DNA of 64,000 nt from Beroe forskalii. Lineage: Eukaryota > Ctenophora > Nuda > Beroida > Beroidae. The DNA is taken from contig WFMF01000028.1 in the NCBI GenBank assembly GCA_011033025.1, positions 620,001 to 684,000 of the forward strand. The letters are read 5' to 3'. The notes beneath the pieces are model-generated. The model saw only the letters and a list, made by a program, of their open reading frames with translations. It was not told where the DNA came from and did not search any database. The position numbers and the translations under genes were made by a program. Below, one piece after another: positions 1-64,000 of this stretch; within the stretch, counting starts at the first letter, position 1, and the number at the start of each line of letters is the position of its first letter.

Positions 1-1190
1 GCAGCCTTATCAGGGGGATGGCAAGCCCAATGGCGAGCATTGGACGACCAACCTAACGGTGCGAAGGCCCGAGGACCCATAGGGTCCGAGGCTGAGCTCG
101 TTATAATCGATTTTATCGAGTACGAGGGCCTGAGGACGTGTTTTCGTGACTTTGCTTGCCAGCCTCCAACTATATGTTTTCATGAACTGGCTATTTTTCA
201 CGGCGAAATTTGGCAAATTTCCTATTGCCGGATTGCACCAAAATTTCTACATCAGAAGTTTATGAGTCAAAGGCTCTACTGTCAAAATTTCAGATCAATT
301 CGATAAAAAACGGCCGAGTTATGACACCTTGAAGTTTCGTAAAATACACCCAGTTAAATTGGACACTTTTTAAACTTTCCGATGTTTCACCTTTTATAGA
401 AATCTCTGCAGCTTGCACCGGACAGGTCCATATTGATTAAAACCCCCGCCCTTCAGGGCGCAGGTCAACACTAAGACCGGATACATCCCCTGAGCTATAT
501 GCTCGGAAAGCATCTTTAATTGAAGGAATGTGCGCGGGTTTAAATATCTTACAGGTCATTCATGAATCACAACACTTGCTGCTTTATAGTGTTGTACGCG
601 TTTATAGGAATTATTTCCGATTAAATAATTATTTAAGGGTAATAGAGTGGTTAAGAGGCTAATTCAAGATAAAGTTCCAGCTGATGTCGATTATACTTAA
701 AATCTTCATTCATGAATCCAATGCAGTAACCTATGCTGAGATAATATTCAAGTAAAAAAATTTCTTTGAAATAGTTTAGTAGGTTTTGATGCAGAGAAAC
801 TATTAAAGATGACCAGATGCTCAAATGATAAAATTTCGTGATGTGTTATTGCTTTTTAGGACCAATTTTCTAATTTCGTTTGGGGATAATAGATCAAAGA
901 TCCGCACAGCTCTGCTGCAGGACACTAGTGGAACAGCAGGATGGAAACTATCACAATCGTGTCCTTGGACAATCGGATAATTATGTCTGTGGAGTGCAAC
1001 CCTCTGATACCTATATGATTAGAATATGAGGGGGGTCATGACATTTTTTGATGGAGTACCAAAAAGAAATAAAATCAAGAAACAAAAAATAAGAATTGAG
1101 GTAAGTAAGAGAAAGCAACGAAAAAAGAAATTGTACTTTAAATACGTGTCCTATATGCAAAAAATGAAGAAGATATTGCAAAAATGAATT
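1..1190. other. No gene recognised
   Basis: AT-rich sequence with short ORFs only. A GC-rich hairpin, GCCCTTCAGGGC, lies near 450. Nothing else can be supported. Confidence 0.6.
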
Positions 1191-1191
1191 C

Positions 1192-1850
1192 AGTTTCGGA
1201 CCGAAACTTGCAGTTTCGGTCCGAAACTGACTCAATTGAATTATAGATTGGTCATATTTGGATGAAATGTTTCAAATTTTCACGGACGCTGTCTTATGCC
1301 ATAAACTGTATCCATGCAAATTTTGGCATCAATTGGACATTCACAAATGGTTTCATGAGTGAAATGGTCAAAATTTGGGCGCAGCACTTTCGGTCCGAAA
1401 CTGATTCATGTTGTACACAGTCATTTGTGTGAACAAAATATTTCCGTGTGTTCTAATACTCATAGTACCTCATCAAGTTCGTTTATTTTTGATTTATTTT
1501 TCGTTTGCATAAAAAATTTCTCTCCAACCAAAAACAAACGTTTAAAAATGTTAATTTCGAAAGAAACGTTTTCTGCAAACCAAACAATAAAAATATGCGT
1601 TTTGAAACGTTTATTTTAAGTTTTTATGAAATGCAATTTTCCAGTCCGAAAATTGGTTTTTGGTACACCATAGATAAACGTTTTCCAAACGTTTATTTTT
1701 AGTTTCATATAAGCGTTTTGGTCGAACGTAGCAGAATATCAGAAACGTTTATTTTTGGGTTTCAATAAACGTTTCCACAGAAACGTTTCAAAAACGCATT
1801 TTCCATAACGTTTGAAGGAAACCAAAATAAACGTTTATTATCGGTTTATT
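1192..1850. repeat. Palindrome-rich repeat (GGTCCGAAAC and AAACGTTT arrays)
   Basis: Three copies of a palindrome close to AGTTTCGGTCCGAAACT at about 1192, 1212 and 1388, followed by about eleven AAACGTTT-type octamers between 1530 and 1850, often as GAAACGTTTATTTT. No coding sense is visible; probably a degenerate mobile element. Confidence 0.55.
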
Positions 1851-1859
1851 TTTGGTTCA

Positions 1860-2000
1860 GTTTGGGTTTGCCGGCTGGGGTACAACCACTAGCAAGGATG
1901 AGAAGGTGTAAGTTATAGTCTCCGTACTCCTTAGCTCCTTGAGGAGTGATAGATGAGGGATACTGAGTGTAATCTGCAGCAGGATAGAAATTATGACATA
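1860..2000 (-). other. Weak exon-like open segment
   Basis: After an acceptor-like CCTGCTGCAG (about 1976) there is an open frame of about 40 residues with ordinary composition (YTQYPSSITPQG). No donor or homology is recognised. It may be the edge of another gene or chance. Confidence 0.2.
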
Positions 2001-2147
2001 GAATGGTTTTCTCTGCGATGAAGCGGAAAACCAACCTTCACTGATAATTGTCATCTTATGGTCCATGAAATAATTCCATAAATTCTCATTTTCAATCCCC
2101 TGAGCTATCGTACATAGCTGCATTACCATTTGTGTATACTCGTCATA

Positions 2148-2350
2148 TCAGAAATTGGCGGATTGTTCGGATTTTTGACAGCTTATATCACGTGATCTCC
2201 TTCGTAGGTGATACTAAATGGACCAATTAGATGGTTATATCAAATGAAACCAACGTTTTATACAACCATCTGATTGGTCCATTTGGTATCACACACGAAG
2301 GAGATCACGTGATAGGCTGTCGAAAATCCGGGTAATCCGCCAATTTGTGA
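2148..2350. mobile_element. Foldback MITE of about 200 bp
   Basis: Long inverted repeat with ends TCASAAATTGGCGGATT; the arms share a CACGTG-containing stretch and a CCAAT/ATTGG pair. Little unpaired centre remains. No target duplication was identified. Confidence 0.75.
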
Positions 2351-2545
2351 TTGTATAGAAGGCAATTTTAATTTGCAAACAGCATAAAACTCAGCAATAA
2401 TTGTAGAAATGAAAAATATATTGGTAAAAGGGTCACAAAAGCTGATGGTATTCTTCCAATTGATTCATTATCAATTTTTGTCCATTGAAACCTCTATGAA
2501 CTTTCAAAAAGTATTTTGTTTGTTTCCAAATTTTGCAAAACACTA

Positions 2546-2703
2546 TTTATTTCAAAATTCGCTGATTGGCCCCATCTTGGGAATCCCGTGGATATGTCCC
2601 AAAATGATTCAGTGAAAAATTTAGATCTGCAGCCGCAGTGGACATTGGAAGATAATTTTATGAACTTCAGATTTGTGCAATGAAAAATGGATTCATTTTT
2701 ATT
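2546..2703 (-). terminator. Possible polyadenylation signals of the GPCR
   Basis: AATAAA on the minus strand at 2703-2698 (about 630 nt after the E10 stop) and again at 2551-2546. No cleavage site can be shown. Such hexamers are common by chance in AT-rich DNA. Confidence 0.25.
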
Positions 2704-3166
2704 TAGAAAATAAATCAATAGCTCTAATTGTGACCTTATACCTATTCCAATTTGATAAGCAGCAAACAAATGGCAAAATGTACATTCGATCTAAAATTAA
2801 TTCTTAAAACTCTGTTAATATTACTTTAAACTTTGGGTAATCTGTATAAAAATGAATAAGTGTTGAGATTACGGTGTAACAATATTCTTATGCTCTTATG
2901 TTTCTGCATAGTTCATGCGTGAACTGACAGTAATTACCTATAAGGAGTTATAGTTTTCTAGTATTTGTTACATTGGCTATCATTTTCGCATATATCTTAT
3001 TTACTGCAAAATCAAATGTCATTGATTTGAATGAATTTCATAGATTAAAATTAGTTTAAGTACATTAGTATGTACTATGTACTGACTTCTTTCATTTTAA
3101 CGTTTTCAACTCTTTTTCAAATAATAAATTCTTTATAATAGCCTTGAAATTATTATCCATATGCAT

Positions 3167-3304
3167 TATGTGTGCACAATGCACATCGATAAAAACGCAT
3201 AAAATTCGACAGAATTTCTATGAAAAGTAAATTTTGGGAACTGTGAAATGTTCATCTTTATCAATGTCTTCATCAATCGATGCGTGTGCAATTGTGCACA
3301 CATA
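3167..3304. mobile_element. Short foldback MITE next to the GPCR stop
   Basis: Inverted ends TATGTGTGCACAAT with CATCGAT just inside each, around an unrelated centre of about 80 bp. It begins 32 bp past the stop codon, so it would lie in the 3' UTR as a hairpin. Confidence 0.6.
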
Positions 3305-3335
3305 GTATTATGGGCAAAACATACAACCATGTTAA

Positions 3336-3845
3336 TCACCGGTTACCCCAAAAGTTAAAAAACCCAGCTAGTTCCTTGAACCCACTTTGGACCTGAGGAT
3401 TAATGCTGGCCAACAAGACTGGGTTACATGCACTCTTCCCAATAAAGAGCCAATGGGCAACCAGGGAGACCTTCACAGGTATGTATATGGGGTGGTTGTA
3501 CACCCAATGCACTAGTCCTGTGATGAAGAGTGGCATGGTGAAGAACATGTAGCACCCCACTATTATAAACACAGATATGGTCACTTTGCGCTGCACCGCA
3601 CTGTTCCGGGAACGCCTGACTTTGCTGCTGGTGCGGTTAGGATTACTGGAGGAGTCATCGCTCTGGTGTTCTGCCTGGATGGATACTCCTCTACTTGCTG
3701 ATGAGATGTGTGCAGGTTTGCCTCTAGAGGACATCACGCCTCCTCCCCGGGGTCCACTGCTCCTGTCAGAAGAAGGAAGACAGGAGGTGGTGGAGGAGGC
3801 TGTGTGGTGGTGGTGGTGGTGGATCCGGGTCATTTGCTGCTGCTC
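3336..3845 (-). CDS. GPCR exon E10: end of ICL3, TM6, TM7, C-tail (single copy)
   Basis: Terminal coding exon, residues 244-412, TGA stop at 3336-3338. The acceptor is a clear polypyrimidine tract ending CTCCAG, directly before a GAG-CAG-CAG start; phase 0 matches E9. It opens with a Gln-rich run, then six histidines (252-257), a Ser/Arg-rich loop and a basic end leading into TM6 (about 330-355). TM6 has P348 in FTMP but lacks the usual Trp two residues before it. TM7 (about 367-390) has NPVLL where most class A receptors have NPxxY. Helix 8 follows as FKELAGFF, and the tail is short. This exon lies outside the tandem duplication, so both cassettes must use it or another downstream exon. Confidence 0.93.
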   Translation of the reverse strand, partial: EQQQMTRIHHHHHHTASSTTSCLPSSDRSSGPRGGGVMSSRGKPAHISSASRGVSIQAEHQSDDSSSNPNRTSSKVRRSRNSAVQRKVTISVFIIVGCYMFFTMPLFITGLVHWVYNHPIYIPVKVSLVAHWLFIGKSACNPVLLASINPQVQSGFKELAGFFNFWGNR

Positions 3846-4158
3846 CTGGAGGAGGGATGGGTTGTTAGCAGAGGATTGAGGGATAGGTTGTCAGCATAGA
3901 ATTGTGCAGAGAATCACTAGAAGTAGAACAAAACTCTGAAGGTAATTGATTGGGACCAACCATTGGCATGTAATTTGCATAGGTATCATTTAGATGATAG
4001 TGTTGTTACACACTACATGCAGGTTTATCTCGTTGAACAAGATAGGTTTGTGTAACAAGAGTGCCATATATAGAATTAACTGATAATTGATTGGGAGTAT
4101 AGGTAATCAAGCAAGTTTTAATAGATGTATCTGTTTAAATTATTGAGGGTTTTGATAC

Positions 4159-4202
4159 CTGTTCTGCTTTGATTGTACTGATCTGCACTGTGCTGGTTGA
4201 TT
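4159..4202 (-). CDS. GPCR exon E9, unit 1 (ICL3)
   Basis: 44-nt micro-exon between acceptor ATCCTCAG and donor CAG|GTATCA. It enters in phase 1 (G from E8 plus AA gives Glu) and leaves in phase 0, as E10 needs. It encodes residues 229-243, a Ser/Thr-rich stretch ending IKAEQ. The sequence is identical to the unit 2 copy. It was found because E8 and E10 do not join in frame without it. Confidence 0.85.
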
Positions 4203-4311
4203 CTGAGGATATGATTATCTTTTAAATGCTGTGCTCAATTTGTTTACTCCATAAGTTCCATAGTTCCATATATCTTTCAGGCAGAAACAAAATCAAGACA
4301 TCAAAACTCAC

Positions 4312-4382
4312 CATTGTTTTCTGAGGGCTGTTTAGGATAGAGATTTGTGAAAGCTGTGTTCTCACTCACATGAACCGTGCTG
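4312..4382 (-). CDS. GPCR exon E8, unit 1 (ICL3)
   Basis: 71 nt between acceptor CTCCAG and strong donor ATG|GTGAGT. It encodes residues 205-229, a hydrophilic loop segment containing NTAFTNLYP. Entry completes an AG-C serine codon from E7; exit leaves one G for E9. Identical to 22296-22366. Confidence 0.85.
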
Positions 4383-4769
4383 CTGGAGTGATAAGATTTT
4401 TCAGCATCATTGAAATTATCGATTAATTTTATTTTTAAGTTAAACAATAAAATTCCGTCCATTTCGTGGATTTGTTAGCCTTGAAGGCTGAATTAGAAGT
4501 AATAAAGAACTTTAATCTATTTATACGAACGGTGGACAGGTGAGGCTGACTGTAGGAAAGGCTGTTCTCTGTTTCTTGATCATCGAATTCAGCTTTTTCC
4601 TATTGGGGAATCGGCTGGATCAAAGGTAAATGAGCACTGATCAGAGTTGTGTCCACGAAAATAAAACATACTTTTGTTACAGTAGAAATATTGACAGATT
4701 TAGGTTTTAATGTGATTTTGAAGAGGTAGATATTGACTGAAGTGCAGTTCGAGTTTCCCAGCAGCATAC

Positions 4770-4859
4770 CTGGTGATGATAAGGAGTTTGAAGTAGAAGT
4801 AGGCACATAGGAACATAGGAACTGGTATTGCCAGCATGAAGAACGTTAAGAAGTAATAC
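4770..4859 (-). CDS. GPCR exon E7, unit 1 (TM5)
   Basis: 90 nt, acceptor CCTCTCCCAG, donor CAG|GTATGC. It encodes residues 175-205 and nearly all of TM5, with P187 (5.50) and Y195 (5.58) eight residues apart as in the family. Identical in sequence to the unit 2 exon; only the donor differs (GTATGC here, GTTAGC there). Read after the shifted unit 1 E6, this exon gives a stop within five codons. Confidence 0.92.
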
Positions 4860-5128
4860 CTGGGAGAGGTTATGTGGTTAATATGATTGGAAAGAGCAGC
4901 TATTTAGAGCTCCTAGAATTGATATAGCTACTTTGACAAAGCAATTTAACTTCTCAACTATAGATTTGATTTTGCAGTGCACTCTCATTTAAAACGGGAG
5001 TAAGCAGTTAAAAGCACTAAGTTCTATTAATGTAAATTTACGTCTAGAAGAGAAATTAAAGCTTCTCCAATGAAATTTTCGATGCCTCACGAAATGATAT
5101 AAGCTTTCTATTGTAAGGACACATTTTA

Positions 5129-5507
5129 GTGGCCCTAGAATTAGAATTAGAATTAGAATTAGAATTAGAATTAGAATTAGAATTAGAATTAGAATTAGAA
5201 TTAGAATTAGAATTAGAATTAGAATTAGAATTAGAATTAGAATTAGAATTAGAATTAGAATTAGAATTAGAATTAGAATTAGAATTAGAATTAGAATTAG
5301 AATTAGGATTAAATTAGAGTTAGAATTAGAATTAGAATTAGAATTAAATTAGAATTATTAAATTAAATTAGAATTAGAATTAAATTAGAATTAAATTAGA
5401 ATTAGAATTAGAATTAGAATTAGAATTAAGAATTAGAATTAGGATTAGAATTAGAATTAGAATTAAATTAGAATTAGAATTAGAATTAGAATTAGAATTA
5501 GAATTAC
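5129..5507. repeat. (TTAGAA)n microsatellite, unit 1
   Basis: Pure hexamer array to about 5305, then an interrupted array (TTAAAT, AGGATT variants) up to the E6 donor. The Leu-Glu and Ser-Asn ORFs across it are translation artefacts. Confidence 0.97.
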
Positions 5508-5658
5508 TTGTGGAATGCTTCCTTTTCCCTCGAATCCGCAGTTGAAGGAGTACTGCGAGTATGTATTTATCCCACCCAAGGAGGGGGCAGGCTGCCAGGA
5601 GGGAGGAATGGAACCAGCTGAAGAAGAGCATCAGCAGGATCCTCCTGTGAGACATCAC
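5508..5658 (-). pseudogene. GPCR exon E6, unit 1 (TM4/ECL2), frameshifted
   Basis: Same exon as 26851-27005, but 151 instead of 155 nt. TM4 reads normally (W138, P148) through GWDKY. Then a 2-bp deletion shifts the frame before the ECL2 cysteine, and a second 2-bp deletion lies near the 3' end. The net loss of 4 nt makes the standard join to E7 hit TAA almost at once. Acceptor (CTGCAG|GTG) and donor (CAA|GTAATT) are still present. A weak internal donor after CCCCTCCTTGG would rejoin E7 in frame but delete ECL2. Alternatives are sequencing error next to the adjoining microsatellite, or recent loss. Confidence 0.85.
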
Positions 5659-5685
5659 CTGCAGAATAATAATTAGTGTTACAAC

Positions 5686-5835
5686 CACTGCCAGAGTGGC
5701 ATACTATCACTACATCACCTGCAGACAGTTAGTGTTACTGCCAGACTGCCAGAGTGGCATAATATCACTGCCAGAGTGGCATAATACTGCCAGAGTGGCA
5801 TAATATCACTGCCAGAGTGGCATAATACCACTATA
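5686..5835. repeat. Minisatellite of TGCCAGAGTGGCA palindromes
   Basis: About six copies of a unit near 23 bp built on the 13-bp palindrome TGCCAGAGTGGCA, in the intron between E5 and E6 of unit 1. Absent from unit 2. Confidence 0.85.
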
Positions 5836-5936
5836 GTGACATGTTGGGGAAGTATATGGAAATGGAAATGAGAGTTCTCCAAGCAGTTATACCCCACAGT
5901 GCAAACACTGACCCAGCACCCCAACCCTAACCCTAC

Positions 5937-6044
5937 CTTTTCGTAGGAGAAGGGGTGAGTAACGAAGTAGTATCTGTCTACGGAAGACATTGCCATGGTC
6001 CACAAGGAGGAGACAAGGGCCGCGTTGTCAAGGAAACCAGACAT
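5937..6044 (-). CDS. GPCR exon E5, unit 1 (TM3, DRY motif)
   Basis: 108 nt, phase 0 at both ends, acceptor CCACCTCAG, donor AAG|GTAGGG. Residues 88-123: the body of TM3, the D110-R111-Y112 G-protein coupling motif and ICL2 ending HPFSYEK. One synonymous difference from unit 2. The donor runs straight into GTAGGGTTAGGGTTGGGG, a G-rich stretch not found at the unit 2 donor. Confidence 0.93.
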
Positions 6045-6263
6045 CTGAGGTGGGGTTTTGTATAGAATTTGTTTATTTGGGGAGAAATAGAAATACAAAT
6101 AACGTCAAATTATCTTATGTAGGTAGTGTCGGGAGATAAATGGAAGATTTTATCTGAACGTTTTAATAGGGTTGTTTAACTGCAAAGCTGCAATTGCCAA
6201 GCTGCCAATAATACAAGACAGAAAAAAGTCCCTCTTTAAATGACAGGTAACGTCCTATATTAC

Positions 6264-6337
6264 CTCACAGACACTTTCCCCAAATACCCATCTGTTCTGC
6301 AGCACAGAAACAGACGTGATAGGCATCGTCATCACTC
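6264..6337 (-). CDS. GPCR exon E4, unit 1 (ECL1)
   Basis: 74-nt exon, acceptor CCTTTTCAG, donor GAG|GTAATA. Residues 63-87 cover the end of TM2, ECL1 with RWVFGES, and C86, the disulphide cysteine at 3.25 (24 residues before D110, as expected). Four synonymous differences from unit 2, no replacement. Confidence 0.9.
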
Positions 6338-6509
6338 CTGAAAAGGCATTTTATCATGATACATTCCAACTAGATTCCAACTACATTCCAACTACATATT
6401 CGTATATTATTTCACTGGGAGAATTTGAAAATTCTCGAAATTTCTACAAATTCTTGTAGTTCTACTGCCTAAAAATGAAATGTTCCTCAAGGAGTTCCTC
6501 CCTACAGAC

Positions 6510-6611
6510 CCACGAGGAAGTCCGCCACGAGGAGGTTGTTGATGAAGATGTTGTTCCGGCTCTTGATCTTCCAACCGTGGGCTGTCACACTGGCTATAAC
6601 CAGCACCGAAC
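6510..6611 (-). CDS. GPCR exon E3, unit 1 (TM1 end, ICL1, TM2)
   Basis: 102 nt, acceptor TCTGTCAG, donor GTGG|GTCTGT. Residues 29-63: end of TM1 (GSVLVIASV), ICL1 rich in Lys/Arg/Asn, and TM2 with D59 in LLVADFLVG. The first position of the family motif GN has Ser (S30) in place of Asn. Three synonymous differences from unit 2. A longer open frame across this exon is a shadow. Confidence 0.93.
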
Positions 6612-6858
6612 CTGACAGAGGTATGTTTGTTTGTAAGAAGGCCTAGTATAAAAGTAGAGACGCATAGGACGAAGTTGTAAAAATTGAACTGCCCATAAAT
6701 TTCGGAAGAAAAGAGCCATCTGCTATTGATAAACTTTTTTGGAATTCTCTTAAGGTCTTCAAAGTGTGCAATATTATCAAGTTTCATGAAAATCGGACAA
6801 TTTAAAGTGCATAAAATAAGTGTTTAAAAATCGTTGGAAATCCTATGTGTCTCTAGCA

Positions 6859-6960
6859 TAAGGGGTCATTCATAAATAACGATCACACTTTTTCACATTG
6901 AAACCCCTTTCGGATTTCCCCCGTAATAGGCGCTTAGAATTTACGGATGGCCCCTAATTT
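6859..6960. mobile_element. Small MITE, ends AGGGGTCAT / ATGGCCCCT, unit 1
   Basis: About 100 bp with inverted ends AGGGGTCATYCATAAAT and ACGGATGGCCCCT. Also present at 28987-29093, so it predates the duplication. Confidence 0.6.
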
Positions 6961-7281
6961 AGTTGAAACAATTAATGAATTATAAAACAAATTTGTTGTC
7001 GATACAGGGTCTGTTTCACGAAGTTTTAAAATGAGAACTATTTTGTCAGTCAACAAAATATGAAAGTTTCAACATTCAATTTCTTTCTATGTATGTTTGT
7101 CGGTTGTTTGCATAAAGAGGATTTCGTAAAGTGGATTGCATAAAGAGGATTGCACTTATGTCAATTGATAGTGGGTTAATGCTTCATGCCGGTAAAATTA
7201 CCATATCCATCGCCGTGACAATTAAAACGGCAGTAGTTAGTTCTCAAGCCCACTGAATCGAATATAAGTAGAGTGACTTAC

Positions 7282-7368
7282 CTAGAATAGTGACGATGGA
7301 GAAGAGGACCATGACAGCCCCAAGAAGCTGTCTGTCGAATACTGTCAAGATATTATCTTCAGTCATTG
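7282..7368 (-). CDS. GPCR exon E2, unit 1 (start codon, TM1)
   Basis: The start ATG is at 7366-7364 and the donor is CTAG|GTAAGT. 28 codons plus one base: a short acidic N-terminus (MTEDN) and the first part of TM1. The acceptor ATATGCAG lies two bases before the ATG and is preceded by several CTAAC branch-point matches. No signal peptide is seen. Three synonymous differences from unit 2. Upstream exons could extend the protein only if they supply a different phase. Confidence 0.88.
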
Positions 7369-8979
7369 CTGCATATAAAGGTTAGGTTAGCTGCAAGGTT
7401 AGGTTAGTTGCAAGCTATTATGTAAAAACATGGTTGAAAAAAATACGGTCAATATGCTCTGTAGTGTGTGACGATTGTGTTGCCTTCATTTATTATAGCT
7501 AAATTTCATTGGGGAAAGATTGGATCTAATTTTCAAAAACCACAACCAGCCAACCACGCAGTTGAAGCGAAATGAGTTCAATCCAATGCAATATAAGCAA
7601 AATGCAGCCCTCAATAATAGAATAACGTCTGCAATCATCATGGGAGGGCTGCACTCACTCTGCAGCACTATATTATGGAATATGTTAGGGTGGGGATTTC
7701 AAACTATCATGTAAATAGAGGGGGCTGTCAAATTAACCGATTGGGCCTGGATTTTAGATGCAACAAATAATCTATTCAAATGGTTAATGATTTTTTAGAA
7801 GGAATTAAAATTATACTGATAACGGCCTTTGATAAAGCGTTTCAGATCCTGTCCGAACTAACTTCACAGTATCCGATTCAGTGGGTTAGGTGCTTTAACC
7901 CATTAGTGCCCAACGTAGCCTAAAAGCAACAGTTACGTTTTGAGTAATTGTGGCTTCTCTGAATGAGATATTAATTTCGTTTTTTCAACAACACCAGCTC
8001 TATTAAATTTCACACACTTCCCTGATCTCGAAATATATCTTTTGGCATCAGGCAACCAGTTAATTGACCAATTAATTTGACCATTTATTTTTTGATAGGA
8101 TTTTCTACCACCTTCAGTAATTGGGTTAATTGAGGTAGCTAAACCAGATTTTTGATTTTATTGCTGCATACACCTAAATGGTCATTGGACGTGGCATTCA
8201 GATGGTCAAAGAATGAACTCATTAGTCCAAACCAGTCAGGAGATATAAGCATTCAAAGTTCCGATTGCCTTTAGGCAACACTGGGGCTGTTGTAGTCAGG
8301 GACGAAATGGAATCCCGTGCTTTTTTCGTGTTAATGGACAGTTAGGAGAGGTTCTAGGTATTTTAGGCTATGCTGAATCGATCTAGCTATGCCGACATTT
8401 TTATTTCGATGACGTCACCTAGTTTGGCCACGCCCATTTTTGCCCCTGTATGCGCCATAGGATCCGAAAAATTTTTATTTGCCTTGAAATGGTGTATCAT
8501 ACATCGAAATAGGGGTTTTTCGACACGAGAAACACGATGCAATCCTCAGATTTGGCTCAAAATGTTCACAGAGAGGTCTAGGGTGACCACACCCCTTTTA
8601 GACACACACATGAGCCCAAAATTACAAACTTCCATTTACTGATACCCAATACCCATGGCATGTGATATGTCAAAATAGGGGTTTTCGACACGAGAAACGC
8701 GATGCAATGCTAAAGAATGGACCAAAGAGGTTCTGAACGATTAATAAGAAGTGACTACACCATTTTTTAGGCTCATGCGAGACACCAGAATGCCAAGTTT
8801 GTACATTTACACTGATACCCATGACACGAGAAAACGATTCTCTATTCAGTTTCAGCCTAAAAGTAAAATACCAGAAGGTGAAATATTGACAATCTACTAC
8901 TGGGCCCAGGTGGCGCCCAAGAGGAAGACCGAGACGAGGAATGAGCATTCCCTTTTTTTTATTTCGAAGGTTTTACGTC

Positions 8980-9290
8980 TATTCCAAAAGCCATTACGGC
9001 TAATGACAAGAATCGAAAGATTCAAAGTTTAATCAAGCCAGTGTAATCCATACTTTCATCGCCCGAGACTTCGCTGCAATGGGCAGCTCCTCATTTAACC
9101 CTCCCGCACAGTGTCTGTGCTCCGCTGAGTGAACCGTTGTGCCACATATAATAGGCTCAAGATGAATCTCTCACCCTTAGCTCATTGGTGCTGGCCGGGA
9201 TTTCGAACCGAGGATCTTTCAATCCTGTTATACAATTCGATACCACTACACCACTGACCCAGCTGTGGCCCCGGTGGAAGGACCGTTTTT
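8980..9290 (-). mobile_element. tRNA-derived SINE
   Basis: On the minus strand a tRNA-like head carries an A box (TGGTGTAGTGGTATC, 9253-9239) and a B box (GGTTCGAAATCC, about 9209-9198, one base longer than the tRNA consensus). It is followed by a body that recurs at 59331-59520. Nested in element A. Confidence 0.7.
9190..9262 (-). other. tRNA-like head, not a functional tRNA
   Basis: A and B boxes are correctly ordered, but the T arm has an extra base and the acceptor stem does not pair cleanly. Best read as the internal pol III promoter of the SINE. Confidence 0.6.
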
Positions 9291-12200
9291 CCCAGTTGCC
9301 ACCCTGCTGGGCAGGATGGTGTTGTCAGCCAACAGTGGGGTCAGGCCCCTTTTTCTTCTATGACCGGAGCGAGGGCTACCTCTCTGCAACATCCTCTAGG
9401 GACAGCTTAACTGTTACCTGATACCCCAAGACACTTGTACCGAGGGATAGAATCTTTAGTGGTTGCACTTGAGGTCGTCACCAGCTCTCTTAGACACTTT
9501 TAGGCAACCAGTCCTATATTGGTATAGCTAACAAAACCTGTTAAGTTTTGAATCTGTCCACGATGTCGGTGTTTGCACATCACAATTGACAAACTTTGGA
9601 TTTCCAATTTTGAGAAAATTCCTGTATTTCTTGTTCCATTTGTTGCCCTGCAGCATTTCATACCTCTTACGGGAATCGCTTCATATGAACTTATGGTTTC
9701 AAGGCCGAGGTATATTCTGCTGCCTTCTCCTCATCTTTGCTCTCATTTCTCTCCTGGGTTCCCCTGCCCCTCACCTCAGGCTGTCCCAACAAATGGTTTT
9801 AATAATTAATTTTGCTGACACGTAGGTCGGTTCAGTTGTCAAGTCGAAGGCACCAAAATGAGCGCAGATGCCGCTTTTTCCATTTTTGACGAGGTCAATA
9901 TTCCTGAACACTTCTACTACAGATCATGATGAAACATGACGTGATACCATCAATAGTGTTCTGTTACATAGTTTCTGACTTTTCTGATGTTCTGGGGATG
10001 AAGAAGAGAATTCAAAGCGACGATAATCATGATTCAAGCTCCTGATTTAAATTGTCGTATCATTTTAAACGTTTTCTTGCTCTAAAAATTGGTTCGTTGT
10101 CTCAAGAATCTTAGAATGCTTCTGAAAGTCACTATTTTCACTATAATCAAAATGATCATCAGGATGCAATTTCGGGAGCTATTAAAAAACAACACAGAGT
10201 TGTGTGTCCGGCTTAAAGTATTTGTGTGTGCTCTCATGTTTTATATTATAATGTCTTTTATAAGCAATCAGGTAGCATTGACCTTCACTGACATGAGCAA
10301 CCACTGTGATAATAAGGATGGAGAGCTTGTTTTTTGAATCGTCTGGGGCCAAGAGCATGGTAGCTCGGCCTGGCTCTCTTGGAGAGCGCCATACAGGATC
10401 TGGGGATCAGTAGTTCTACAAATAATTTCAATATTTCACGTTCTTCTTGTCTTTTGCTCTGACGATTGAAGGCTTGTATTTACTAAAGGCTGAAGTCGTG
10501 TTTCTCATGTCATAGATTGTCGGTAAATATAGCTTAAAACTTGGCATTCTGTCTCACATAGACGCAAAAATGGGGTGTCATTCACTTCTAGTCAGTTCTG
10601 TGTTCTTTTTGGTAAAATCAGCATTGCTGCGTTTCTCATTAGAAAACACTATTTTAGTATTTTGACATAACATGCATACTATCGAACATCAGAGAGGAAA
10701 TAGATTTTCAGGTCATATTTGGAACTGGATGGTTAAGGGGTGGCAATCACTTTTATCCCTATGAACCTCTTTGGATCATTCTCTTCGCGTTCTCTCGTGC
10801 CAGAAAACCACTACCTATTTAGTATTTTGACATAGCGCATGCTATGGGTATCAGAAATGGAATTTTCGAGTCATATTTGGTGGATGGTCCCAAAAGGGTG
10901 TAATCACTTTTAAGTGTCCTATGAACCTCTTTAATTCCATTCTTAGCATTGCATCGCGTTTCTCACGTGCCCATAAAACCAGTGCTTTCTTTTGACATAT
11001 CACACATGCTATGGGTAATAAGGAAATGGAATTTTTCAGTCATATTACCAGGACTCGGACCAGGTCCCAAAGGGTGTGATCACTTTTAAGTCATTCTGAA
11101 CCTCACTTTGGTCATTCTTAGCATTGCATCGGTTTTCGTGATGAAAACCCCCTGTCTTCAAACTATATCACATGCCATAGGTATCATTAAATGGGAAGTT
11201 TGAAATTTTGGGCTCAGCGTGTGTCTAAAAAGAGGTGTGGTCACCTCTAGACCTTTCAGTGAACAGCCCCAGGCCGAATCTGAGGGATTGCATCGTGTTT
11301 CTCGTGTCGAAGAACCCTATTTCGTGCGCAATCCCCGCCATTTCAGGGCAAAGCAAAAACTTTTCGATCTGGCATGCCGCATGCAGAATAAAAAATGGGC
11401 CAAAGCTAAGTGACGTCATCGAAATAAAAAATCCGGCATAGCTAGATCGATTCAGCATAACTAAAATACCTAGAACCACTCCTAACTGTCCATTAACACG
11501 AAAAAGCACTGGGACTTCTATATTGGTAATTGAATGCTTGACTGTGCCCAAAAAGCAAGCAGATTCTAGGGCTAGAAACCTCCAAAGAATCATGTTTATC
11601 TGACCGTTTTGCATCGTCTGAGTGCTTTATAATTGAGCCAAATTGCAAATTCATAAAGCAGAAGAACGTTATAGCAACATTTGCTAAGTGTTGCTCTTAG
11701 ACGCTTACTAGGAGGGCTTCGAAAATTTGCCAAAATAGCGAAATTAACGGCTTTTTAACAAAAGGCTGATACTATATAATAGAAATCTGTACCATGCTGC
11801 ACGTTCAGAAGGCTAAAATATATAAAAATTGTTGCTTTGTTGCCTCTGGGCAACACCAGGACACCATTATATTGTGAGGGCATGACACCTACCACACGCC
11901 AATTTAAATAAACATAATTGTTCTTTCTGATATAAATGTTTAGAATTGTTCGTTCAGCAATGTTAAAATAAACTATATCTGTTGCCTCTAGGCAACACTA
12001 GAGGACCTGCGTTGTATTTTGGGTCGTTCAGAACCTGACCAGAGTCCTTAATTTTCAACGGAACCAACGGTAATTAAAAACATTATAAAATATATTTAAT
12101 TATGATTGGCATGTACTGTAATAATTGTTGCTATTGGTGTTAAAAGGTCTGTACAATAGGCAAGTAAAATTAAAACTCCCTATAGATGGTGCAATACTCT

Positions 12201-14272
12201 TCACAGCCCTGAACGTACAGATTATGAGTAGTAACAGTGTGGGTTTTCATTGGATCAGGTGAGAGATCTAGCAATGGCAGAAAAACTGACAAAAAAATAC
12301 CATCAAGTGGGTTCCTGCATTTGCATGTCCTGTAAGTCTATAAACAACCTTCACTCATTTCTACACATTACGTCTATTCAGCTTTCACTTTTCAGACTTC
12401 AGGGACATTGCATACCTAATCACAAATTACTGAAATGACGAAAGTCTCCTTATAAAATGCCTAACTGTGGCCATATTGTTGAGCCTATCTGTGTCTGTAA
12501 AACATCCAGTTGCAACTTTCAAGGGGCAATCCATAACTTAAGCACAACGGAAACTTAACGAATATTCATTATTCACCTGTGTATAATTACTATTGGCTAT
12601 ACAGTATACCTACGAGGTGCCTATAAATCCACGATCCTTTTCACAATCATCTAACCATTCTTTTTAAGGAAAATGTAAACTCTGAAGGTCAGTCAGAGCC
12701 ATTTTGCAAAGCTCGAGTTATGTAAATAGAGTGCGCTTCAATGCTTCAATGGGGTAACGGTCATGTCAAGGCAGAAATCAGAAAATGTGGCGTATCCAGT
12801 AACTCATGCAGTAAGGGACATAATTCTATGTTAACTAAAGTCCATTTGAATAATAATAATTATTACGATCCAGTTTTCTAATAGACCCCCCAATGGCCTT
12901 ATCTATGAAGATTATCTGTCTTTTTCAATCTACAGCCAGGGGTCAGTGCAAAGAAGGTCCTGCCAATGCATAAAATTCCAACATGCAGTTTTATAGAAAT
13001 GTATTTTTGGAGCAAAATTTATCATGTTGAATCCTGGTGTTGCCTAGAAGCAACAATAATCTTTGAAATTTTATGCCAGACTTCACATCTATAGAAGTAT
13101 AGACATCTAGCACACCAAATAAGGCAAGAAAATAACCATTCTCGTAGTTGGTAGTTGAAAAATATTGTCGCATGATGCTATGTAAAATCCAGGCATAGTG
13201 TTGCCTAAAAGCAACAGCATTTATGGAAATCATCCCATATTTAATGATTATATATGTTTAAAAGGCATATTGTTTCCGTCCACACGTGATATGAATGTCC
13301 AAGAACGTGGAAATAAATAGTTAAATGTCATTCTCCCCAGTGTTGCCTGTGGGCAACAGTACGTTTTTGAGGCTTTGGGTTCCCGTGAGTATTGCATATG
13401 ATTTCCATTTCCATCTGTGGCTACTTGCTCAGTAGAATAAACCATAAATTCACTTTTTAGATACCAAATATTGAGAGATAAAGTAATGTTTCCCAAGGCA
13501 ACAGCCCAGTGTTGCCCGAAAGCAACAGGTTCATAACTCGAAAAACTACTGAAGTACCAGTATTGGGATTTTAAACTTAGTCATTGTGGCCCAGTGTGGT
13601 TCGGAAAATAAACATGTTATATAAAATACTCTGCCAGTTTTTCCTTGGGCACTAATGGGTTAAGAGCGTTAATTTTACCTTGAAAATGGAATCGTCCCCC
13701 CCCCCATTAGGAACTATCGAGTACTATGCTCAAATAGCCCCACCTGACTATAAATACATCTGACTCCTGGGTGCGCTGTATGTTAAATGGGCACCACTCT
13801 ACACTAGCTTGATTGCAATACTCTAATAGTCTAGTACTTACCTACCTAAGTTCATTGTACTTATTTGAGCCATGTATGTTCTATGGTAACCAATCTTTGT
13901 CAATCTTGTAACATTTGTATGGATGCATGAAATACAAGATAGTCCAACAATACCCATAACTTCAATCAGACAAGCGTATCACAGAATACTAAGACAGTTT
14001 CTGAGTTAAGCAGGTAAAGTAAACTAGGAAAACTAGGAGAGAACAGCTGGAGATTACAACAAAACTTAATTTTTGCCATGCTAGAATGATATCTCAGGAT
14101 TATGATTCGTCTAGACATCGCTCTTAACGTGACATGATCGCGACAAACTGCAGGATCGGTTAAACTCCTTATTATAAGCGCACATACATACATACATACA
14201 TACAAAGCCCTTATTATCTTATTATGATTCCAGAAATAACAGTCCTCATGATTGCTCGACATTATTACTCAC

Positions 14273-14558
14273 CGTATTGATAATCTCCAATCTCCTAGGC
14301 ATAATCAAATCTTATCGGAACATTTTAATAGTAGATTTGATTTAACCTACATTTAATCAAGCAGAATAGTAGCTAAAGGAGATGGTTAGTAGAAGTGCTC
14401 ACATTTTGAGGAATTACGAAAACGCATTATTTGACTATTGAGGTTTATTATTAAACGAGAAAAACTATCATGATTTAAGCTTTTTAAAGTTTCAAGACAA
14501 CCCTCAAAGTTGGAAAGTTGTTGAAAGTATTTTGACGAATGGAGGAGAAAAGGTCTGA
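14273..14558 (-). other. Probable 5' UTR exon E1, unit 1
   Basis: A strong donor, ACG|GTGAGT, at 14273 is conserved in unit 2 (31233). The 5' end is inferred from a TATA-like box about 30 bp upstream. A 10-codon open frame (MPRRLEIINT) runs into the donor. If spliced to E2 it becomes CAA-TGA, so the stop overlaps the receptor start as ATGA. Small indels between units outside this frame argue that the rest is untranslated. Confidence 0.5.
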
Positions 14559-14584
14559 GAGAAGAGCTGTCGGGAGTCTCCCGA

Positions 14585-14890
14585 GGGATTATATTTAGGT
14601 GCAGCTGGAGAGCCAATCAGAGCCCTGGGTCTAAGTCACGTGACTATCACGTGATTAATTCTCTGATGAATAGCTAACCGGTTACATAGTCTCTTTCACC
14701 ATGTTTTCTCATTATCTTATTAACTTTTTCCTTATATAATGTCGACGCATGTGGCGGTTACGATGAATGAGAACTCCCTTCACATTTTGTAGCAATAAAT
14801 CAGCAAACCAGTGACGTCAGCTCCCTTCTTTTAGTTGGGAGTTGGTGACGTCACTAGTGTTCTTTAGGTTGGGAGTCAGTGACGGGCATC
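14585..14890 (-). promoter_or_regulatory. Candidate GPCR promoter, unit 1
   Basis: Read on the minus strand: TGACGGGC, TGACGTCA and TGACGTCA at 14880, 14846 and 14812 (exactly 34 bp apart), a TATATAAGG near 14735, two CACGTG boxes at 14648 and 14637, a CCAAT box in reverse at 14613-14617, then CTAAATATAATCC at 14586-14598. The order and near-identity with 31540-31845 support a core promoter whose start would be near 14558. Function is inferred. Confidence 0.5.
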
Positions 14891-15267
14891 GAAGCTTGTT
14901 CTGTTCGCACCAGATACCCACAAAAAGTTATTAAGCGGGCTATGAAAAGCCTTATCTAATTTGTAGACTCGTTCTAACGAGAAGCACTATTCCTCACTTC
15001 ATTACATTTCCTGCAATATTACTTCTTGGGAGGCAAGACATTTAATGTTTAAAATCAGGGCTTCTAGAGTCGCACAAGTCCACAATACCAAATAATATGA
15101 GCAACACCTAGCTGAATTCATCTGCTGAAGTCACCTCTGGGTATGAGACACAAGTTTTAGATTGCAAGACCATCAGCTGCCTAAAAAACAGATGAGTTTT
15201 TCGTCATGAATGAGTCCTTAATAAACCTTAGACTGCAAGTGGAGCTTACGTCTAATAATATAAGTGT

Positions 15268-15575
15268 CCATCCATAAAGGACGTCCGCAAGGAGGGGGGA
15301 GGGGGAGGGGTGTTTGGCCAAATGCGGACGTCCGCATTTATGAAAAGTGTGGTCGATTTTTTAGAATTTTGACATTGAGTCAAATAATGAAGTTTATTTT
15401 GTCACCATATTTGAGAAAACGGGCATAAAAATGATGACGAAAGATTTTTAATAAAAATGCGGACATCCGGAGGGGGTATTTCAGGTTGTGGACGTTTGCG
15501 GACAAGGGGGGAGGGAGGGGTCTAAAAAACTTAAAATAGCCGAAATTTTGCGGACGTCATTTATGGATGGCCCCT
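15268..15575. mobile_element. GGACGTCCGC MITE, unit 1
   Basis: Inverted ends CCATCCATAAAGGACGTCCG and the reverse of CGGACGTCATTTATGGATGG, with two G-rich runs inside. Also at 32228-32580 in unit 2, so older than the duplication. Confidence 0.7.
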
Positions 15576-15810
15576 AAACAACCTCCAACAATATAATAAG
15601 CAACCTGCCACATCACAGTTCCTACACCATTCCAGGTCATGGAATACAAAATAAGAAATCAGAAAATCAATGCTTAGTGATGAGCTTGTTGTATCGAATC
15701 CGACTTTAGACTCGGATCAGATTCGGTTTCAGAACGTTTGCAGTCACCACAATTGTCGGAGGAAAATCATTTCGCCTCTAGCGCTTTATGCAGGGGATGT
15801 AATACCTTAA

Positions 15811-18679
15811 CCCCTTAATGCCCGGTAGGTCAGAACCTGGTCCGATTTCGATGAAATTTTGGATTTTGTGTCTAGATGAGGTCGCATAACTTCTACTATC
15901 AAAATTTGAGGTTTTGGACCCCCATGGGGCCAGAAATCCTCTGGTTGCATATGCAACCACTAGGGGGAAATCGTTGCCAGTCAAATGGTGCATGGTTGCA
16001 TATGCAACCACTAGGCTGAACTGGATATATTATGCCTGTATTTGTACAGTGGCCTGGTGGTTGCATATGCAACCAAGTGAAGCTTTAGGCAAATTTATCC
16101 ATATTTCATATCATGATAATATTATCTTATTTTTACCAATCAATGTGGAATATAATTTTTGCATAATTTAAGTATGAGCGTATCAATAGAAGACTGAGTT
16201 ATAACACAAATGGTAACTGTACAGTGTACAAACTTGAAATTGGAAACACCAATCAATGATTGTATTAATATCAACCTCTTCAATTCCATGCATTGAAAGT
16301 AGAATTTGCAATAACTCCTGAAAGACCTTGCATAGATTTTATATCAGTCATTCAACTATTCAAGAGAATTACTGCGGGATTCCCCTCGGAGCCCTGCCAG
16401 AGTCCCAAGGGAATGTTACGGGGGCTGCCGGGAGTCCTCCGGGAGTCCCCCAGGAGCCCTCTGGGAGTCCTACAGGAGTCTTAAGGGAGTCCACTGGTAA
16501 GACTCCCGTGGGACTCCCGTATAACTCCCTCAGGACTCCTTCGAACTCCTGTGGGGCTCCCTCGAGACTCCCTCGAGACTCTGGGGGACTCCCGTAGCGG
16601 TAGGACTCCCATGGGACTCTCGCAGGACTCCCGTAACATTCCCGTTGGAATCTTGTGGGACTTCCGGACTCCGGAGTACTCCTGGGGGACTCGACTCCCA
16701 TGGGACTCCCTCGAGACTCCGTGGGACTCCCTCGAGACTCTCGGGACTCCCCTCGAGACTCCCGTGGGACTCCCTCGAGACTCCCGTGGGACTCTCTCGA
16801 GACTCCCGTGGGACTCCCTCGAGACTCCCATGGGTCCCCTCGAGACTCCGTGGGACTCCCTCGAGACTCCCGTGGCACTCCCTCGAGACCCCCGTGGCAC
16901 TCCCTCGAGACTCCCGTGGGACTCTTGCAGGACTCCCGGGGGACTCCCTTGGGACTCCCGTAGAACTCAGTTAGGAATTCCCAGAGGAATCCCAGGGGAC
17001 TCCCATAGGACTACCGTGGGACTCCCGTGAGAATCCCGTTGGACTCCTGGAGTACTCCCGGAGGACTCCTGAAAGGCTCTCGGAGTACTCCCGGCAATCT
17101 CCCGCAGTAATTTACTAGTATAACTGAACATTATAATATGAATTAGGAAAATTAGTTTGTGATGTGTGAAATTGCTGCCCTCAACGGAATTCTTGAACTT
17201 ATCAAACCAGAGAAACTTATTCGTTCCTTAGAGGGTTTCTAGACTCTTGAGGCAGTTCAGAATATGAATTAGGATAAGGAAATGAAAGACACAAGCTACT
17301 ATAAAAATAGTACTGGCTAATATCCTTTCAAAATTTCAAAGATTTAGGGAACGCAATTACACCCATTGATCATTATACCTACTTATATCTTCATAATATA
17401 GGTTTTCAAGAAGTCCACAAACCAATGATTCGAGTCAAAATATAATCAATGTTTGGAGTTACTTCGAGCATTCTGAGATAGATGCTCAGATGGATAGATA
17501 TTATTATTGTTAGTAATATTGTTATTATTACTTTATTAGTAACAAAATTTCTGGCATCTTTGGAGACAAATAATGCAGTTGGCTGCAAGATATTATAATA
17601 GTTCAGTTTCTGGACAAGCTACACTGGGCCTCAAATGGCTCTGAATAACTTCATATTCTTAATCATTTTTGGTATATGGACAGAACCTTGAATGAATATT
17701 GCATAGGGCCAAAGGAAGGATAAACTGGTCAGCAAGGATTTTTGTTTTGCTGATTGTAAATTAAGAATTGAGAACCATCAATTTCATCCAAAATCATATT
17801 GATTATTACCAAAGGTTGCAATTGCTCATTTTGACTAACACAATTAGAGGAATTGTGTTGTTAAGTTATCTCTTGAGTCTAAACTATAAATATAATCTAA
17901 GCTTATGGTACAAAAATCATTGGTTATTCTTATAAAATCGTTAGGCCAATAGATTGATGTTTTCATGCAGCAATGGCCAACGTATATTAGAATGAAATGA
18001 CTTATATCAGATGAAATTATTTGATTATGACAAAGTTCCAGATGCAAAATTTAGCGGCATTTTACTCAAAAATAAGGTTTTAAAACTTGATGCACCACTA
18101 AAACTACTCAAATTTTTAGTTGATATCAAAATGGTGACTGCATGTAGCTTAAATAACAAATAATGTGGGCCTAGTGGTCGCATATGCAACCATTTATGAA
18201 AATTTTACAATTCAGTGGTTGCATATGCAACCACTAGGCCAGATCTTGTAGCCTGGTGGTTGCATATGCAACCGGTTTCATATGCAACCACTAGGCCCCA
18301 CCTAGCGGTTGCATATGCAACCAGCATAGTTTCAAACATTCTCATGTTCACCCTAATCTCCATTTTAACTTGAAATTACTTTCATGCTGTAGAGCTGCCA
18401 ATTCTGAATCAGGAACAAAAATTTCCGAATCATTTGGGGCAAATTTCAAGTTTTGAGGTGAAGAGCCCTAGAGTAGGTCATTTTTCAAATTTTTAACCCA
18501 ACTTTGGCAGGTTATACCAGCTTCATATCAAACTGTAGGCTGGAAATTTCTGTCTCAAATGAAAATTTAAACAATTTCCTACAAAACGCAATATGAACCA
18601 TTTTCCTATCTCAAAATTTGCAAATTTTATGGGCGATCGAACTTGGTGGTTGCATATGCAACCACTAGGCAATAATGGG
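15811..18679. mobile_element. TTAA element B (piggyBac-like, non-autonomous)
   Basis: 2869 bp between TTAA copies (15807-15810, 18680-18683). Ends CCCCTTAATGCC and CCCATTATTGCC (reverse of the right end) match element A's CCCATTAGTGCC. The empty site is preserved in unit 2 (AATACCTTAATATATA near 32785). It carries nine copies of the palindrome GGTTGCATATGCAACC, two of them with one mismatch: three near the left end (15943, 15994, 16059) and six near the right (18176, 18217, 18258, 18274, 18307, 18648). No transposase ORF. Confidence 0.92.
16376..17100. repeat. GC-rich 11-bp minisatellite in element B
   Basis: Degenerate array of GACTCCC plus four variable bases, with GACTCCCTCGA and GACTCCCGTGG alternating in the core (about 16690-16920). 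It gives long ORFs on both strands, which are repeat artefacts. Confidence 0.95.
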
Positions 18680-18683
18680 TTAA

Positions 18684-21600
18684 TATATAGCGACTAAAAT
18701 ATTTGAGGTTAAGGTAGTTTAATCATTATGTCGGGAGATGTAATTAAGTTCGCCAACTAAAATGACGTCTATCACATCAGGAGCGGCTGGGAGTGCCAAG
18801 TGACACCAAGCTACTCCAAGCTGTGGAAAATTTGATGGCCAGGGGCCAGCATGAATCATAGAATCATGATGCATATTACTCTGCATAATATGCAGATTAG
18901 TAATCATAATGTAGTATGTAGATAGAAATACGTTCTTAAAACTTTAGTAAATATGTTGTGTGTACCCTTGCTTTATTTAAGCAGATTAGAAATCATACTA
19001 AAACTTTAGTGAAACATGTTAAATGCGTTGTGTGGATCCCTTGCTTTATCGGTCGTCTGTTCCAGCTGTAGAGGACTCGCACAGCTCGCACATCTGATAA
19101 CGGCTGAGCCGTGCGAGGCCGTTCGAATGGTCCCTGTAGCCTCAGGGCGTGGCTCACTCTTTACTGGTACTTATTGATCGCAGGTGTCTGCTTATTTTGT
19201 GACTTCTTCTTTATTCTTTGACGTTTTCATATAGGATAAACTGGTTACTTATTCTCTTGTTGCCTAACCGAACATGGTAAACACTTAACCTGCTGTGTCA
19301 GCTTAACTCTTTTTCCAATTAATATTTCTTTGTCTGTTTGCCGTCTGTATTATAATAAAGTCACGTGAATTATTTGTCGGGATAACATTGTCTAGCATAA
19401 TCAGCTCATTTTTTGGAAGAGAAACACTTTATCCATTTGTGTTTTTGGTGATCAATATGATGATTTGATCAATTCCGAATTTTGTGGATCCTAAGTTCCA
19501 GTTGTAGAGCAGTAAGATTTAAGACTAACCCATTCTCGACACTTTAGCACATATTATTCTCTGTGCCCTAGAGAGATAATATATTTCAATATCCGAGGTT
19601 TCAAGTACCCAGTGAGCCCTAAAACGTACCTCAAACAAGGGATACATGTTTATTGAATTATCAAATTCCAAATTTTAGGGCAAACCATTGTGTTGCAGTA
19701 ATTGGGGAACATTAAATCGAGACAAACCAGCAATGAAATTTTACAATAATCGCTGCCTCAGATTTTATCAGGCCTCGTGAATGGATCATGCATTATCTTG
19801 ACATTATCATAATTCTCGATAATAATGTAGGTACTTGGTTGTTTTGCTACTTCGCAATACATAATTTCCATTGATAATTGTTTATTGATGTAAGCATTGA
19901 TTTTTTGTCTCAACGAATTTGAAATCTCTGCTCTCTGTCAGGAGATTTTGCTCTGCAAATACTATTTCCAACCCGTATTCTTTAACCACTTTACCCAACT
20001 GGGATATTTGCTATGTGCCGGATTTTCACTTGGACTATATTAGGGCTAGGCAAATTAACTTCTTGATGCTTGCATTAAACTGCTTAGTTGCGTTAAGGGA
20101 GAACGACCTTCGTTGGACGTCTCCCTCACCTTTGAAGTGTTTGCACCACGTACCAAATGTGATGACAGACATCATTTCACCGTGGTGAACCATTGCAACA
20201 GCCATTGTCATTAAACCATGTGAGATCTACTGCGGAGTAAATGCAGAGGTTCAAGGTTTAACGACGTAGGGGGAGGGAGTGCTCGGCCAAGTGTGGATGT
20301 CCGCAGATTATGGAAATTTTGGTCGACTCAACGGGTTTTTCAAAAGAAAATCGTGAAATTTCGAGCCCAAAAATGATGACCCAAAAAAATATGCAATTAA
20401 AAATCAAACGTAGAATTTATTATTTCAGTAGCTTTCCATGCATAGGTTTTATCAATTTTTTCATCTGATTTCAGCGAATGAATGGTTTTCATCCATGCTC
20501 CAGTAAATTTAATTTATAGCAGTCACACAATTCACACATTTCTTATATGAGTCAGTCTGGAGTTACTTAAGAATATCCTCCTATCATAGGACCAGTTCAT
20601 CACTACAAGTCATGAGTAATTGTAGTTGCACCTATTTAATTATTTCTATCCAACTCGTTAGCCAAAGATATTAAAGTGATCGGTATATCTTGACTTGTCA
20701 AATAAATTAAATGTAATTTAATTCAGTCTTTTGGTGGCCCATCTGAGGGTTTGGTCCCAATAGGTCGTTTCTTGCAGAATAAAAAGTTACGTGTGTTTCC
20801 TAACACAAACCTAGATTGATAATGAAATTATGGTTTATTACTTTACTGAAAACCAATCTGTCATTGGCAAAGTTACGCATGTGGGCATTTGTTATTTTGT
20901 TTTTGTGCATTAATTGCTCACTGCTCACAAAATGTCGCCTTGAAAGCTAGAGTTTTATCGGTTGACTGATTGTTGCACCGGTTGAGTGACAACTACTCAA
21001 CCATATTGATATTTTGTTTCAGAACTCCATACCTTGATTTCTTACTTTCATCTCCTCGGCTCATCGAGTAGAAATAATTTGTTAGTGTTATTGTACTGAT
21101 TAGTCCTGGTTTGGGGATGGAAAACTTTTAATTTGTAATTTCAAGTCTACAAATTTGATACTTTTACTTTGATACTTTATCGTTTTTTAACTTTTGCCCT
21201 CATCTGTTTGTATATTGATAGTATTTCACATAAATTTCCATGCCTGCTTGAAGTACTTAAATACTCACCTAACCTATTAAGTTACATGACTTTTTAATCT
21301 TCAAAGGGAAATATCGGCCCCAAAACTCAAAGTTTTTAAGAAAACAGCTTTTTCTCAGTATAAGGTACTCAAAAGAGATGGTAATTTGATAAAATCAAAT
21401 TAAGAAATGCATAGGCTCCGCCCGCTTACAAACGACTTTACGTAATATTATGTTATGCTCACATCTTCACTTGAATAGTGTAGGTACCTTCCTTTTTGCG
21501 ATGCTTTCCGCTCTTTTATAAGGATATTTCCTTAATTTACCATTGTTCTACGATACGCTGGAGGAAATTTGCTATTTTCGTCTTTATCTATTTGCGCTGC

Positions 21601-21981
21601 TTCTGTCGGTTCTCCCCCACTATCTGGAATTTATTTCATGGTCTTTCGTTTCATAGACCTAAAACTTCACGGACATTAATATTCATGCTTAATTGTCCTG
21701 CCAATTCAAATTTTGGACAAAAATTTGAAATTTTTGGCTCGATATCTTCCACGATTTGAATAAGATTTTTCATATTTTTTCTAATGATTAATTCCTTTAT
21801 TGCAGTTACTAAACATGAGAAGGAAATTTCCTGAAAAATTTCGTTAGTTGTGTGTTTAAAGAGATGAAGTCAGAAAATTTGCGTCTGGATCTCAGAAATT
21901 TTAAGAGGAAATAGGTACAGGACATAATTTTCACGGGTATTAATATTCACGAGGAGCTTTGAGTGACTGTAAAGAGTAATG
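18684..21981. other. Non-coding upstream part of unit 1
   Basis: Matches 32785-33367 and 37062-40744. ORFs found in both copies (for example 19919-20188 and 37764-38033) differ by frame-changing indels, so I do not call them genes. Confidence 0.6.
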
Positions 21982-22144
21982 ACCACTCATGCAGGTTTAT
22001 CTCGTTTAACGAGATAGGTATGTGTACCAACTTACCTGGAGTGCCATATATAGAATTAACTGATAATTGATTGGGAGAATAGGTAATCAAGAAAGTTTTA
22101 TTTGAAAAGATAGTTTTATTTGAATTCATGAGTGTTTTTGATAC

Positions 22145-22188
22145 CTGTTCTGCTTTGATTGTACTGATCTGCACTGTGCTGGTTGATT
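22145..22188 (-). CDS. GPCR exon E9, unit 2 (ICL3)
   Basis: Identical to 4159-4202. It is the last exon of the unit 2 cassette; its donor has no E10 copy before the unit boundary at 21988. To make a seven-helix receptor the transcript must splice about 18.3 kb on, across unit 1, to 3845. Confidence 0.85.
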
Positions 22189-22295
22189 CTGAGGATATGA
22201 TTGTTTTTTAAATGCTGTGCTCAATTTGTTTACTTCATAAGTATTAGTTCCATTTATCTTTCAGGCAGACACAAAATCAAGACATCAAAACTCAC

Positions 22296-22366
22296 CATTG
22301 TTTTCTGAGGGCTGTTTAGGATAGAGATTTGTGAAAGCTGTGTTCTCACTCACATGAACCGTGCTG
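22296..22366 (-). CDS. GPCR exon E8, unit 2 (ICL3)
   Basis: Identical to 4312-4382; acceptor ACTTCAG, donor ATG|GTGAGT. Confidence 0.85.
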
Positions 22367-22750
22367 CTGAAGTGATAAGATTTTTCAGCACCTTTGAAAT
22401 ATCAATTCATTTCATTTAAAACACAATAAAATTCTGTCCATTTCGTGGATTTGTAAGCCTTGGAGGCCTGAATTATAAGCAATAAAGAACTTTAATCTAA
22501 TTATACGAACGGTGGACAGGTGAGGCTGACTGTAGGAAAGGCTGTTCTCTGTTTCTTGATCATCGAATTCAGCTTTTTCCTATTGGGGAATCGGCTGGAT
22601 AAAAGGTCAGTGAGCACTGATCAGAGTTGTGCACACGAAAATAAAATATACTTTTTGTTACAGTAGAAATATTGACAGATTTAGGTTTTGATGTGATTTT
22701 GAAGAGGTAGATATTGACTGAAATGCAGTTTGAGTTTTCCAGCAGCTAAC

Positions 22751-22840
22751 CTGGTGATGATAAGGAGTTTGAAGTAGAAGTAGGCACATAGGAACATAGG
22801 AACTGGTATTGCCAGCATGAAGAACGTTAAGAAGTAATAC
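22751..22840 (-). CDS. GPCR exon E7, unit 2 (TM5)
   Basis: Intact, identical in sequence to 4770-4859. It is separated from E6 by a 4-kb intron that gained the LINE-carrying foldback at 22981-26577; unit 1 has about 650 bp here. Confidence 0.92.
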
Positions 22841-22980
22841 CTGGGAGAGGTTATGTGGTTAATATGATTTTACAGAGCAGCTATTTAGAGCTCCTAGAAT
22901 TGATATAGCTACTTTGAGTTTGACAAAGCAATTTAACTTATCAACTATATATTTGATTTTGTCGTGCACTCTCATTTTCT

Positions 22981-25900
22981 GGTCACTTAGGTCTTACTAC
23001 CTGCAAATATGGGTAGAAGTCTGAAAATTTGTACAGAGCTTCCCAAAGGTATAAATAATCGAAAAAAGCAAAGGCCCAAAAAATTTGATGGGGAACATGC
23101 CCAAAGCCACGCCCTTTTGACGCGGATCGCATGCACATGCTGAAAATTCGTATCTCGGCTTGTGAATGAGCTAGAGACTTCGTTTTGGGCTTAAAAAGAA
23201 GCGCAATGGCCATGTTTATATACGACTTGTTAATAAACATATGCCCTAAAATGCTCAGGAACAGTGATTCACGAAAACTGTTTTTCGTGCAACCGCGAAC
23301 CCCACAGAGGTGAATTTTGTATCTCAGCTTAGAAAAGTCGTAGAGACTTCGTTTTGGGCTTAAAAGAAGCACAATGGCCATGTTTATGTACAACTTGACA
23401 TAAACATATGCCCTAAAATGCTCAGAAACAGAGTTATTAAAAAAACTGTTTTTTCATGCACCCGCGAGCCACCACAGAGGTGAATTTTGTATCTCAGCTA
23501 AGAGAAGTCGTAGAGACTTTGTTTTGGGCTTGAAAGAAGCGCAATGGCCATGTTAATGTGCAACTTGTGATAAACATATGCCCTGAAATGCTCACAAACA
23601 GAGTTTTTCACAAAAAAACTGTTTTGTCGTGCACCTGTGAGCCATCACAGAGGCGAATTTTTATCTCAGCTTTAAAAGGTAATAGAGACTTGGTTTTTGG
23701 ATGAAACGAATCGCAATAGAAGTATATATAATACAGTGAACAGATCTGGTGATCATAATGTTACAAGAAAGCAAGAATGAATGAAAAGAAAGTTATAGTT
23801 GAGAAAGTTCTGGTTTTAAATCCATGTGTGACTCAGCTACAAAACTGTTGGCATACCTTGGACTTAGAGGTTGTTTATGTGAACCAAAATGCATCAAATA
23901 GACATACTTCAATTGGCCTGAAAGTATCTCCCGCAAAAAGACTTGCCTTGCTCAATAAGCAAGATGGGAATATCTACCTTGGCCAAAGTAGATATCAGAT
24001 GAAACACTGCTATCATAGTCAAATGATTAGACATATTTCTAGTAAGTGTCCCAATAAGAATGGAGATGCAACCTGCATGTATTGCATGGGCAAGCATAGA
24101 TCTTCAACTTGTAACTTCAGGTCCAACCAAGCAAGTCATTGCTGTGCCAGATGCTTGGCATCATCCCAGTCAAATTATGCTGAGAACTATAATAAATCTG
24201 ACAATGCTGGTGATGCTAAGTGTCCTGTCATGATATGAAATAATAGAAATCAATCGGCTTAAAGACAACACTGAACCACTTTCAAAAAGTTAATGTGATA
24301 AGTAGTGCAGAATCAAAAGGGGAAATCAATATTGGGTGCTTCAATGCTCTGTCAATGTGCAACAAAGTTCAAGGAGATCTAGACATGCTGAATGACCTCA
24401 AAATTGATATCTTTTGTAAAGCTGAAACCTTATTCAAAGCTAAAGAATGTGCTAGATTCGCCGAAGTTCATTAGGCTGGCGTTGAGGTTATGATTATAAA
24501 TGTTCCAAGGAAAGGAAGAGGAGGTGGACTGGCTTTTGTTTACAATTCATCAAACTCAAACCTGTTGCCAACAAATTGGTGGGTTTTAAATCTTTTGACG
24601 TAGCTGAATGCATTGTCAAGACTACTACCAAACAAATTCGTGTCAGCACAAAATATAGGAAAACTCAAACTAAATTAAAAATGAAATATCAAGAAACAGA
24701 GATCATTGCTTTTATGGATGAATTCGAGCAATTCTGTTAAACATGCTATAGAGCTATACATAATATACACACTGAGTGACTTATTGAGTGACCATGCACC
24801 AAAAGTTGAAAGAAAATTCAATCATTGTCGTTCACCATGGTGAGATAGGAAATGTAAACAAGCTAGAACTGATGTTATCATAGTACTTCCTGTCATATCA
24901 TATGTAATTTCAGGAATACTTTGCTCAGCCAGAGATATGAATTGAGTTTGGACATGGATCACACTTAAGGTTCATATCAGTCAAGGAAGCCTCCTATGAC
25001 TTTAGAGAATCTTTCTGCCATTTTTTATGACTTTTGGGCTGTGCTGGCACAACATCATTTTATAGTAAGACAAGTTCTTTCACGTTTCAGAAGTGGCAAA
25101 TCTGGAGCAGGCTGAATTGTCAACTTCACTTCAACAATTTAGTTGGTAAGCTTCACTTGAAGTTGTTGAAACATGTATGCCTGTCATTGAACGATTTCTA
25201 AAAGTCTAAACTACTGCTATGATTATGATGGCATTCAATTAGTCAACTCTACTCGTTTTAGAATATTCAGTTTCAGTACTTCAGTATCAAAGAACTTGAA
25301 CGAGTTACCTCCATCATCCATGTTCCATATCACTGAAGCTCCATGTTTTGCGCAGGGGCCAGGGCTTTCCAAAGTGGGTGGAAATGGGGCAATACTGTCA
25401 GTAATGAACAAATCCCTGCTCTCACTGAGTGGGGCTGGTAAATGGATCATACACATCGACTGGTGATTCAGTGGTTCATTCAGGACTCGATTCTCCAACC
25501 AACTAACCAAAAACGTCCTCTATATGACCTGATAAAAGTATGCAAATGTAGGAAATACAGTGTCCAATGTAACTGTGGCAAAAATGGGTTGAATTGTGTA
25601 AAGTTTTGTAACACTGCCAAGAAACCTGCAAAATTTAAATCAACTATCTTTTTCTTTCTTTAGCATTCAAGGATTGACATTTCAAAACTTCCCCTTTCCT
25701 GTATTATTGGTTTGCCAACTACAGCTTTGCTAATTCAAGGATTGCTTTATGATCACCAGATATGCCACTCCTTCCAGAACATCGAACACATTAGGTACCT
25801 ATTATATATACAAACACGTCTATTGCGATTCGTTTCATCCTAAAACCAAGTCTCTATTACCTTTTAAAGCTGAAATAAAAAAATTCGCCTCTGTGATGGC

Positions 25901-26577
25901 TCATAGGTGCACGACAAAACAGTTTTTTGTGAAAAACTCTTTTTGTGAGCATTTTAGGGCATATGTTTATTACAAGTTGTACATAAACATGGCCATTGTG
26001 CTTCTTTTAAGCCCATAACAAAGTCTCTATGACTTTTCTAAGCTGAGATACAAAATTCACCTCTGTGGTGGCTCGCGGGTGCATGAAAAAACAGTTTTTC
26101 ATAAATAACTCTGTTTGTGAGCATTTTAGGGCATATGTTAATTGCAAGATGTACATGAACATGGCCATTGCGCTTCTTTTAAGCCCAAAACGAAGTCTCT
26201 ACGACTTTTCTAAGCTGAGATACAAAATTCACCTCTGTGGGGGCTCGTGGGTGCACGAAAAAACAGTTTTTCGTGAATTACTCTGTTCCTGAGCATTTTA
26301 GGGCATATTTTTATTGACAAGTCGTATATAAACATGGCCATTGCGCTTCTTTTAAGCCCAAAACGAAGTCTCTAGCTCATTCACAAGCCGAGATACGAAT
26401 TTTCAGCATGTGCATGCGATCCGCGTCAAAAGGGCGTGGCTTTGGGCATGTTCCCCATCAAATTTTTTTGGGCTCCTTGCTTTTTTCGATTATTTATACC
26501 TTTGGGAAGCTCTGTACAAATTTTCAGACTTCTACCCATATTTGCAGATAATGAGCCGATTCGGGACTTAAGTGACC
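22981..26577. mobile_element. Long-arm foldback element
   Basis: 3.6 kb with inverted ends GGTCACTTA and arms of about 700-780 bp (to about 23715, from about 25795). Each arm holds about three units near 200 bp, with the shared phrase TAGAGACTTCGTTTTGGGCT. The centre holds LINE remains. Unit 1 lacks it; in unit 2 about 135 bp of intron present in unit 1 (4990-5127) is missing at the insertion. Confidence 0.85.
23757..25790 (+). pseudogene. Dead LINE fragments inside the foldback
   Basis: The ORF at 23777-24238 (153 aa) ends in a cluster of zinc-knuckle cysteines and histidines (HISSKCPNKNG, CMYCMGKHRSSTC, CCARCLASS, KCPVMI), typical of LINE ORF1. From about 24330 follows endonuclease-like sequence (NDLKIDIFCKAETLF, RKGRGGGLAFVYNSS) with an in-frame TAG at 24472 and further breaks. 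No reverse transcriptase core was recognised. Near 25535-25620 a separate Cys-rich piece (CKCRKYSVQCNCGKNG) resembles CXC-type motifs seen in other mobile elements. Confidence 0.65.
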
Positions 26578-26598
26578 TGACTATAGGTGTAGTTATAG

Positions 26599-26850
26599 AA
26601 TTAGAATTAGAATTAGAATTAGAATTAGAATTAGAATTAGAATTAGAATTAGAATTAGAATTAGAATTAGAATTAGAATTAGAATAAGAATTAGAATTAG
26701 AATTAGAATTAGAATTAGAATTAGAATTAGAATTAGAATTAGAATTAGAATAAGAATTAGAATTAGAATTAGAATTAGAATTAGAATTAGAATTAGAATT
26801 AGAATTAGAATTAGAATTAGAATTAGAATTAGAATTAGAATTAGAATTAC
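26599..26850. repeat. (TTAGAA)n microsatellite, unit 2
   Basis: About 42 hexamers with two AGAATA variants, directly abutting the E6 donor. On the transcript strand it reads (CTAATT)n. Confidence 0.97.
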
Positions 26851-27005
26851 TTGTGGAATGCTTCCTTGCTTCCTTCGAATCCGCAGTTAAAGGAGTACTG
26901 CGAGTAGACGTATTTATCCCACCCAAGGAGGGGGCAGGCTGCCAGGAGGGAGGAATGGAACCAGCTGAAGAAGAGCATCAGCAGGATCCTCCTGTGAGAC
27001 ATCAC
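26851..27005 (-). CDS. GPCR exon E6, unit 2 (TM4, ECL2), intact
   Basis: 155 nt, acceptor CTGCAG|GTG, donor CAA|GTAATT. Residues 124-175: basic ICL2 end, TM4 with W138 and P148, then GWDKY and an ECL2 with C164, the expected partner of C86. It joins E7 in frame (AA+G). The donor itself forms the first unit of a (CTAATT)n microsatellite of about 250 bp in the intron. This is the functional version of the exon that is shifted in unit 1. Confidence 0.92.
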
Positions 27006-27384
27006 CTGCAGACATTGTGTGTTGCAACCGTTTCCATTTCCATATGGTAATGGAAATTAGAGTTCTCCAAGTGTTAGCATATTTCAAAAGACTGTATGAG
27101 TGCTATGAGTAAGCTGTATATCACTGCTGTAGTTCTGCTGTCATGTCCTTAATTGAATAGCAAAGTACTCAAGAAATAACACCAATACTTCTGAGAAGGC
27201 CTGAAATTTCTATGCGATAGCCATTAATTGTACATATCATCAGAATGACTCTTGTTTATCAAATTCGTGACATCTCTACCCCACAGTGCAAACCCTGACC
27301 CAGCACCCCAACAATAACCCTAAACCCCACGGTGCAAACCCTGACCCAGCACCCCAACAATAACCCTAAACACTAAACAGCTAC

Positions 27385-27492
27385 CTTTTCGTAGGAGAAG
27401 GGGTGAGTGACGAAGTAGTATCTGTCTACGGAAGACATTGCCATGGTCCACAAGGAGGAGACAAGGGCCGCGTTGTCAAGGAAACCAGACAT
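27385..27492 (-). CDS. GPCR exon E5, unit 2 (TM3, DRY)
   Basis: Intact, 108 nt, phase 0 on both sides. Donor AAG|GTAGCT, without the G-rich run seen at the unit 1 donor. A 45-bp segment in the following intron is doubled (about 27279-27370). Confidence 0.93.
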
Positions 27493-27677
27493 CTGAGGTG
27501 GGTTTTATTTATTTCGAGAGAACTAGACGTTAAATTACATAATGTAATGTCAGGAGATAAATTGTAGATCTTATCTGAATGTTTATCTAAATTTGCTAAG
27601 CCGCCATTGCCAAGCCTATACATTATACAGGACAGAAAAACGTATGTTTTTTAATGACAGGTAACGTCCTATATTAC

Positions 27678-27751
27678 CTCACAAACACTTTCCCCAAATA
27701 CCCATCTGTTCTGCAACACAGAAACTGACGTGATAGGCATCGTCATCACCC
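27678..27751 (-). CDS. GPCR exon E4, unit 2 (ECL1)
   Basis: Intact, 74 nt, acceptor CTTTTCAG, donor GAG|GTAATA. Same residues as unit 1, including W79 and C86; the glycine codon at the E3/E4 join is GGG here and GGA in unit 1. Confidence 0.9.
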
Positions 27752-27869
27752 CTGAAAAGACATTTTATCATGATACATTCCAACTACATTCTTATATTAT
27801 TTCACTGGGAGAATTTGAAAAATCTCGAAATTTCTACAAATTCTTGTAATTCTACTCCCTAAAAATGAA

Positions 27870-28611
27870 TTATGCACCTTCCAGGCATGTTTTTGCTATG
27901 CATTCAAAAACCCTATAGGGCTTTAGAGTTTTTTCCATGAACGGTTTTTGTATTTTTTAGCCGTGACAACTATACATTTCACTTTTTACGTCACGAATAA
28001 CTCCAGAGTTACGAAGTAACTCTACGACCACTATGGAGTGGTCTTACGAATACTCGTAAGTCATTCAGTCAAAAATCACACCTTCTATTTGGTGGATATT
28101 TTCCAAGAGTATTCGTAAGACCACTTCATAGTGGTCGTAGAGTTATATCGTAACTCATGAGCTTATTCGTAACTTTTAAAAGAAAGAAAAGGGAATGTAT
28201 AGTTGTCACGTGACTGTACACTTACGAATACGAAAAACCGTTCATGGAAGAGCTCCAGGGTACCGTGCGCAATAAATTATTACGCACTGAAGTGCCAAAA
28301 TCAGGATTTATTGCGCACTGTAGGTCATAATAATTCATTATGGTGTGCGTAATAATTTATTTCGCACAGTCGACCCAGTTGTACCTTCACATCATAAATT
28401 AAAACACTTCCTTGTGTTTGAAATTATCCGCTTTTTTACGAGTAATTACGGTGCATAATTCAGTTTAATAACTCGTAAAAATTGCAAACCTCTGCAATAA
28501 AAACCTCGGCCTTCGGCCTCGGTTCTTAATGCGATATAACACACTCGGGCCTTCGGCCCTCGTGTGTTATATCAAGGTTAGCAATTTTTACTCGTTACTA
28601 AACCCTTCAAT
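27870..28611. mobile_element. 410-bp element, copy 1, with nested MITE
   Basis: Same ends as 30209 and 52263: TTATGCACCTTCC at left, ACTAAACCCTTCAAT at right. It carries a CGCAATAAATTATTACGC palindrome and GGCCTTCGGCCC-type hairpins. The empty site in unit 1 (AAAATGAAATGTTCC, about 6473) shows no target duplication. Interrupted by 27920-28256. Confidence 0.8.
27920..28256. mobile_element. Nested foldback MITE (CCATGAACGG ends)
   Basis: Inverted ends TTCCATGAACGGTTTTT and internal inverted TTACGAATAC / CGTAAC tracts. The flanking 410-bp element is intact without it at 30209 and 52263. Confidence 0.8.
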
Positions 28612-28639
28612 GTTCCTCAAGGAGTTTCCCCCTACAGAC

Positions 28640-28741
28640 CCACGAGGAAGTCCGCAACGAGGAGGTTGTTGATGAAGATGTTGTTCCGGCTCTTGATCTT
28701 CCAACCGTGGGCTGTCACACTGGCTATTACCAGCACAGAAC
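28640..28741 (-). CDS. GPCR exon E3, unit 2 (TM2)
   Basis: Intact, 102 nt, same splice signals and protein as 6510-6611; carries D59. The 5' intron also holds a MITE-like copy at 28987-29093. The 3' intron begins close to the 410-bp element at 27870-28611. Confidence 0.93.
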
Positions 28742-28986
28742 CTGACAGAGGTATGTGTGTTTGTAATAAGGCCTATTATAACAGTAGAGACGCAAAGGAC
28801 GAAGTTGCAAAAATTGAACTGCCCATAAAATTGGGAAGAAAAGAGCCATCTGCTTTTGATAAACTTTTTGAGAATTCTCTTAAGGTCTTCAAAGTGTGCG
28901 ATATTATCAAGTTTCATGAAAATCGGACAATGTAAAGTGCATTAAATTAGTGTTTAAAAATCGTTGGAAATCCTGTGTCTCTACCA

Positions 28987-29093
28987 TAAGGGGTCATCCA
29001 TAAATAACGATCACACTTATTCACATTGAAACCCCTTTCGGATTTCCCCCGTAATTGGCGATTGGAATTTACGGATGGCCCCTAATTTAGTTG
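28987..29093. mobile_element. Small MITE, unit 2 copy
   Basis: Counterpart of 6859-6960 at the same place in unit 2. Confidence 0.6.
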
Positions 29094-29421
29094 AAACAAT
29101 TAATGAATTATGAAACAAATTTGTTGTCGATACAGGGTCTGTTTCACGAAGTTTTAAAATGAGAACTATTTTGTCAGCCAACAAAAAATGAAAGTTTCAA
29201 CATTCAATTTCTTTCTATGTATGTTTGTCGGTTGTATGCATAAAGAGGATTTCGTAAAGTGGATTGCTTAAAGAGGATTGCACCTATATGTTAAGTATTG
29301 TTAGTGGGTTAATCTTCATGCCGGTACACTGTACAGTCATTCATCGCAGTGACAATTAAAACTGCAGTTGTAGTTCTCTAGCCCACTGAATCGAATATAA
29401 GTAGAGTGACTACTGACTCAC

Positions 29422-29508
29422 CTAGAATAGTGACGATGGAGAAGAGTACCATGACAGCCCCAAGTAGCTGTCTGTCGAATACTGTCAAGATATTATCTTC
29501 TGTCATTG
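29422..29508 (-). CDS. GPCR exon E2, unit 2 (start codon, TM1)
   Basis: Intact copy of 7282-7368: ATG at 29506, donor CTAG|GTGAGT, acceptor ATATGCAG two bases before the ATG. Same 28 residues plus one base as unit 1, with three synonymous changes. Confidence 0.9.
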
Positions 29509-30208
29509 CTGCATATAAAGGATAGGTTAGCTGCAGGGTTAGGTTAGTTGCAAGCTATTAACATGACCGAAAAAACTACTATAAATATGCTCTATAGTGT
29601 GTGCCGATTGTGATGACAGCATTCATTATAGCTAAATTTCATGGGGAAAGATTGGATCTAATTTTCAAAAACCACAACCAGCCAACCACGCAGTTGCAGC
29701 GAAATGAGTTCAATCCAATGCAATATAAGCAAAATGCAGCTCTCAATAATAGAATAATGTATGCAATCATGATGGGAGGGCTGCACTACTCTGCAGCGCT
29801 AATACAGGGGGAGTAAGCGTGTTAGGGTGGGGATTTCAACTCTCATGCAAATAGGGGGGGGGCTGTCAGATAAACCGATCGGGCCTGGATTTTAGATGCA
29901 ACAAATAATCTTTTCAAATGGTTATTAATTTTTTAGAAGGAATTAAAATTATACTGATATCAGCCTTTGATAAAGCGTTTCAGATCCTGTCCGAACCAAC
30001 TTCACAGTATCCGCTTCAGTGGGTTATGTGCTTTAAGAGCGTTACTTTAACCTTGAAAATAGAACCCCCCCCCCCTCATTAGGAACTATCGAGTACTATA
30101 ATACTCAAATAACCACACCTGACTATAAATACAACTGACTATTGGGTGTGCTGTATGTTAAATGGGCACCACTCTACGCGACCTTGATTACTATATTGCA
30201 ATACTCCA

Positions 30209-30618
30209 TTATGCACCTTCCAAGCGTGTTTATGCTATGTCTTCAAAAACCCTATAGGCACCAGCGTACCGTGTGCAATAAATTATTGCGCACTGTAGTG
30301 CCGATATCTGAATTTATTACGCACTGTAGGTCATAATAATTTATTATGGTGCAGTAGAACAGTGCGTAACAATTTATTTCACACAGTTGAGCAAACAGTA
30401 CCTTCAAATCTTGATTTAAAAATTTCCTTTGTGTTTGAAAATATTGTCATTTTTCGAGTATCATGTGCATGATTCAGTTTAATAACTCGTAAAGTTAAAC
30501 TCAGCATTAAAAAACTTCGGCCTTCGGCCCGGTTTTTCAATATTATATACACTCGGCCTTCGGCCCTCGTGTGTAATATTACGTTTAGTAACTTTTACTC
30601 GTTACTAAACCCTTCAAT
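30209..30618. mobile_element. 410-bp element, copy 2
   Basis: Uninterrupted copy; unit 1 has the empty site ATACTCTAATAGTCTAG at about 13820. No target duplication. Confidence 0.85.
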
Positions 30619-31232
30619 AGTCTAGTACCTACTTACCTACCTAATACTCCAATAGTACCTACTTACCTACCTAAGTTCATTGTACTGATTTGAACCATAC
30701 TATGTTCTATGATCACCATCAAGCTATAGTCAATCTTGTAACATTTGTATTGACGATGAAATAGAGAAACAACGTTTAATAGAGAAACAACGTTTAATAA
30801 ATTTTTCGGCACTTTACAATCAAATCATATCAAATATATTATAAATATTAATGATAGGCTACCCTTCAGTGTAAAGATTTGTTTACACTGATACATGATA
30901 GTCCAGCAATACCCATAACTTCAATCAGACAAGCGTATCACAGAACACTAAGACAGTTTCTGCGTTAAGCAGGTACTGGTAAATAAACTAGGAGAGAACA
31001 GCTGGAGATTACCATAAAACTTAATTTTTGCCATGCTAGAATGCCATGCTAGAATGCTATCTCAGGATGATGATTCGTCTAGACATCGCTCTTAACGTGA
31101 CATGATCGCGACAAACTGCAGGATCGGTTAAGCTCCTTATTATAAGCGCACATACATACATACATACATACAAAGCCCTTATTATGATTCCAGAAATAAC
31201 GGTCCTCATGATTGCTCGACATTATAACTCAC

Positions 31233-31512
31233 CGTATTGATAATCTCCAATCTCCTAGGCATACTCAAATCTTATCGGAACATTTTAAGTAGATTTGATT
31301 TAACCTACATTTAATGAAGCAGAATAGTAGCTAAAGGAGATGGTTAGTAGAAGTGCTCACTTTTTGAGGAATAACGAAAACGCATTATTTGACTATTGAG
31401 GTTTATTATTAAACGAGAAAAACCATCATGATTTAAGCTTTTTAAATTTTTAAGACAACCCTCAAAGTTAGAAAGTTGTTGAAAGTATTTTGACGAATGG
31501 AAAAGGTCTGTG
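31233..31512 (-). other. Probable 5' UTR exon E1, unit 2
   Basis: Counterpart of 14273-14558 with the same donor ACG|GTGAGT and the same 10-codon upstream frame ending at it. The 5' end is inferred from the TATA-like box at about 31540. Confidence 0.5.
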
Positions 31513-31539
31513 AGAAGAGAGGTCGGGAGTCTCCCGAGG

Positions 31540-31845
31540 GATTATATTTAGGTGCAGCTGGAGAGCCAATCAGAGCACTGGGTCTAAGTCACGTGACTAT
31601 CACGTGATTAATTCTCTGATGAATAGCTAACCGGTTACATAGTCTCTTTCACCATGTTTTCTCATTATCTTATTAACTTTTTCCTTATATAATGTCGACG
31701 CATGTGGCGGTTACGATGAATGAGAACTCCCTTCACATTCTCTAGCAATAAATCAGCAAACCAGTGACGTCAGCTCCCTTCTTTTAGTTGGGAGTTGGTG
31801 ACGTCACTAGTGTTCTTTAGGTTGGGAGTCAGTGACGGGCATCGG
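31540..31845 (-). promoter_or_regulatory. Candidate GPCR promoter, unit 2
   Basis: Near-identical to 14585-14890: TGACG motifs at 31765, 31799 and 31833 (34-bp period), two CACGTG boxes, a CCAAT box at 31566-31570 and a TATA-like box at 31540-31551. It is about 2 kb from E2; in unit 1 the distance is 7.2 kb because of element A. Confidence 0.5.
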
Positions 31846-32227
31846 AGCTTGTTCTGTTCGTACCAGATACCCACAAAAAGTTATTAAGCGGGCTATGAAA
31901 AGCCTTATCTAATTTGTAGACTCGTTCTAACGAGAAGCACTTCCTCACTTCATTACATTTCCTGCAATATTACTTCTTGGGAGGCAAGACATGTTTAAAA
32001 TCAGGGCTTCTAGAGTCGCACAAGTCCACAATACCAAATAATATGAGCTACACCTATGCTGAATTCATCTGCTGAAGCCACCTCTGGGTACGAGACAAAA
32101 GTTTTAGATTGTATGACCATTGATGATTGACCATAAGCTGCCTAGAAAAACAGATGCGTTTTTCTTCATGAATGAGTCCTAGAACCTTTGACTGCATGCA
32201 TATAAATAGAGCTTACGTGTATTAATA

Positions 32228-32580
32228 CAAGGGTCCATCCATAAAGGATGTCCGCAAGGAGGGGGGAGGGGGAGGGGTGTTTTGCCAAATGCGGACGTCC
32301 GCATTTATGAAAATTTTTGCGATTTGACTGGTTTTTCACTAGGAAATAGTCGATTTTTTAGAATTTTGACTAAGATTTTCGACATTGAGTCATATAATGA
32401 AGTTTATTTTGTCACCATATTTGAGAAAACGGGCATAAAAATGATGACAAAAGATTTTGAATAAAAATGCGGACATCTGGAGGGGGAAGGGGTATTTCAG
32501 GTTGCGGACGTTTGCGGACAAGGGGGGAGGAGGGGTCTAAAATAGCCGAAATTTTGCGGACGTCATTAATGGATGGCCCC
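32228..32580. mobile_element. GGACGTCCGC MITE, unit 2
   Basis: Counterpart of 15268-15575, slightly longer. Confidence 0.7.
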
Positions 32581-33367
32581 AAAACAACCGGCAAGATCGT
32601 AGTTCCTACACCATTCCAGGTCATGGAATACAGAAAAAGAAATGGGGCAGTACAAGTGATGGGCATTTTGAATCGAATCCATCTATAACCTCGGATCAGA
32701 TTCGATTAACAAACCGTTTGCAGTCACCACAATTGTCGGAGGAAAATCATTTCGCCTTTAGCGCTTTATGCTGGGGTAATACCTTAATATATACCGACTA
32801 AAATATTTGAGGTTAAGGTAGTTTAATCATTATGTCGGGAGATGTAATTTAGTTCGCCAACTAAAATGACGTCTATCACATCAGGAGCGTTTGGGAGTGC
32901 CAAGTGACACCAAGCTACTCCAAGCTGTGGAAAATGTGATGGCCAGGGGCCAGCATGAATCTTAGAATCATGATGCATATTACTCTGCATAATATGCAGA
33001 TTAGTAATCATAATGTAGTATGTAGATAGAAATACGTTCTTAAAACTTTAATAAATACGTTGTGTGGATCCCTTGTTTTATTTAAGCAGATTAGTAATCA
33101 TACTAAAACTTTAGTAAACATGTTAATACGTTGTGTGGATCCCTTGCTTTATCGGTCTGTTCCAGCTGTAGAGGGCCTCGCACAGCTCGGGGGTTATCAG
33201 CAGAATGCAGATAACAGCTACTGATAACGGCTGCTGATAACGGCTGAGCGAGGAAGTTTAAACTTCCCCTCTAGGGCGTGGCTCATTCTTTGGTAGCATG
33301 TGTCTGCTAATTTTGTGATTGATTTGAAATCTACGGACGACGTCTTTGATAAACTGGTTGCTTATTA

Positions 33368-36300
33368 GTAAGGGATGTATCTGCCCCAGGCTGTAACCCC
33401 CCGTGAACTAAATCCTCCCAAAGATGTAAGAACGGAATTTGCAGTCAATAGGCCCAAGAACCACCAAAAAGTTGCCCAAGAAAAATCCTTGGGGACCTTT
33501 GATTTTTACCCCTTTTTACCCATTTATAGGGTAAACTTTAAGAGGCCATATCTCTGCTTCCCTTTTGAGATAGAGAGGTCAACGACCAGTCTAAAAATGT
33601 GCGCAATGAATACATTTTGGTTGGGCGGAATATGTTTGAAGTCGTTATCTCGAACTGTTTTCGAGATTAATCTCAAAACCCCTTTTTCGCTGCTAAAGGG
33701 GTAAAAAGTGGTACTGCTAAATTTGGCTCTCACTGCAGGCAAATTGGGCTTTGGCTTTGTACTGTAGAAACGTTTCTGAGTCGTATATAGTCTAAAAGTT
33801 GCACCGAAAAAAAGTTGCCCAAGATATTCCATATAAGGAACCCCATTTTTACCCCTTTTTCGTACCCTGGCGTAAGCGAAAATTTGAAATTGATATCTCC
33901 GCTTCCTTTTGAGAGGTCAACGACCAGTCTAAAATGAGCGCAATGGTCATATTTAGTGTCAGTTTCAGTTGTTATCTTTAAATTGATAATTTCAAACCCC
34001 TTTTTCGCTAAGCGCAAAGGGGTAAAAAGTGGTGAAACAATTATGCTGCAGGTAAATTGACCATTTTTCATGATTGGAGACACATTGAGTCGCATATAGT
34101 CTTAAAAGAAAATTCAAGAAAAGTTGCCATATATTCATAGGAACCTCCATTTTAAACTTTTTTCATACTCCTGCATGAGCGAAAATTAGAAATCTCAGCA
34201 AATTTTAATACTTTCGTTGTACTATTTGTAGAAAAATTTTAAAAAAAAACCGAAGCCTTGATTCGTAAACAAAGCCATAGATTATTATCATTTAATGTAA
34301 TCAGCAAAGGTAATGATAGTTGCTTCTGTTTATACTGTAGATGTTTGAATAAACACAGTGTTTCTAATCGTAATTCTCATACAGACAGCAAAAGAGAATG
34401 CCAATAAAAACGATCAAAGATTTGCCAACGAGGGCCTAAACTTAAAAGATGTGAGTTTTCATTGGCATTGCTTCTTTTTATCAGTTGCGCCTCATTGACT
34501 GTCATCCTCATATAGTCATTCTCTAGTGAGTGGTTGGCATGGTATATCCAACCTTAATTATATCGTTTCCCTTGTCTGAGTTCGGAAAAATCTCTTGCTT
34601 TAAAGGCCTACATTTTTCAAGGTGGGTAGAGTGTCTTATGATACCAGCTGGGGGATTGCCCTTCTACTTCAATTCGAGACAAACCAGACCAGGCTATAAA
34701 GACAGATCCATTGTGAGCAAACTTCCACCGATGCCAAGTTATGTTGACAGAAAATACTTGATGATTGCTAGTGCCATGGTGTGTAGAATAGGGATTTCTT
34801 CGTCAATTTAATCAGAAATAAGGACAGTAGAGTGGTTATGAACATCTTCAACAATAAAACGCCGTGTTTTGTGGATATTTCACCGAATATATCATTCATC
34901 ATAGTCATACATTCTGAGAAGTTAATTGGTTAGAACATAACGGACACTTTTTGACATATTCATATCACTACGCTCTTATCTTAACTAAATCTATAAATAA
35001 TTGAATTAAATTAATTTATTAGAAAAATGCTGAATATATTATAAATGACAATCTATGTCTGCTATTATGTGAAATACAATATACATTATACAAGATACAC
35101 AGCAGTGGCATGTCAAGGCACAGCTTTTACAGTACACAGTGCCATCATCGTAAATTTGACAGCTGCTTGCAATGTGACAATGCCATTGTACACAGGCAAT
35201 TTGTCTGAAACCTACAAAATGCATTTTGTATTCTGTCTAGTTGAGCATAGAACCTCTGAAAATGCAAAGACACTGTCTGGTCCATATTTGGTTTGGGCCC
35301 TCTGCCTGACAAGGCTGTCAGATGTCCCCTCGGGAAGGCATGTAAATGGACTGACAGGTGCTGTGTTTATTTATTTATAAAGGTTGTGGATCAAGCGAAA
35401 AATGGAACAATGTGTGTTTCTAAGTGTTCCAGGATCGTTTTCATTTCTAAACAACGATAATTACACAATTCTAATAAACAGACAAGCAAGATATGCATTT
35501 CTTGCGAACAGCTAACATATAAGTAAAAAGACTAACCTGAGAAAGAAATAAAAGTGAAAACTTCTTAAAGAACGCTGTCTTCGTGTTCGAGACAAAAGTT
35601 CCAACTTTTCGCATTCTTTGGATTAAATCACGAGTGCAATTCCATCTGATTGTCCCGGAATTGGGACACTGACAGTCTAGACAGAATATTTGCAGAAAAT
35701 AGGTCTATGATATTGAACTCACACTTGAAAGTTATAGATAAATACTGTCAAGGCTTTTTTCCGAATCACTGAGCTCGTGAAGAATGGCTCGTTTTCTTCT
35801 GCCCGCACCTACAGGTCAACAATTTTATTACGAAGATCAGCAAAAGCAGCAAAATTTGACAGTTATAGGTTTTTGTTGAATTTGTATTTCACAAACAAAT
35901 AATGGATTTTTTGTGACTAGTCTTGAATTACCCAAATTAACAATAACTGGGGCAAGTCAACGAGGATTAATTGATATTGGGTACAGGATTGGCCACCATT
36001 AATACTGTTCAATAATTTGACGTTGATCATAGATTGACAACCCACGATGGTTTATGCCATTATTGAAACCATTTCTAAATTTAAAAGCCTTGATAAGACC
36101 ATTTTTATTTCACTAATTAGGGATGATGGAAAATCTAGCTGACTCCATAGAATTGACGAAAAATGGAATTTTGAGCAATTATCTTCAATGCCGATGGAAA
36201 AAGCGGCCTCAAACTATGCTCTACCCCACCAAATATATGCTCATTCAACATATCCTAGATTTATTGCTGACCTTTGTATCGCCAAAGGAAGCCGAGATAT

Positions 36301-37061
36301 CCACATTTCTAATTTTCGCTCATGCAGGGGTATGAAAAAGGGGTTAAAATGGAGGTACCCTATGGAATATCATGGGCAACTTTTTCTTGGTGCAACTTTA
36401 GACTGTAAACGACTCAGAAATGTGTCTCCAATCATGAAAATGGTCAATTTACCTGCAACATAGAGCCAAATTTAGCAGTATACTGTTTTACCCTTTGCGC
36501 TTAGCGAAAAGGGTTTTTGGGGATTATCTCGAAAACGGTTTGAGATTACGACTTCAAACCTTGATCTGCCCCACTAAATATGACCATTGCGCTCATTTTA
36601 GACTGGTCGTTGACCTCTCTATCTCAAAAGGAAGCAGAGATATGGCCTCTTAAAGTTTTACCCTACGTGTGGGTAAAAAAGGGGTAAAAAATCAAGGTTC
36701 CCCAAGGATTTTCTTGGGCAACTTTTTTTTGGTGATTTAATCAGAAATAGGACGAGTAGAGTGGTTACGAACATCTTCAATTGTAACAATTAAAACGTCG
36801 TGTTCTTGTGATATTTCAATGAATATATCATTCATCATAGTCATACATTCTGAGAAGTTTATTGGTTAGAACATACAACTGACACGCAACATATTCATAT
36901 CACTAAGCTCTTATCTTAGCTAAATCTATAAATAATTGAATTAAATTAATTTATTGGAAATTAATTTTTTTTGGTGGTTCTTGGGCCTATGGACTACCGA
37001 ATTCCGTTCTAACATCTTTGGGAGGATTTAGTTCACGGGGGGTTATGGATCAATCCCTTAC
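33368..37061. mobile_element. Long-TIR DNA element, TA-flanked
   Basis: 3694 bp, flanked by TA, ends GTAAGGGAT with inverted identity running over 100 bp (CCCCCCGTGAACTAAATCC and on). Sub-terminal units with GTCAACGACCAGTCTAAAA recur in both arms. A repeat of about 220 bp occurs twice in direct orientation (34806-35025, 36735-36960); the second copy interrupts the right TIR. No transposase was recognised. Absent from unit 1. Confidence 0.8.
34806..36960. repeat. Pair of direct repeats of about 220 bp
   Basis: 34806-35025 and 36735-36960, both starting TTTAATCAGAAATA and ending AATTAAATTAATTTATT. Not LTRs: no TG...CA ends, primer site or gag-pol between them. Confidence 0.75.
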
Positions 37062-38754
37062 TATATTGCTTTATTGCGTAACCGAAAATGGTAAACACTA
37101 AACCTGCTGTGTCAGCTTAACTCTTTTCCAATAAATATTTCTTTGTCTGTTTGCCGTCTGTATTATAACAAAGTCACGTGAATTATTTGTCGGGATAACA
37201 TTGTCTAGCATTATCAGCTCATTTTTTGGAAGAGAAACACTTTATCCATTTGTGTTTTTGGTGATCAATATGATGATTTGATCAATTCCGAATTTTGTGG
37301 ATCCTAAGTTACAATTGTAGAGCAGTAATATTTAAGACTAACCAATTTTCGACAACTTTAGCACATATTCTCTGTGCCCTACAGAGATAATTGAAATATA
37401 CTGCAATATCCGAGGTTTCAAGTACTCATGAGGGTTCTTGATTAAGACACCCAGTGAGCCCTAAAGCGCACCTCAAACAAGGGATACATGTTTATTGAAT
37501 TATCAAATTCCAAATTTTAGGGCAAACCATTGTGTTGCAGTAATTGGGGAACATTAAATCGAGACAAACCAGCAATGAAATTTTACAATAATCACTGCCT
37601 CAGATTTTATCTGGCCTCGTGAACGGGTCATGCATTATCTTGACATTATCATAATTCTCGATAATAATGTAGGTACTTGGTTGTTTTGCTACTTCGCAAT
37701 TTATAATTTCCATTGATAATTATTGTTTATTGATGTAAGCATTGATTTTTTGTCTCGACGAATTTGAAATCTCTGCTCTCAGTCAAGAGTTTTTGCTCTG
37801 CAAATGCTATTTCCAACCCTTATTCTTTAACCACTTTACCCAACTGGGATATTTGCTATGTGCCGGATTTTCACTTGGACTATATTAGGGAAATTAACTT
37901 CTTGATGCTTGCATTAAACTGCTTAGTGTTTATTGAGTTAAGGGAGCACGACCTTCGTTGGACGTCCCCCTCACCCTTGAAGGGTTTGCACCACGTACCA
38001 AATGTGATGACAGACATCATTTCACCGTGGTGAACCATTGCAACAGCCGTTAAATTGTCATTAAACCATTGCAACAGCCATTAAATTGTCATTAAACCAT
38101 GTGAGATCTATTGCGGAGTAAATGCAGAGGTTCAAGGTTTAAGGACGTAGGGGGAGATAGTGCTCGGCCAAGTGTGGATGTCCACAGATTATGGAAATTT
38201 TGGTCGACTGAACGGGTATTTCACAAGGAAATCGTGAAATTTCGAGCCCAAAAATGATGACCCAAAAAATATGCAATTAAAAATTCAAACGTAGAATTTA
38301 TTATTTCAGTAGCTTTCCATGCATAAGTTTTTTCAATCTTTTTCTTCTGATTTTAGCGATGGTTTTCATCCATGCTCCAGTAAATTTATTGCAGTCACAC
38401 AATTCCACACGTTTCTCAAATAGGTATGACTCAGTCTGGAGTTACAGTAGAATGTCCTATCATAGGACCAGTTCATCACCACAAGTCATGAGTAATTGTA
38501 GTTGCACCTATTTAATTATTTTATCCAACTCGTTAGCCAAAGATATAAAAGTGATCGGTATATCTTGACTTGTCAAATAAATTAAATGTAATTTAATTCA
38601 GTCTTTGGGTGGCACATCTGAGGGTTTGGTCCCAATAGGTCGTTTCTTGCAAAATAAAAAGTGACTTGTGTTTCCTAACACAAATTTAGATTGATAATGA
38701 AATTATGGTTCATTACTTTACTGAAAACCAATTTGTCATTGGCAAAGTTACGCT

Positions 38755-39935
38755 GGTGAGCATTTGTTATTTTGTTTTTGTGCATTAATCGCTCACAATA
38801 TGTCGCCTTGAAAGCTACAGTTTTATCGGTTGACTGATTGTTGCACCGGTTGAGTGACAACTACTCAACCATATTGATATTTTGTTTCAGAGCTCCATAC
38901 CTTGATTTCTTATTTTCATCTCGGCTCATCGAGTAGAAATAATTTTTTAGTGTTATTCTACTGATTGGTCATGGTTTTGGGGAAAACTTGTAATTTGTAA
39001 TTTCAAGTCTACAAATTTGATACTTTTACTTTGATACTTTGATACTGGGTGGAGCAGGAGCCGGGGACAGGGGGTTTTTTCCCCGGCTTAATTTATGGAG
39101 CCGGGGAAAAGTATCCTTTTTCCCCGGCTCAAATTTGACAAAATTTTCAACCTTCTTATATAAAATCGCAAATTGTGACCAGCTTTGAGCCTTTACTTTT
39201 CAAGTTACACTTTCTGGCCAATCTATAATTGTGTAAAATTTGCTTTTGTTATTTCAAGGCTACTTTACCTTGACCAAATAGGATTATGACCATCATTAAC
39301 CGATACAAACTAGATTCGGTGTGGTTACACGACTTTTCATTTGATAGGCGGTTTTACCAATCGGTAATTCAGTGCAATAACACAATATTATGATGTCACT
39401 TCCATATGCCTATCATTTTTGATATGCTGCAACATGAGAACATGTAGATATTGGTCCGACCTGATTGCTTTAGGAAAACAAAACAACCTTGGGACTGGGA
39501 GTGGAAGCTAATGTTTCATACAACTGTTACTGTTTGTCTTTTGGGATCAAAATGTTGTTGGACTGCTATAATTAAATTACCATAATTCAATTAGCGTTAA
39601 TTTTCGAGGGAAAAATTCCCCGGCTCAAAAATCAACATTGCTCCACCGTTGAGCATTTGTTATTTTGTTTTTGTGCATTAATTGCTCACAATATGTCGCC
39701 TTAAAAGCTAGAGTTTTATCGGTTGACTGATTGTTGCACCGGTTGAGTGACAACTACTCAACCATATTGATATTTTGTTTCAGAGCTCCATACCTTGATT
39801 TCTTATTTTCATCTCGGCTCATCGAGTAGAAATAATTTTTTAGTGTTATTCTACTGATTGGTCATGGTTTTGGGGAAAACTTGTAATTTGTAATTTCAAG
39901 TCTACAAATTTGATACTTTTACTTTGATACTTTAT
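38755..39935. repeat. Flanking direct duplication of about 285 bp
   Basis: Host sequence beginning TGAGCATTTGTTATTTTG and ending ACTTTGATACTTT stands on both sides of the 600-bp element. Unit 1 has it once. Confidence 0.85.
39048..39647. mobile_element. CCGG-rich 600-bp element
   Basis: Inverted ends GGTGGAGCA / TGCTCCACC, with repeated CCCCGGCT near both ends. Absent from unit 1 (about 21180). Flanked by the direct repeat 38755-39046 / 39648-39935. Confidence 0.75.
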
Positions 39936-40744
39936 CGTTTTTAACTTTTGCCCTCATCTGTTTGTATATTGATAGTATTTCACATAAATTTCCATGCCTG
40001 CTTGAAGTACTTAAATACTCACCTAACCTATTAAGTTACATGACTTTTTAATCTTCAAAGGGAAATATCGGCCCCAAAACTCAAAGTTTTTAAGAAAACA
40101 GCCTTTTCTCAGTATAAGGTACTCAAAAGAGATGGTAATTTGATAAAATCAAATTAAGAAAATCATAGGCTCCGCCCGCTTACAAACGACTTTACGTAAT
40201 ATTATGTTATGCTCACATCTTGAATAGTGTAGGTACCTTCCTTTTTGCGATGCATTCCGCTCTTTTAATCTTTTTATATAGGCTCTTTTATAGGGATATT
40301 TCCTTAATTTACCATTGTTCTACGATACGCTGGAGGAAATTTGCTATTTTCGTCTTAATCTATTTGTGCTGCTTCTGTCGGTTCTCCCCCACTATCTGGA
40401 GTTTATTTCATGGTCTTTCGTTTCATAGACCTAAAACTTTACGGACATTAATATTCATGCTTAATTGTCCTGCCAATTCAAATTTTGGACAAAAATTCGA
40501 AATTTTTGGCTCGATATCTTCCACGATTTGAATAAGATTTTTCATATTTTTTCTAATGATTAATTCCTTTATTGCAGTTACTAAGCATGAGAAGGAAATT
40601 TCCTGAAAAATTTCGTTAAAGAGATGAAGTCAGAAAATTTGCGTCTGGATCTCAGAAATTTTAAGAGGAAATAGGTACAGGACATGATTTTCACGGGTAT
40701 TAATATTCACGCCGAGGAGCTTTGAGTGACTGTAAAGAGTAATG

Positions 40745-41254
40745 TATCCGTTACATCACTATTAATTTCTTCTATTCTAGGATTCTCATTCTAATTTCTA
40801 ATATTAGCAACTGTAAATTTTATTAAGGATTTTCCAACAAATTCAGAATTCTCCGCTGAATTCTACATTATTTAGTTATTTCTGCCATGATCCTAAGTTT
40901 TGACAGGATATTTGGATTTTCCGGGTTGTTGATATTAAGTTGACATTACCCATCCTTCCTGAGAACCTCCCCCACATCCCCCACCTAGTAGTATCTACCC
41001 CTCCCATATCCTACAGATCATGGGTTCTTATACCTCCTATAACCTACTACTGTCTTAGAGTGTGTGTGTGTGATTGAATTACGGACATTATCCGGGCATA
41101 TTATTTACATATTCCGACTATCTGCCCTGTATAAGCTTCCTCGCAGATAGACCTTCTGCTGCAGGCCTAGATTTCATTTGCCTCCACACAGATTTATCAA
41201 TTAATCATGTTCCTCTATTCACCCTGCCGATTAGTGTAATTCTGCTAATTAGTG
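40745..41254. other. Single-copy sequence, no gene seen
   Basis: Begins right after the duplication edge. Pyrimidine-rich around 40960-41050, with a short (GT)n. No exon supported. Confidence 0.5.
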
Positions 41255-42045
41255 TTTATAGTTTGATGTGTCCATGTTAGTTCAGGGGATTTTATAGTTT
41301 GATGTGTCCATGTTGGTTCAGGGGATTGTACTTTCAGTCTATAGTTTGATGTGTCCATGTTGGTTCAGGGGATTGTACTTTCAGTCTATAGTTTGATGTG
41401 CCCGTGTTAGTTCAGGGGATTGTACTTTCAGTTTATAGTTTGATGTGTCCATGTTGGTTCAGGGTAACTATACTTTCAGTTTATAGTTTGCTGTGTCCAT
41501 GTTGGTTCAGGGATTGTATTTTCAGTTTATAGTTTGATGTGTCCATGTTGGTTCAGGGTAACTATACTTTCAGTTTATAGTTTGATGTGTCCATGTTGGT
41601 TCAGGGGATTGTATTTTCAGTTTATAGTTTGATGTGTCCATGTTGGTTCAGGGTAACTATACCTACTTTCAGTTTATAGTTTGATGTGTCCATGTTGGTT
41701 CAGGGGATTGTATTTTCAGTTTATAGTTTGATGTGTCCATGTTGGTTCAGGGTAACTATACTTTCAGTTTATAGTTTGATGTGTCCATGTTGGTTCAGGG
41801 GATTTTATTTTCAGTTTATAGTTTGATGTGTCCATGTTGGTTCAGGGTAACTATACTTTCAGTTTATAGTTTGATGTGTCCATGTTGGTTCAGGGGATTG
41901 TATTTTCAGTTTATAGTTTGATTTGTCCATGTTGGTTCAGGGTAACTATACTTTCAGTTTATAGTTTGATGTGTCCATGTTGGTTCAGGGGATTGTATTT
42001 TCAGTTTATAGTTTGCTGTGTCCATGTTGGTTCAGGGTAACTATA
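41255..42045. repeat. 47/48-bp dimeric satellite
   Basis: About 16 monomers sharing TAGTTTGATGTGTCCATG and TTGGTTCAGG. Two monomer types alternate, ending GGGATTGTATT or GGTAACTATACT, so the higher-order unit is about 95 bp. Confidence 0.95.
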
Positions 42046-42119
42046 CTGTCAGTGATACGGCTCATTTGATGATATCCTTGCGAGAAGGCATCTGTTCTGC
42101 AGGTACCAATCTAAATGTC

Positions 42120-42162
42120 CGCCGTCATTGTCTTGTTTCAGAATGGTGAAGCAGTGACGACG
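42120..42162. promoter_or_regulatory. CRE-pair module (35 bp), degenerate
   Basis: CGCCGTCA at 42120 and TGACGACG at 42155, with interior similar to the other modules. Confidence 0.4.
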
Positions 42163-42597
42163 TAACGTCTATTTTACAGCACCCAGACTATCCTGTCTCC
42201 CTTTCCCTGTTTAATTTAGTTTAACGTTATATTAGTTTACCATCAGTCCACCAATCGTCAGAGCATTGACTCAGGAATCGTCAAGGAAGATTTTAACTCG
42301 TGGCTGTTGAGCTGTTCAATCGGAGCCGATTATTCCTGAGTTACTGATCCCTATCATAGATACCTCGCTTTTTAGCTAATATTTTCTGCTTTTCCCGCTT
42401 CTGTATAAAAGTTTTGCCATGTGTTTATGGTTGTTTACATAACCTCCAGATAGGATCTATAATCGTTATTCTACCCCATCAACCACTGCATATCAGAAGA
42501 TATCCCAGGCATATTCAGCAGATCAGATCTACACACTCAACACTCTCCAAATGAAGTTAAACACGTCATGGCACCACTGTAAACTAAGTAGGCCGTG

Positions 42598-42640
42598 TGA
42601 CGTCATCAACTCACCACTTTAAACCCTGATAATGACGTCA
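42598..42640. promoter_or_regulatory. CRE-pair module (35 bp), perfect
   Basis: TGACGTCA at 42598 and 42633. Interior ATCAACTCACCACTTT then TGATAA before the second octamer. A further ACACGTCA stands 37 bp upstream. Confidence 0.55.
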
Positions 42641-43815
42641 CTAAATGCTGCCCTCATTACACCGTGACGAATGTGGTGTGCAACCGGAGCTCAGATAGGA
42701 GGCCGGGAAGTTGTCTTGTTGTACGGTGCAGTGTTTTCAACTACCGATTGTAAAAACTTTGTGTTTTTTGTTTCATGAATCATGTTTCTCCATGTTTTGT
42801 CGTCGAACTTCGAAACGAAAAACCTTTATTGCTGGGTAGGTACCTACAAAAACCCTCGATTGCTGCCGTATCTTACCCCTATAGCCCTATAGCCCTATAT
42901 GTCAAGTAATTTAAATTTCTTTGCCTACCCAACCTTGCAGGACTGTGTGTACCTGTCAACCTGATAGCGTGTGTTCTAGTGCACTGCATGAGTTCTACAG
43001 TACCTACACCCCCTCAGGCCTCAGCATCTCTTGTTTGTTTTGTTTAATTAGAAAGTGGGCTAAGTTTAGGGTTAGGGTTAATGGATTGTAGCCGTCCAAT
43101 AATGGAATAATAGGGTTCTGAATAATGCCGGTTTGGTCATGTGGCCCAAAACTTTGATCTGGGCTGGGGCAGAAACCGAAACACCCACAGACACTTGAAA
43201 CTTCCAGTTCATGTGGAGACAACACTCCGCGTACTGAGTGCTTTAAGTCAACAGTAGTTGGACTACCCTGCACCCTTCCCCAGACATCCAAAGCCAGTCT
43301 CTGTCTGGCTGAGAGACTAGGACTTGGCAAGACTTTGTAGAAAGTGCCCAGTTATTCAGCTAGTGAAGTGCGGAATGAAGTGGGGATTTATCAGCGAGAT
43401 TTACTGCCCGATTGAGCATGGAAAGGATGGAGCAACCGCTAATCACTTAGGTATCCTTGCCCTCTTCTAGGTCATAGAACCAGAGCAGTACTATTGACTT
43501 ATTGGTTCACTTTGAAACTGATTCACTTTGAAATGCTGTATATTGTTACTATAATATTGTTAGGTACTATGCGAGACACGCTATAATCTAACTGTGAAAT
43601 TCGAGCTCTGAATTGGTGTAACACTTAGTATAATTGATATGGTAGCCGTGGTTCGTCCGCATTTGGTATGTTCCCTTTTGTACTTCTCTATTTCGTGTCA
43701 ATATTGGAGCTAAAAACCCATTGTGTTGCTCATTATTTTGAAGGAATGTAATCCCACAATAATTATCAATTAATTGCATCTATAAGTTCAAGTTTTCTAA
43801 TTAATTAAATGTACT

Positions 43816-44971
43816 GGAGCTCTGTCACGAAACATCTGGAGTGCACTTACGAACTATGTTACGAAGGAAATGCATGAAGTTACGAATGAAATGCATGGTG
43901 GCTCACACGAACTTAGTTTACGATCTTCTTATCTCAAAAGTTACGATCTTCTCAACTGAGTTACGAACTTCTATTTTTGTCTTCGTAAGTCTCCCACGTG
44001 ACCACTTTAATCGGCAGATAATTAGTCACGTGACTCTTAAAGTCTTCGTAACTCCTACGATCTTCTTGGGTTAGTTCGTAACTCGGGTAAAAATCATAGA
44101 AGTTCGTAAGTGCACCTCAAGCTGTACTTACGAAGGTTTTATAGTTCGTAAATCCAGCAGAATTTGGCTTGTTAAATCAAGCAATCATCTCATGGATAAT
44201 CAATGATATAATCAAATCATGAGATCATTTCCCCTTCCATGGCATTGGGGGAAAGGATGGTATTTGGCTGAAGTCAGATCTAACCTAAAATTAATGAGAT
44301 CTAACCTAAAATTAATGATTGCATCTCGAAAAGACAAATTTCCAGCATTTTGTATTCCAATTGCTCGTTTAGCACATGTCAATTGCTCAGTATTTCAGAA
44401 GGTATTCATCGGCAAGGCAAGAATATACGTAGAGGTAATTGTACCTATTATGGAAAGGGTAGTATTTTGCCTTGGAACAAACATGATTGATCTTTGTTTC
44501 AGTTAAGTATGGACACATGGACTATGGCCATGGCCTACCGCCTATGGATCCTGCAGATTAAAATTTGCGTAAAACTAAGAACTGAAGAGGCAGTGAGGCG
44601 CAAACTGGAAGGTGTAATGCATTCCATGTTCAAAAAAAAAATGTCTTATAAAGTTATAATAACAAGCTATTGACCTGTATGTGCCTCTGCTTCTCCGGTG
44701 ATCAGCGATAGGGTAATGTTTCCATATTAGGCAGTGTGTACAGTGTACTTCATCTATATATGGTAGTCATTATCCAATCACGTGGGCTAGATAATTGAAT
44801 CAATTTGTGGTAACCTTCTTCGTAAAATGCCGTTCGTGAGACACATTCATGGATTTCATTCGTAGAGTTATGAAGCAAAGTTTCGTGAGTCACGAATAGA
44901 AGTTCGTAACACTTAAGAAGTTCTTAAGTATTTACGAACTATGTTACGAAGATATTTCGTGACGGAGCTCC
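43816..44971. mobile_element. Foldback element rich in TTACGAA
   Basis: Inverted ends GGAGCTCYGTCACGAAA. Both arms are packed with TTACGAA / TTCGTAA words (more than 15). The centre (about 44170-44800) is ordinary sequence with no supported gene. Confidence 0.8.
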
Positions 44972-47047
44972 TGCTTCTTCAGAAATCCTATTCAGGCTTA
45001 GAGGTTAACTCTAATTCAATTGCAAGTTGCCAAGTTAATATTGAAAGTATTCGAATTTTCACCCACCTCATTATATTATACGCCCTTTAAGTCTCCACTG
45101 AGGTCACCGAGACATGAAGCAAATGTAAAATAGTGAGGAATATTTTTCAAATATTTGTCAATTTTATTTATTTTCCTTTTAAATATAAGTTTATTTTCGT
45201 ATATAATAGACGTACAGCCAATAATTTATTTAAATCTAATATATCCCGCCTATGTTAATATTTTAATTGCTCAATTAACACCACTATCTCACCCTGGGGT
45301 TAAGTCAGCTTCTGAAATAACACACCCTTTCTGTTACAGTTGCTCTTCCGAGACTAATTTAGGGGGTACTAGATTAATGGTATATTGGCAGACTGGATAT
45401 GGTATTTGATCAGGACCGTTATTTTTACATTTTTACATCCAATTCATGCTCATTTCATGGATGAAAGAATTTGAAATGAAGTTCATGGAATCTGCAATAT
45501 TATCATATCGATATCATAGATTCATAGAATCTATTTTTGTTCATTTTAAACACATTGTTTATATCACGTTAACTTGTTTTTGGTGAAAAATCGCAAAAAT
45601 GTTGATCTTCAAATCACTTTAAGTATAACTAATGAAATAGGAATAAAAGATGAATGAGATTATGTTTTGGAATAAAATGCTATTGGGTGCATGAAAGGTT
45701 GTCATTACCCGCTAGAACAAAGATTAAGTTGAACCGTCAATTTTCATTGGAGAGTGGTGACATGAAAGTGGTTCTCTTCTTGTTGCCTCTTTTCTCAAGA
45801 TGGAACAACCACGTTCATTGAACGTTCATTGAACGTGGTTCTTCTTCTGAGTCGTGACTTCTTTACACAGGAAAGATAATGACATGCCACCACTTCACGA
45901 CTTTGTGCTATGATAATGACATGCCACCACTTCACGACTACATCCAATCTTCAAAGTTCAGACACAACATATCTGATAAAAGTTAGTCAGTAAAATTGGA
46001 TTTAATTTGTAGGTGCTGAGGTATGTGCGCTTCATGATTTGATATCATATATAGACCTTAACTTGAAGTAGCATGAATATCTTTGAAATTGATTTAGAGC
46101 ACGTTTTTTGAATTTTTGAATCGATTTATAATTCTTGAAAAAAATATTTTTCTCACTTTCTAACGCCGATGTAATCTGTCGCACATTGTATTAGACCAAA
46201 CCTTTTCGAGATTTATCGACACTGAAATTTCTTAACCCGTGTTGAATGCGCAGTTCGAGGTGGTAATCAGCATATCAGAACTCCAACCATAGCCGATAGT
46301 TTTTACACGGACATTTGGTCCGACGGTCCGTAGATGTAAAACATTTAAGCTCACGACATTTCATCTTAGGACACTTCATCTCCCTGTCGTGACCCTAACC
46401 ATAACCCTAACTGTATCTGGAACACTTAGAAATCGGGATATTCAAGTATTCAATTTTAAATCGTGGAAAGAAAAATCTAGCCGAAAATTTCGAATTTTTG
46501 TTGAAAATTTGAAGTTTCAGGATCAAACCGACTCCTAGACTGAACCCTGGTGTCCCCAGAAGGGGTTCAAAAGGGGATTAGTGAGAGGTCACCAGGGGGC
46601 CATTGGTATACTTTAATACCGATTTTTACATGACATTTGATTGCGTGAGAATTATAAATCAAATGAAATTAGAATTGTTTGCGGACCAATCTGCATAGAA
46701 ATGGCTGGAGTCGACACTCCACAGTTTAAACCACGCGGCCTTTGTTCTATTGAAAGGGGCGACTCATACATCGTCACGATTACACAAAACTGACTTAAAT
46801 AGTATTGAAATAATAGGAAATCTTGCAGAAATACAGACTACAATTTTCGCGTGACGAATTATTTTCTGTAAATATGCAGCCATAATTAAGTCATAAAACG
46901 TAAGTGCGAGCCAAACGGAAAATATTTAGTCGGAGACATGGAAAGTGGAGGTTTTAGCGAGCGATTTGTTCTGTGTATCGACCATCCAGTGATATTAAGT
47001 ACCGTCCTACGAAATACGAGACTGCAAATGGAAAACCGTGCTTTTCA
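44972..47047. other. No gene recognised
   Basis: AT-rich. Contains a direct repeat of 28 bp (45876 and 45913) that looks like a decayed CRE module (TGACATG in place of TGACGTC, 37-bp spacing) and a telomere-like CCCTAACCATAACCCTAAC near 46383. Confidence 0.5.
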
Positions 47048-47179
47048 TGACGTCATGATCGCGGTTTAATGTGAGGATATCACCTAACGGTCCCATTATA
47101 CGCAGGGGACCCTTAATCAAAGCTTTATTATTGTTCACTTTCTGAACCATGTCTCAAACCTTGTATCATCACCGATCAT

Positions 47180-47225
47180 CCTTACACCAGCCTTACACCA
47201 GCCTTACACCAGCCTTACACCAGCC
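47180..47225. repeat. 11-bp tandem repeat CTTACACCAGC
   Basis: Four copies in a row. Confidence 0.9.
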
Positions 47226-47246
47226 CAGCAAGGAAAATAGCAGGTT

Positions 47247-47326
47247 ATTAACGCAATAATTCACACTTCCAACCTTGATAATGACGTCACCTTGACAATG
47301 ACGTCATCATACACCATGGTTAGTGT
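47247..47326. promoter_or_regulatory. CRE-pair modules, one degenerate side
   Basis: ATTAACGC at 47247 pairs with TGACGTCA at 47282 (35 bp); additional TGACGTCA at 47299 and TGACGTCT at 47326. Confidence 0.4.
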
Positions 47327-47699
47327 GACGTCTCATTTAGTCACTAATTATTTTATCTGTGTTAGACTTCCATCAATCGTTTAGAACGAGTTTAGGAATT
47401 TACTCTGTAAACCTTTGTTCTTGACGGAGTGAGGTAGTGCTAGGGTGTTCTAACGTTTAGTGTAAACTAGACCCTGGGTTTACGGCCCCAAAGTTCCCTT
47501 TAGAGACAGTTCTTCAACCTTCAAAGGAAATATAAACAGACTCCAAACTCCCAGTTCATGCAATGTGGAGGCGAAACTCCGTGTACTGTTTCGTTTTTCA
47601 GTTTCTACCCCAGATCAGTTCAAAGTTTCAAGTCACGTGACTAAGTCGGCACAATTCCAATGCGTCGAGTTTAATGCTTATAGAAGTATGTTGTAGAGA

Positions 47700-49690
47700 T
47701 TATAGAGATGAAGGTGTGTCTTATTAACTGTCTTATTGGTATTTGTACAAGTGCCAGACTGCCAGTGCTAAATCCTGTTTCATTGCTTTTCAGCTTATGA
47801 CAAGCAATGAAAATCAATGATTATGGAAGGAGCAAATAATTGCTGGCTGCTGGGAAATGTAAAGTGGTGATTTCGGTTCCTGAATTAGAACTAAGTAAGT
47901 CCTTCAGATGATTGTCGCTCAGTTTTTACACGTTTATAGTGTTTTTGAAATTCTATTTACAGCTGTCTGTACTAAAATAGGTGTTTTGACCAAAAATAGG
48001 ATAAGGAACGTTTTTACTGATGCGATAGTATATTGAAGTCATTTATTTATGGCTTTTACTGTGAATGTTCTACCGCCCCCTCCCTGGCAAACAGGGGGAC
48101 GGGGGCTTGAAAACCCTAATTTTCATTTTGAAGTTTTTCAAATCTTACAGAGCTTATTGAAATATTTAATACGAGACTCGAAAATTGCGATCTTCGCAAA
48201 CCACTGCATGCGCTGGCAAACGTATGTATCAATATTATAAGGAAACGGGCCCGCTACAATTTTTAGCACTTGTTTACCGGCTTGTTTAAAATAGAAATAA
48301 TGTTAAGATAACAGCAAGAACAGATTTTTGGTAAGCTACTAATAAACTAGGTTGTATAAGCCTAGTCTCAATCTCATTACACTGATCAGATGAAAAACAA
48401 CAGCTAGCTTGAAATGTAACTATGTAAGGTATTATTGATACCAAAGTTCTGAGGTACTTAGGAGCTCGATACATAGACACAATTTTCAGACTCAAAGATA
48501 ATCTCGACTCCTAGTGACTGAGACACAAAGAAATATCCCACATATTCATGGTGTAGTAAAGCATATATTGCTAAACTCTAAAGATGCTGCAATTAATGCG
48601 TCAAGTATCTTAGAACGGACGAAGGGTACCGCCAGAGCTATTTAAGAATAACGTCATTATAATAGTTCATTGGAGTTGGGATCAATTTTAGGCTTTTAGT
48701 TGGAGGAAGTTAAATAAAAACTGCCGTCTGCGAGTGGTAAGGAATTCAAAAGCATATAGATTTCTAAATGTAAAAAGTAATTCGATTAATTAATTCTACA
48801 GTTGTAAAAATGAATATTACGTCTGCAAAATTATAGTTTTGAACTCTGAAAGTCTGGAAGCCAGTCGAAAGAATTGAAAGAGTATTGGGAATGATTTAAA
48901 TAAATGACCCTAAATATTATGCGCTGCCTAAGCTTGCCTTTTAAATTTTCTAGGAAATTGTCCTGAAGTTAAATCCTTTCATTGGTATAACAGGGTAACT
49001 AAGACAATTAAGCCGTAATTAGCGCTGATCATAATATTAGAGCAGGTACATTGAAAGATCGTTTATGTCAAATTAAGTCTTAATTATTAATTATTGAGAA
49101 TAGGTGTGAAATAGTTTAAAGTTTTTATTCAAAAAAGACTTAAATTTCACATAGTTTTGTGTTTCATTGAATTTTCTCACTTTTGCAGATTTTTATAATT
49201 TTCTTAACCAGTCTACTATATGAGCTCGAACACTCTTTAATCGCGTATGATTTTTCACTGACTAGAGGTACGAATTTAAAAGTTAAAATGTACTTCATGC
49301 CAAATCATCATGTAATCTAATGTGAGAAGCAACAGTTTAAAAGATTCTCTCTTTAAAAAGGCTAGGATTATATGAATCTTCTCATTTCTGACCCATAATC
49401 TTATAAAATAGCAACTTATAGCTCAAACTATTCGGCTTTTATTAAGTGCGGCATTCATAACATCATAATTACATAACGAGGTCCGTAACCGTAAATCCGA
49501 GTCTGTAAGGTATTGGACCAAAAATAGCGACTTATTGTCCTCATTGATACTATTTTTATTGTATTCTTATTGTTTTTGTATTTCAATCTACATACCACAG
49601 TACAGAAGTGCTGTGATTTGATCCGTTCATACTTCATATGTCTGTGTTATACCTTCGTACTTCGAGGGTATTATCAGTTAAAAATACGCG
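47700..49690. other. No gene recognised
   Basis: AT-rich, short ORFs only. A weak CRE-like site (TAACGTCA) stands at 48649 with a decayed partner. Confidence 0.5.
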
Positions 49691-50090
49691 CCAGGCGATG
49701 ACGTCATAATCTTAGCTCAATGCACTAAGTTCCAGGATGTTAAATACGTGAAATATCGCGAAAAAGTACGGCGTATTAGCTTCCGAAGAAAAGTGCGCGT
49801 ATTTTTCTCACAATACGTGGCTTAGAAATCTCAACACGGAGTCTGAATAGAGGTTATTAAATACGTGAAAAAGTACGCGCGCATGGGCTATCAACTACAA
49901 TCAAACGATGGTATCGAAAACACTTCGAGTGCGCGCGCGACCTTAACGTGTCAACACCAGTTATTCTAAATTTTAAGCAGTTTCAAAATTGAAGGTGAAA
50001 AAGGTTCGACAGTTTCTGCCAAAAAAAGCGTATTTTGTATTTTTTGCCTTATCTTTAAAAATTCGTATTTAACAACCTTGACTAAGTTGA

Positions 50091-50168
50091 TGACGTCATT
50101 ATCATAGAGCAATGTAGCAAGTTAATGACGTTATTATCATATCTCAATGCACTAAGTTGACGACGTCT
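50091..50168. promoter_or_regulatory. Triple CRE-type module, 35-bp period
   Basis: TGACGTCA at 50091, TGACGTTA at 50126, CGACGTCT at 50161. Interiors ATCATAGAGCAATG and ATCATATCTCAATG with AAGTTRA before the next octamer. Confidence 0.55.
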
Positions 50169-51944
50169 TGAGGCATCTGTCTTTCGTGTTTCTAATCTTA
50201 GCAAGTAGTGCTTAGTACCTTGTGAAGAATAATTGGAAAATATGTGTTGTTGTCAGTGTTTAACAAAAAATTGTAATTTTGTTAGTTAAGTATATTATTT
50301 ACTTTTATTGCTTTACTATACTGTATAATTGTTTCGAGCCTCATATTCTGATGCTCGTGTATCGTTCTGCTATCGACTGTTTTAAGATCGCTGGAGCAGT
50401 GGCCCTTCACTAACCCATGGGCCAATGGTAGCACTTTGTCTTCCTGTCTTTGCATTTCTGTCTTTGCATTATCCATCCTTCCATCCATGTTGTTTTATTC
50501 AATCAATGCATAAACAATAAAGCTTAAACTTTTAACGGAAGAAAGTATGATAGTTTTCATCAAAACCTCATTTAAATGGCTAAAATCAAGGCTAGAAGGT
50601 GAGAGCAACTCACTATGTAAAACTTTCACAAGCTCGTTTGCAACCCCTAATTTTGATTTATAAGGGTGTATTTTAAGTATGACATAATGCTTTGAAGAGC
50701 TGTTTAGTCCTTGTAATTGTTCCCATTACCAGATAGCGTTGGGAATCACAAGAACTATTATTAGACCATTTGGAGGTTGTAATAGGTTACGAAGGTAGGA
50801 AAACTATAATCTTTATAGGCGCAACCCTGCACCCAGCTCTTAGCATTCTGGCTACGTAAAACGAGCAAAAAACAAGCGACACGGGTCGTGTTGCGAGTTC
50901 GGGAAGTGAGAATCGTTCTGAAATTTCCGAGTCGCGTGGCACCACGTACTTGTTATGCTTTTTCATTAGAGTCACGTACGTTCAAATGGTGGTCGTGTGG
51001 AAATTTAAGGAGGTGGTCTCAGAGTTAGCCGCGATTACTAGATCAATAATGATTATATTACTAATAATTATTATTTTACTAGAATCATAACAATACGAAG
51101 CAGCTAAAATTAAATCTAGAATAAAATAAATGCTTAGCAATCTCCATTTGGACTTACTAGCACGTTCTGGACGGCCGTGCAAAAATAGAAAAAGTTGAAT
51201 TCAAAAACTGACACTAAGAAATTTATGAAACTTTCCAAGGCATTGATCAACATTAATTCTGAGGAGTTATTGTAAAGATCAATGGAGCCTTTTTTAAAAA
51301 AATGCAAAAATAGAAAAAAGCAAATAATTCAAAAACTGGCTCTTAGAAATTTACGAAATTTAGAAATTCATGAAACTGACAAGTAAATTTAGCAAAGTTT
51401 CTTCAAATTTTTAAGTACCATTTTTGAATAATTCGGCTTTTTCGACTTTTGCATTTTGAAAAATTTCCTTGCGTTTAAAACTAAAACTGTTATCACAATT
51501 AGCCTTAACTCCTGAGAAAAGTTTATAATGGCAAATTAGTAGAAGTGGTAAGCTTCAGCCGATTACAAGGTGTTGATGATGAATTATGCGATTGCTTGTT
51601 CACACGAATAGTGAATACTATGTTAATAAGCAGAAATGTCCGATGTTCCCAATATCAAAGCCTGCAAATAGAGAAAGTACTACTGGCAACCTCACCTTTT
51701 ACGTTAATGGCGGGGAAGTGCAAGTATTAACAACTGCATAACCCATTACTTACTAATACTCTTATACTCTTATACTTAGCACTGCTTAAAACAAGTCGGG
51801 AGGACCATAAGGCGAATATTATGTGTCAAATTACCATTTAGAGAGGAAGAAGCAAATAGCAAAGTAAAACCATAAGTAAACTAAACTGCTTATGTAAAAT
51901 TCTAAGGCCGTACTATAGCAATCTGAGTTATGAAACTCCCGGAT

Positions 51945-52050
51945 TCTCACCCGGGTTCAACCCGGGGGTTATCTTGGGCTCTGAACCCCGGGTTTAATCC
52001 GGGGGTAAACTTGGGCTCTGTACCTGGGTTCGGCCCGGGGGTTAACTTGG
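51945..52050. repeat. CCCGGGTT tandem repeat
   Basis: Three units of about 45 bp, each with a CCCGGGTTYRRYCCGGGGGTT hairpin followed by CTTGGGCTCTGAA. Confidence 0.85.
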
Positions 52051-52262
52051 GCTCTGAAAAAAATACATAGACCCGATCCTGTCGGGTCTATCCTGAGGGC
52101 ACAACCCTAGGGGCTAGAGATGTATTCGGTTTATACCCAGCATACCCGCAGCCCAAAAGGCAAACGTCTAAACCAATTTGGTCTTAACCAATATGGGCCC
52201 GAATAGGCAAGTGTCTATGTATCACATAGATACCGATGAAAACGTCCTAGAGTTCTGATTTA

Positions 52263-52670
52263 TTATGCACCTTCCAGGCATGTTTTTGCTATGCATTCAA
52301 AAACCCCGTAGGCACCAGGGTACCGTGCGCAATAAATTATTACGCACTGAAGTGCCAAAATCAGGCTTTATTACGCACTGTAGGTCATAATATTTTATTA
52401 TGGTGTGCGTAATAATTTATTTCGCACAGTCGACCCAGTTGTAGCTTCATATCATAGATTAAAACATTTCCTTGTGTTTGAAATTATCCCCTTTTTACGA
52501 GTAATTACGGTGCATAATTCAGTTTAATAACTCGTAAAAATTGCAAACCTCTGCAATAAAAACCTCGGCCTTCGGCGTCGGTTCTTAATGCGATATAACA
52601 CACTCGGGCCCTCGGCCCTCGTGTGTTATATCAAGGTTAGCAATTTTTACTCGTTACTAAACCCTTCAAT
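52263..52670. mobile_element. 410-bp element, copy 3
   Basis: Third copy with the same ends and the same hairpins, outside the duplication and very similar to copy 1. Confidence 0.85.
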
Positions 52671-53189
52671 GGTATCGGGAATCACAGGATGTTTTCGAAA
52701 GGTTCTTATGTAAACCACAATATGATAAGTTGATACCCTCTTACTTGAGAGCTGAAAACTGTGCGGGGGCGTTTAAATCCCTCGTATAACGTGTAAACCT
52801 GAACCTCTACTCCTGACAACAGATCAGTAGTCACATTCCTCCATCACAAAGTCGTGTTAACATACATGAACACAGAATAAAGTAGTGGTTGAGGTAATTG
52901 TCTTAGCTCAAAGTGTGCGTTGGTGACGTCTACATTTGCCTATTATTCGCACACGGGGGTTAAACCAAATCTAATATTCTCAATTTCATAACATACTTTA
53001 ATACTTAAATAGCGATCCTATGTCAGATTGACGAGAATAAAATATGTGAATACTGAATATGTCACATGGGAAATCTGACGTATAAGATCATTCTAGAAGC
53101 GCTCGCTCTACTTTGGTTTAGACTCAGTTTAGTGGTTTCAAATCCTTTACTGTGATAGATTCTAGTGATATTTTGATTTATTTGATAAC

Positions 53190-53335
53190 CTTTGTGATAA
53201 CTTTTGTGAAAACTGATAACGTTTTAGATAAGTGATAACGTTCTAGATAAGGGGTAACTCTTGTGATAAGGGTTAACTCTTGTGATAAGGGATAACTCTT
53301 GAGATAAGTGATAACGCTTGTGAGGTTGTCTATTG
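53190..53335. repeat. GATAAC(T/G)CTTGTGATAAG tandem repeat
   Basis: Six or seven imperfect units of 19-22 bp built on GTGATAAC and TTGTGATAAG. Confidence 0.85.
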
Positions 53336-54030
53336 AAATAAACTGCGGAATCAAGGAATCACGAAATGTTCAATACATAAAGCAAACGCAATGTAAAAGC
53401 ATACGCAATGTCAGCGAATAATCTCAAATCACGGTGATAGAATGATGCTTGACATCGACTTAAATCCCCTAATTCGGGGAAATTAATTTCAGCGAATTTC
53501 ACTACTCGTATTGATTAGTTTTACCTAATCTATCTGATCAAATATGGGAATAAGATGGATGATATGTTCTCATTTTCGACAATAGCGACAGTGGTTCGCC
53601 CATTTCGACTGCTTAGTGCTTATCATAATGAATCAATTTCAGACGATGGGTCCACTTAAGATAGTACTATGCTGTTTTAAAAACCAACCAAATTTAATGA
53701 ATATTGAGATCGAATATTAAATAAGAGGTATTTAAACAAAATATGATTTTGTTAATGTCTTAATATGGGTTGGAAACCTATAACTTTTATTATGAAGATT
53801 AAATAACTCAGATTTTGATTCTTAAATTAATGACGTCTGGAAATTCTTAAATTAATGACGTCTGGAATCATAACTGAAACACCAAAATCAAGTAAATTTC
53901 GAAAATGAATGATTTATTCGTATAAACGCACATTAAAGTTATGGAGTCCCTAATTCTCTGAACTAGATTGGGAAATGAAGTTAATTTCTAAGTAGTTCAA
54001 CGCGGCTCCCATTAACTCCTATGACATTAA

Positions 54031-54073
54031 CCAATCAGCGCACGAGCTGACTATAAACTCTCTCACGGATTGG
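54031..54073. promoter_or_regulatory. CCAAT/ATTGG dyad, 38 bp
   Basis: CCAATCAGCGCACGAG at 54031 facing ATTGGCTGAT at 54069, the typical two-orientation NF-Y target. Confidence 0.45.
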
Positions 54074-54269
54074 CTGATTTCAAAATCGTCTAATGGGTTA
54101 GATAATCCAGTGTAAACTGTAAATACGCCGCCGCTACCGCTTAAAAAGCTCTGTGTATCTGGGATTTGGGAAGCTGTCTGTCCCATTTAACATCGTGCGT
54201 CACGTTCAGGATACCCTGCTTAGCAGTACTTCCGAAATAGATCTGACTAATGGGGCGCAATCCCACCTA

Positions 54270-54520
54270 TGCAAATCGCCGAGTCGGCGCCTATAGACGC
54301 CTATAATTTTTCATAGGCGCCGATTTTTTTCACCGCTTTTAGGCACCTACAGGTGCCGAAAGTGAACGTTTTTCACTTTATATGTAATTATCGGTGGCTA
54401 TAGGCGGTAAAAAAACGTAGGCCGATAAGCGGTGCATAACGCTTATCGCCGATGATCGCCGATAAATTAAAAAAATCATTTTCGGCGCCTATTAGCGGTG
54501 AAATTTTGGTGATGTTTTTG
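54270..54520. repeat. Nested short inverted repeats (GGCGCCTAT)
   Basis: GGCGCCTATAGACGCCTATA, CATAGGCGCC, GGCACCTACAGGTGCC and several GCCGATAAGCGG / CGCTTATCGCC pairs. A probable foldback remnant. Confidence 0.7.
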
Positions 54521-54943
54521 GTTATATACCCTAGTAGCATTTAAAAAACTTAAAATAATAATTGTACAATAATACAATTACAATTACTTATTGCTATTGG
54601 ACTATTGGAGCATAAGGGAGAATTCTAATGGACACTAACCTTTTTTTTTTTCGTTTTTGAATACTCCATGTGATAAATGAGGATAAGAATCTTCTAAAAT
54701 GCTCCGAAATCGGGCACTGACTTATATAAAAGGTTAACTCGGTTTTAATGAAATGATAAGTTCATAGCAGCTGAAGAACGTACAAGGCGTGCCCTAAAAC
54801 AAGATATAGTTAGAATTGGATACAAGATCATTCACCCTAAATTGCAAATGAATCATGATATCACGACCTACTACACCTGTTTAATACTTTGATAGCAGAG
54901 AGAACATATCATGAACCACTCTGACCTGAGACTTGAGGTGGTA

Positions 54944-54986
54944 TGACGTCATCATCACAGCTCAAAGTGGTAAGTTGATGATGTTT
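54944..54986. promoter_or_regulatory. CRE-pair module (35 bp), one side decayed
   Basis: TGACGTCA at 54944, TGATGTTT at 54979. Interior TCATCACAGCTCAAAGTG and AAGTTGA match the consensus best of all copies. Confidence 0.5.
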
Positions 54987-55154
54987 CCCACCCTAAGGTT
55001 CATCTGATAAATTACTCAGCATTCAATAAGCATATCTCGAATCTTGATTAATTGAAATATCAAGATATAAACTTATCTTGGGGATTATATCATCTGAGTA
55101 TGAGTACTTAATTCTGAGAATTTATCTGCACACCTTAAACCCGCTTGTGATTGA

Positions 55155-55207
55155 CCAATCTGCGCGAGAGTTGACATGAACTCACGTGGACATCTTGTTC
55201 AAATTGG
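55155..55207. promoter_or_regulatory. CCAAT/ATTGG dyad, 48 bp
   Basis: CCAATCTGCGCGAGAG at 55155, ATTGG at 55203, and a further ATTGG at 55222. Ten bases, one helical turn, more than the 38-bp dyads. Confidence 0.4.
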
Positions 55208-55751
55208 TGCCAGTGCCGCGGATTGGTAGATATCTCAATTGATTGTTTTTGGGGTTTTTTGTTTTTTAGGTGCAAAATCCACAGGCCACGCGTCACCGCT
55301 TGCACGAGTGACGGTGGCAGCTCTCCATTGCAAAGAGGTCTGCTTGGATTGTGTGATATTATCTTGATAAGGAATATCTCTGTTATCTGTATGCTCTACA
55401 TACCAGTTCATTCCATGGCTATCTTGTGTGTAATTGCTGATATCTTAGTACCTTGTCCGTTTTCAATTAACAAACACAGTACAAAGTGGCAGTGATTCGA
55501 TCAACTCTATTGACGATCCTATTGGTAATTCATTTACTCAATGATACCAATTCAAATACCAATTCACTCTATAAACACAGTTCATTTCATGTCATGTCAG
55601 TCCTAACATCTTGTCCTAAATACCTGTTTATAACCTGCCAACTCCTGCTGAGATTAGATTATATCTAAACTTTAGTAGTGATCTTCATAACCTAATATTC
55701 TAAACATGCTGCGTGGGAGAGTGCCTTTACCCACGCCGGCTCCCGGCTAAA

Positions 55752-55794
55752 CCAATCACCGCGCAGTATCACACAAACCGCGCGGTGTGATTGG
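55752..55794. promoter_or_regulatory. CCAAT/ATTGG dyad, 38 bp
   Basis: CCAATCACCGCGC at 55752 and GCGCGGTGTGATTGG ending 55794, a long inverted repeat. Confidence 0.5.
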
Positions 55795-56827
55795 TCGAGC
55801 CTGGACACGCTGTGGGTAAACTGATATAGAGCTGTCAAGCCACTTCCTCCGCAAAACCACCACTCCTACTCCGGATCATGACATCACAAGCCCTCCACTA
55901 CACTCTACTAGTCAGCATATGTCCTCAAGGAAAGCCTTTATAATGTGTAGCAGCATTATCCTATCTTAATTCTTAGACCTGTTCTGCGGTAGAAAGCTCT
56001 TGTACGTTTAAATGGCTCTGTGGTTAGACTTGACATGATCACATGATGTAGAATTAGAATTATTAGAATTATGTAGTGACTTCTACTCTTCCTGGGAAGA
56101 ATGTTGTAAGGACCTTATTTCATTAGTTCTTTATATTCCTTCCCTTTTAAAGTTTTATCTGACTCCCTCAAGTTACGGAAATTGATTAACTTCTTATGTT
56201 CGATGAACAAAACCGTGGCAGAACCTTGGAATGGCGAATTTTTTGAAAACTGCCAAATTTGGTCAGCGTTGGAGTGATTTGTCACATTAAAATTGGGTAG
56301 AATTTAACTTGACGGAAGAAGTGTGGCTCACGTGGGCCTCTATTTTTGTGGACTTAATTTAGTCTTGAAATGGCAGATTTTTCAAAATCCGCCAAATTTG
56401 GTACTTCATAAGTATGTAACCTAAAGTTACACCGTTATGGGGATGATTCTATATCCTCATCAGACTCTCCCTCCATTCATGGCTATTGCCAATCCCTCCA
56501 AACGTTGACTGAACATTTTCTGGAGTTGGTACGAGTTGCGCACGTTATTTTTAGCGTTCCGAAATCGAGGTCATACTTTTTGTTAGTTTAATGATTAATC
56601 TCGTATGTTCGTTCAGTCTAAAATCTCAGATTCTTTGATTTCATTAGAATATTTTGGTATTTCCAGACATTAACATCTGACCATAACTGACAAATTGTAG
56701 CTTAATAAACAGATTTATATGATCAAGTTTAAATCCACGAGGGAAACATTTAATTGTTAAAATATTCCTCCCCAGTGAATTCATATAATGCAGAGCATAT
56801 ATGATACTCGTGTCTATTATATGCAGT

Positions 56828-56870
56828 CTACGTCATCAACGCACCACTTTGTGCTCTGATAATGACGTCA
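56828..56870. promoter_or_regulatory. CRE-pair module (35 bp)
   Basis: CTACGTCA at 56828 and TGACGTCA at 56863. Interior TCAACGCACCACTTTGTG, then CTGATAA. Confidence 0.55.
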
Positions 56871-57411
56871 TCCCTTACCGCCAATTTCCTCTGTGCACAT
56901 ATTAATATATTATGTAATTACAAAATCAGTGCTACGCTTCAAATTTACTCCTGATTATTGCGGTGTGCTTTCAGCTACCTTATTCTGAAATACTGTTCTT
57001 GTTTGGGGTAAATCTTATTCTGCATTCGCTCCAAATCATCAATATATACTCTATAGTTTTTTCCTTAACTTTGTGTTGATTTATCGCTAATCACAGTTCA
57101 ACTTATGTAAATTTCAGAATCGGAGCTTCTGAGGAAGTTCGATGATTCAAATTTGAGTATTTGGGACTGTCGGAATACTGCTTCCTATCACTCATCTAAT
57201 AAAGTTTAAAATTTCTCACTAATTTTGCTTCTGTTTTTGATTTTTCAAGATCTACCCATCATGTAAAGCTATGTGAATTATTAATTGAAGTATTAAGCAC
57301 ATTTACCGTTTCTTACTTGAAATCCTGAATGTTTTTAAAAACTTTGTTTAATCCCCGGGTGCGTGATTGCTGTTCTTGGCACGTATTTACCCCATCTAAA
57401 CATAACCGGTT

Positions 57412-57454
57412 AAACGTCATCAACTTACCATATTGTGTTATAATAATGACGTCA
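57412..57454. promoter_or_regulatory. CRE-pair module (35 bp)
   Basis: AAACGTCA at 57412 and TGACGTCA at 57447. Interior TCAACTTACCATATTGTG, then ATAA. Confidence 0.5.
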
Positions 57455-58238
57455 TCTTAGCCACCTATATTTCTCGTTGGAGCAAACTATAAACACTAGT
57501 GAATGAACAAATCAGCAAATCCCCGGGATGGATTTTACTTTTGTAGGACTTCAAAACAGTTGAAAACGAGAAAACATTGCAGTAGAATGGCCTTGAAGTT
57601 TGCCGATCAAACAATCAATGAGAACCAGTAATTAACGGTAGGTGGTACAGGGGGATTCCTGCATGCATACTGTGATGCCATCTTTGCACTTTCGCAGAGC
57701 CTCAAGCCTGCCTGGGAATGTAAGGTTCACTGGGTACTTCTAGAATTATACGATTTCACACGGCCTCTAAAAATATACCATTTGACAGTGTCAACTTCTC
57801 ACTGTACAAGCAATAGTTGAAACATGGTTTGACTAGGGTGACATTATTCGCTGGCCCCTATAGATATCAAGACTCGTCATAATATTGACGGAATATTAGT
57901 GCATTAAAATTAGACCAATCAGCACACAGGGTTTATACTTAGTGCTGCTCGGTCTAGCCCTAAAGTGCAGTAAAGAAACATTTCAAGGCCATGATACTAT
58001 TCGCGTAAGGTTGTGACTGGAACTTTTAAATCTTAAATGCATTGTAACTGTCAAAGATTGGCAAAATAGTATACATGAAGTAGAATTGTTAATAAAGCAA
58101 GCAATAATATCTTCCCAAGCCTTTTCATCAATGCATAAAACTTTTATATTATGCTACATCGGGTCTGTCAATAAAGCAATAAAATGAGAGAATAAACTAT
58201 TGTTTTACAATTCTAATAGCCAGACTATGAGGTTAAGA

Positions 58239-58281
58239 TGTCGTCATTATCACAGCACAACCTAATAAGTTACTGACGTTT
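58239..58281. promoter_or_regulatory. CRE-pair module (35 bp), reverse sense
   Basis: TGTCGTCA at 58239 and TGACGTTT at 58274. Interior TTATCACAGCACAACC and AAGTTAC. Confidence 0.5.
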
Positions 58282-58419
58282 AACCGCCTAGTTTTCCCAG
58301 TGAGGGGTTTAAAATGTTCCCGATCAGCGTGGGCCACCACAGTGTGATCCCATTGATGTTGTTTATCAACTATAAAATAAAGCTTTCTCTGGTGCCAGTT
58401 AACAACCCCCGCACGCACT

Positions 58420-58462
58420 CTGCCGCATCATTTCCTCATTTTAAGGCATGATAATGACGTCA
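58420..58462. promoter_or_regulatory. CRE-pair module (35 bp), one side decayed
   Basis: CTGCCGCA at 58420 and TGACGTCA at 58455, with ATCATTTCCTCATTTTAAGG and GATAA between. Confidence 0.4.
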
Positions 58463-59330
58463 TCTCAAACACATCACTTTACTGTGAGTTATAGTGGTTC
58501 TTTATCCTTTTATCGAACCGATATGTTTTGAAGTCACAATGAGAAGCTTCGAAAAAGAAATAATTTGTTTATTATTTTGTTTGCTTTTATTTTTGATTGC
58601 TTAGTCTCTACCGTACCCGTTGTTGTTTTTGTTGTTGTTTTCTTTACTGTAAGACAAAGACCTTTCAATCCCTATAGTTTCAAAAATACTTGGTATTCGG
58701 TCCAATATCTTGTGGAGGCCGCATTTAATTGAATAATCCATTTTCAATGCTCGCCATTTTCATGGTTTTTAAGATCTGAAGTTGAAAATTTGTTAAGAAT
58801 ATTCTTTGAATTTAAATTCTCGATAGATTTAAATCCGATCGTTTGATATATCTAGTTGCGTATGTACTGTCTGTGATATCTCTTAGTATTCGTATTTAAC
58901 AATGAATAATAGTTATTCAGTAGTATCTGTAGGTACTTCTTCACCGCCTTTTGTTTTGACTTTCTAACGCACCAGCCTTTCTTTCCTTGACTGGTATGTT
59001 CACGCAAAAGTAATGGAATTAGCGTCATTTTCACGGTTCAAAAATGTCAAATTGTTGAAGTTGAGCCATCTCTTTATTATCGTAAGCTGATTTTTATAGT
59101 TCAGAAAAAGAGCATCATTGAATCAACGCAAAGTTCATTTATATTGACTTACAAGCGTCTCGTTAGTAATTTCCAGTTATTTAGCTTTGAATTGGATATT
59201 AATTGTTCAAGATATGTTCAAGATATATGTAGAAGATTTATGAACTTTCTGGTTGTCAATTATGCGTACCACTTTCTGAATAACCGTTTGATATTGACAA
59301 CTTACCCAGACATCCCCTCGACATTGCCTT

Positions 59331-59520
59331 ATCACAAGGTTCGGTGGTTCACTCAGCCGAGTGTACAGGCAACTGTGCGGGAGGATTAAATGAGGAGCTG
59401 CCCATTGCAGCGAAGTCTCGGGCGAATTAAGTATGGATTACACTTCCTTAATCGTCACTGTCTTAATTACCTTGAACCCTTCGATTCCTGTCCTTGGCTG
59501 CACATTGATGTTATAAAAGT
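59331..59520 (+). mobile_element. SINE body, 5'-truncated
   Basis: Shares with 8980-9150 (reverse) a body including GAGGAGCTGCCCATTGCAGC and GTATGGATTACACT. No tRNA-like head. Confidence 0.75.
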
Positions 59521-59888
59521 AAACCTTCTGCCGTAAAAATATAAAATTAAAATGTATTGTTATTTGTCTTCTTGTGTCTGCATCGCTGTGTTCTTTTCAA
59601 GTTCGCATCATTTCAAATGTTACTGTCCCTGTTAAAGGAACCCAGTGGAACATTCCAGTAAAGTAAAGACCAGCCTGGTGGTAAAACTCGCTACTTTGGG
59701 GCCTGGTAACTACCTCACCCACCTATAGGCTAATCTAGAGCTCTACTGTAATACAACTAACACAGGGTTAGATTAAAACACTATAACAACCAGTAGGTAC
59801 AATGTGTACTGCCCTTTCCACATGTCTTGTTAAACCTCCTTTAACACAACCTATATAACTAACACCCCCTCCTGACTGATAGGGGATC

Positions 59889-59931
59889 CTACGTCACCAA
59901 CTTGTCTCTCTGAGCTATGATAGTGACGTCA
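59889..59931. promoter_or_regulatory. CRE-pair module (35 bp)
   Basis: CTACGTCA at 59889 and TGACGTCA at 59924. Interior CCAACTTGTCTCTCTGAGC. Confidence 0.5.
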
Positions 59932-60039
59932 TATATCCCAATACCTGCTGCATCCTGTTAGCAAGTTAACACTAGATATACTTGACAGGAGAGTTTCCTC
60001 AGTGTGTACCTCTCTATAGAGATTTCACTTGGTGGAATG

Positions 60040-60530
60040 CGCAGGACCTTTACCTGCAATAATCGCTGGCGATATGTGTTAGCGGTTTCTGACCTACTCG
60101 TCAATAATCGCTGGCCATGTTCTATCGGTTTCTGACCTACCCGTCAACAATCGCCGGCCATGTTCTAGCGGTTTCTGACCTACCCGTCAACAATCGCCGG
60201 CCATGTTCTAGCGGTTTCTTACCTACTCGTCAGTAATCGCCGGCCATGTTCTAGCGGTTTCTTACCTACTCGTCAGTAATCGCTGGCCATGTTCTAGCGG
60301 TTTCTTACCTACTCGCCAGTAATCGCTGGCGTGTTCTAGCGGTTTCTGACCTACTCGTCAATAATCGCTGGCGTATTCTATTGGTTGTCAACCCGATCCT
60401 AAATAATAGCAGGCGTATTCTATCGGTTATTCGGTTGTCACACGCTCGTAAATAATCGCTGGTGATAATCTATCGATTTTTGATCTACTTGTCAATAATC
60501 GCCGGCGATTGTCTATCGATTTCTTCCAGT
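60040..60530. repeat. 43-bp minisatellite
   Basis: About eleven units with AATCGCTGGCCATGTTCTAG and CGGTTTCTGACCTACTCGT, more diverged at the 3' end. Confidence 0.95.
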
Positions 60531-60731
60531 GATTTCAATATATTTTTTAACCGATTTAACAAACTCGATAATAAATTTCACTCCGAGAAAAATGAGCCTT
60601 TACCAACCGTCAAAGAATCGTGAATCGCTTTCTTTCTCGTATAAATTCATCATCGTTTATGTTTTTGTGGTTTTCAGACCATTCGTGTATCTCTGGTGAT
60701 TTTCTTGCCCACGTCTCGGTCTTGACATTGA

Positions 60732-60774
60732 CCAATCAACGCGCGAGTTTAAGGTCAATTCGTGCACTGATTGG
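60732..60774. promoter_or_regulatory. CCAAT/ATTGG dyad, 38 bp
   Basis: CCAATCAACGCGCGAG at 60732 and ATTGG at 60770. Confidence 0.45.
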
Positions 60775-60940
60775 TCATATTCTCAACGGATCATCCGTGA
60801 TTTAGCAATAGATTAATTATCACTTCTTCAGTCAAAACGAAATAGCCATGATAGATTTGCCGCTTTTGATGGGCTTTGTGCTCATCTGCTGCCAATATTA
60901 TACTTGGGGGTACTAAATTGGGGGGTGGGGACGATTTATA

Positions 60941-61270
60941 ATGACATTAAGCAAACAAATCGAAAACGAAACTCAAAAAGAAAATTATCGAAAAATACAT
61001 TTCCTCGCAGAATATTGTCTCTTAGAAGCGATGTTAAATTATTGTTACCGTGCAACATGTCGCCAACGAATGTCAAATAATGTCGAAATAATGCATCGGA
61101 GTATAAGGTTTAATAGTGCTTGTAAAATTAATTCTATAGAACGATTTAATCCTAATAGAGTGACTTTATTATCACGTAAACCACGTGTGTATTATTTCAA
61201 GTCATTTAAATTGAGATCTTTAGATGTATTCATACGGAGGATTCATTGCATGCTGCAACCCCTAGACTGA
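60941..61270 (+). other. Unsupported 109-aa ORF
   Basis: Longest open frame of the right part, rich in Arg, Asn, Lys and Cys. No domain, signal peptide or splice context recognised. Chance cannot be excluded in DNA of this composition. Confidence 0.15.
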
Positions 61271-64000
61271 CTATTTACGTGGTTATTTTCTATTCATTTC
61301 CCGCAGGGGGTTACCACCCTGACCAGGGCAGGAATTAATCATTGCTCTAATCCGACAGCCCGTCATGGCGCGTATATCTGCTATTCATCACGTCTTTTGG
61401 TTAGGCAGTGTAACTTGCTAGCAAATAAATCAATAAATTGCAGTCTGGACTCTGGATCTTATACGCACGTCACATGAGGTTTATCGCGTGACGAGTTTTC
61501 CTAAAATATCAGGGCGAAAACCATGTCAAACAAAAGCTAAATCAGCAAACGGCTTGAAAATAAAATAATCGGACTAGTAAATGGGGGAAGGTACGACTTT
61601 TCACCCCACTTCGTAGCCCTAACGCAGGCTCTCAACCAGACCATTGTGTGGAAACATTTCTAGATAAAGTTAGATCAATTGAGATGTTCTGTTCCCCATA
61701 ACGGGCGTGCTTTCTCCTTGTTTAATTTAGATGATTGGGTACTAGCACCTATTGGTGATTAGAGTAGTCGCTACTCCTGAACCATGAACTATAACGAAAC
61801 ATGTATCACACTGGTGGCACAACTATCACAGCAATTTCATTAGTGGTGTTACATGTAGGAGATCAAATCACTGTAGTTTTGAAGCAGCAGTTGGTTTATC
61901 ATGGGTTTTATATAATAGCAAGACTTGCTCTGTCTCTGGCTTTCAACTGATCAGTGTTCGGAAACTAAGCCCGAACCAAATAATAGCCTTGATCTTTATT
62001 TTTAACCTCATATTTGTATGCTTAGATGGATGTCGCGCATTCTGAGAACGCCTTTTGAAATTTGTACATAACCGCCGTAATTTGTACGTACCTGTTACTT
62101 TGAAAATATAAATTATCAAAGTTGGCTCCTGTCCAAAAAATGGTCAAAAATGACGAATTTCAAATTTCAAAAGTTCGTATTTTCATTTCTGAGGCCTAAA
62201 TCAAAAATTTGACGATGAAAAGTTTTGTTCTATGCCCTAAAACACAACTACCAAGTTTCAAGGGTTTTCCTCAAAAACTGAAGGAGGAAATAGTTTTTAA
62301 AGATGATTTTCGGCAAATTGCATTAGAGGTTTGCGCGCGCACTGTGATTACAGGCGAAATCACGATCTGAAAAATGCATAACCTTCTGGTAAAAACCTAC
62401 TGGTAGCTGGCGTTCTCCTCTCTCAGAAACTACAAAAACCTGAAAACTGACCTCGGACACCCCGGCCCCCTTAACACGTACCTAAATAGCGCCGCGCGTC
62501 TCGGAAATTACAGAAAGATCCTCATTTCTCGAACCTGCTGCACACTTGTTTTCCTTTGCACCGCGGCGACTGGAAAAGGTCACTCTTATCTCCTGGAACT
62601 CCTGGAACTGTCATTGATACTATCAGAAACACGTGAAATGCTGTTGTTGTCACATATCAAGGCTATAAAGCCCTCCAATCTGCTCATGCTTAGACTCCGG
62701 GAACCTTTTAACTCTTACTGAGACGAAATCGGAAGCGCGCCCTTGATGCTTTGTCTTTTTCACGGTAACTGATACTACTGACTCCTTCATCAACTTTACA
62801 ACTATTTATATAGTGGGAGCATGTCTGGTGTTTCACACATGAGATTTGTCTTGTGACTAATCTATGCGGGTAGATTTGATAGGCAGTGAAGATGACGTCA
62901 TTAACATGGCTCTGTGCGGTGTGTTGATGACGTCACCACACCTACCTCACGAGCTTAGCAACAGTGTTTCTATTGACATTATATCCTGGTTAAACAGGCG
63001 TCTATTCCTGTGTACTTTGTGTGTTAATACCGTAGTGAACAATGGCATTTCTGCTGTATTGCAGCAAAGAGAAGAGTTAAAATACTGAAAGAGGGAGGAG
63101 TAATGGAGCTACAACCGTTATAATTTGTAGAAATTCAAGTAAAAATAATACGATGAAAGAATTTGGGGTATGAGCCGCTGCAGTTTGATCCTGAAAAGAA
63201 GAATGCTGTATATACATCACATGAACTACTGAATTAATGAAGGAATGTTGCATATAATATAGAGATTAAAATGTACCTCAAAAGCTCCTTTCTAGAGAGA
63301 AGCCAGGACGCTGCTCAGTTCGTGATATACTGTACTTTGTAGCTGCATACCCCTTAGGGCTTTCTGTGTTATTCTGCATGTGCCAGATAATATACTGTCA
63401 CTAAGCCAGGAAAATTCATGTCTTTTTAAATACTTTTAGCTAACAGTTTCAATAAAAGGGCTCATTTTATATAAATAAGGAAATGCAAGGTTCGGCTACG
63501 GCTCACCTTAACACCTCACATTCTAACGGCATAACAGGCTATTTAACAATAGCGGCATAAATAGCAGGGATTGTGCAGTCTGTCAATATATGTTACGATT
63601 ATATACTCCCGAGTCTGTCAATTTGTTGACTTGTTTTGTCAGAGTTGTGCGGCGTGATTACCATGACTGGAACCCAGTGTCCTGTAGTCTGTAGCTTGGA
63701 GTTAGAGTGGAATGCATCCAATGAACAGGAACGTAGGAGTCTGCCGTGTGGAAACACTGGAATCTGCAGCGTGGAATGCAATGAATACTGCTCTCTTGGC
63801 TACTCCAATGGCCAGTCGACTCTTCCTTTCTTTTCTCTTCCTATTCTTTTTCTTTTAATTGCCTCTCCGTATAGGAAGATGGCAAATGGCAATCGAGGGA
63901 GTCAGAGATATCCATGATCCTTGCAATAAGTCCTTCTGTCATTGATTTGATGAATTGCAACCGTTGATAATGAGATTATGTCATGCTGCTTCCAAATCAT
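61271..64000. other. No gene recognised apart from the CRE module
   Basis: Mixed composition. An open frame at 63636-63917 is Cys-rich at first but has no recognisable fold and ends in low-complexity hydrophobic sequence; not called. Confidence 0.4.
62893..62935. promoter_or_regulatory. CRE-pair module (35 bp), perfect
   Basis: TGACGTCA at 62893 and 62928. Interior TTAACATGGCTCTGTGCG, then GTTGA. Confidence 0.55.

Follow-up and report, generated by a model that had tools for sequence, protein, structure and literature searches.

Genes in which variable heads are joined to constant 3' exons are well known from UGT1A and the clustered protocadherins. In both, several promoters are used, and the heads are single first exons, which are numerous, diverged and of tested splicing. 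Comparable arrangements among seven-pass receptors concern the insect Or/Gr proteins, which belong to a protein superfamily unrelated to class A G protein-coupled receptors (GPCRs). GPR161 may be a vertebrate analogue. In the insect Or/Gr loci (Gr39a, Gr28b and cockroach Or/Gr genes) several long N-terminal exons are spliced to shared C-terminal exons and pseudogenic heads occur among them, according to the excerpts of the reports used here (PMC3011837, PMC6175461). A direct precedent for a partial tandem duplication with a shared last exon was not found among the papers listed for such arrangements; the Gr39a-type loci came closest.

The locus analyzed here derives from the ctenophore Beroe forskalii (GenBank assembly GCA_011033025.1) and is located in a window of 64,000 nucleotides (contig WFMF01000028.1, positions 620,001 to 684,000), whose first letter is position 1 in the following. 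On the minus strand it contains a class A GPCR gene with nine coding exons, encoding TM1-TM5 and ICL3, which are present twice in tandem units. Unit 1 (about 4011-21981, minus strand) carries the near head cassette and unit 2 (about 21984-40744, minus strand) the far one. In a self-comparison both units were collinear over 10 aligned blocks with identities of about 80-95%, not counting alignments of hexamer arrays; the blocks were interrupted by unit-specific insertions, and the similarity was far above chance (E = 0, long blocks). The terminal coding exon E10 (3336..3845, minus strand), comprising the end of ICL3, TM6, TM7, the C-tail and the stop codon TGA (3336-3338), is single. A second E10 was looked for in the whole 216-Mb assembly and the only DNA match was E10 itself. 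Likewise, when 264 kb were searched by tblastn for a hidden TM6-TM7 exon between the heads, the C-terminus of the Bolinopsis protein being the query, E10 alone rose above noise. No third head was detected among the best 40 of 976 candidates scored; dispersed repeats crowd this search and the number of heads is a lower bound. The left edge of the duplication lies inside the last intron, so that two heads face one tail exon. In these respects (two units with exons for TM1-TM5 and ICL3, one TM6-TM7 exon, the position of the edge) the preliminary description proved accurate. Of the copied cassette which it had outlined the coding exons stand, and the promoter and the 5' UTR exon are putative: upstream of the heads there are only blocks similar between the units. 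Known RNA families gave no match at gathering score in the window, and an 18-base Hormiphora spliced leader pattern followed by GT gave no exact match, which rules out that exact stretch only.

All exons are encoded on the minus strand. Those of unit 1 are TM1 (7282..7368, start codon 7366, two bases downstream of the acceptor; three synonymous differences to the unit 2 copy), TM1/TM2 (6510..6611; three synonymous differences), TM2b/ECL1 (6264..6337; four), TM3 with the DRY motif (5937..6044; one), the frameshifted TM4/ECL2 exon (5508..5658), TM5 (4770..4859; 90/90 bases identical to unit 2 and 90% identity to Bolinopsis), I3a (4531..4599; 69/69 identical), I3b (4312..4382; 71/71) and I3c (4159..4202; 44/44). 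In the exon comparison their counterparts in unit 2 are TM1 (29422..29508, start codon 29506), TM1/TM2 (28640..28741), TM2b (27678..27751), TM3 (27385..27492), TM4/ECL2 (26851..27005), which is open and retains the ECL2 cysteine, TM5 (22751..22840), I3a (22511..22579), I3b (22296..22366) and I3c (22145..22188), the donor of which would join E10. GT donors are present in 18/18 exon copies and AG acceptors in 16/16 copies of exons 2-9; for the first coding exon the ATG, which follows a CAG at a distance of two bases, was taken as the start. The TM2 and I3a donors are weak in both units, with 5/9 consensus positions. The last intron is in phase 0 in both units, and E10 with its acceptor CCTCCAG/GAG is open over 169 codons. 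The gene model is backed by a 412-aa protein of Bolinopsis microptera, to which the donor of the TM1/TM2 exon was fitted and whose residues 306-408 match E10 at 67%.

Class A GPCRs are marked by D2.50, DRY, W4.50, P5.50, the ECL2 cysteine, CWxP in TM6 and NPxxY in TM7. The far-head translation carries VADF, DRY, FFSW, IPVP and NC, and the frameshift deprives the near head of the ECL2 part. Joined to E10, the far head matched the Pfam profile 7tm_1 with 139.6 bits (cut-off 30.5; residues 31-410, profile positions 3-259 of 260), and by its predicted translation the encoded receptor is a class A (rhodopsin-like) GPCR. CWxP and NPxxY are absent from the E10 translation, which reads CYMFFTMP in TM6 and NPVLL in TM7. 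Both motifs vary in many receptors; their absence weakens a putative closeness to the amine receptors and would leave the class membership unaffected. Opsins are marked by the Schiff-base lysine at 7.43. The TM7 lysine of E10 is located four residues ahead of the NP asparagine, which is position 7.45 and not the site expected of an opsin.

Reading through the conserved splice sites revealed a clear difference between the heads. The far head with E10 is open, encodes 435 aa with no internal stop and aligns end to end with the 412-aa Bolinopsis protein at 65% identity. This route requires a splice of 18,299 bp across the near cassette, in agreement with the roughly 18 kb given in the preliminary description, whereas the last exon of the near head is 313 bp from E10. 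The frameshift of the near TM4 exon was overlooked there: by two 2-base losses this exon is 4 bases short (151 vs 155), and the near copy is thereby frameshifted as sequenced when the conserved donor is used. The Bolinopsis match splits into two frames at this exon, and near head plus E10 reaches a stop after 177 aa. For alternative donors of the near TM4 exon seven GT sites within about 600 bases were tested, the conserved one included. After 44 bases and after 83 bases there are inner donors with which the frame stays open (398 and 411 aa), at the cost of part of TM4 or of the ECL2 cysteine stretch; it is unlikely that they would yield a working receptor. The remaining four sites all give stops. 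With the conserved splice sites and the sequence as it is, the far head alone can be read into E10 in an open frame. The earlier proposal that two heads feed one exon would thus fail for this sequence, unless splicing made use of an inner donor in the TM4 exon.

Besides E10, the far head has two short-range outcomes. Spliced into the near TM1 exon, its nearest downstream coding acceptor, it stops after 267 aa, and read through into its own intron it stops after 331 aa; since the near TM1 exon is the closest coding acceptor, a splice from the far head to E10 faces a ready decoy. A far head which is transcribed and ends without E10 would encode a five-pass truncated receptor of one of these lengths. 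We consider this highly improbable, as the I3a-I3c exons would be of little use without TM6-TM7 and yet are identical between the units in 184/184 bases.

If the assembly order is right, tandem heads and one shared C-terminal end are found in this genome as in Gr39a-type loci, the far head being in frame with the tail and the near head, with conserved splice sites, not. The layout, if real, would be a variant of the known many-head/one-tail genes for seven-pass receptors, and the likeness to variable-head/constant-tail loci drawn before finds its precedents in the insect genes, as far as the cited excerpts describe them (PMC3011837, PMC6175461). Common to both are tandem heads which make up most of the protein, one C-terminal end and a damaged head. 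Each insect head is one long exon in these accounts, unlike the nine-exon class A GPCR heads found here, two in number, near-identical and of putative use. UGT1A and the clustered protocadherins share with our locus the heads placed before a constant 3' exon and differ in that the heads here are multi-exon and near-identical. In the ctenophore Hormiphora californensis many nested intronic genes run parallel to their host gene, as stated in part of the genome report (PMC8527503). These resemble the present case in that a gene on the same strand lies inside the intron of another and would have to be skipped in splicing, and we count them in favor of a real duplication; there, a nested gene is a gene of its own within one intron, whereas the near head here would share the last exon of its host.

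The seam between the units consists of two filler bases, AC (21982..21983). The ends of the units were not seen to overlap there, and N is absent from the seam and from the whole 264 kb. Such an overlap-free seam with a short filler resembles real breakpoints and favors a real duplication. The last intron contains a dispersed repeat about 130 bp long (3955..4085), which has many matches in the assembly, most of them starting at 3955, and is cut by the left edge of the duplication. It is nearly full length beside E10 and truncated at the seam, which identifies the junction of unit 1 and E10 as the original one. A second dispersed repeat, about 330 bp long (40406..40735), stops 9 bp short of the right edge of unit 2; its copy in unit 1 lies near 21641-21972, with 4 substitutions per 320 aligned bases between the units. 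Dispersed repeats aside, the searched flank stretches are single copy, and a DNA search of the assembly detected no separate allelic copy of E10, the heads or these flanks. Other adjacent pairs of many-kb units were not found in the 264 kb (plus-strand matches of at least 400 bases); C336:694902-697410 with 711574-716157 was rejected as a second tandem pair, the copies not being adjacent. Satellite arrays and a 610-bp pair (C336:717362 and 721282) are also present in this region.

Before the frameshift the heads differ in 11 synonymous and no nonsynonymous codons among 154 compared, and the 274 bases of the four exons after the frameshifted one are identical, so that the residues of both heads are alike over these parts. 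In total, 14 substitutions fall on 794 aligned exon bases (1.8%), three of them in that part of the TM4 exon which the frameshift affects. Free drift of one copy would predict about 20 nonsynonymous changes. Two tandem pairs in the same genome (C523 and C443), also neighboring similar class A receptor genes, consist of single open frames (411 and 354 aa) and are nonsynonymous at 13/62 and 29/48 differing codons, unlike the heads. The introns of the gene show 193 differences in 2268 bases (about 8.5% substitution) plus large indels, far more than the right-edge repeat (Fisher p ~1e-7). Non-exonic substitution is uneven, from 2.2% to 13.8% across nine segments (chi-square p ~1e-21). A single breakpoint, as first suggested, followed by divergence is insufficient alone to account for this range, and conversion or an allelic origin is needed beside it. 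Both the 11:0 ratio and the unevenness of the divergence would fit selection on both heads; they would fit equally two alleles brought into tandem by the assembly or by a recent exchange.

It is quite possible, as the preliminary description already allowed, that the units are two alleles of an ordinary gene which the assembly placed end to end, with one head and one tail per chromosome and no skipping. The low, before the frameshift purely synonymous exon divergence beside introns that differ more and carry large indels is compatible with this, as is the 2-14% divergence along the unit, which is expected of recombining alleles. Other ctenophores are very heterozygous, as far as the cited parts of the reports show (PMC8527503, PMC11184263): H. 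californensis has a heterozygosity of about 2% in single bases and 3.2% including indels, with many noncoding indels and a noncoding value which its authors call an underestimate (PMC8527503), PacBio assemblies of Beroe ovata are nearly double in size, ascribed to haplotigs (PMC11184263), and 127/129 unplaced scaffolds of Mnemiopsis leidyi were taken as alternative haplotypes (PMC11797021). Against an end-to-end allele pair argue the seam, which is hard to produce for an overlap assembler, the lack of any other such pair among the plus-strand matches of at least 400 bases in the 264 kb and the intron substitution well above the Hormiphora figure. The missing haplotig copies point the same way, but a purged assembly would be without them anyway. 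An unlikely alternative is a real but young duplication by exchange between diverged haplotypes; one of the heads may then be idle, and a copy-number polymorphism may be present at the locus. The near-identity of the right-edge repeat (4/320) beside the divergent introns (193/2268), the absence of nonsynonymous changes, in keeping with alleles under purifying selection prior to the duplication, and the already frameshifted near head are in line with it; gene conversion between old tandem copies, however, also yields patchy divergence. If the exchange was young, the divergence of the heads predates the duplication and is uninformative on the use of both.

We tentatively prefer to read the locus as a real tandem duplication of part of a class A GPCR gene in a ctenophore, with the full receptor made from the far head and E10. 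A break within the last intron would have been fused to a site upstream of the first coding exon, at a distance of 11-15 kb, yielding the order far head - near head - single tail, provided that the assembly order is real. Transcription would start at the far head, and its last ICL3 exon would be spliced through an 18.3-kb intron past the near cassette onto E10, the near exons being skipped. As sequenced, this route would be the sole source of a full receptor with a complete ECL2. The near head would be currently damaged in ECL2, or a local base error is present there; if the losses in its TM4 exon are such an error, both heads could feed E10. Rather doubtful is the further assumption of a fixed locus, whose only intact receptor would depend on the 18.3-kb splice over nine competing duplicate exons with their own splice sites and whose near set would act as a regulator, either as decoy or as second head.

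Should the units prove to be two alleles placed one behind the other, the locus would call for caution in reading half-gene duplications in tandem where a genome is very heterozygous. If the duplication is real and used, it may show a many-head/one-tail gene of an early-branching animal at an early stage, with two near-identical multi-exon heads and one tail arisen from one breakpoint, and would offer a natural test of splicing choice between a last intron of 313 bp and one of 18.3 kb.

A self-comparison of the window delimited two units in the same orientation, unit 1 at 4011-21981 and unit 2 at 21984-40744, which align in 10 collinear blocks with unit-specific insertions in between (alignments of hexamer arrays were left out of this count). 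The receptor gene lies on the minus strand: each unit carries a head of nine coding exons for TM1 to TM5 and ICL3 (exons I3a, I3b and I3c), and E10, the terminal coding exon for TM6-TM7 (3336-3845), is found at the left end only. Joined to E10, the far head, that of unit 2, encodes 435 aa without an internal stop, in which Pfam identified 7tm_1 with 139.6 bits. By sequence, amine receptors come closest among the solved chains, with 5-HT1A at the top. When about 5.8 billion proteins were searched, a single one of 3973 candidates matched at E <= 0.001, a 'rhodopsin-like' protein of 412 aa from the ctenophore Bolinopsis microptera, which aligns with the gene model from end to end at 65% identity. 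TM1 to TM5 and I3a are clearly supported by this protein, as is the portion of E10 that encodes TM6-TM7; for I3b, I3c and the initial third of E10 the support is weak. A 420-bp stretch situated upstream of the coding exons (14569-14988 and 31522-31940) is nearly identical between the units and might contain an untranslated exon or a control element.

The preliminary description had claimed that the TM6-TM7 exon exists once. This was borne out, as a DNA search of the assembly (216 Mb, 1134 contigs) with 3330-3900 returned one candidate, E10 itself, and the Bolinopsis C-terminus had no second match above noise in 264 kb. For the heads two copies were found among the best 40 of 976 candidates, which were scored; dispersed repeats crowd this search.

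Several repeats lie in and around the units. An insertion confined to unit 2 (22977-26596, in the TM4-TM5 intron) has two inverted arms, at 23001-23723 and at 25816-26547, which share 94% identity and both contain tandem repeats of ~170 bp; the stretch between the arms carries open frames. Related copies occur on the same contig at 554543-555415 and 557448-558196 (contig coordinates). A dispersed element at 28252-28611, ~30 bp past the TM2 donor of unit 2 and absent from that site in unit 1, has many copies in the assembly, most of those listed being 92-98% identical; it recurs at 52312-52671 and, more diverged, at 30258-30618. Unit 2 also contains a 284-bp direct repeat (38757-39040 and 39650-39933, 98.9% identical) flanking about 610 bp; unit 1 has a single copy of this repeat and no insert. 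A 47-bp tandem array (41254-42053) follows just beyond the right edge of unit 2. Elsewhere on the contig, at 694902-697410 and 711574-716157 (contig coordinates), lies a non-adjacent repeated pair ~14 kb apart; its copies are 87-96% identical, and in one of them a 44-bp array has expanded.

The TM4 exon of the near head measures 151 bases, compared with 155 in the far head, having lost 2 bases at each of two places in a stretch of about 40 bases. The frameshift adjoins an array of 62 TAGAAT copies (5136-5506) starting at the splice donor of this exon; the array at the same donor in unit 2 (26596-26849) has 42 copies. The losses are either mutation or a base error beside the array. The Bolinopsis match breaks into two frames at this exon, and the near head with E10, whose last intron would measure 313 bp, reaches a stop after 177 aa. 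With either of two inner GT sites of the TM4 exon, which both units contain, the near head would remain open, giving 398 or 411 aa, and would lose part of TM4 or an ECL2 stretch including its cysteine. As sequenced, the sole frame with a whole receptor is therefore the far head joined to E10 across 18,299 bp.

The last donor of the far head could join E10 from phase 0 to phase 0. Alternatively, it could be spliced to the near TM1 exon; this product stops directly after the junction (267 aa), so that the far head would have to pass over the nearer acceptor. Lying two bases before the ATG, that acceptor would suit a spliced leader. The account of the Hormiphora genome describes a trans-spliced leader on 56% of Iso-Seq reads as well as many nested intronic genes parallel to their host genes (PMC8527503); part of the Hormiphora leader, used as a query, gave no match.

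A real duplication with splicing of the far head is our tentative reading, with a probability somewhat short of even. It is favored by the seam, where the end of unit 1 is followed by two filler bases (AC) and the start of unit 2 with no overlap, and by the absence of N, both from the 64-kb window and from the 264-kb region that contains it. Furthermore, the dispersed repeat truncated at the seam is present at roughly full length beside E10, and the best candidates scored included no separate allelic copy of E10, of the heads or of the flank stretches 39650-41250 and 42100-46000, both on the right side. The seam and the missing allelic copies likewise speak against an assembly artefact in which two alleles were laid end to end, a quite possible explanation to which we give roughly a third of the weight. 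In its favor, Hormiphora californensis is described as having a combined heterozygosity of about 3.2% and numerous indels in noncoding sequence (PMC8527503), long-read assemblies of Beroe ovata nearly double in size, which is put down to haplotigs (PMC11184263), and the majority of unplaced scaffolds of a Mnemiopsis assembly are regarded as alternative haplotypes (PMC11797021). The head pair, with 0 nonsynonymous and 11 synonymous differences, also looks more allele-like than two tandem class A GPCR pairs chosen among several neighboring look-alikes from a GPCR family search of the genome. These look like ordinary paralogues, differing in 13 nonsynonymous and 49 synonymous codons (contig C523, 50001-52500 and 60001-62500) and in 29 and 19 codons, respectively (contig C443, 120001-125800); each copy consists of one open frame.

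Before the frameshift, 11 of 154 codons differ between the heads, all synonymously; the next four exons, 274 bases in all, match at every position, and 3 further substitutions in the remainder of the TM4 exon fall outside this classing. A head of 266 codons offers 175 synonymous and 623 nonsynonymous sites; free drift of one copy would be expected to leave ~20 nonsynonymous changes. Taken alone, the 11:0 count would say that both heads have been under selection. Non-exonic substitution amounts to 8.5% in the gene introns (193/2268) and 4.2% upstream (215/5179); it is 2.2% in the outermost block and reaches 13.8% in one segment. Divergence is unequal among nine segments (p about 1e-21); the poorly aligned 5507-5735 (26/56) was excluded from this test and included in the total, and two short segments among the nine are absent from the two pooled figures. 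The dispersed repeat at the right edge, which is not likely to be under constraint, shows 4/320 differences. One duplication and a constant rate of substitution thereafter would not give this pattern, whereas gene conversion or two alleles set side by side would. If the heads are allelic in origin, the 11:0 count reflects selection on alleles and is no indication of the use of two heads.

The principle of many heads sharing one tail is already known, since reports on insect Or/Gr genes describe shared C-terminal exons that take splices from tandem long N-terminal exons, with RNA support for some such splices in the cockroach and some heads being pseudogenic (PMC3011837, PMC6175461). Among the open-licence PubMed Central papers listed for the present arrangement, no direct precedent appeared; if true, two heads of nine exons each, derived from one partial tandem duplication in a class A GPCR gene, would be new.
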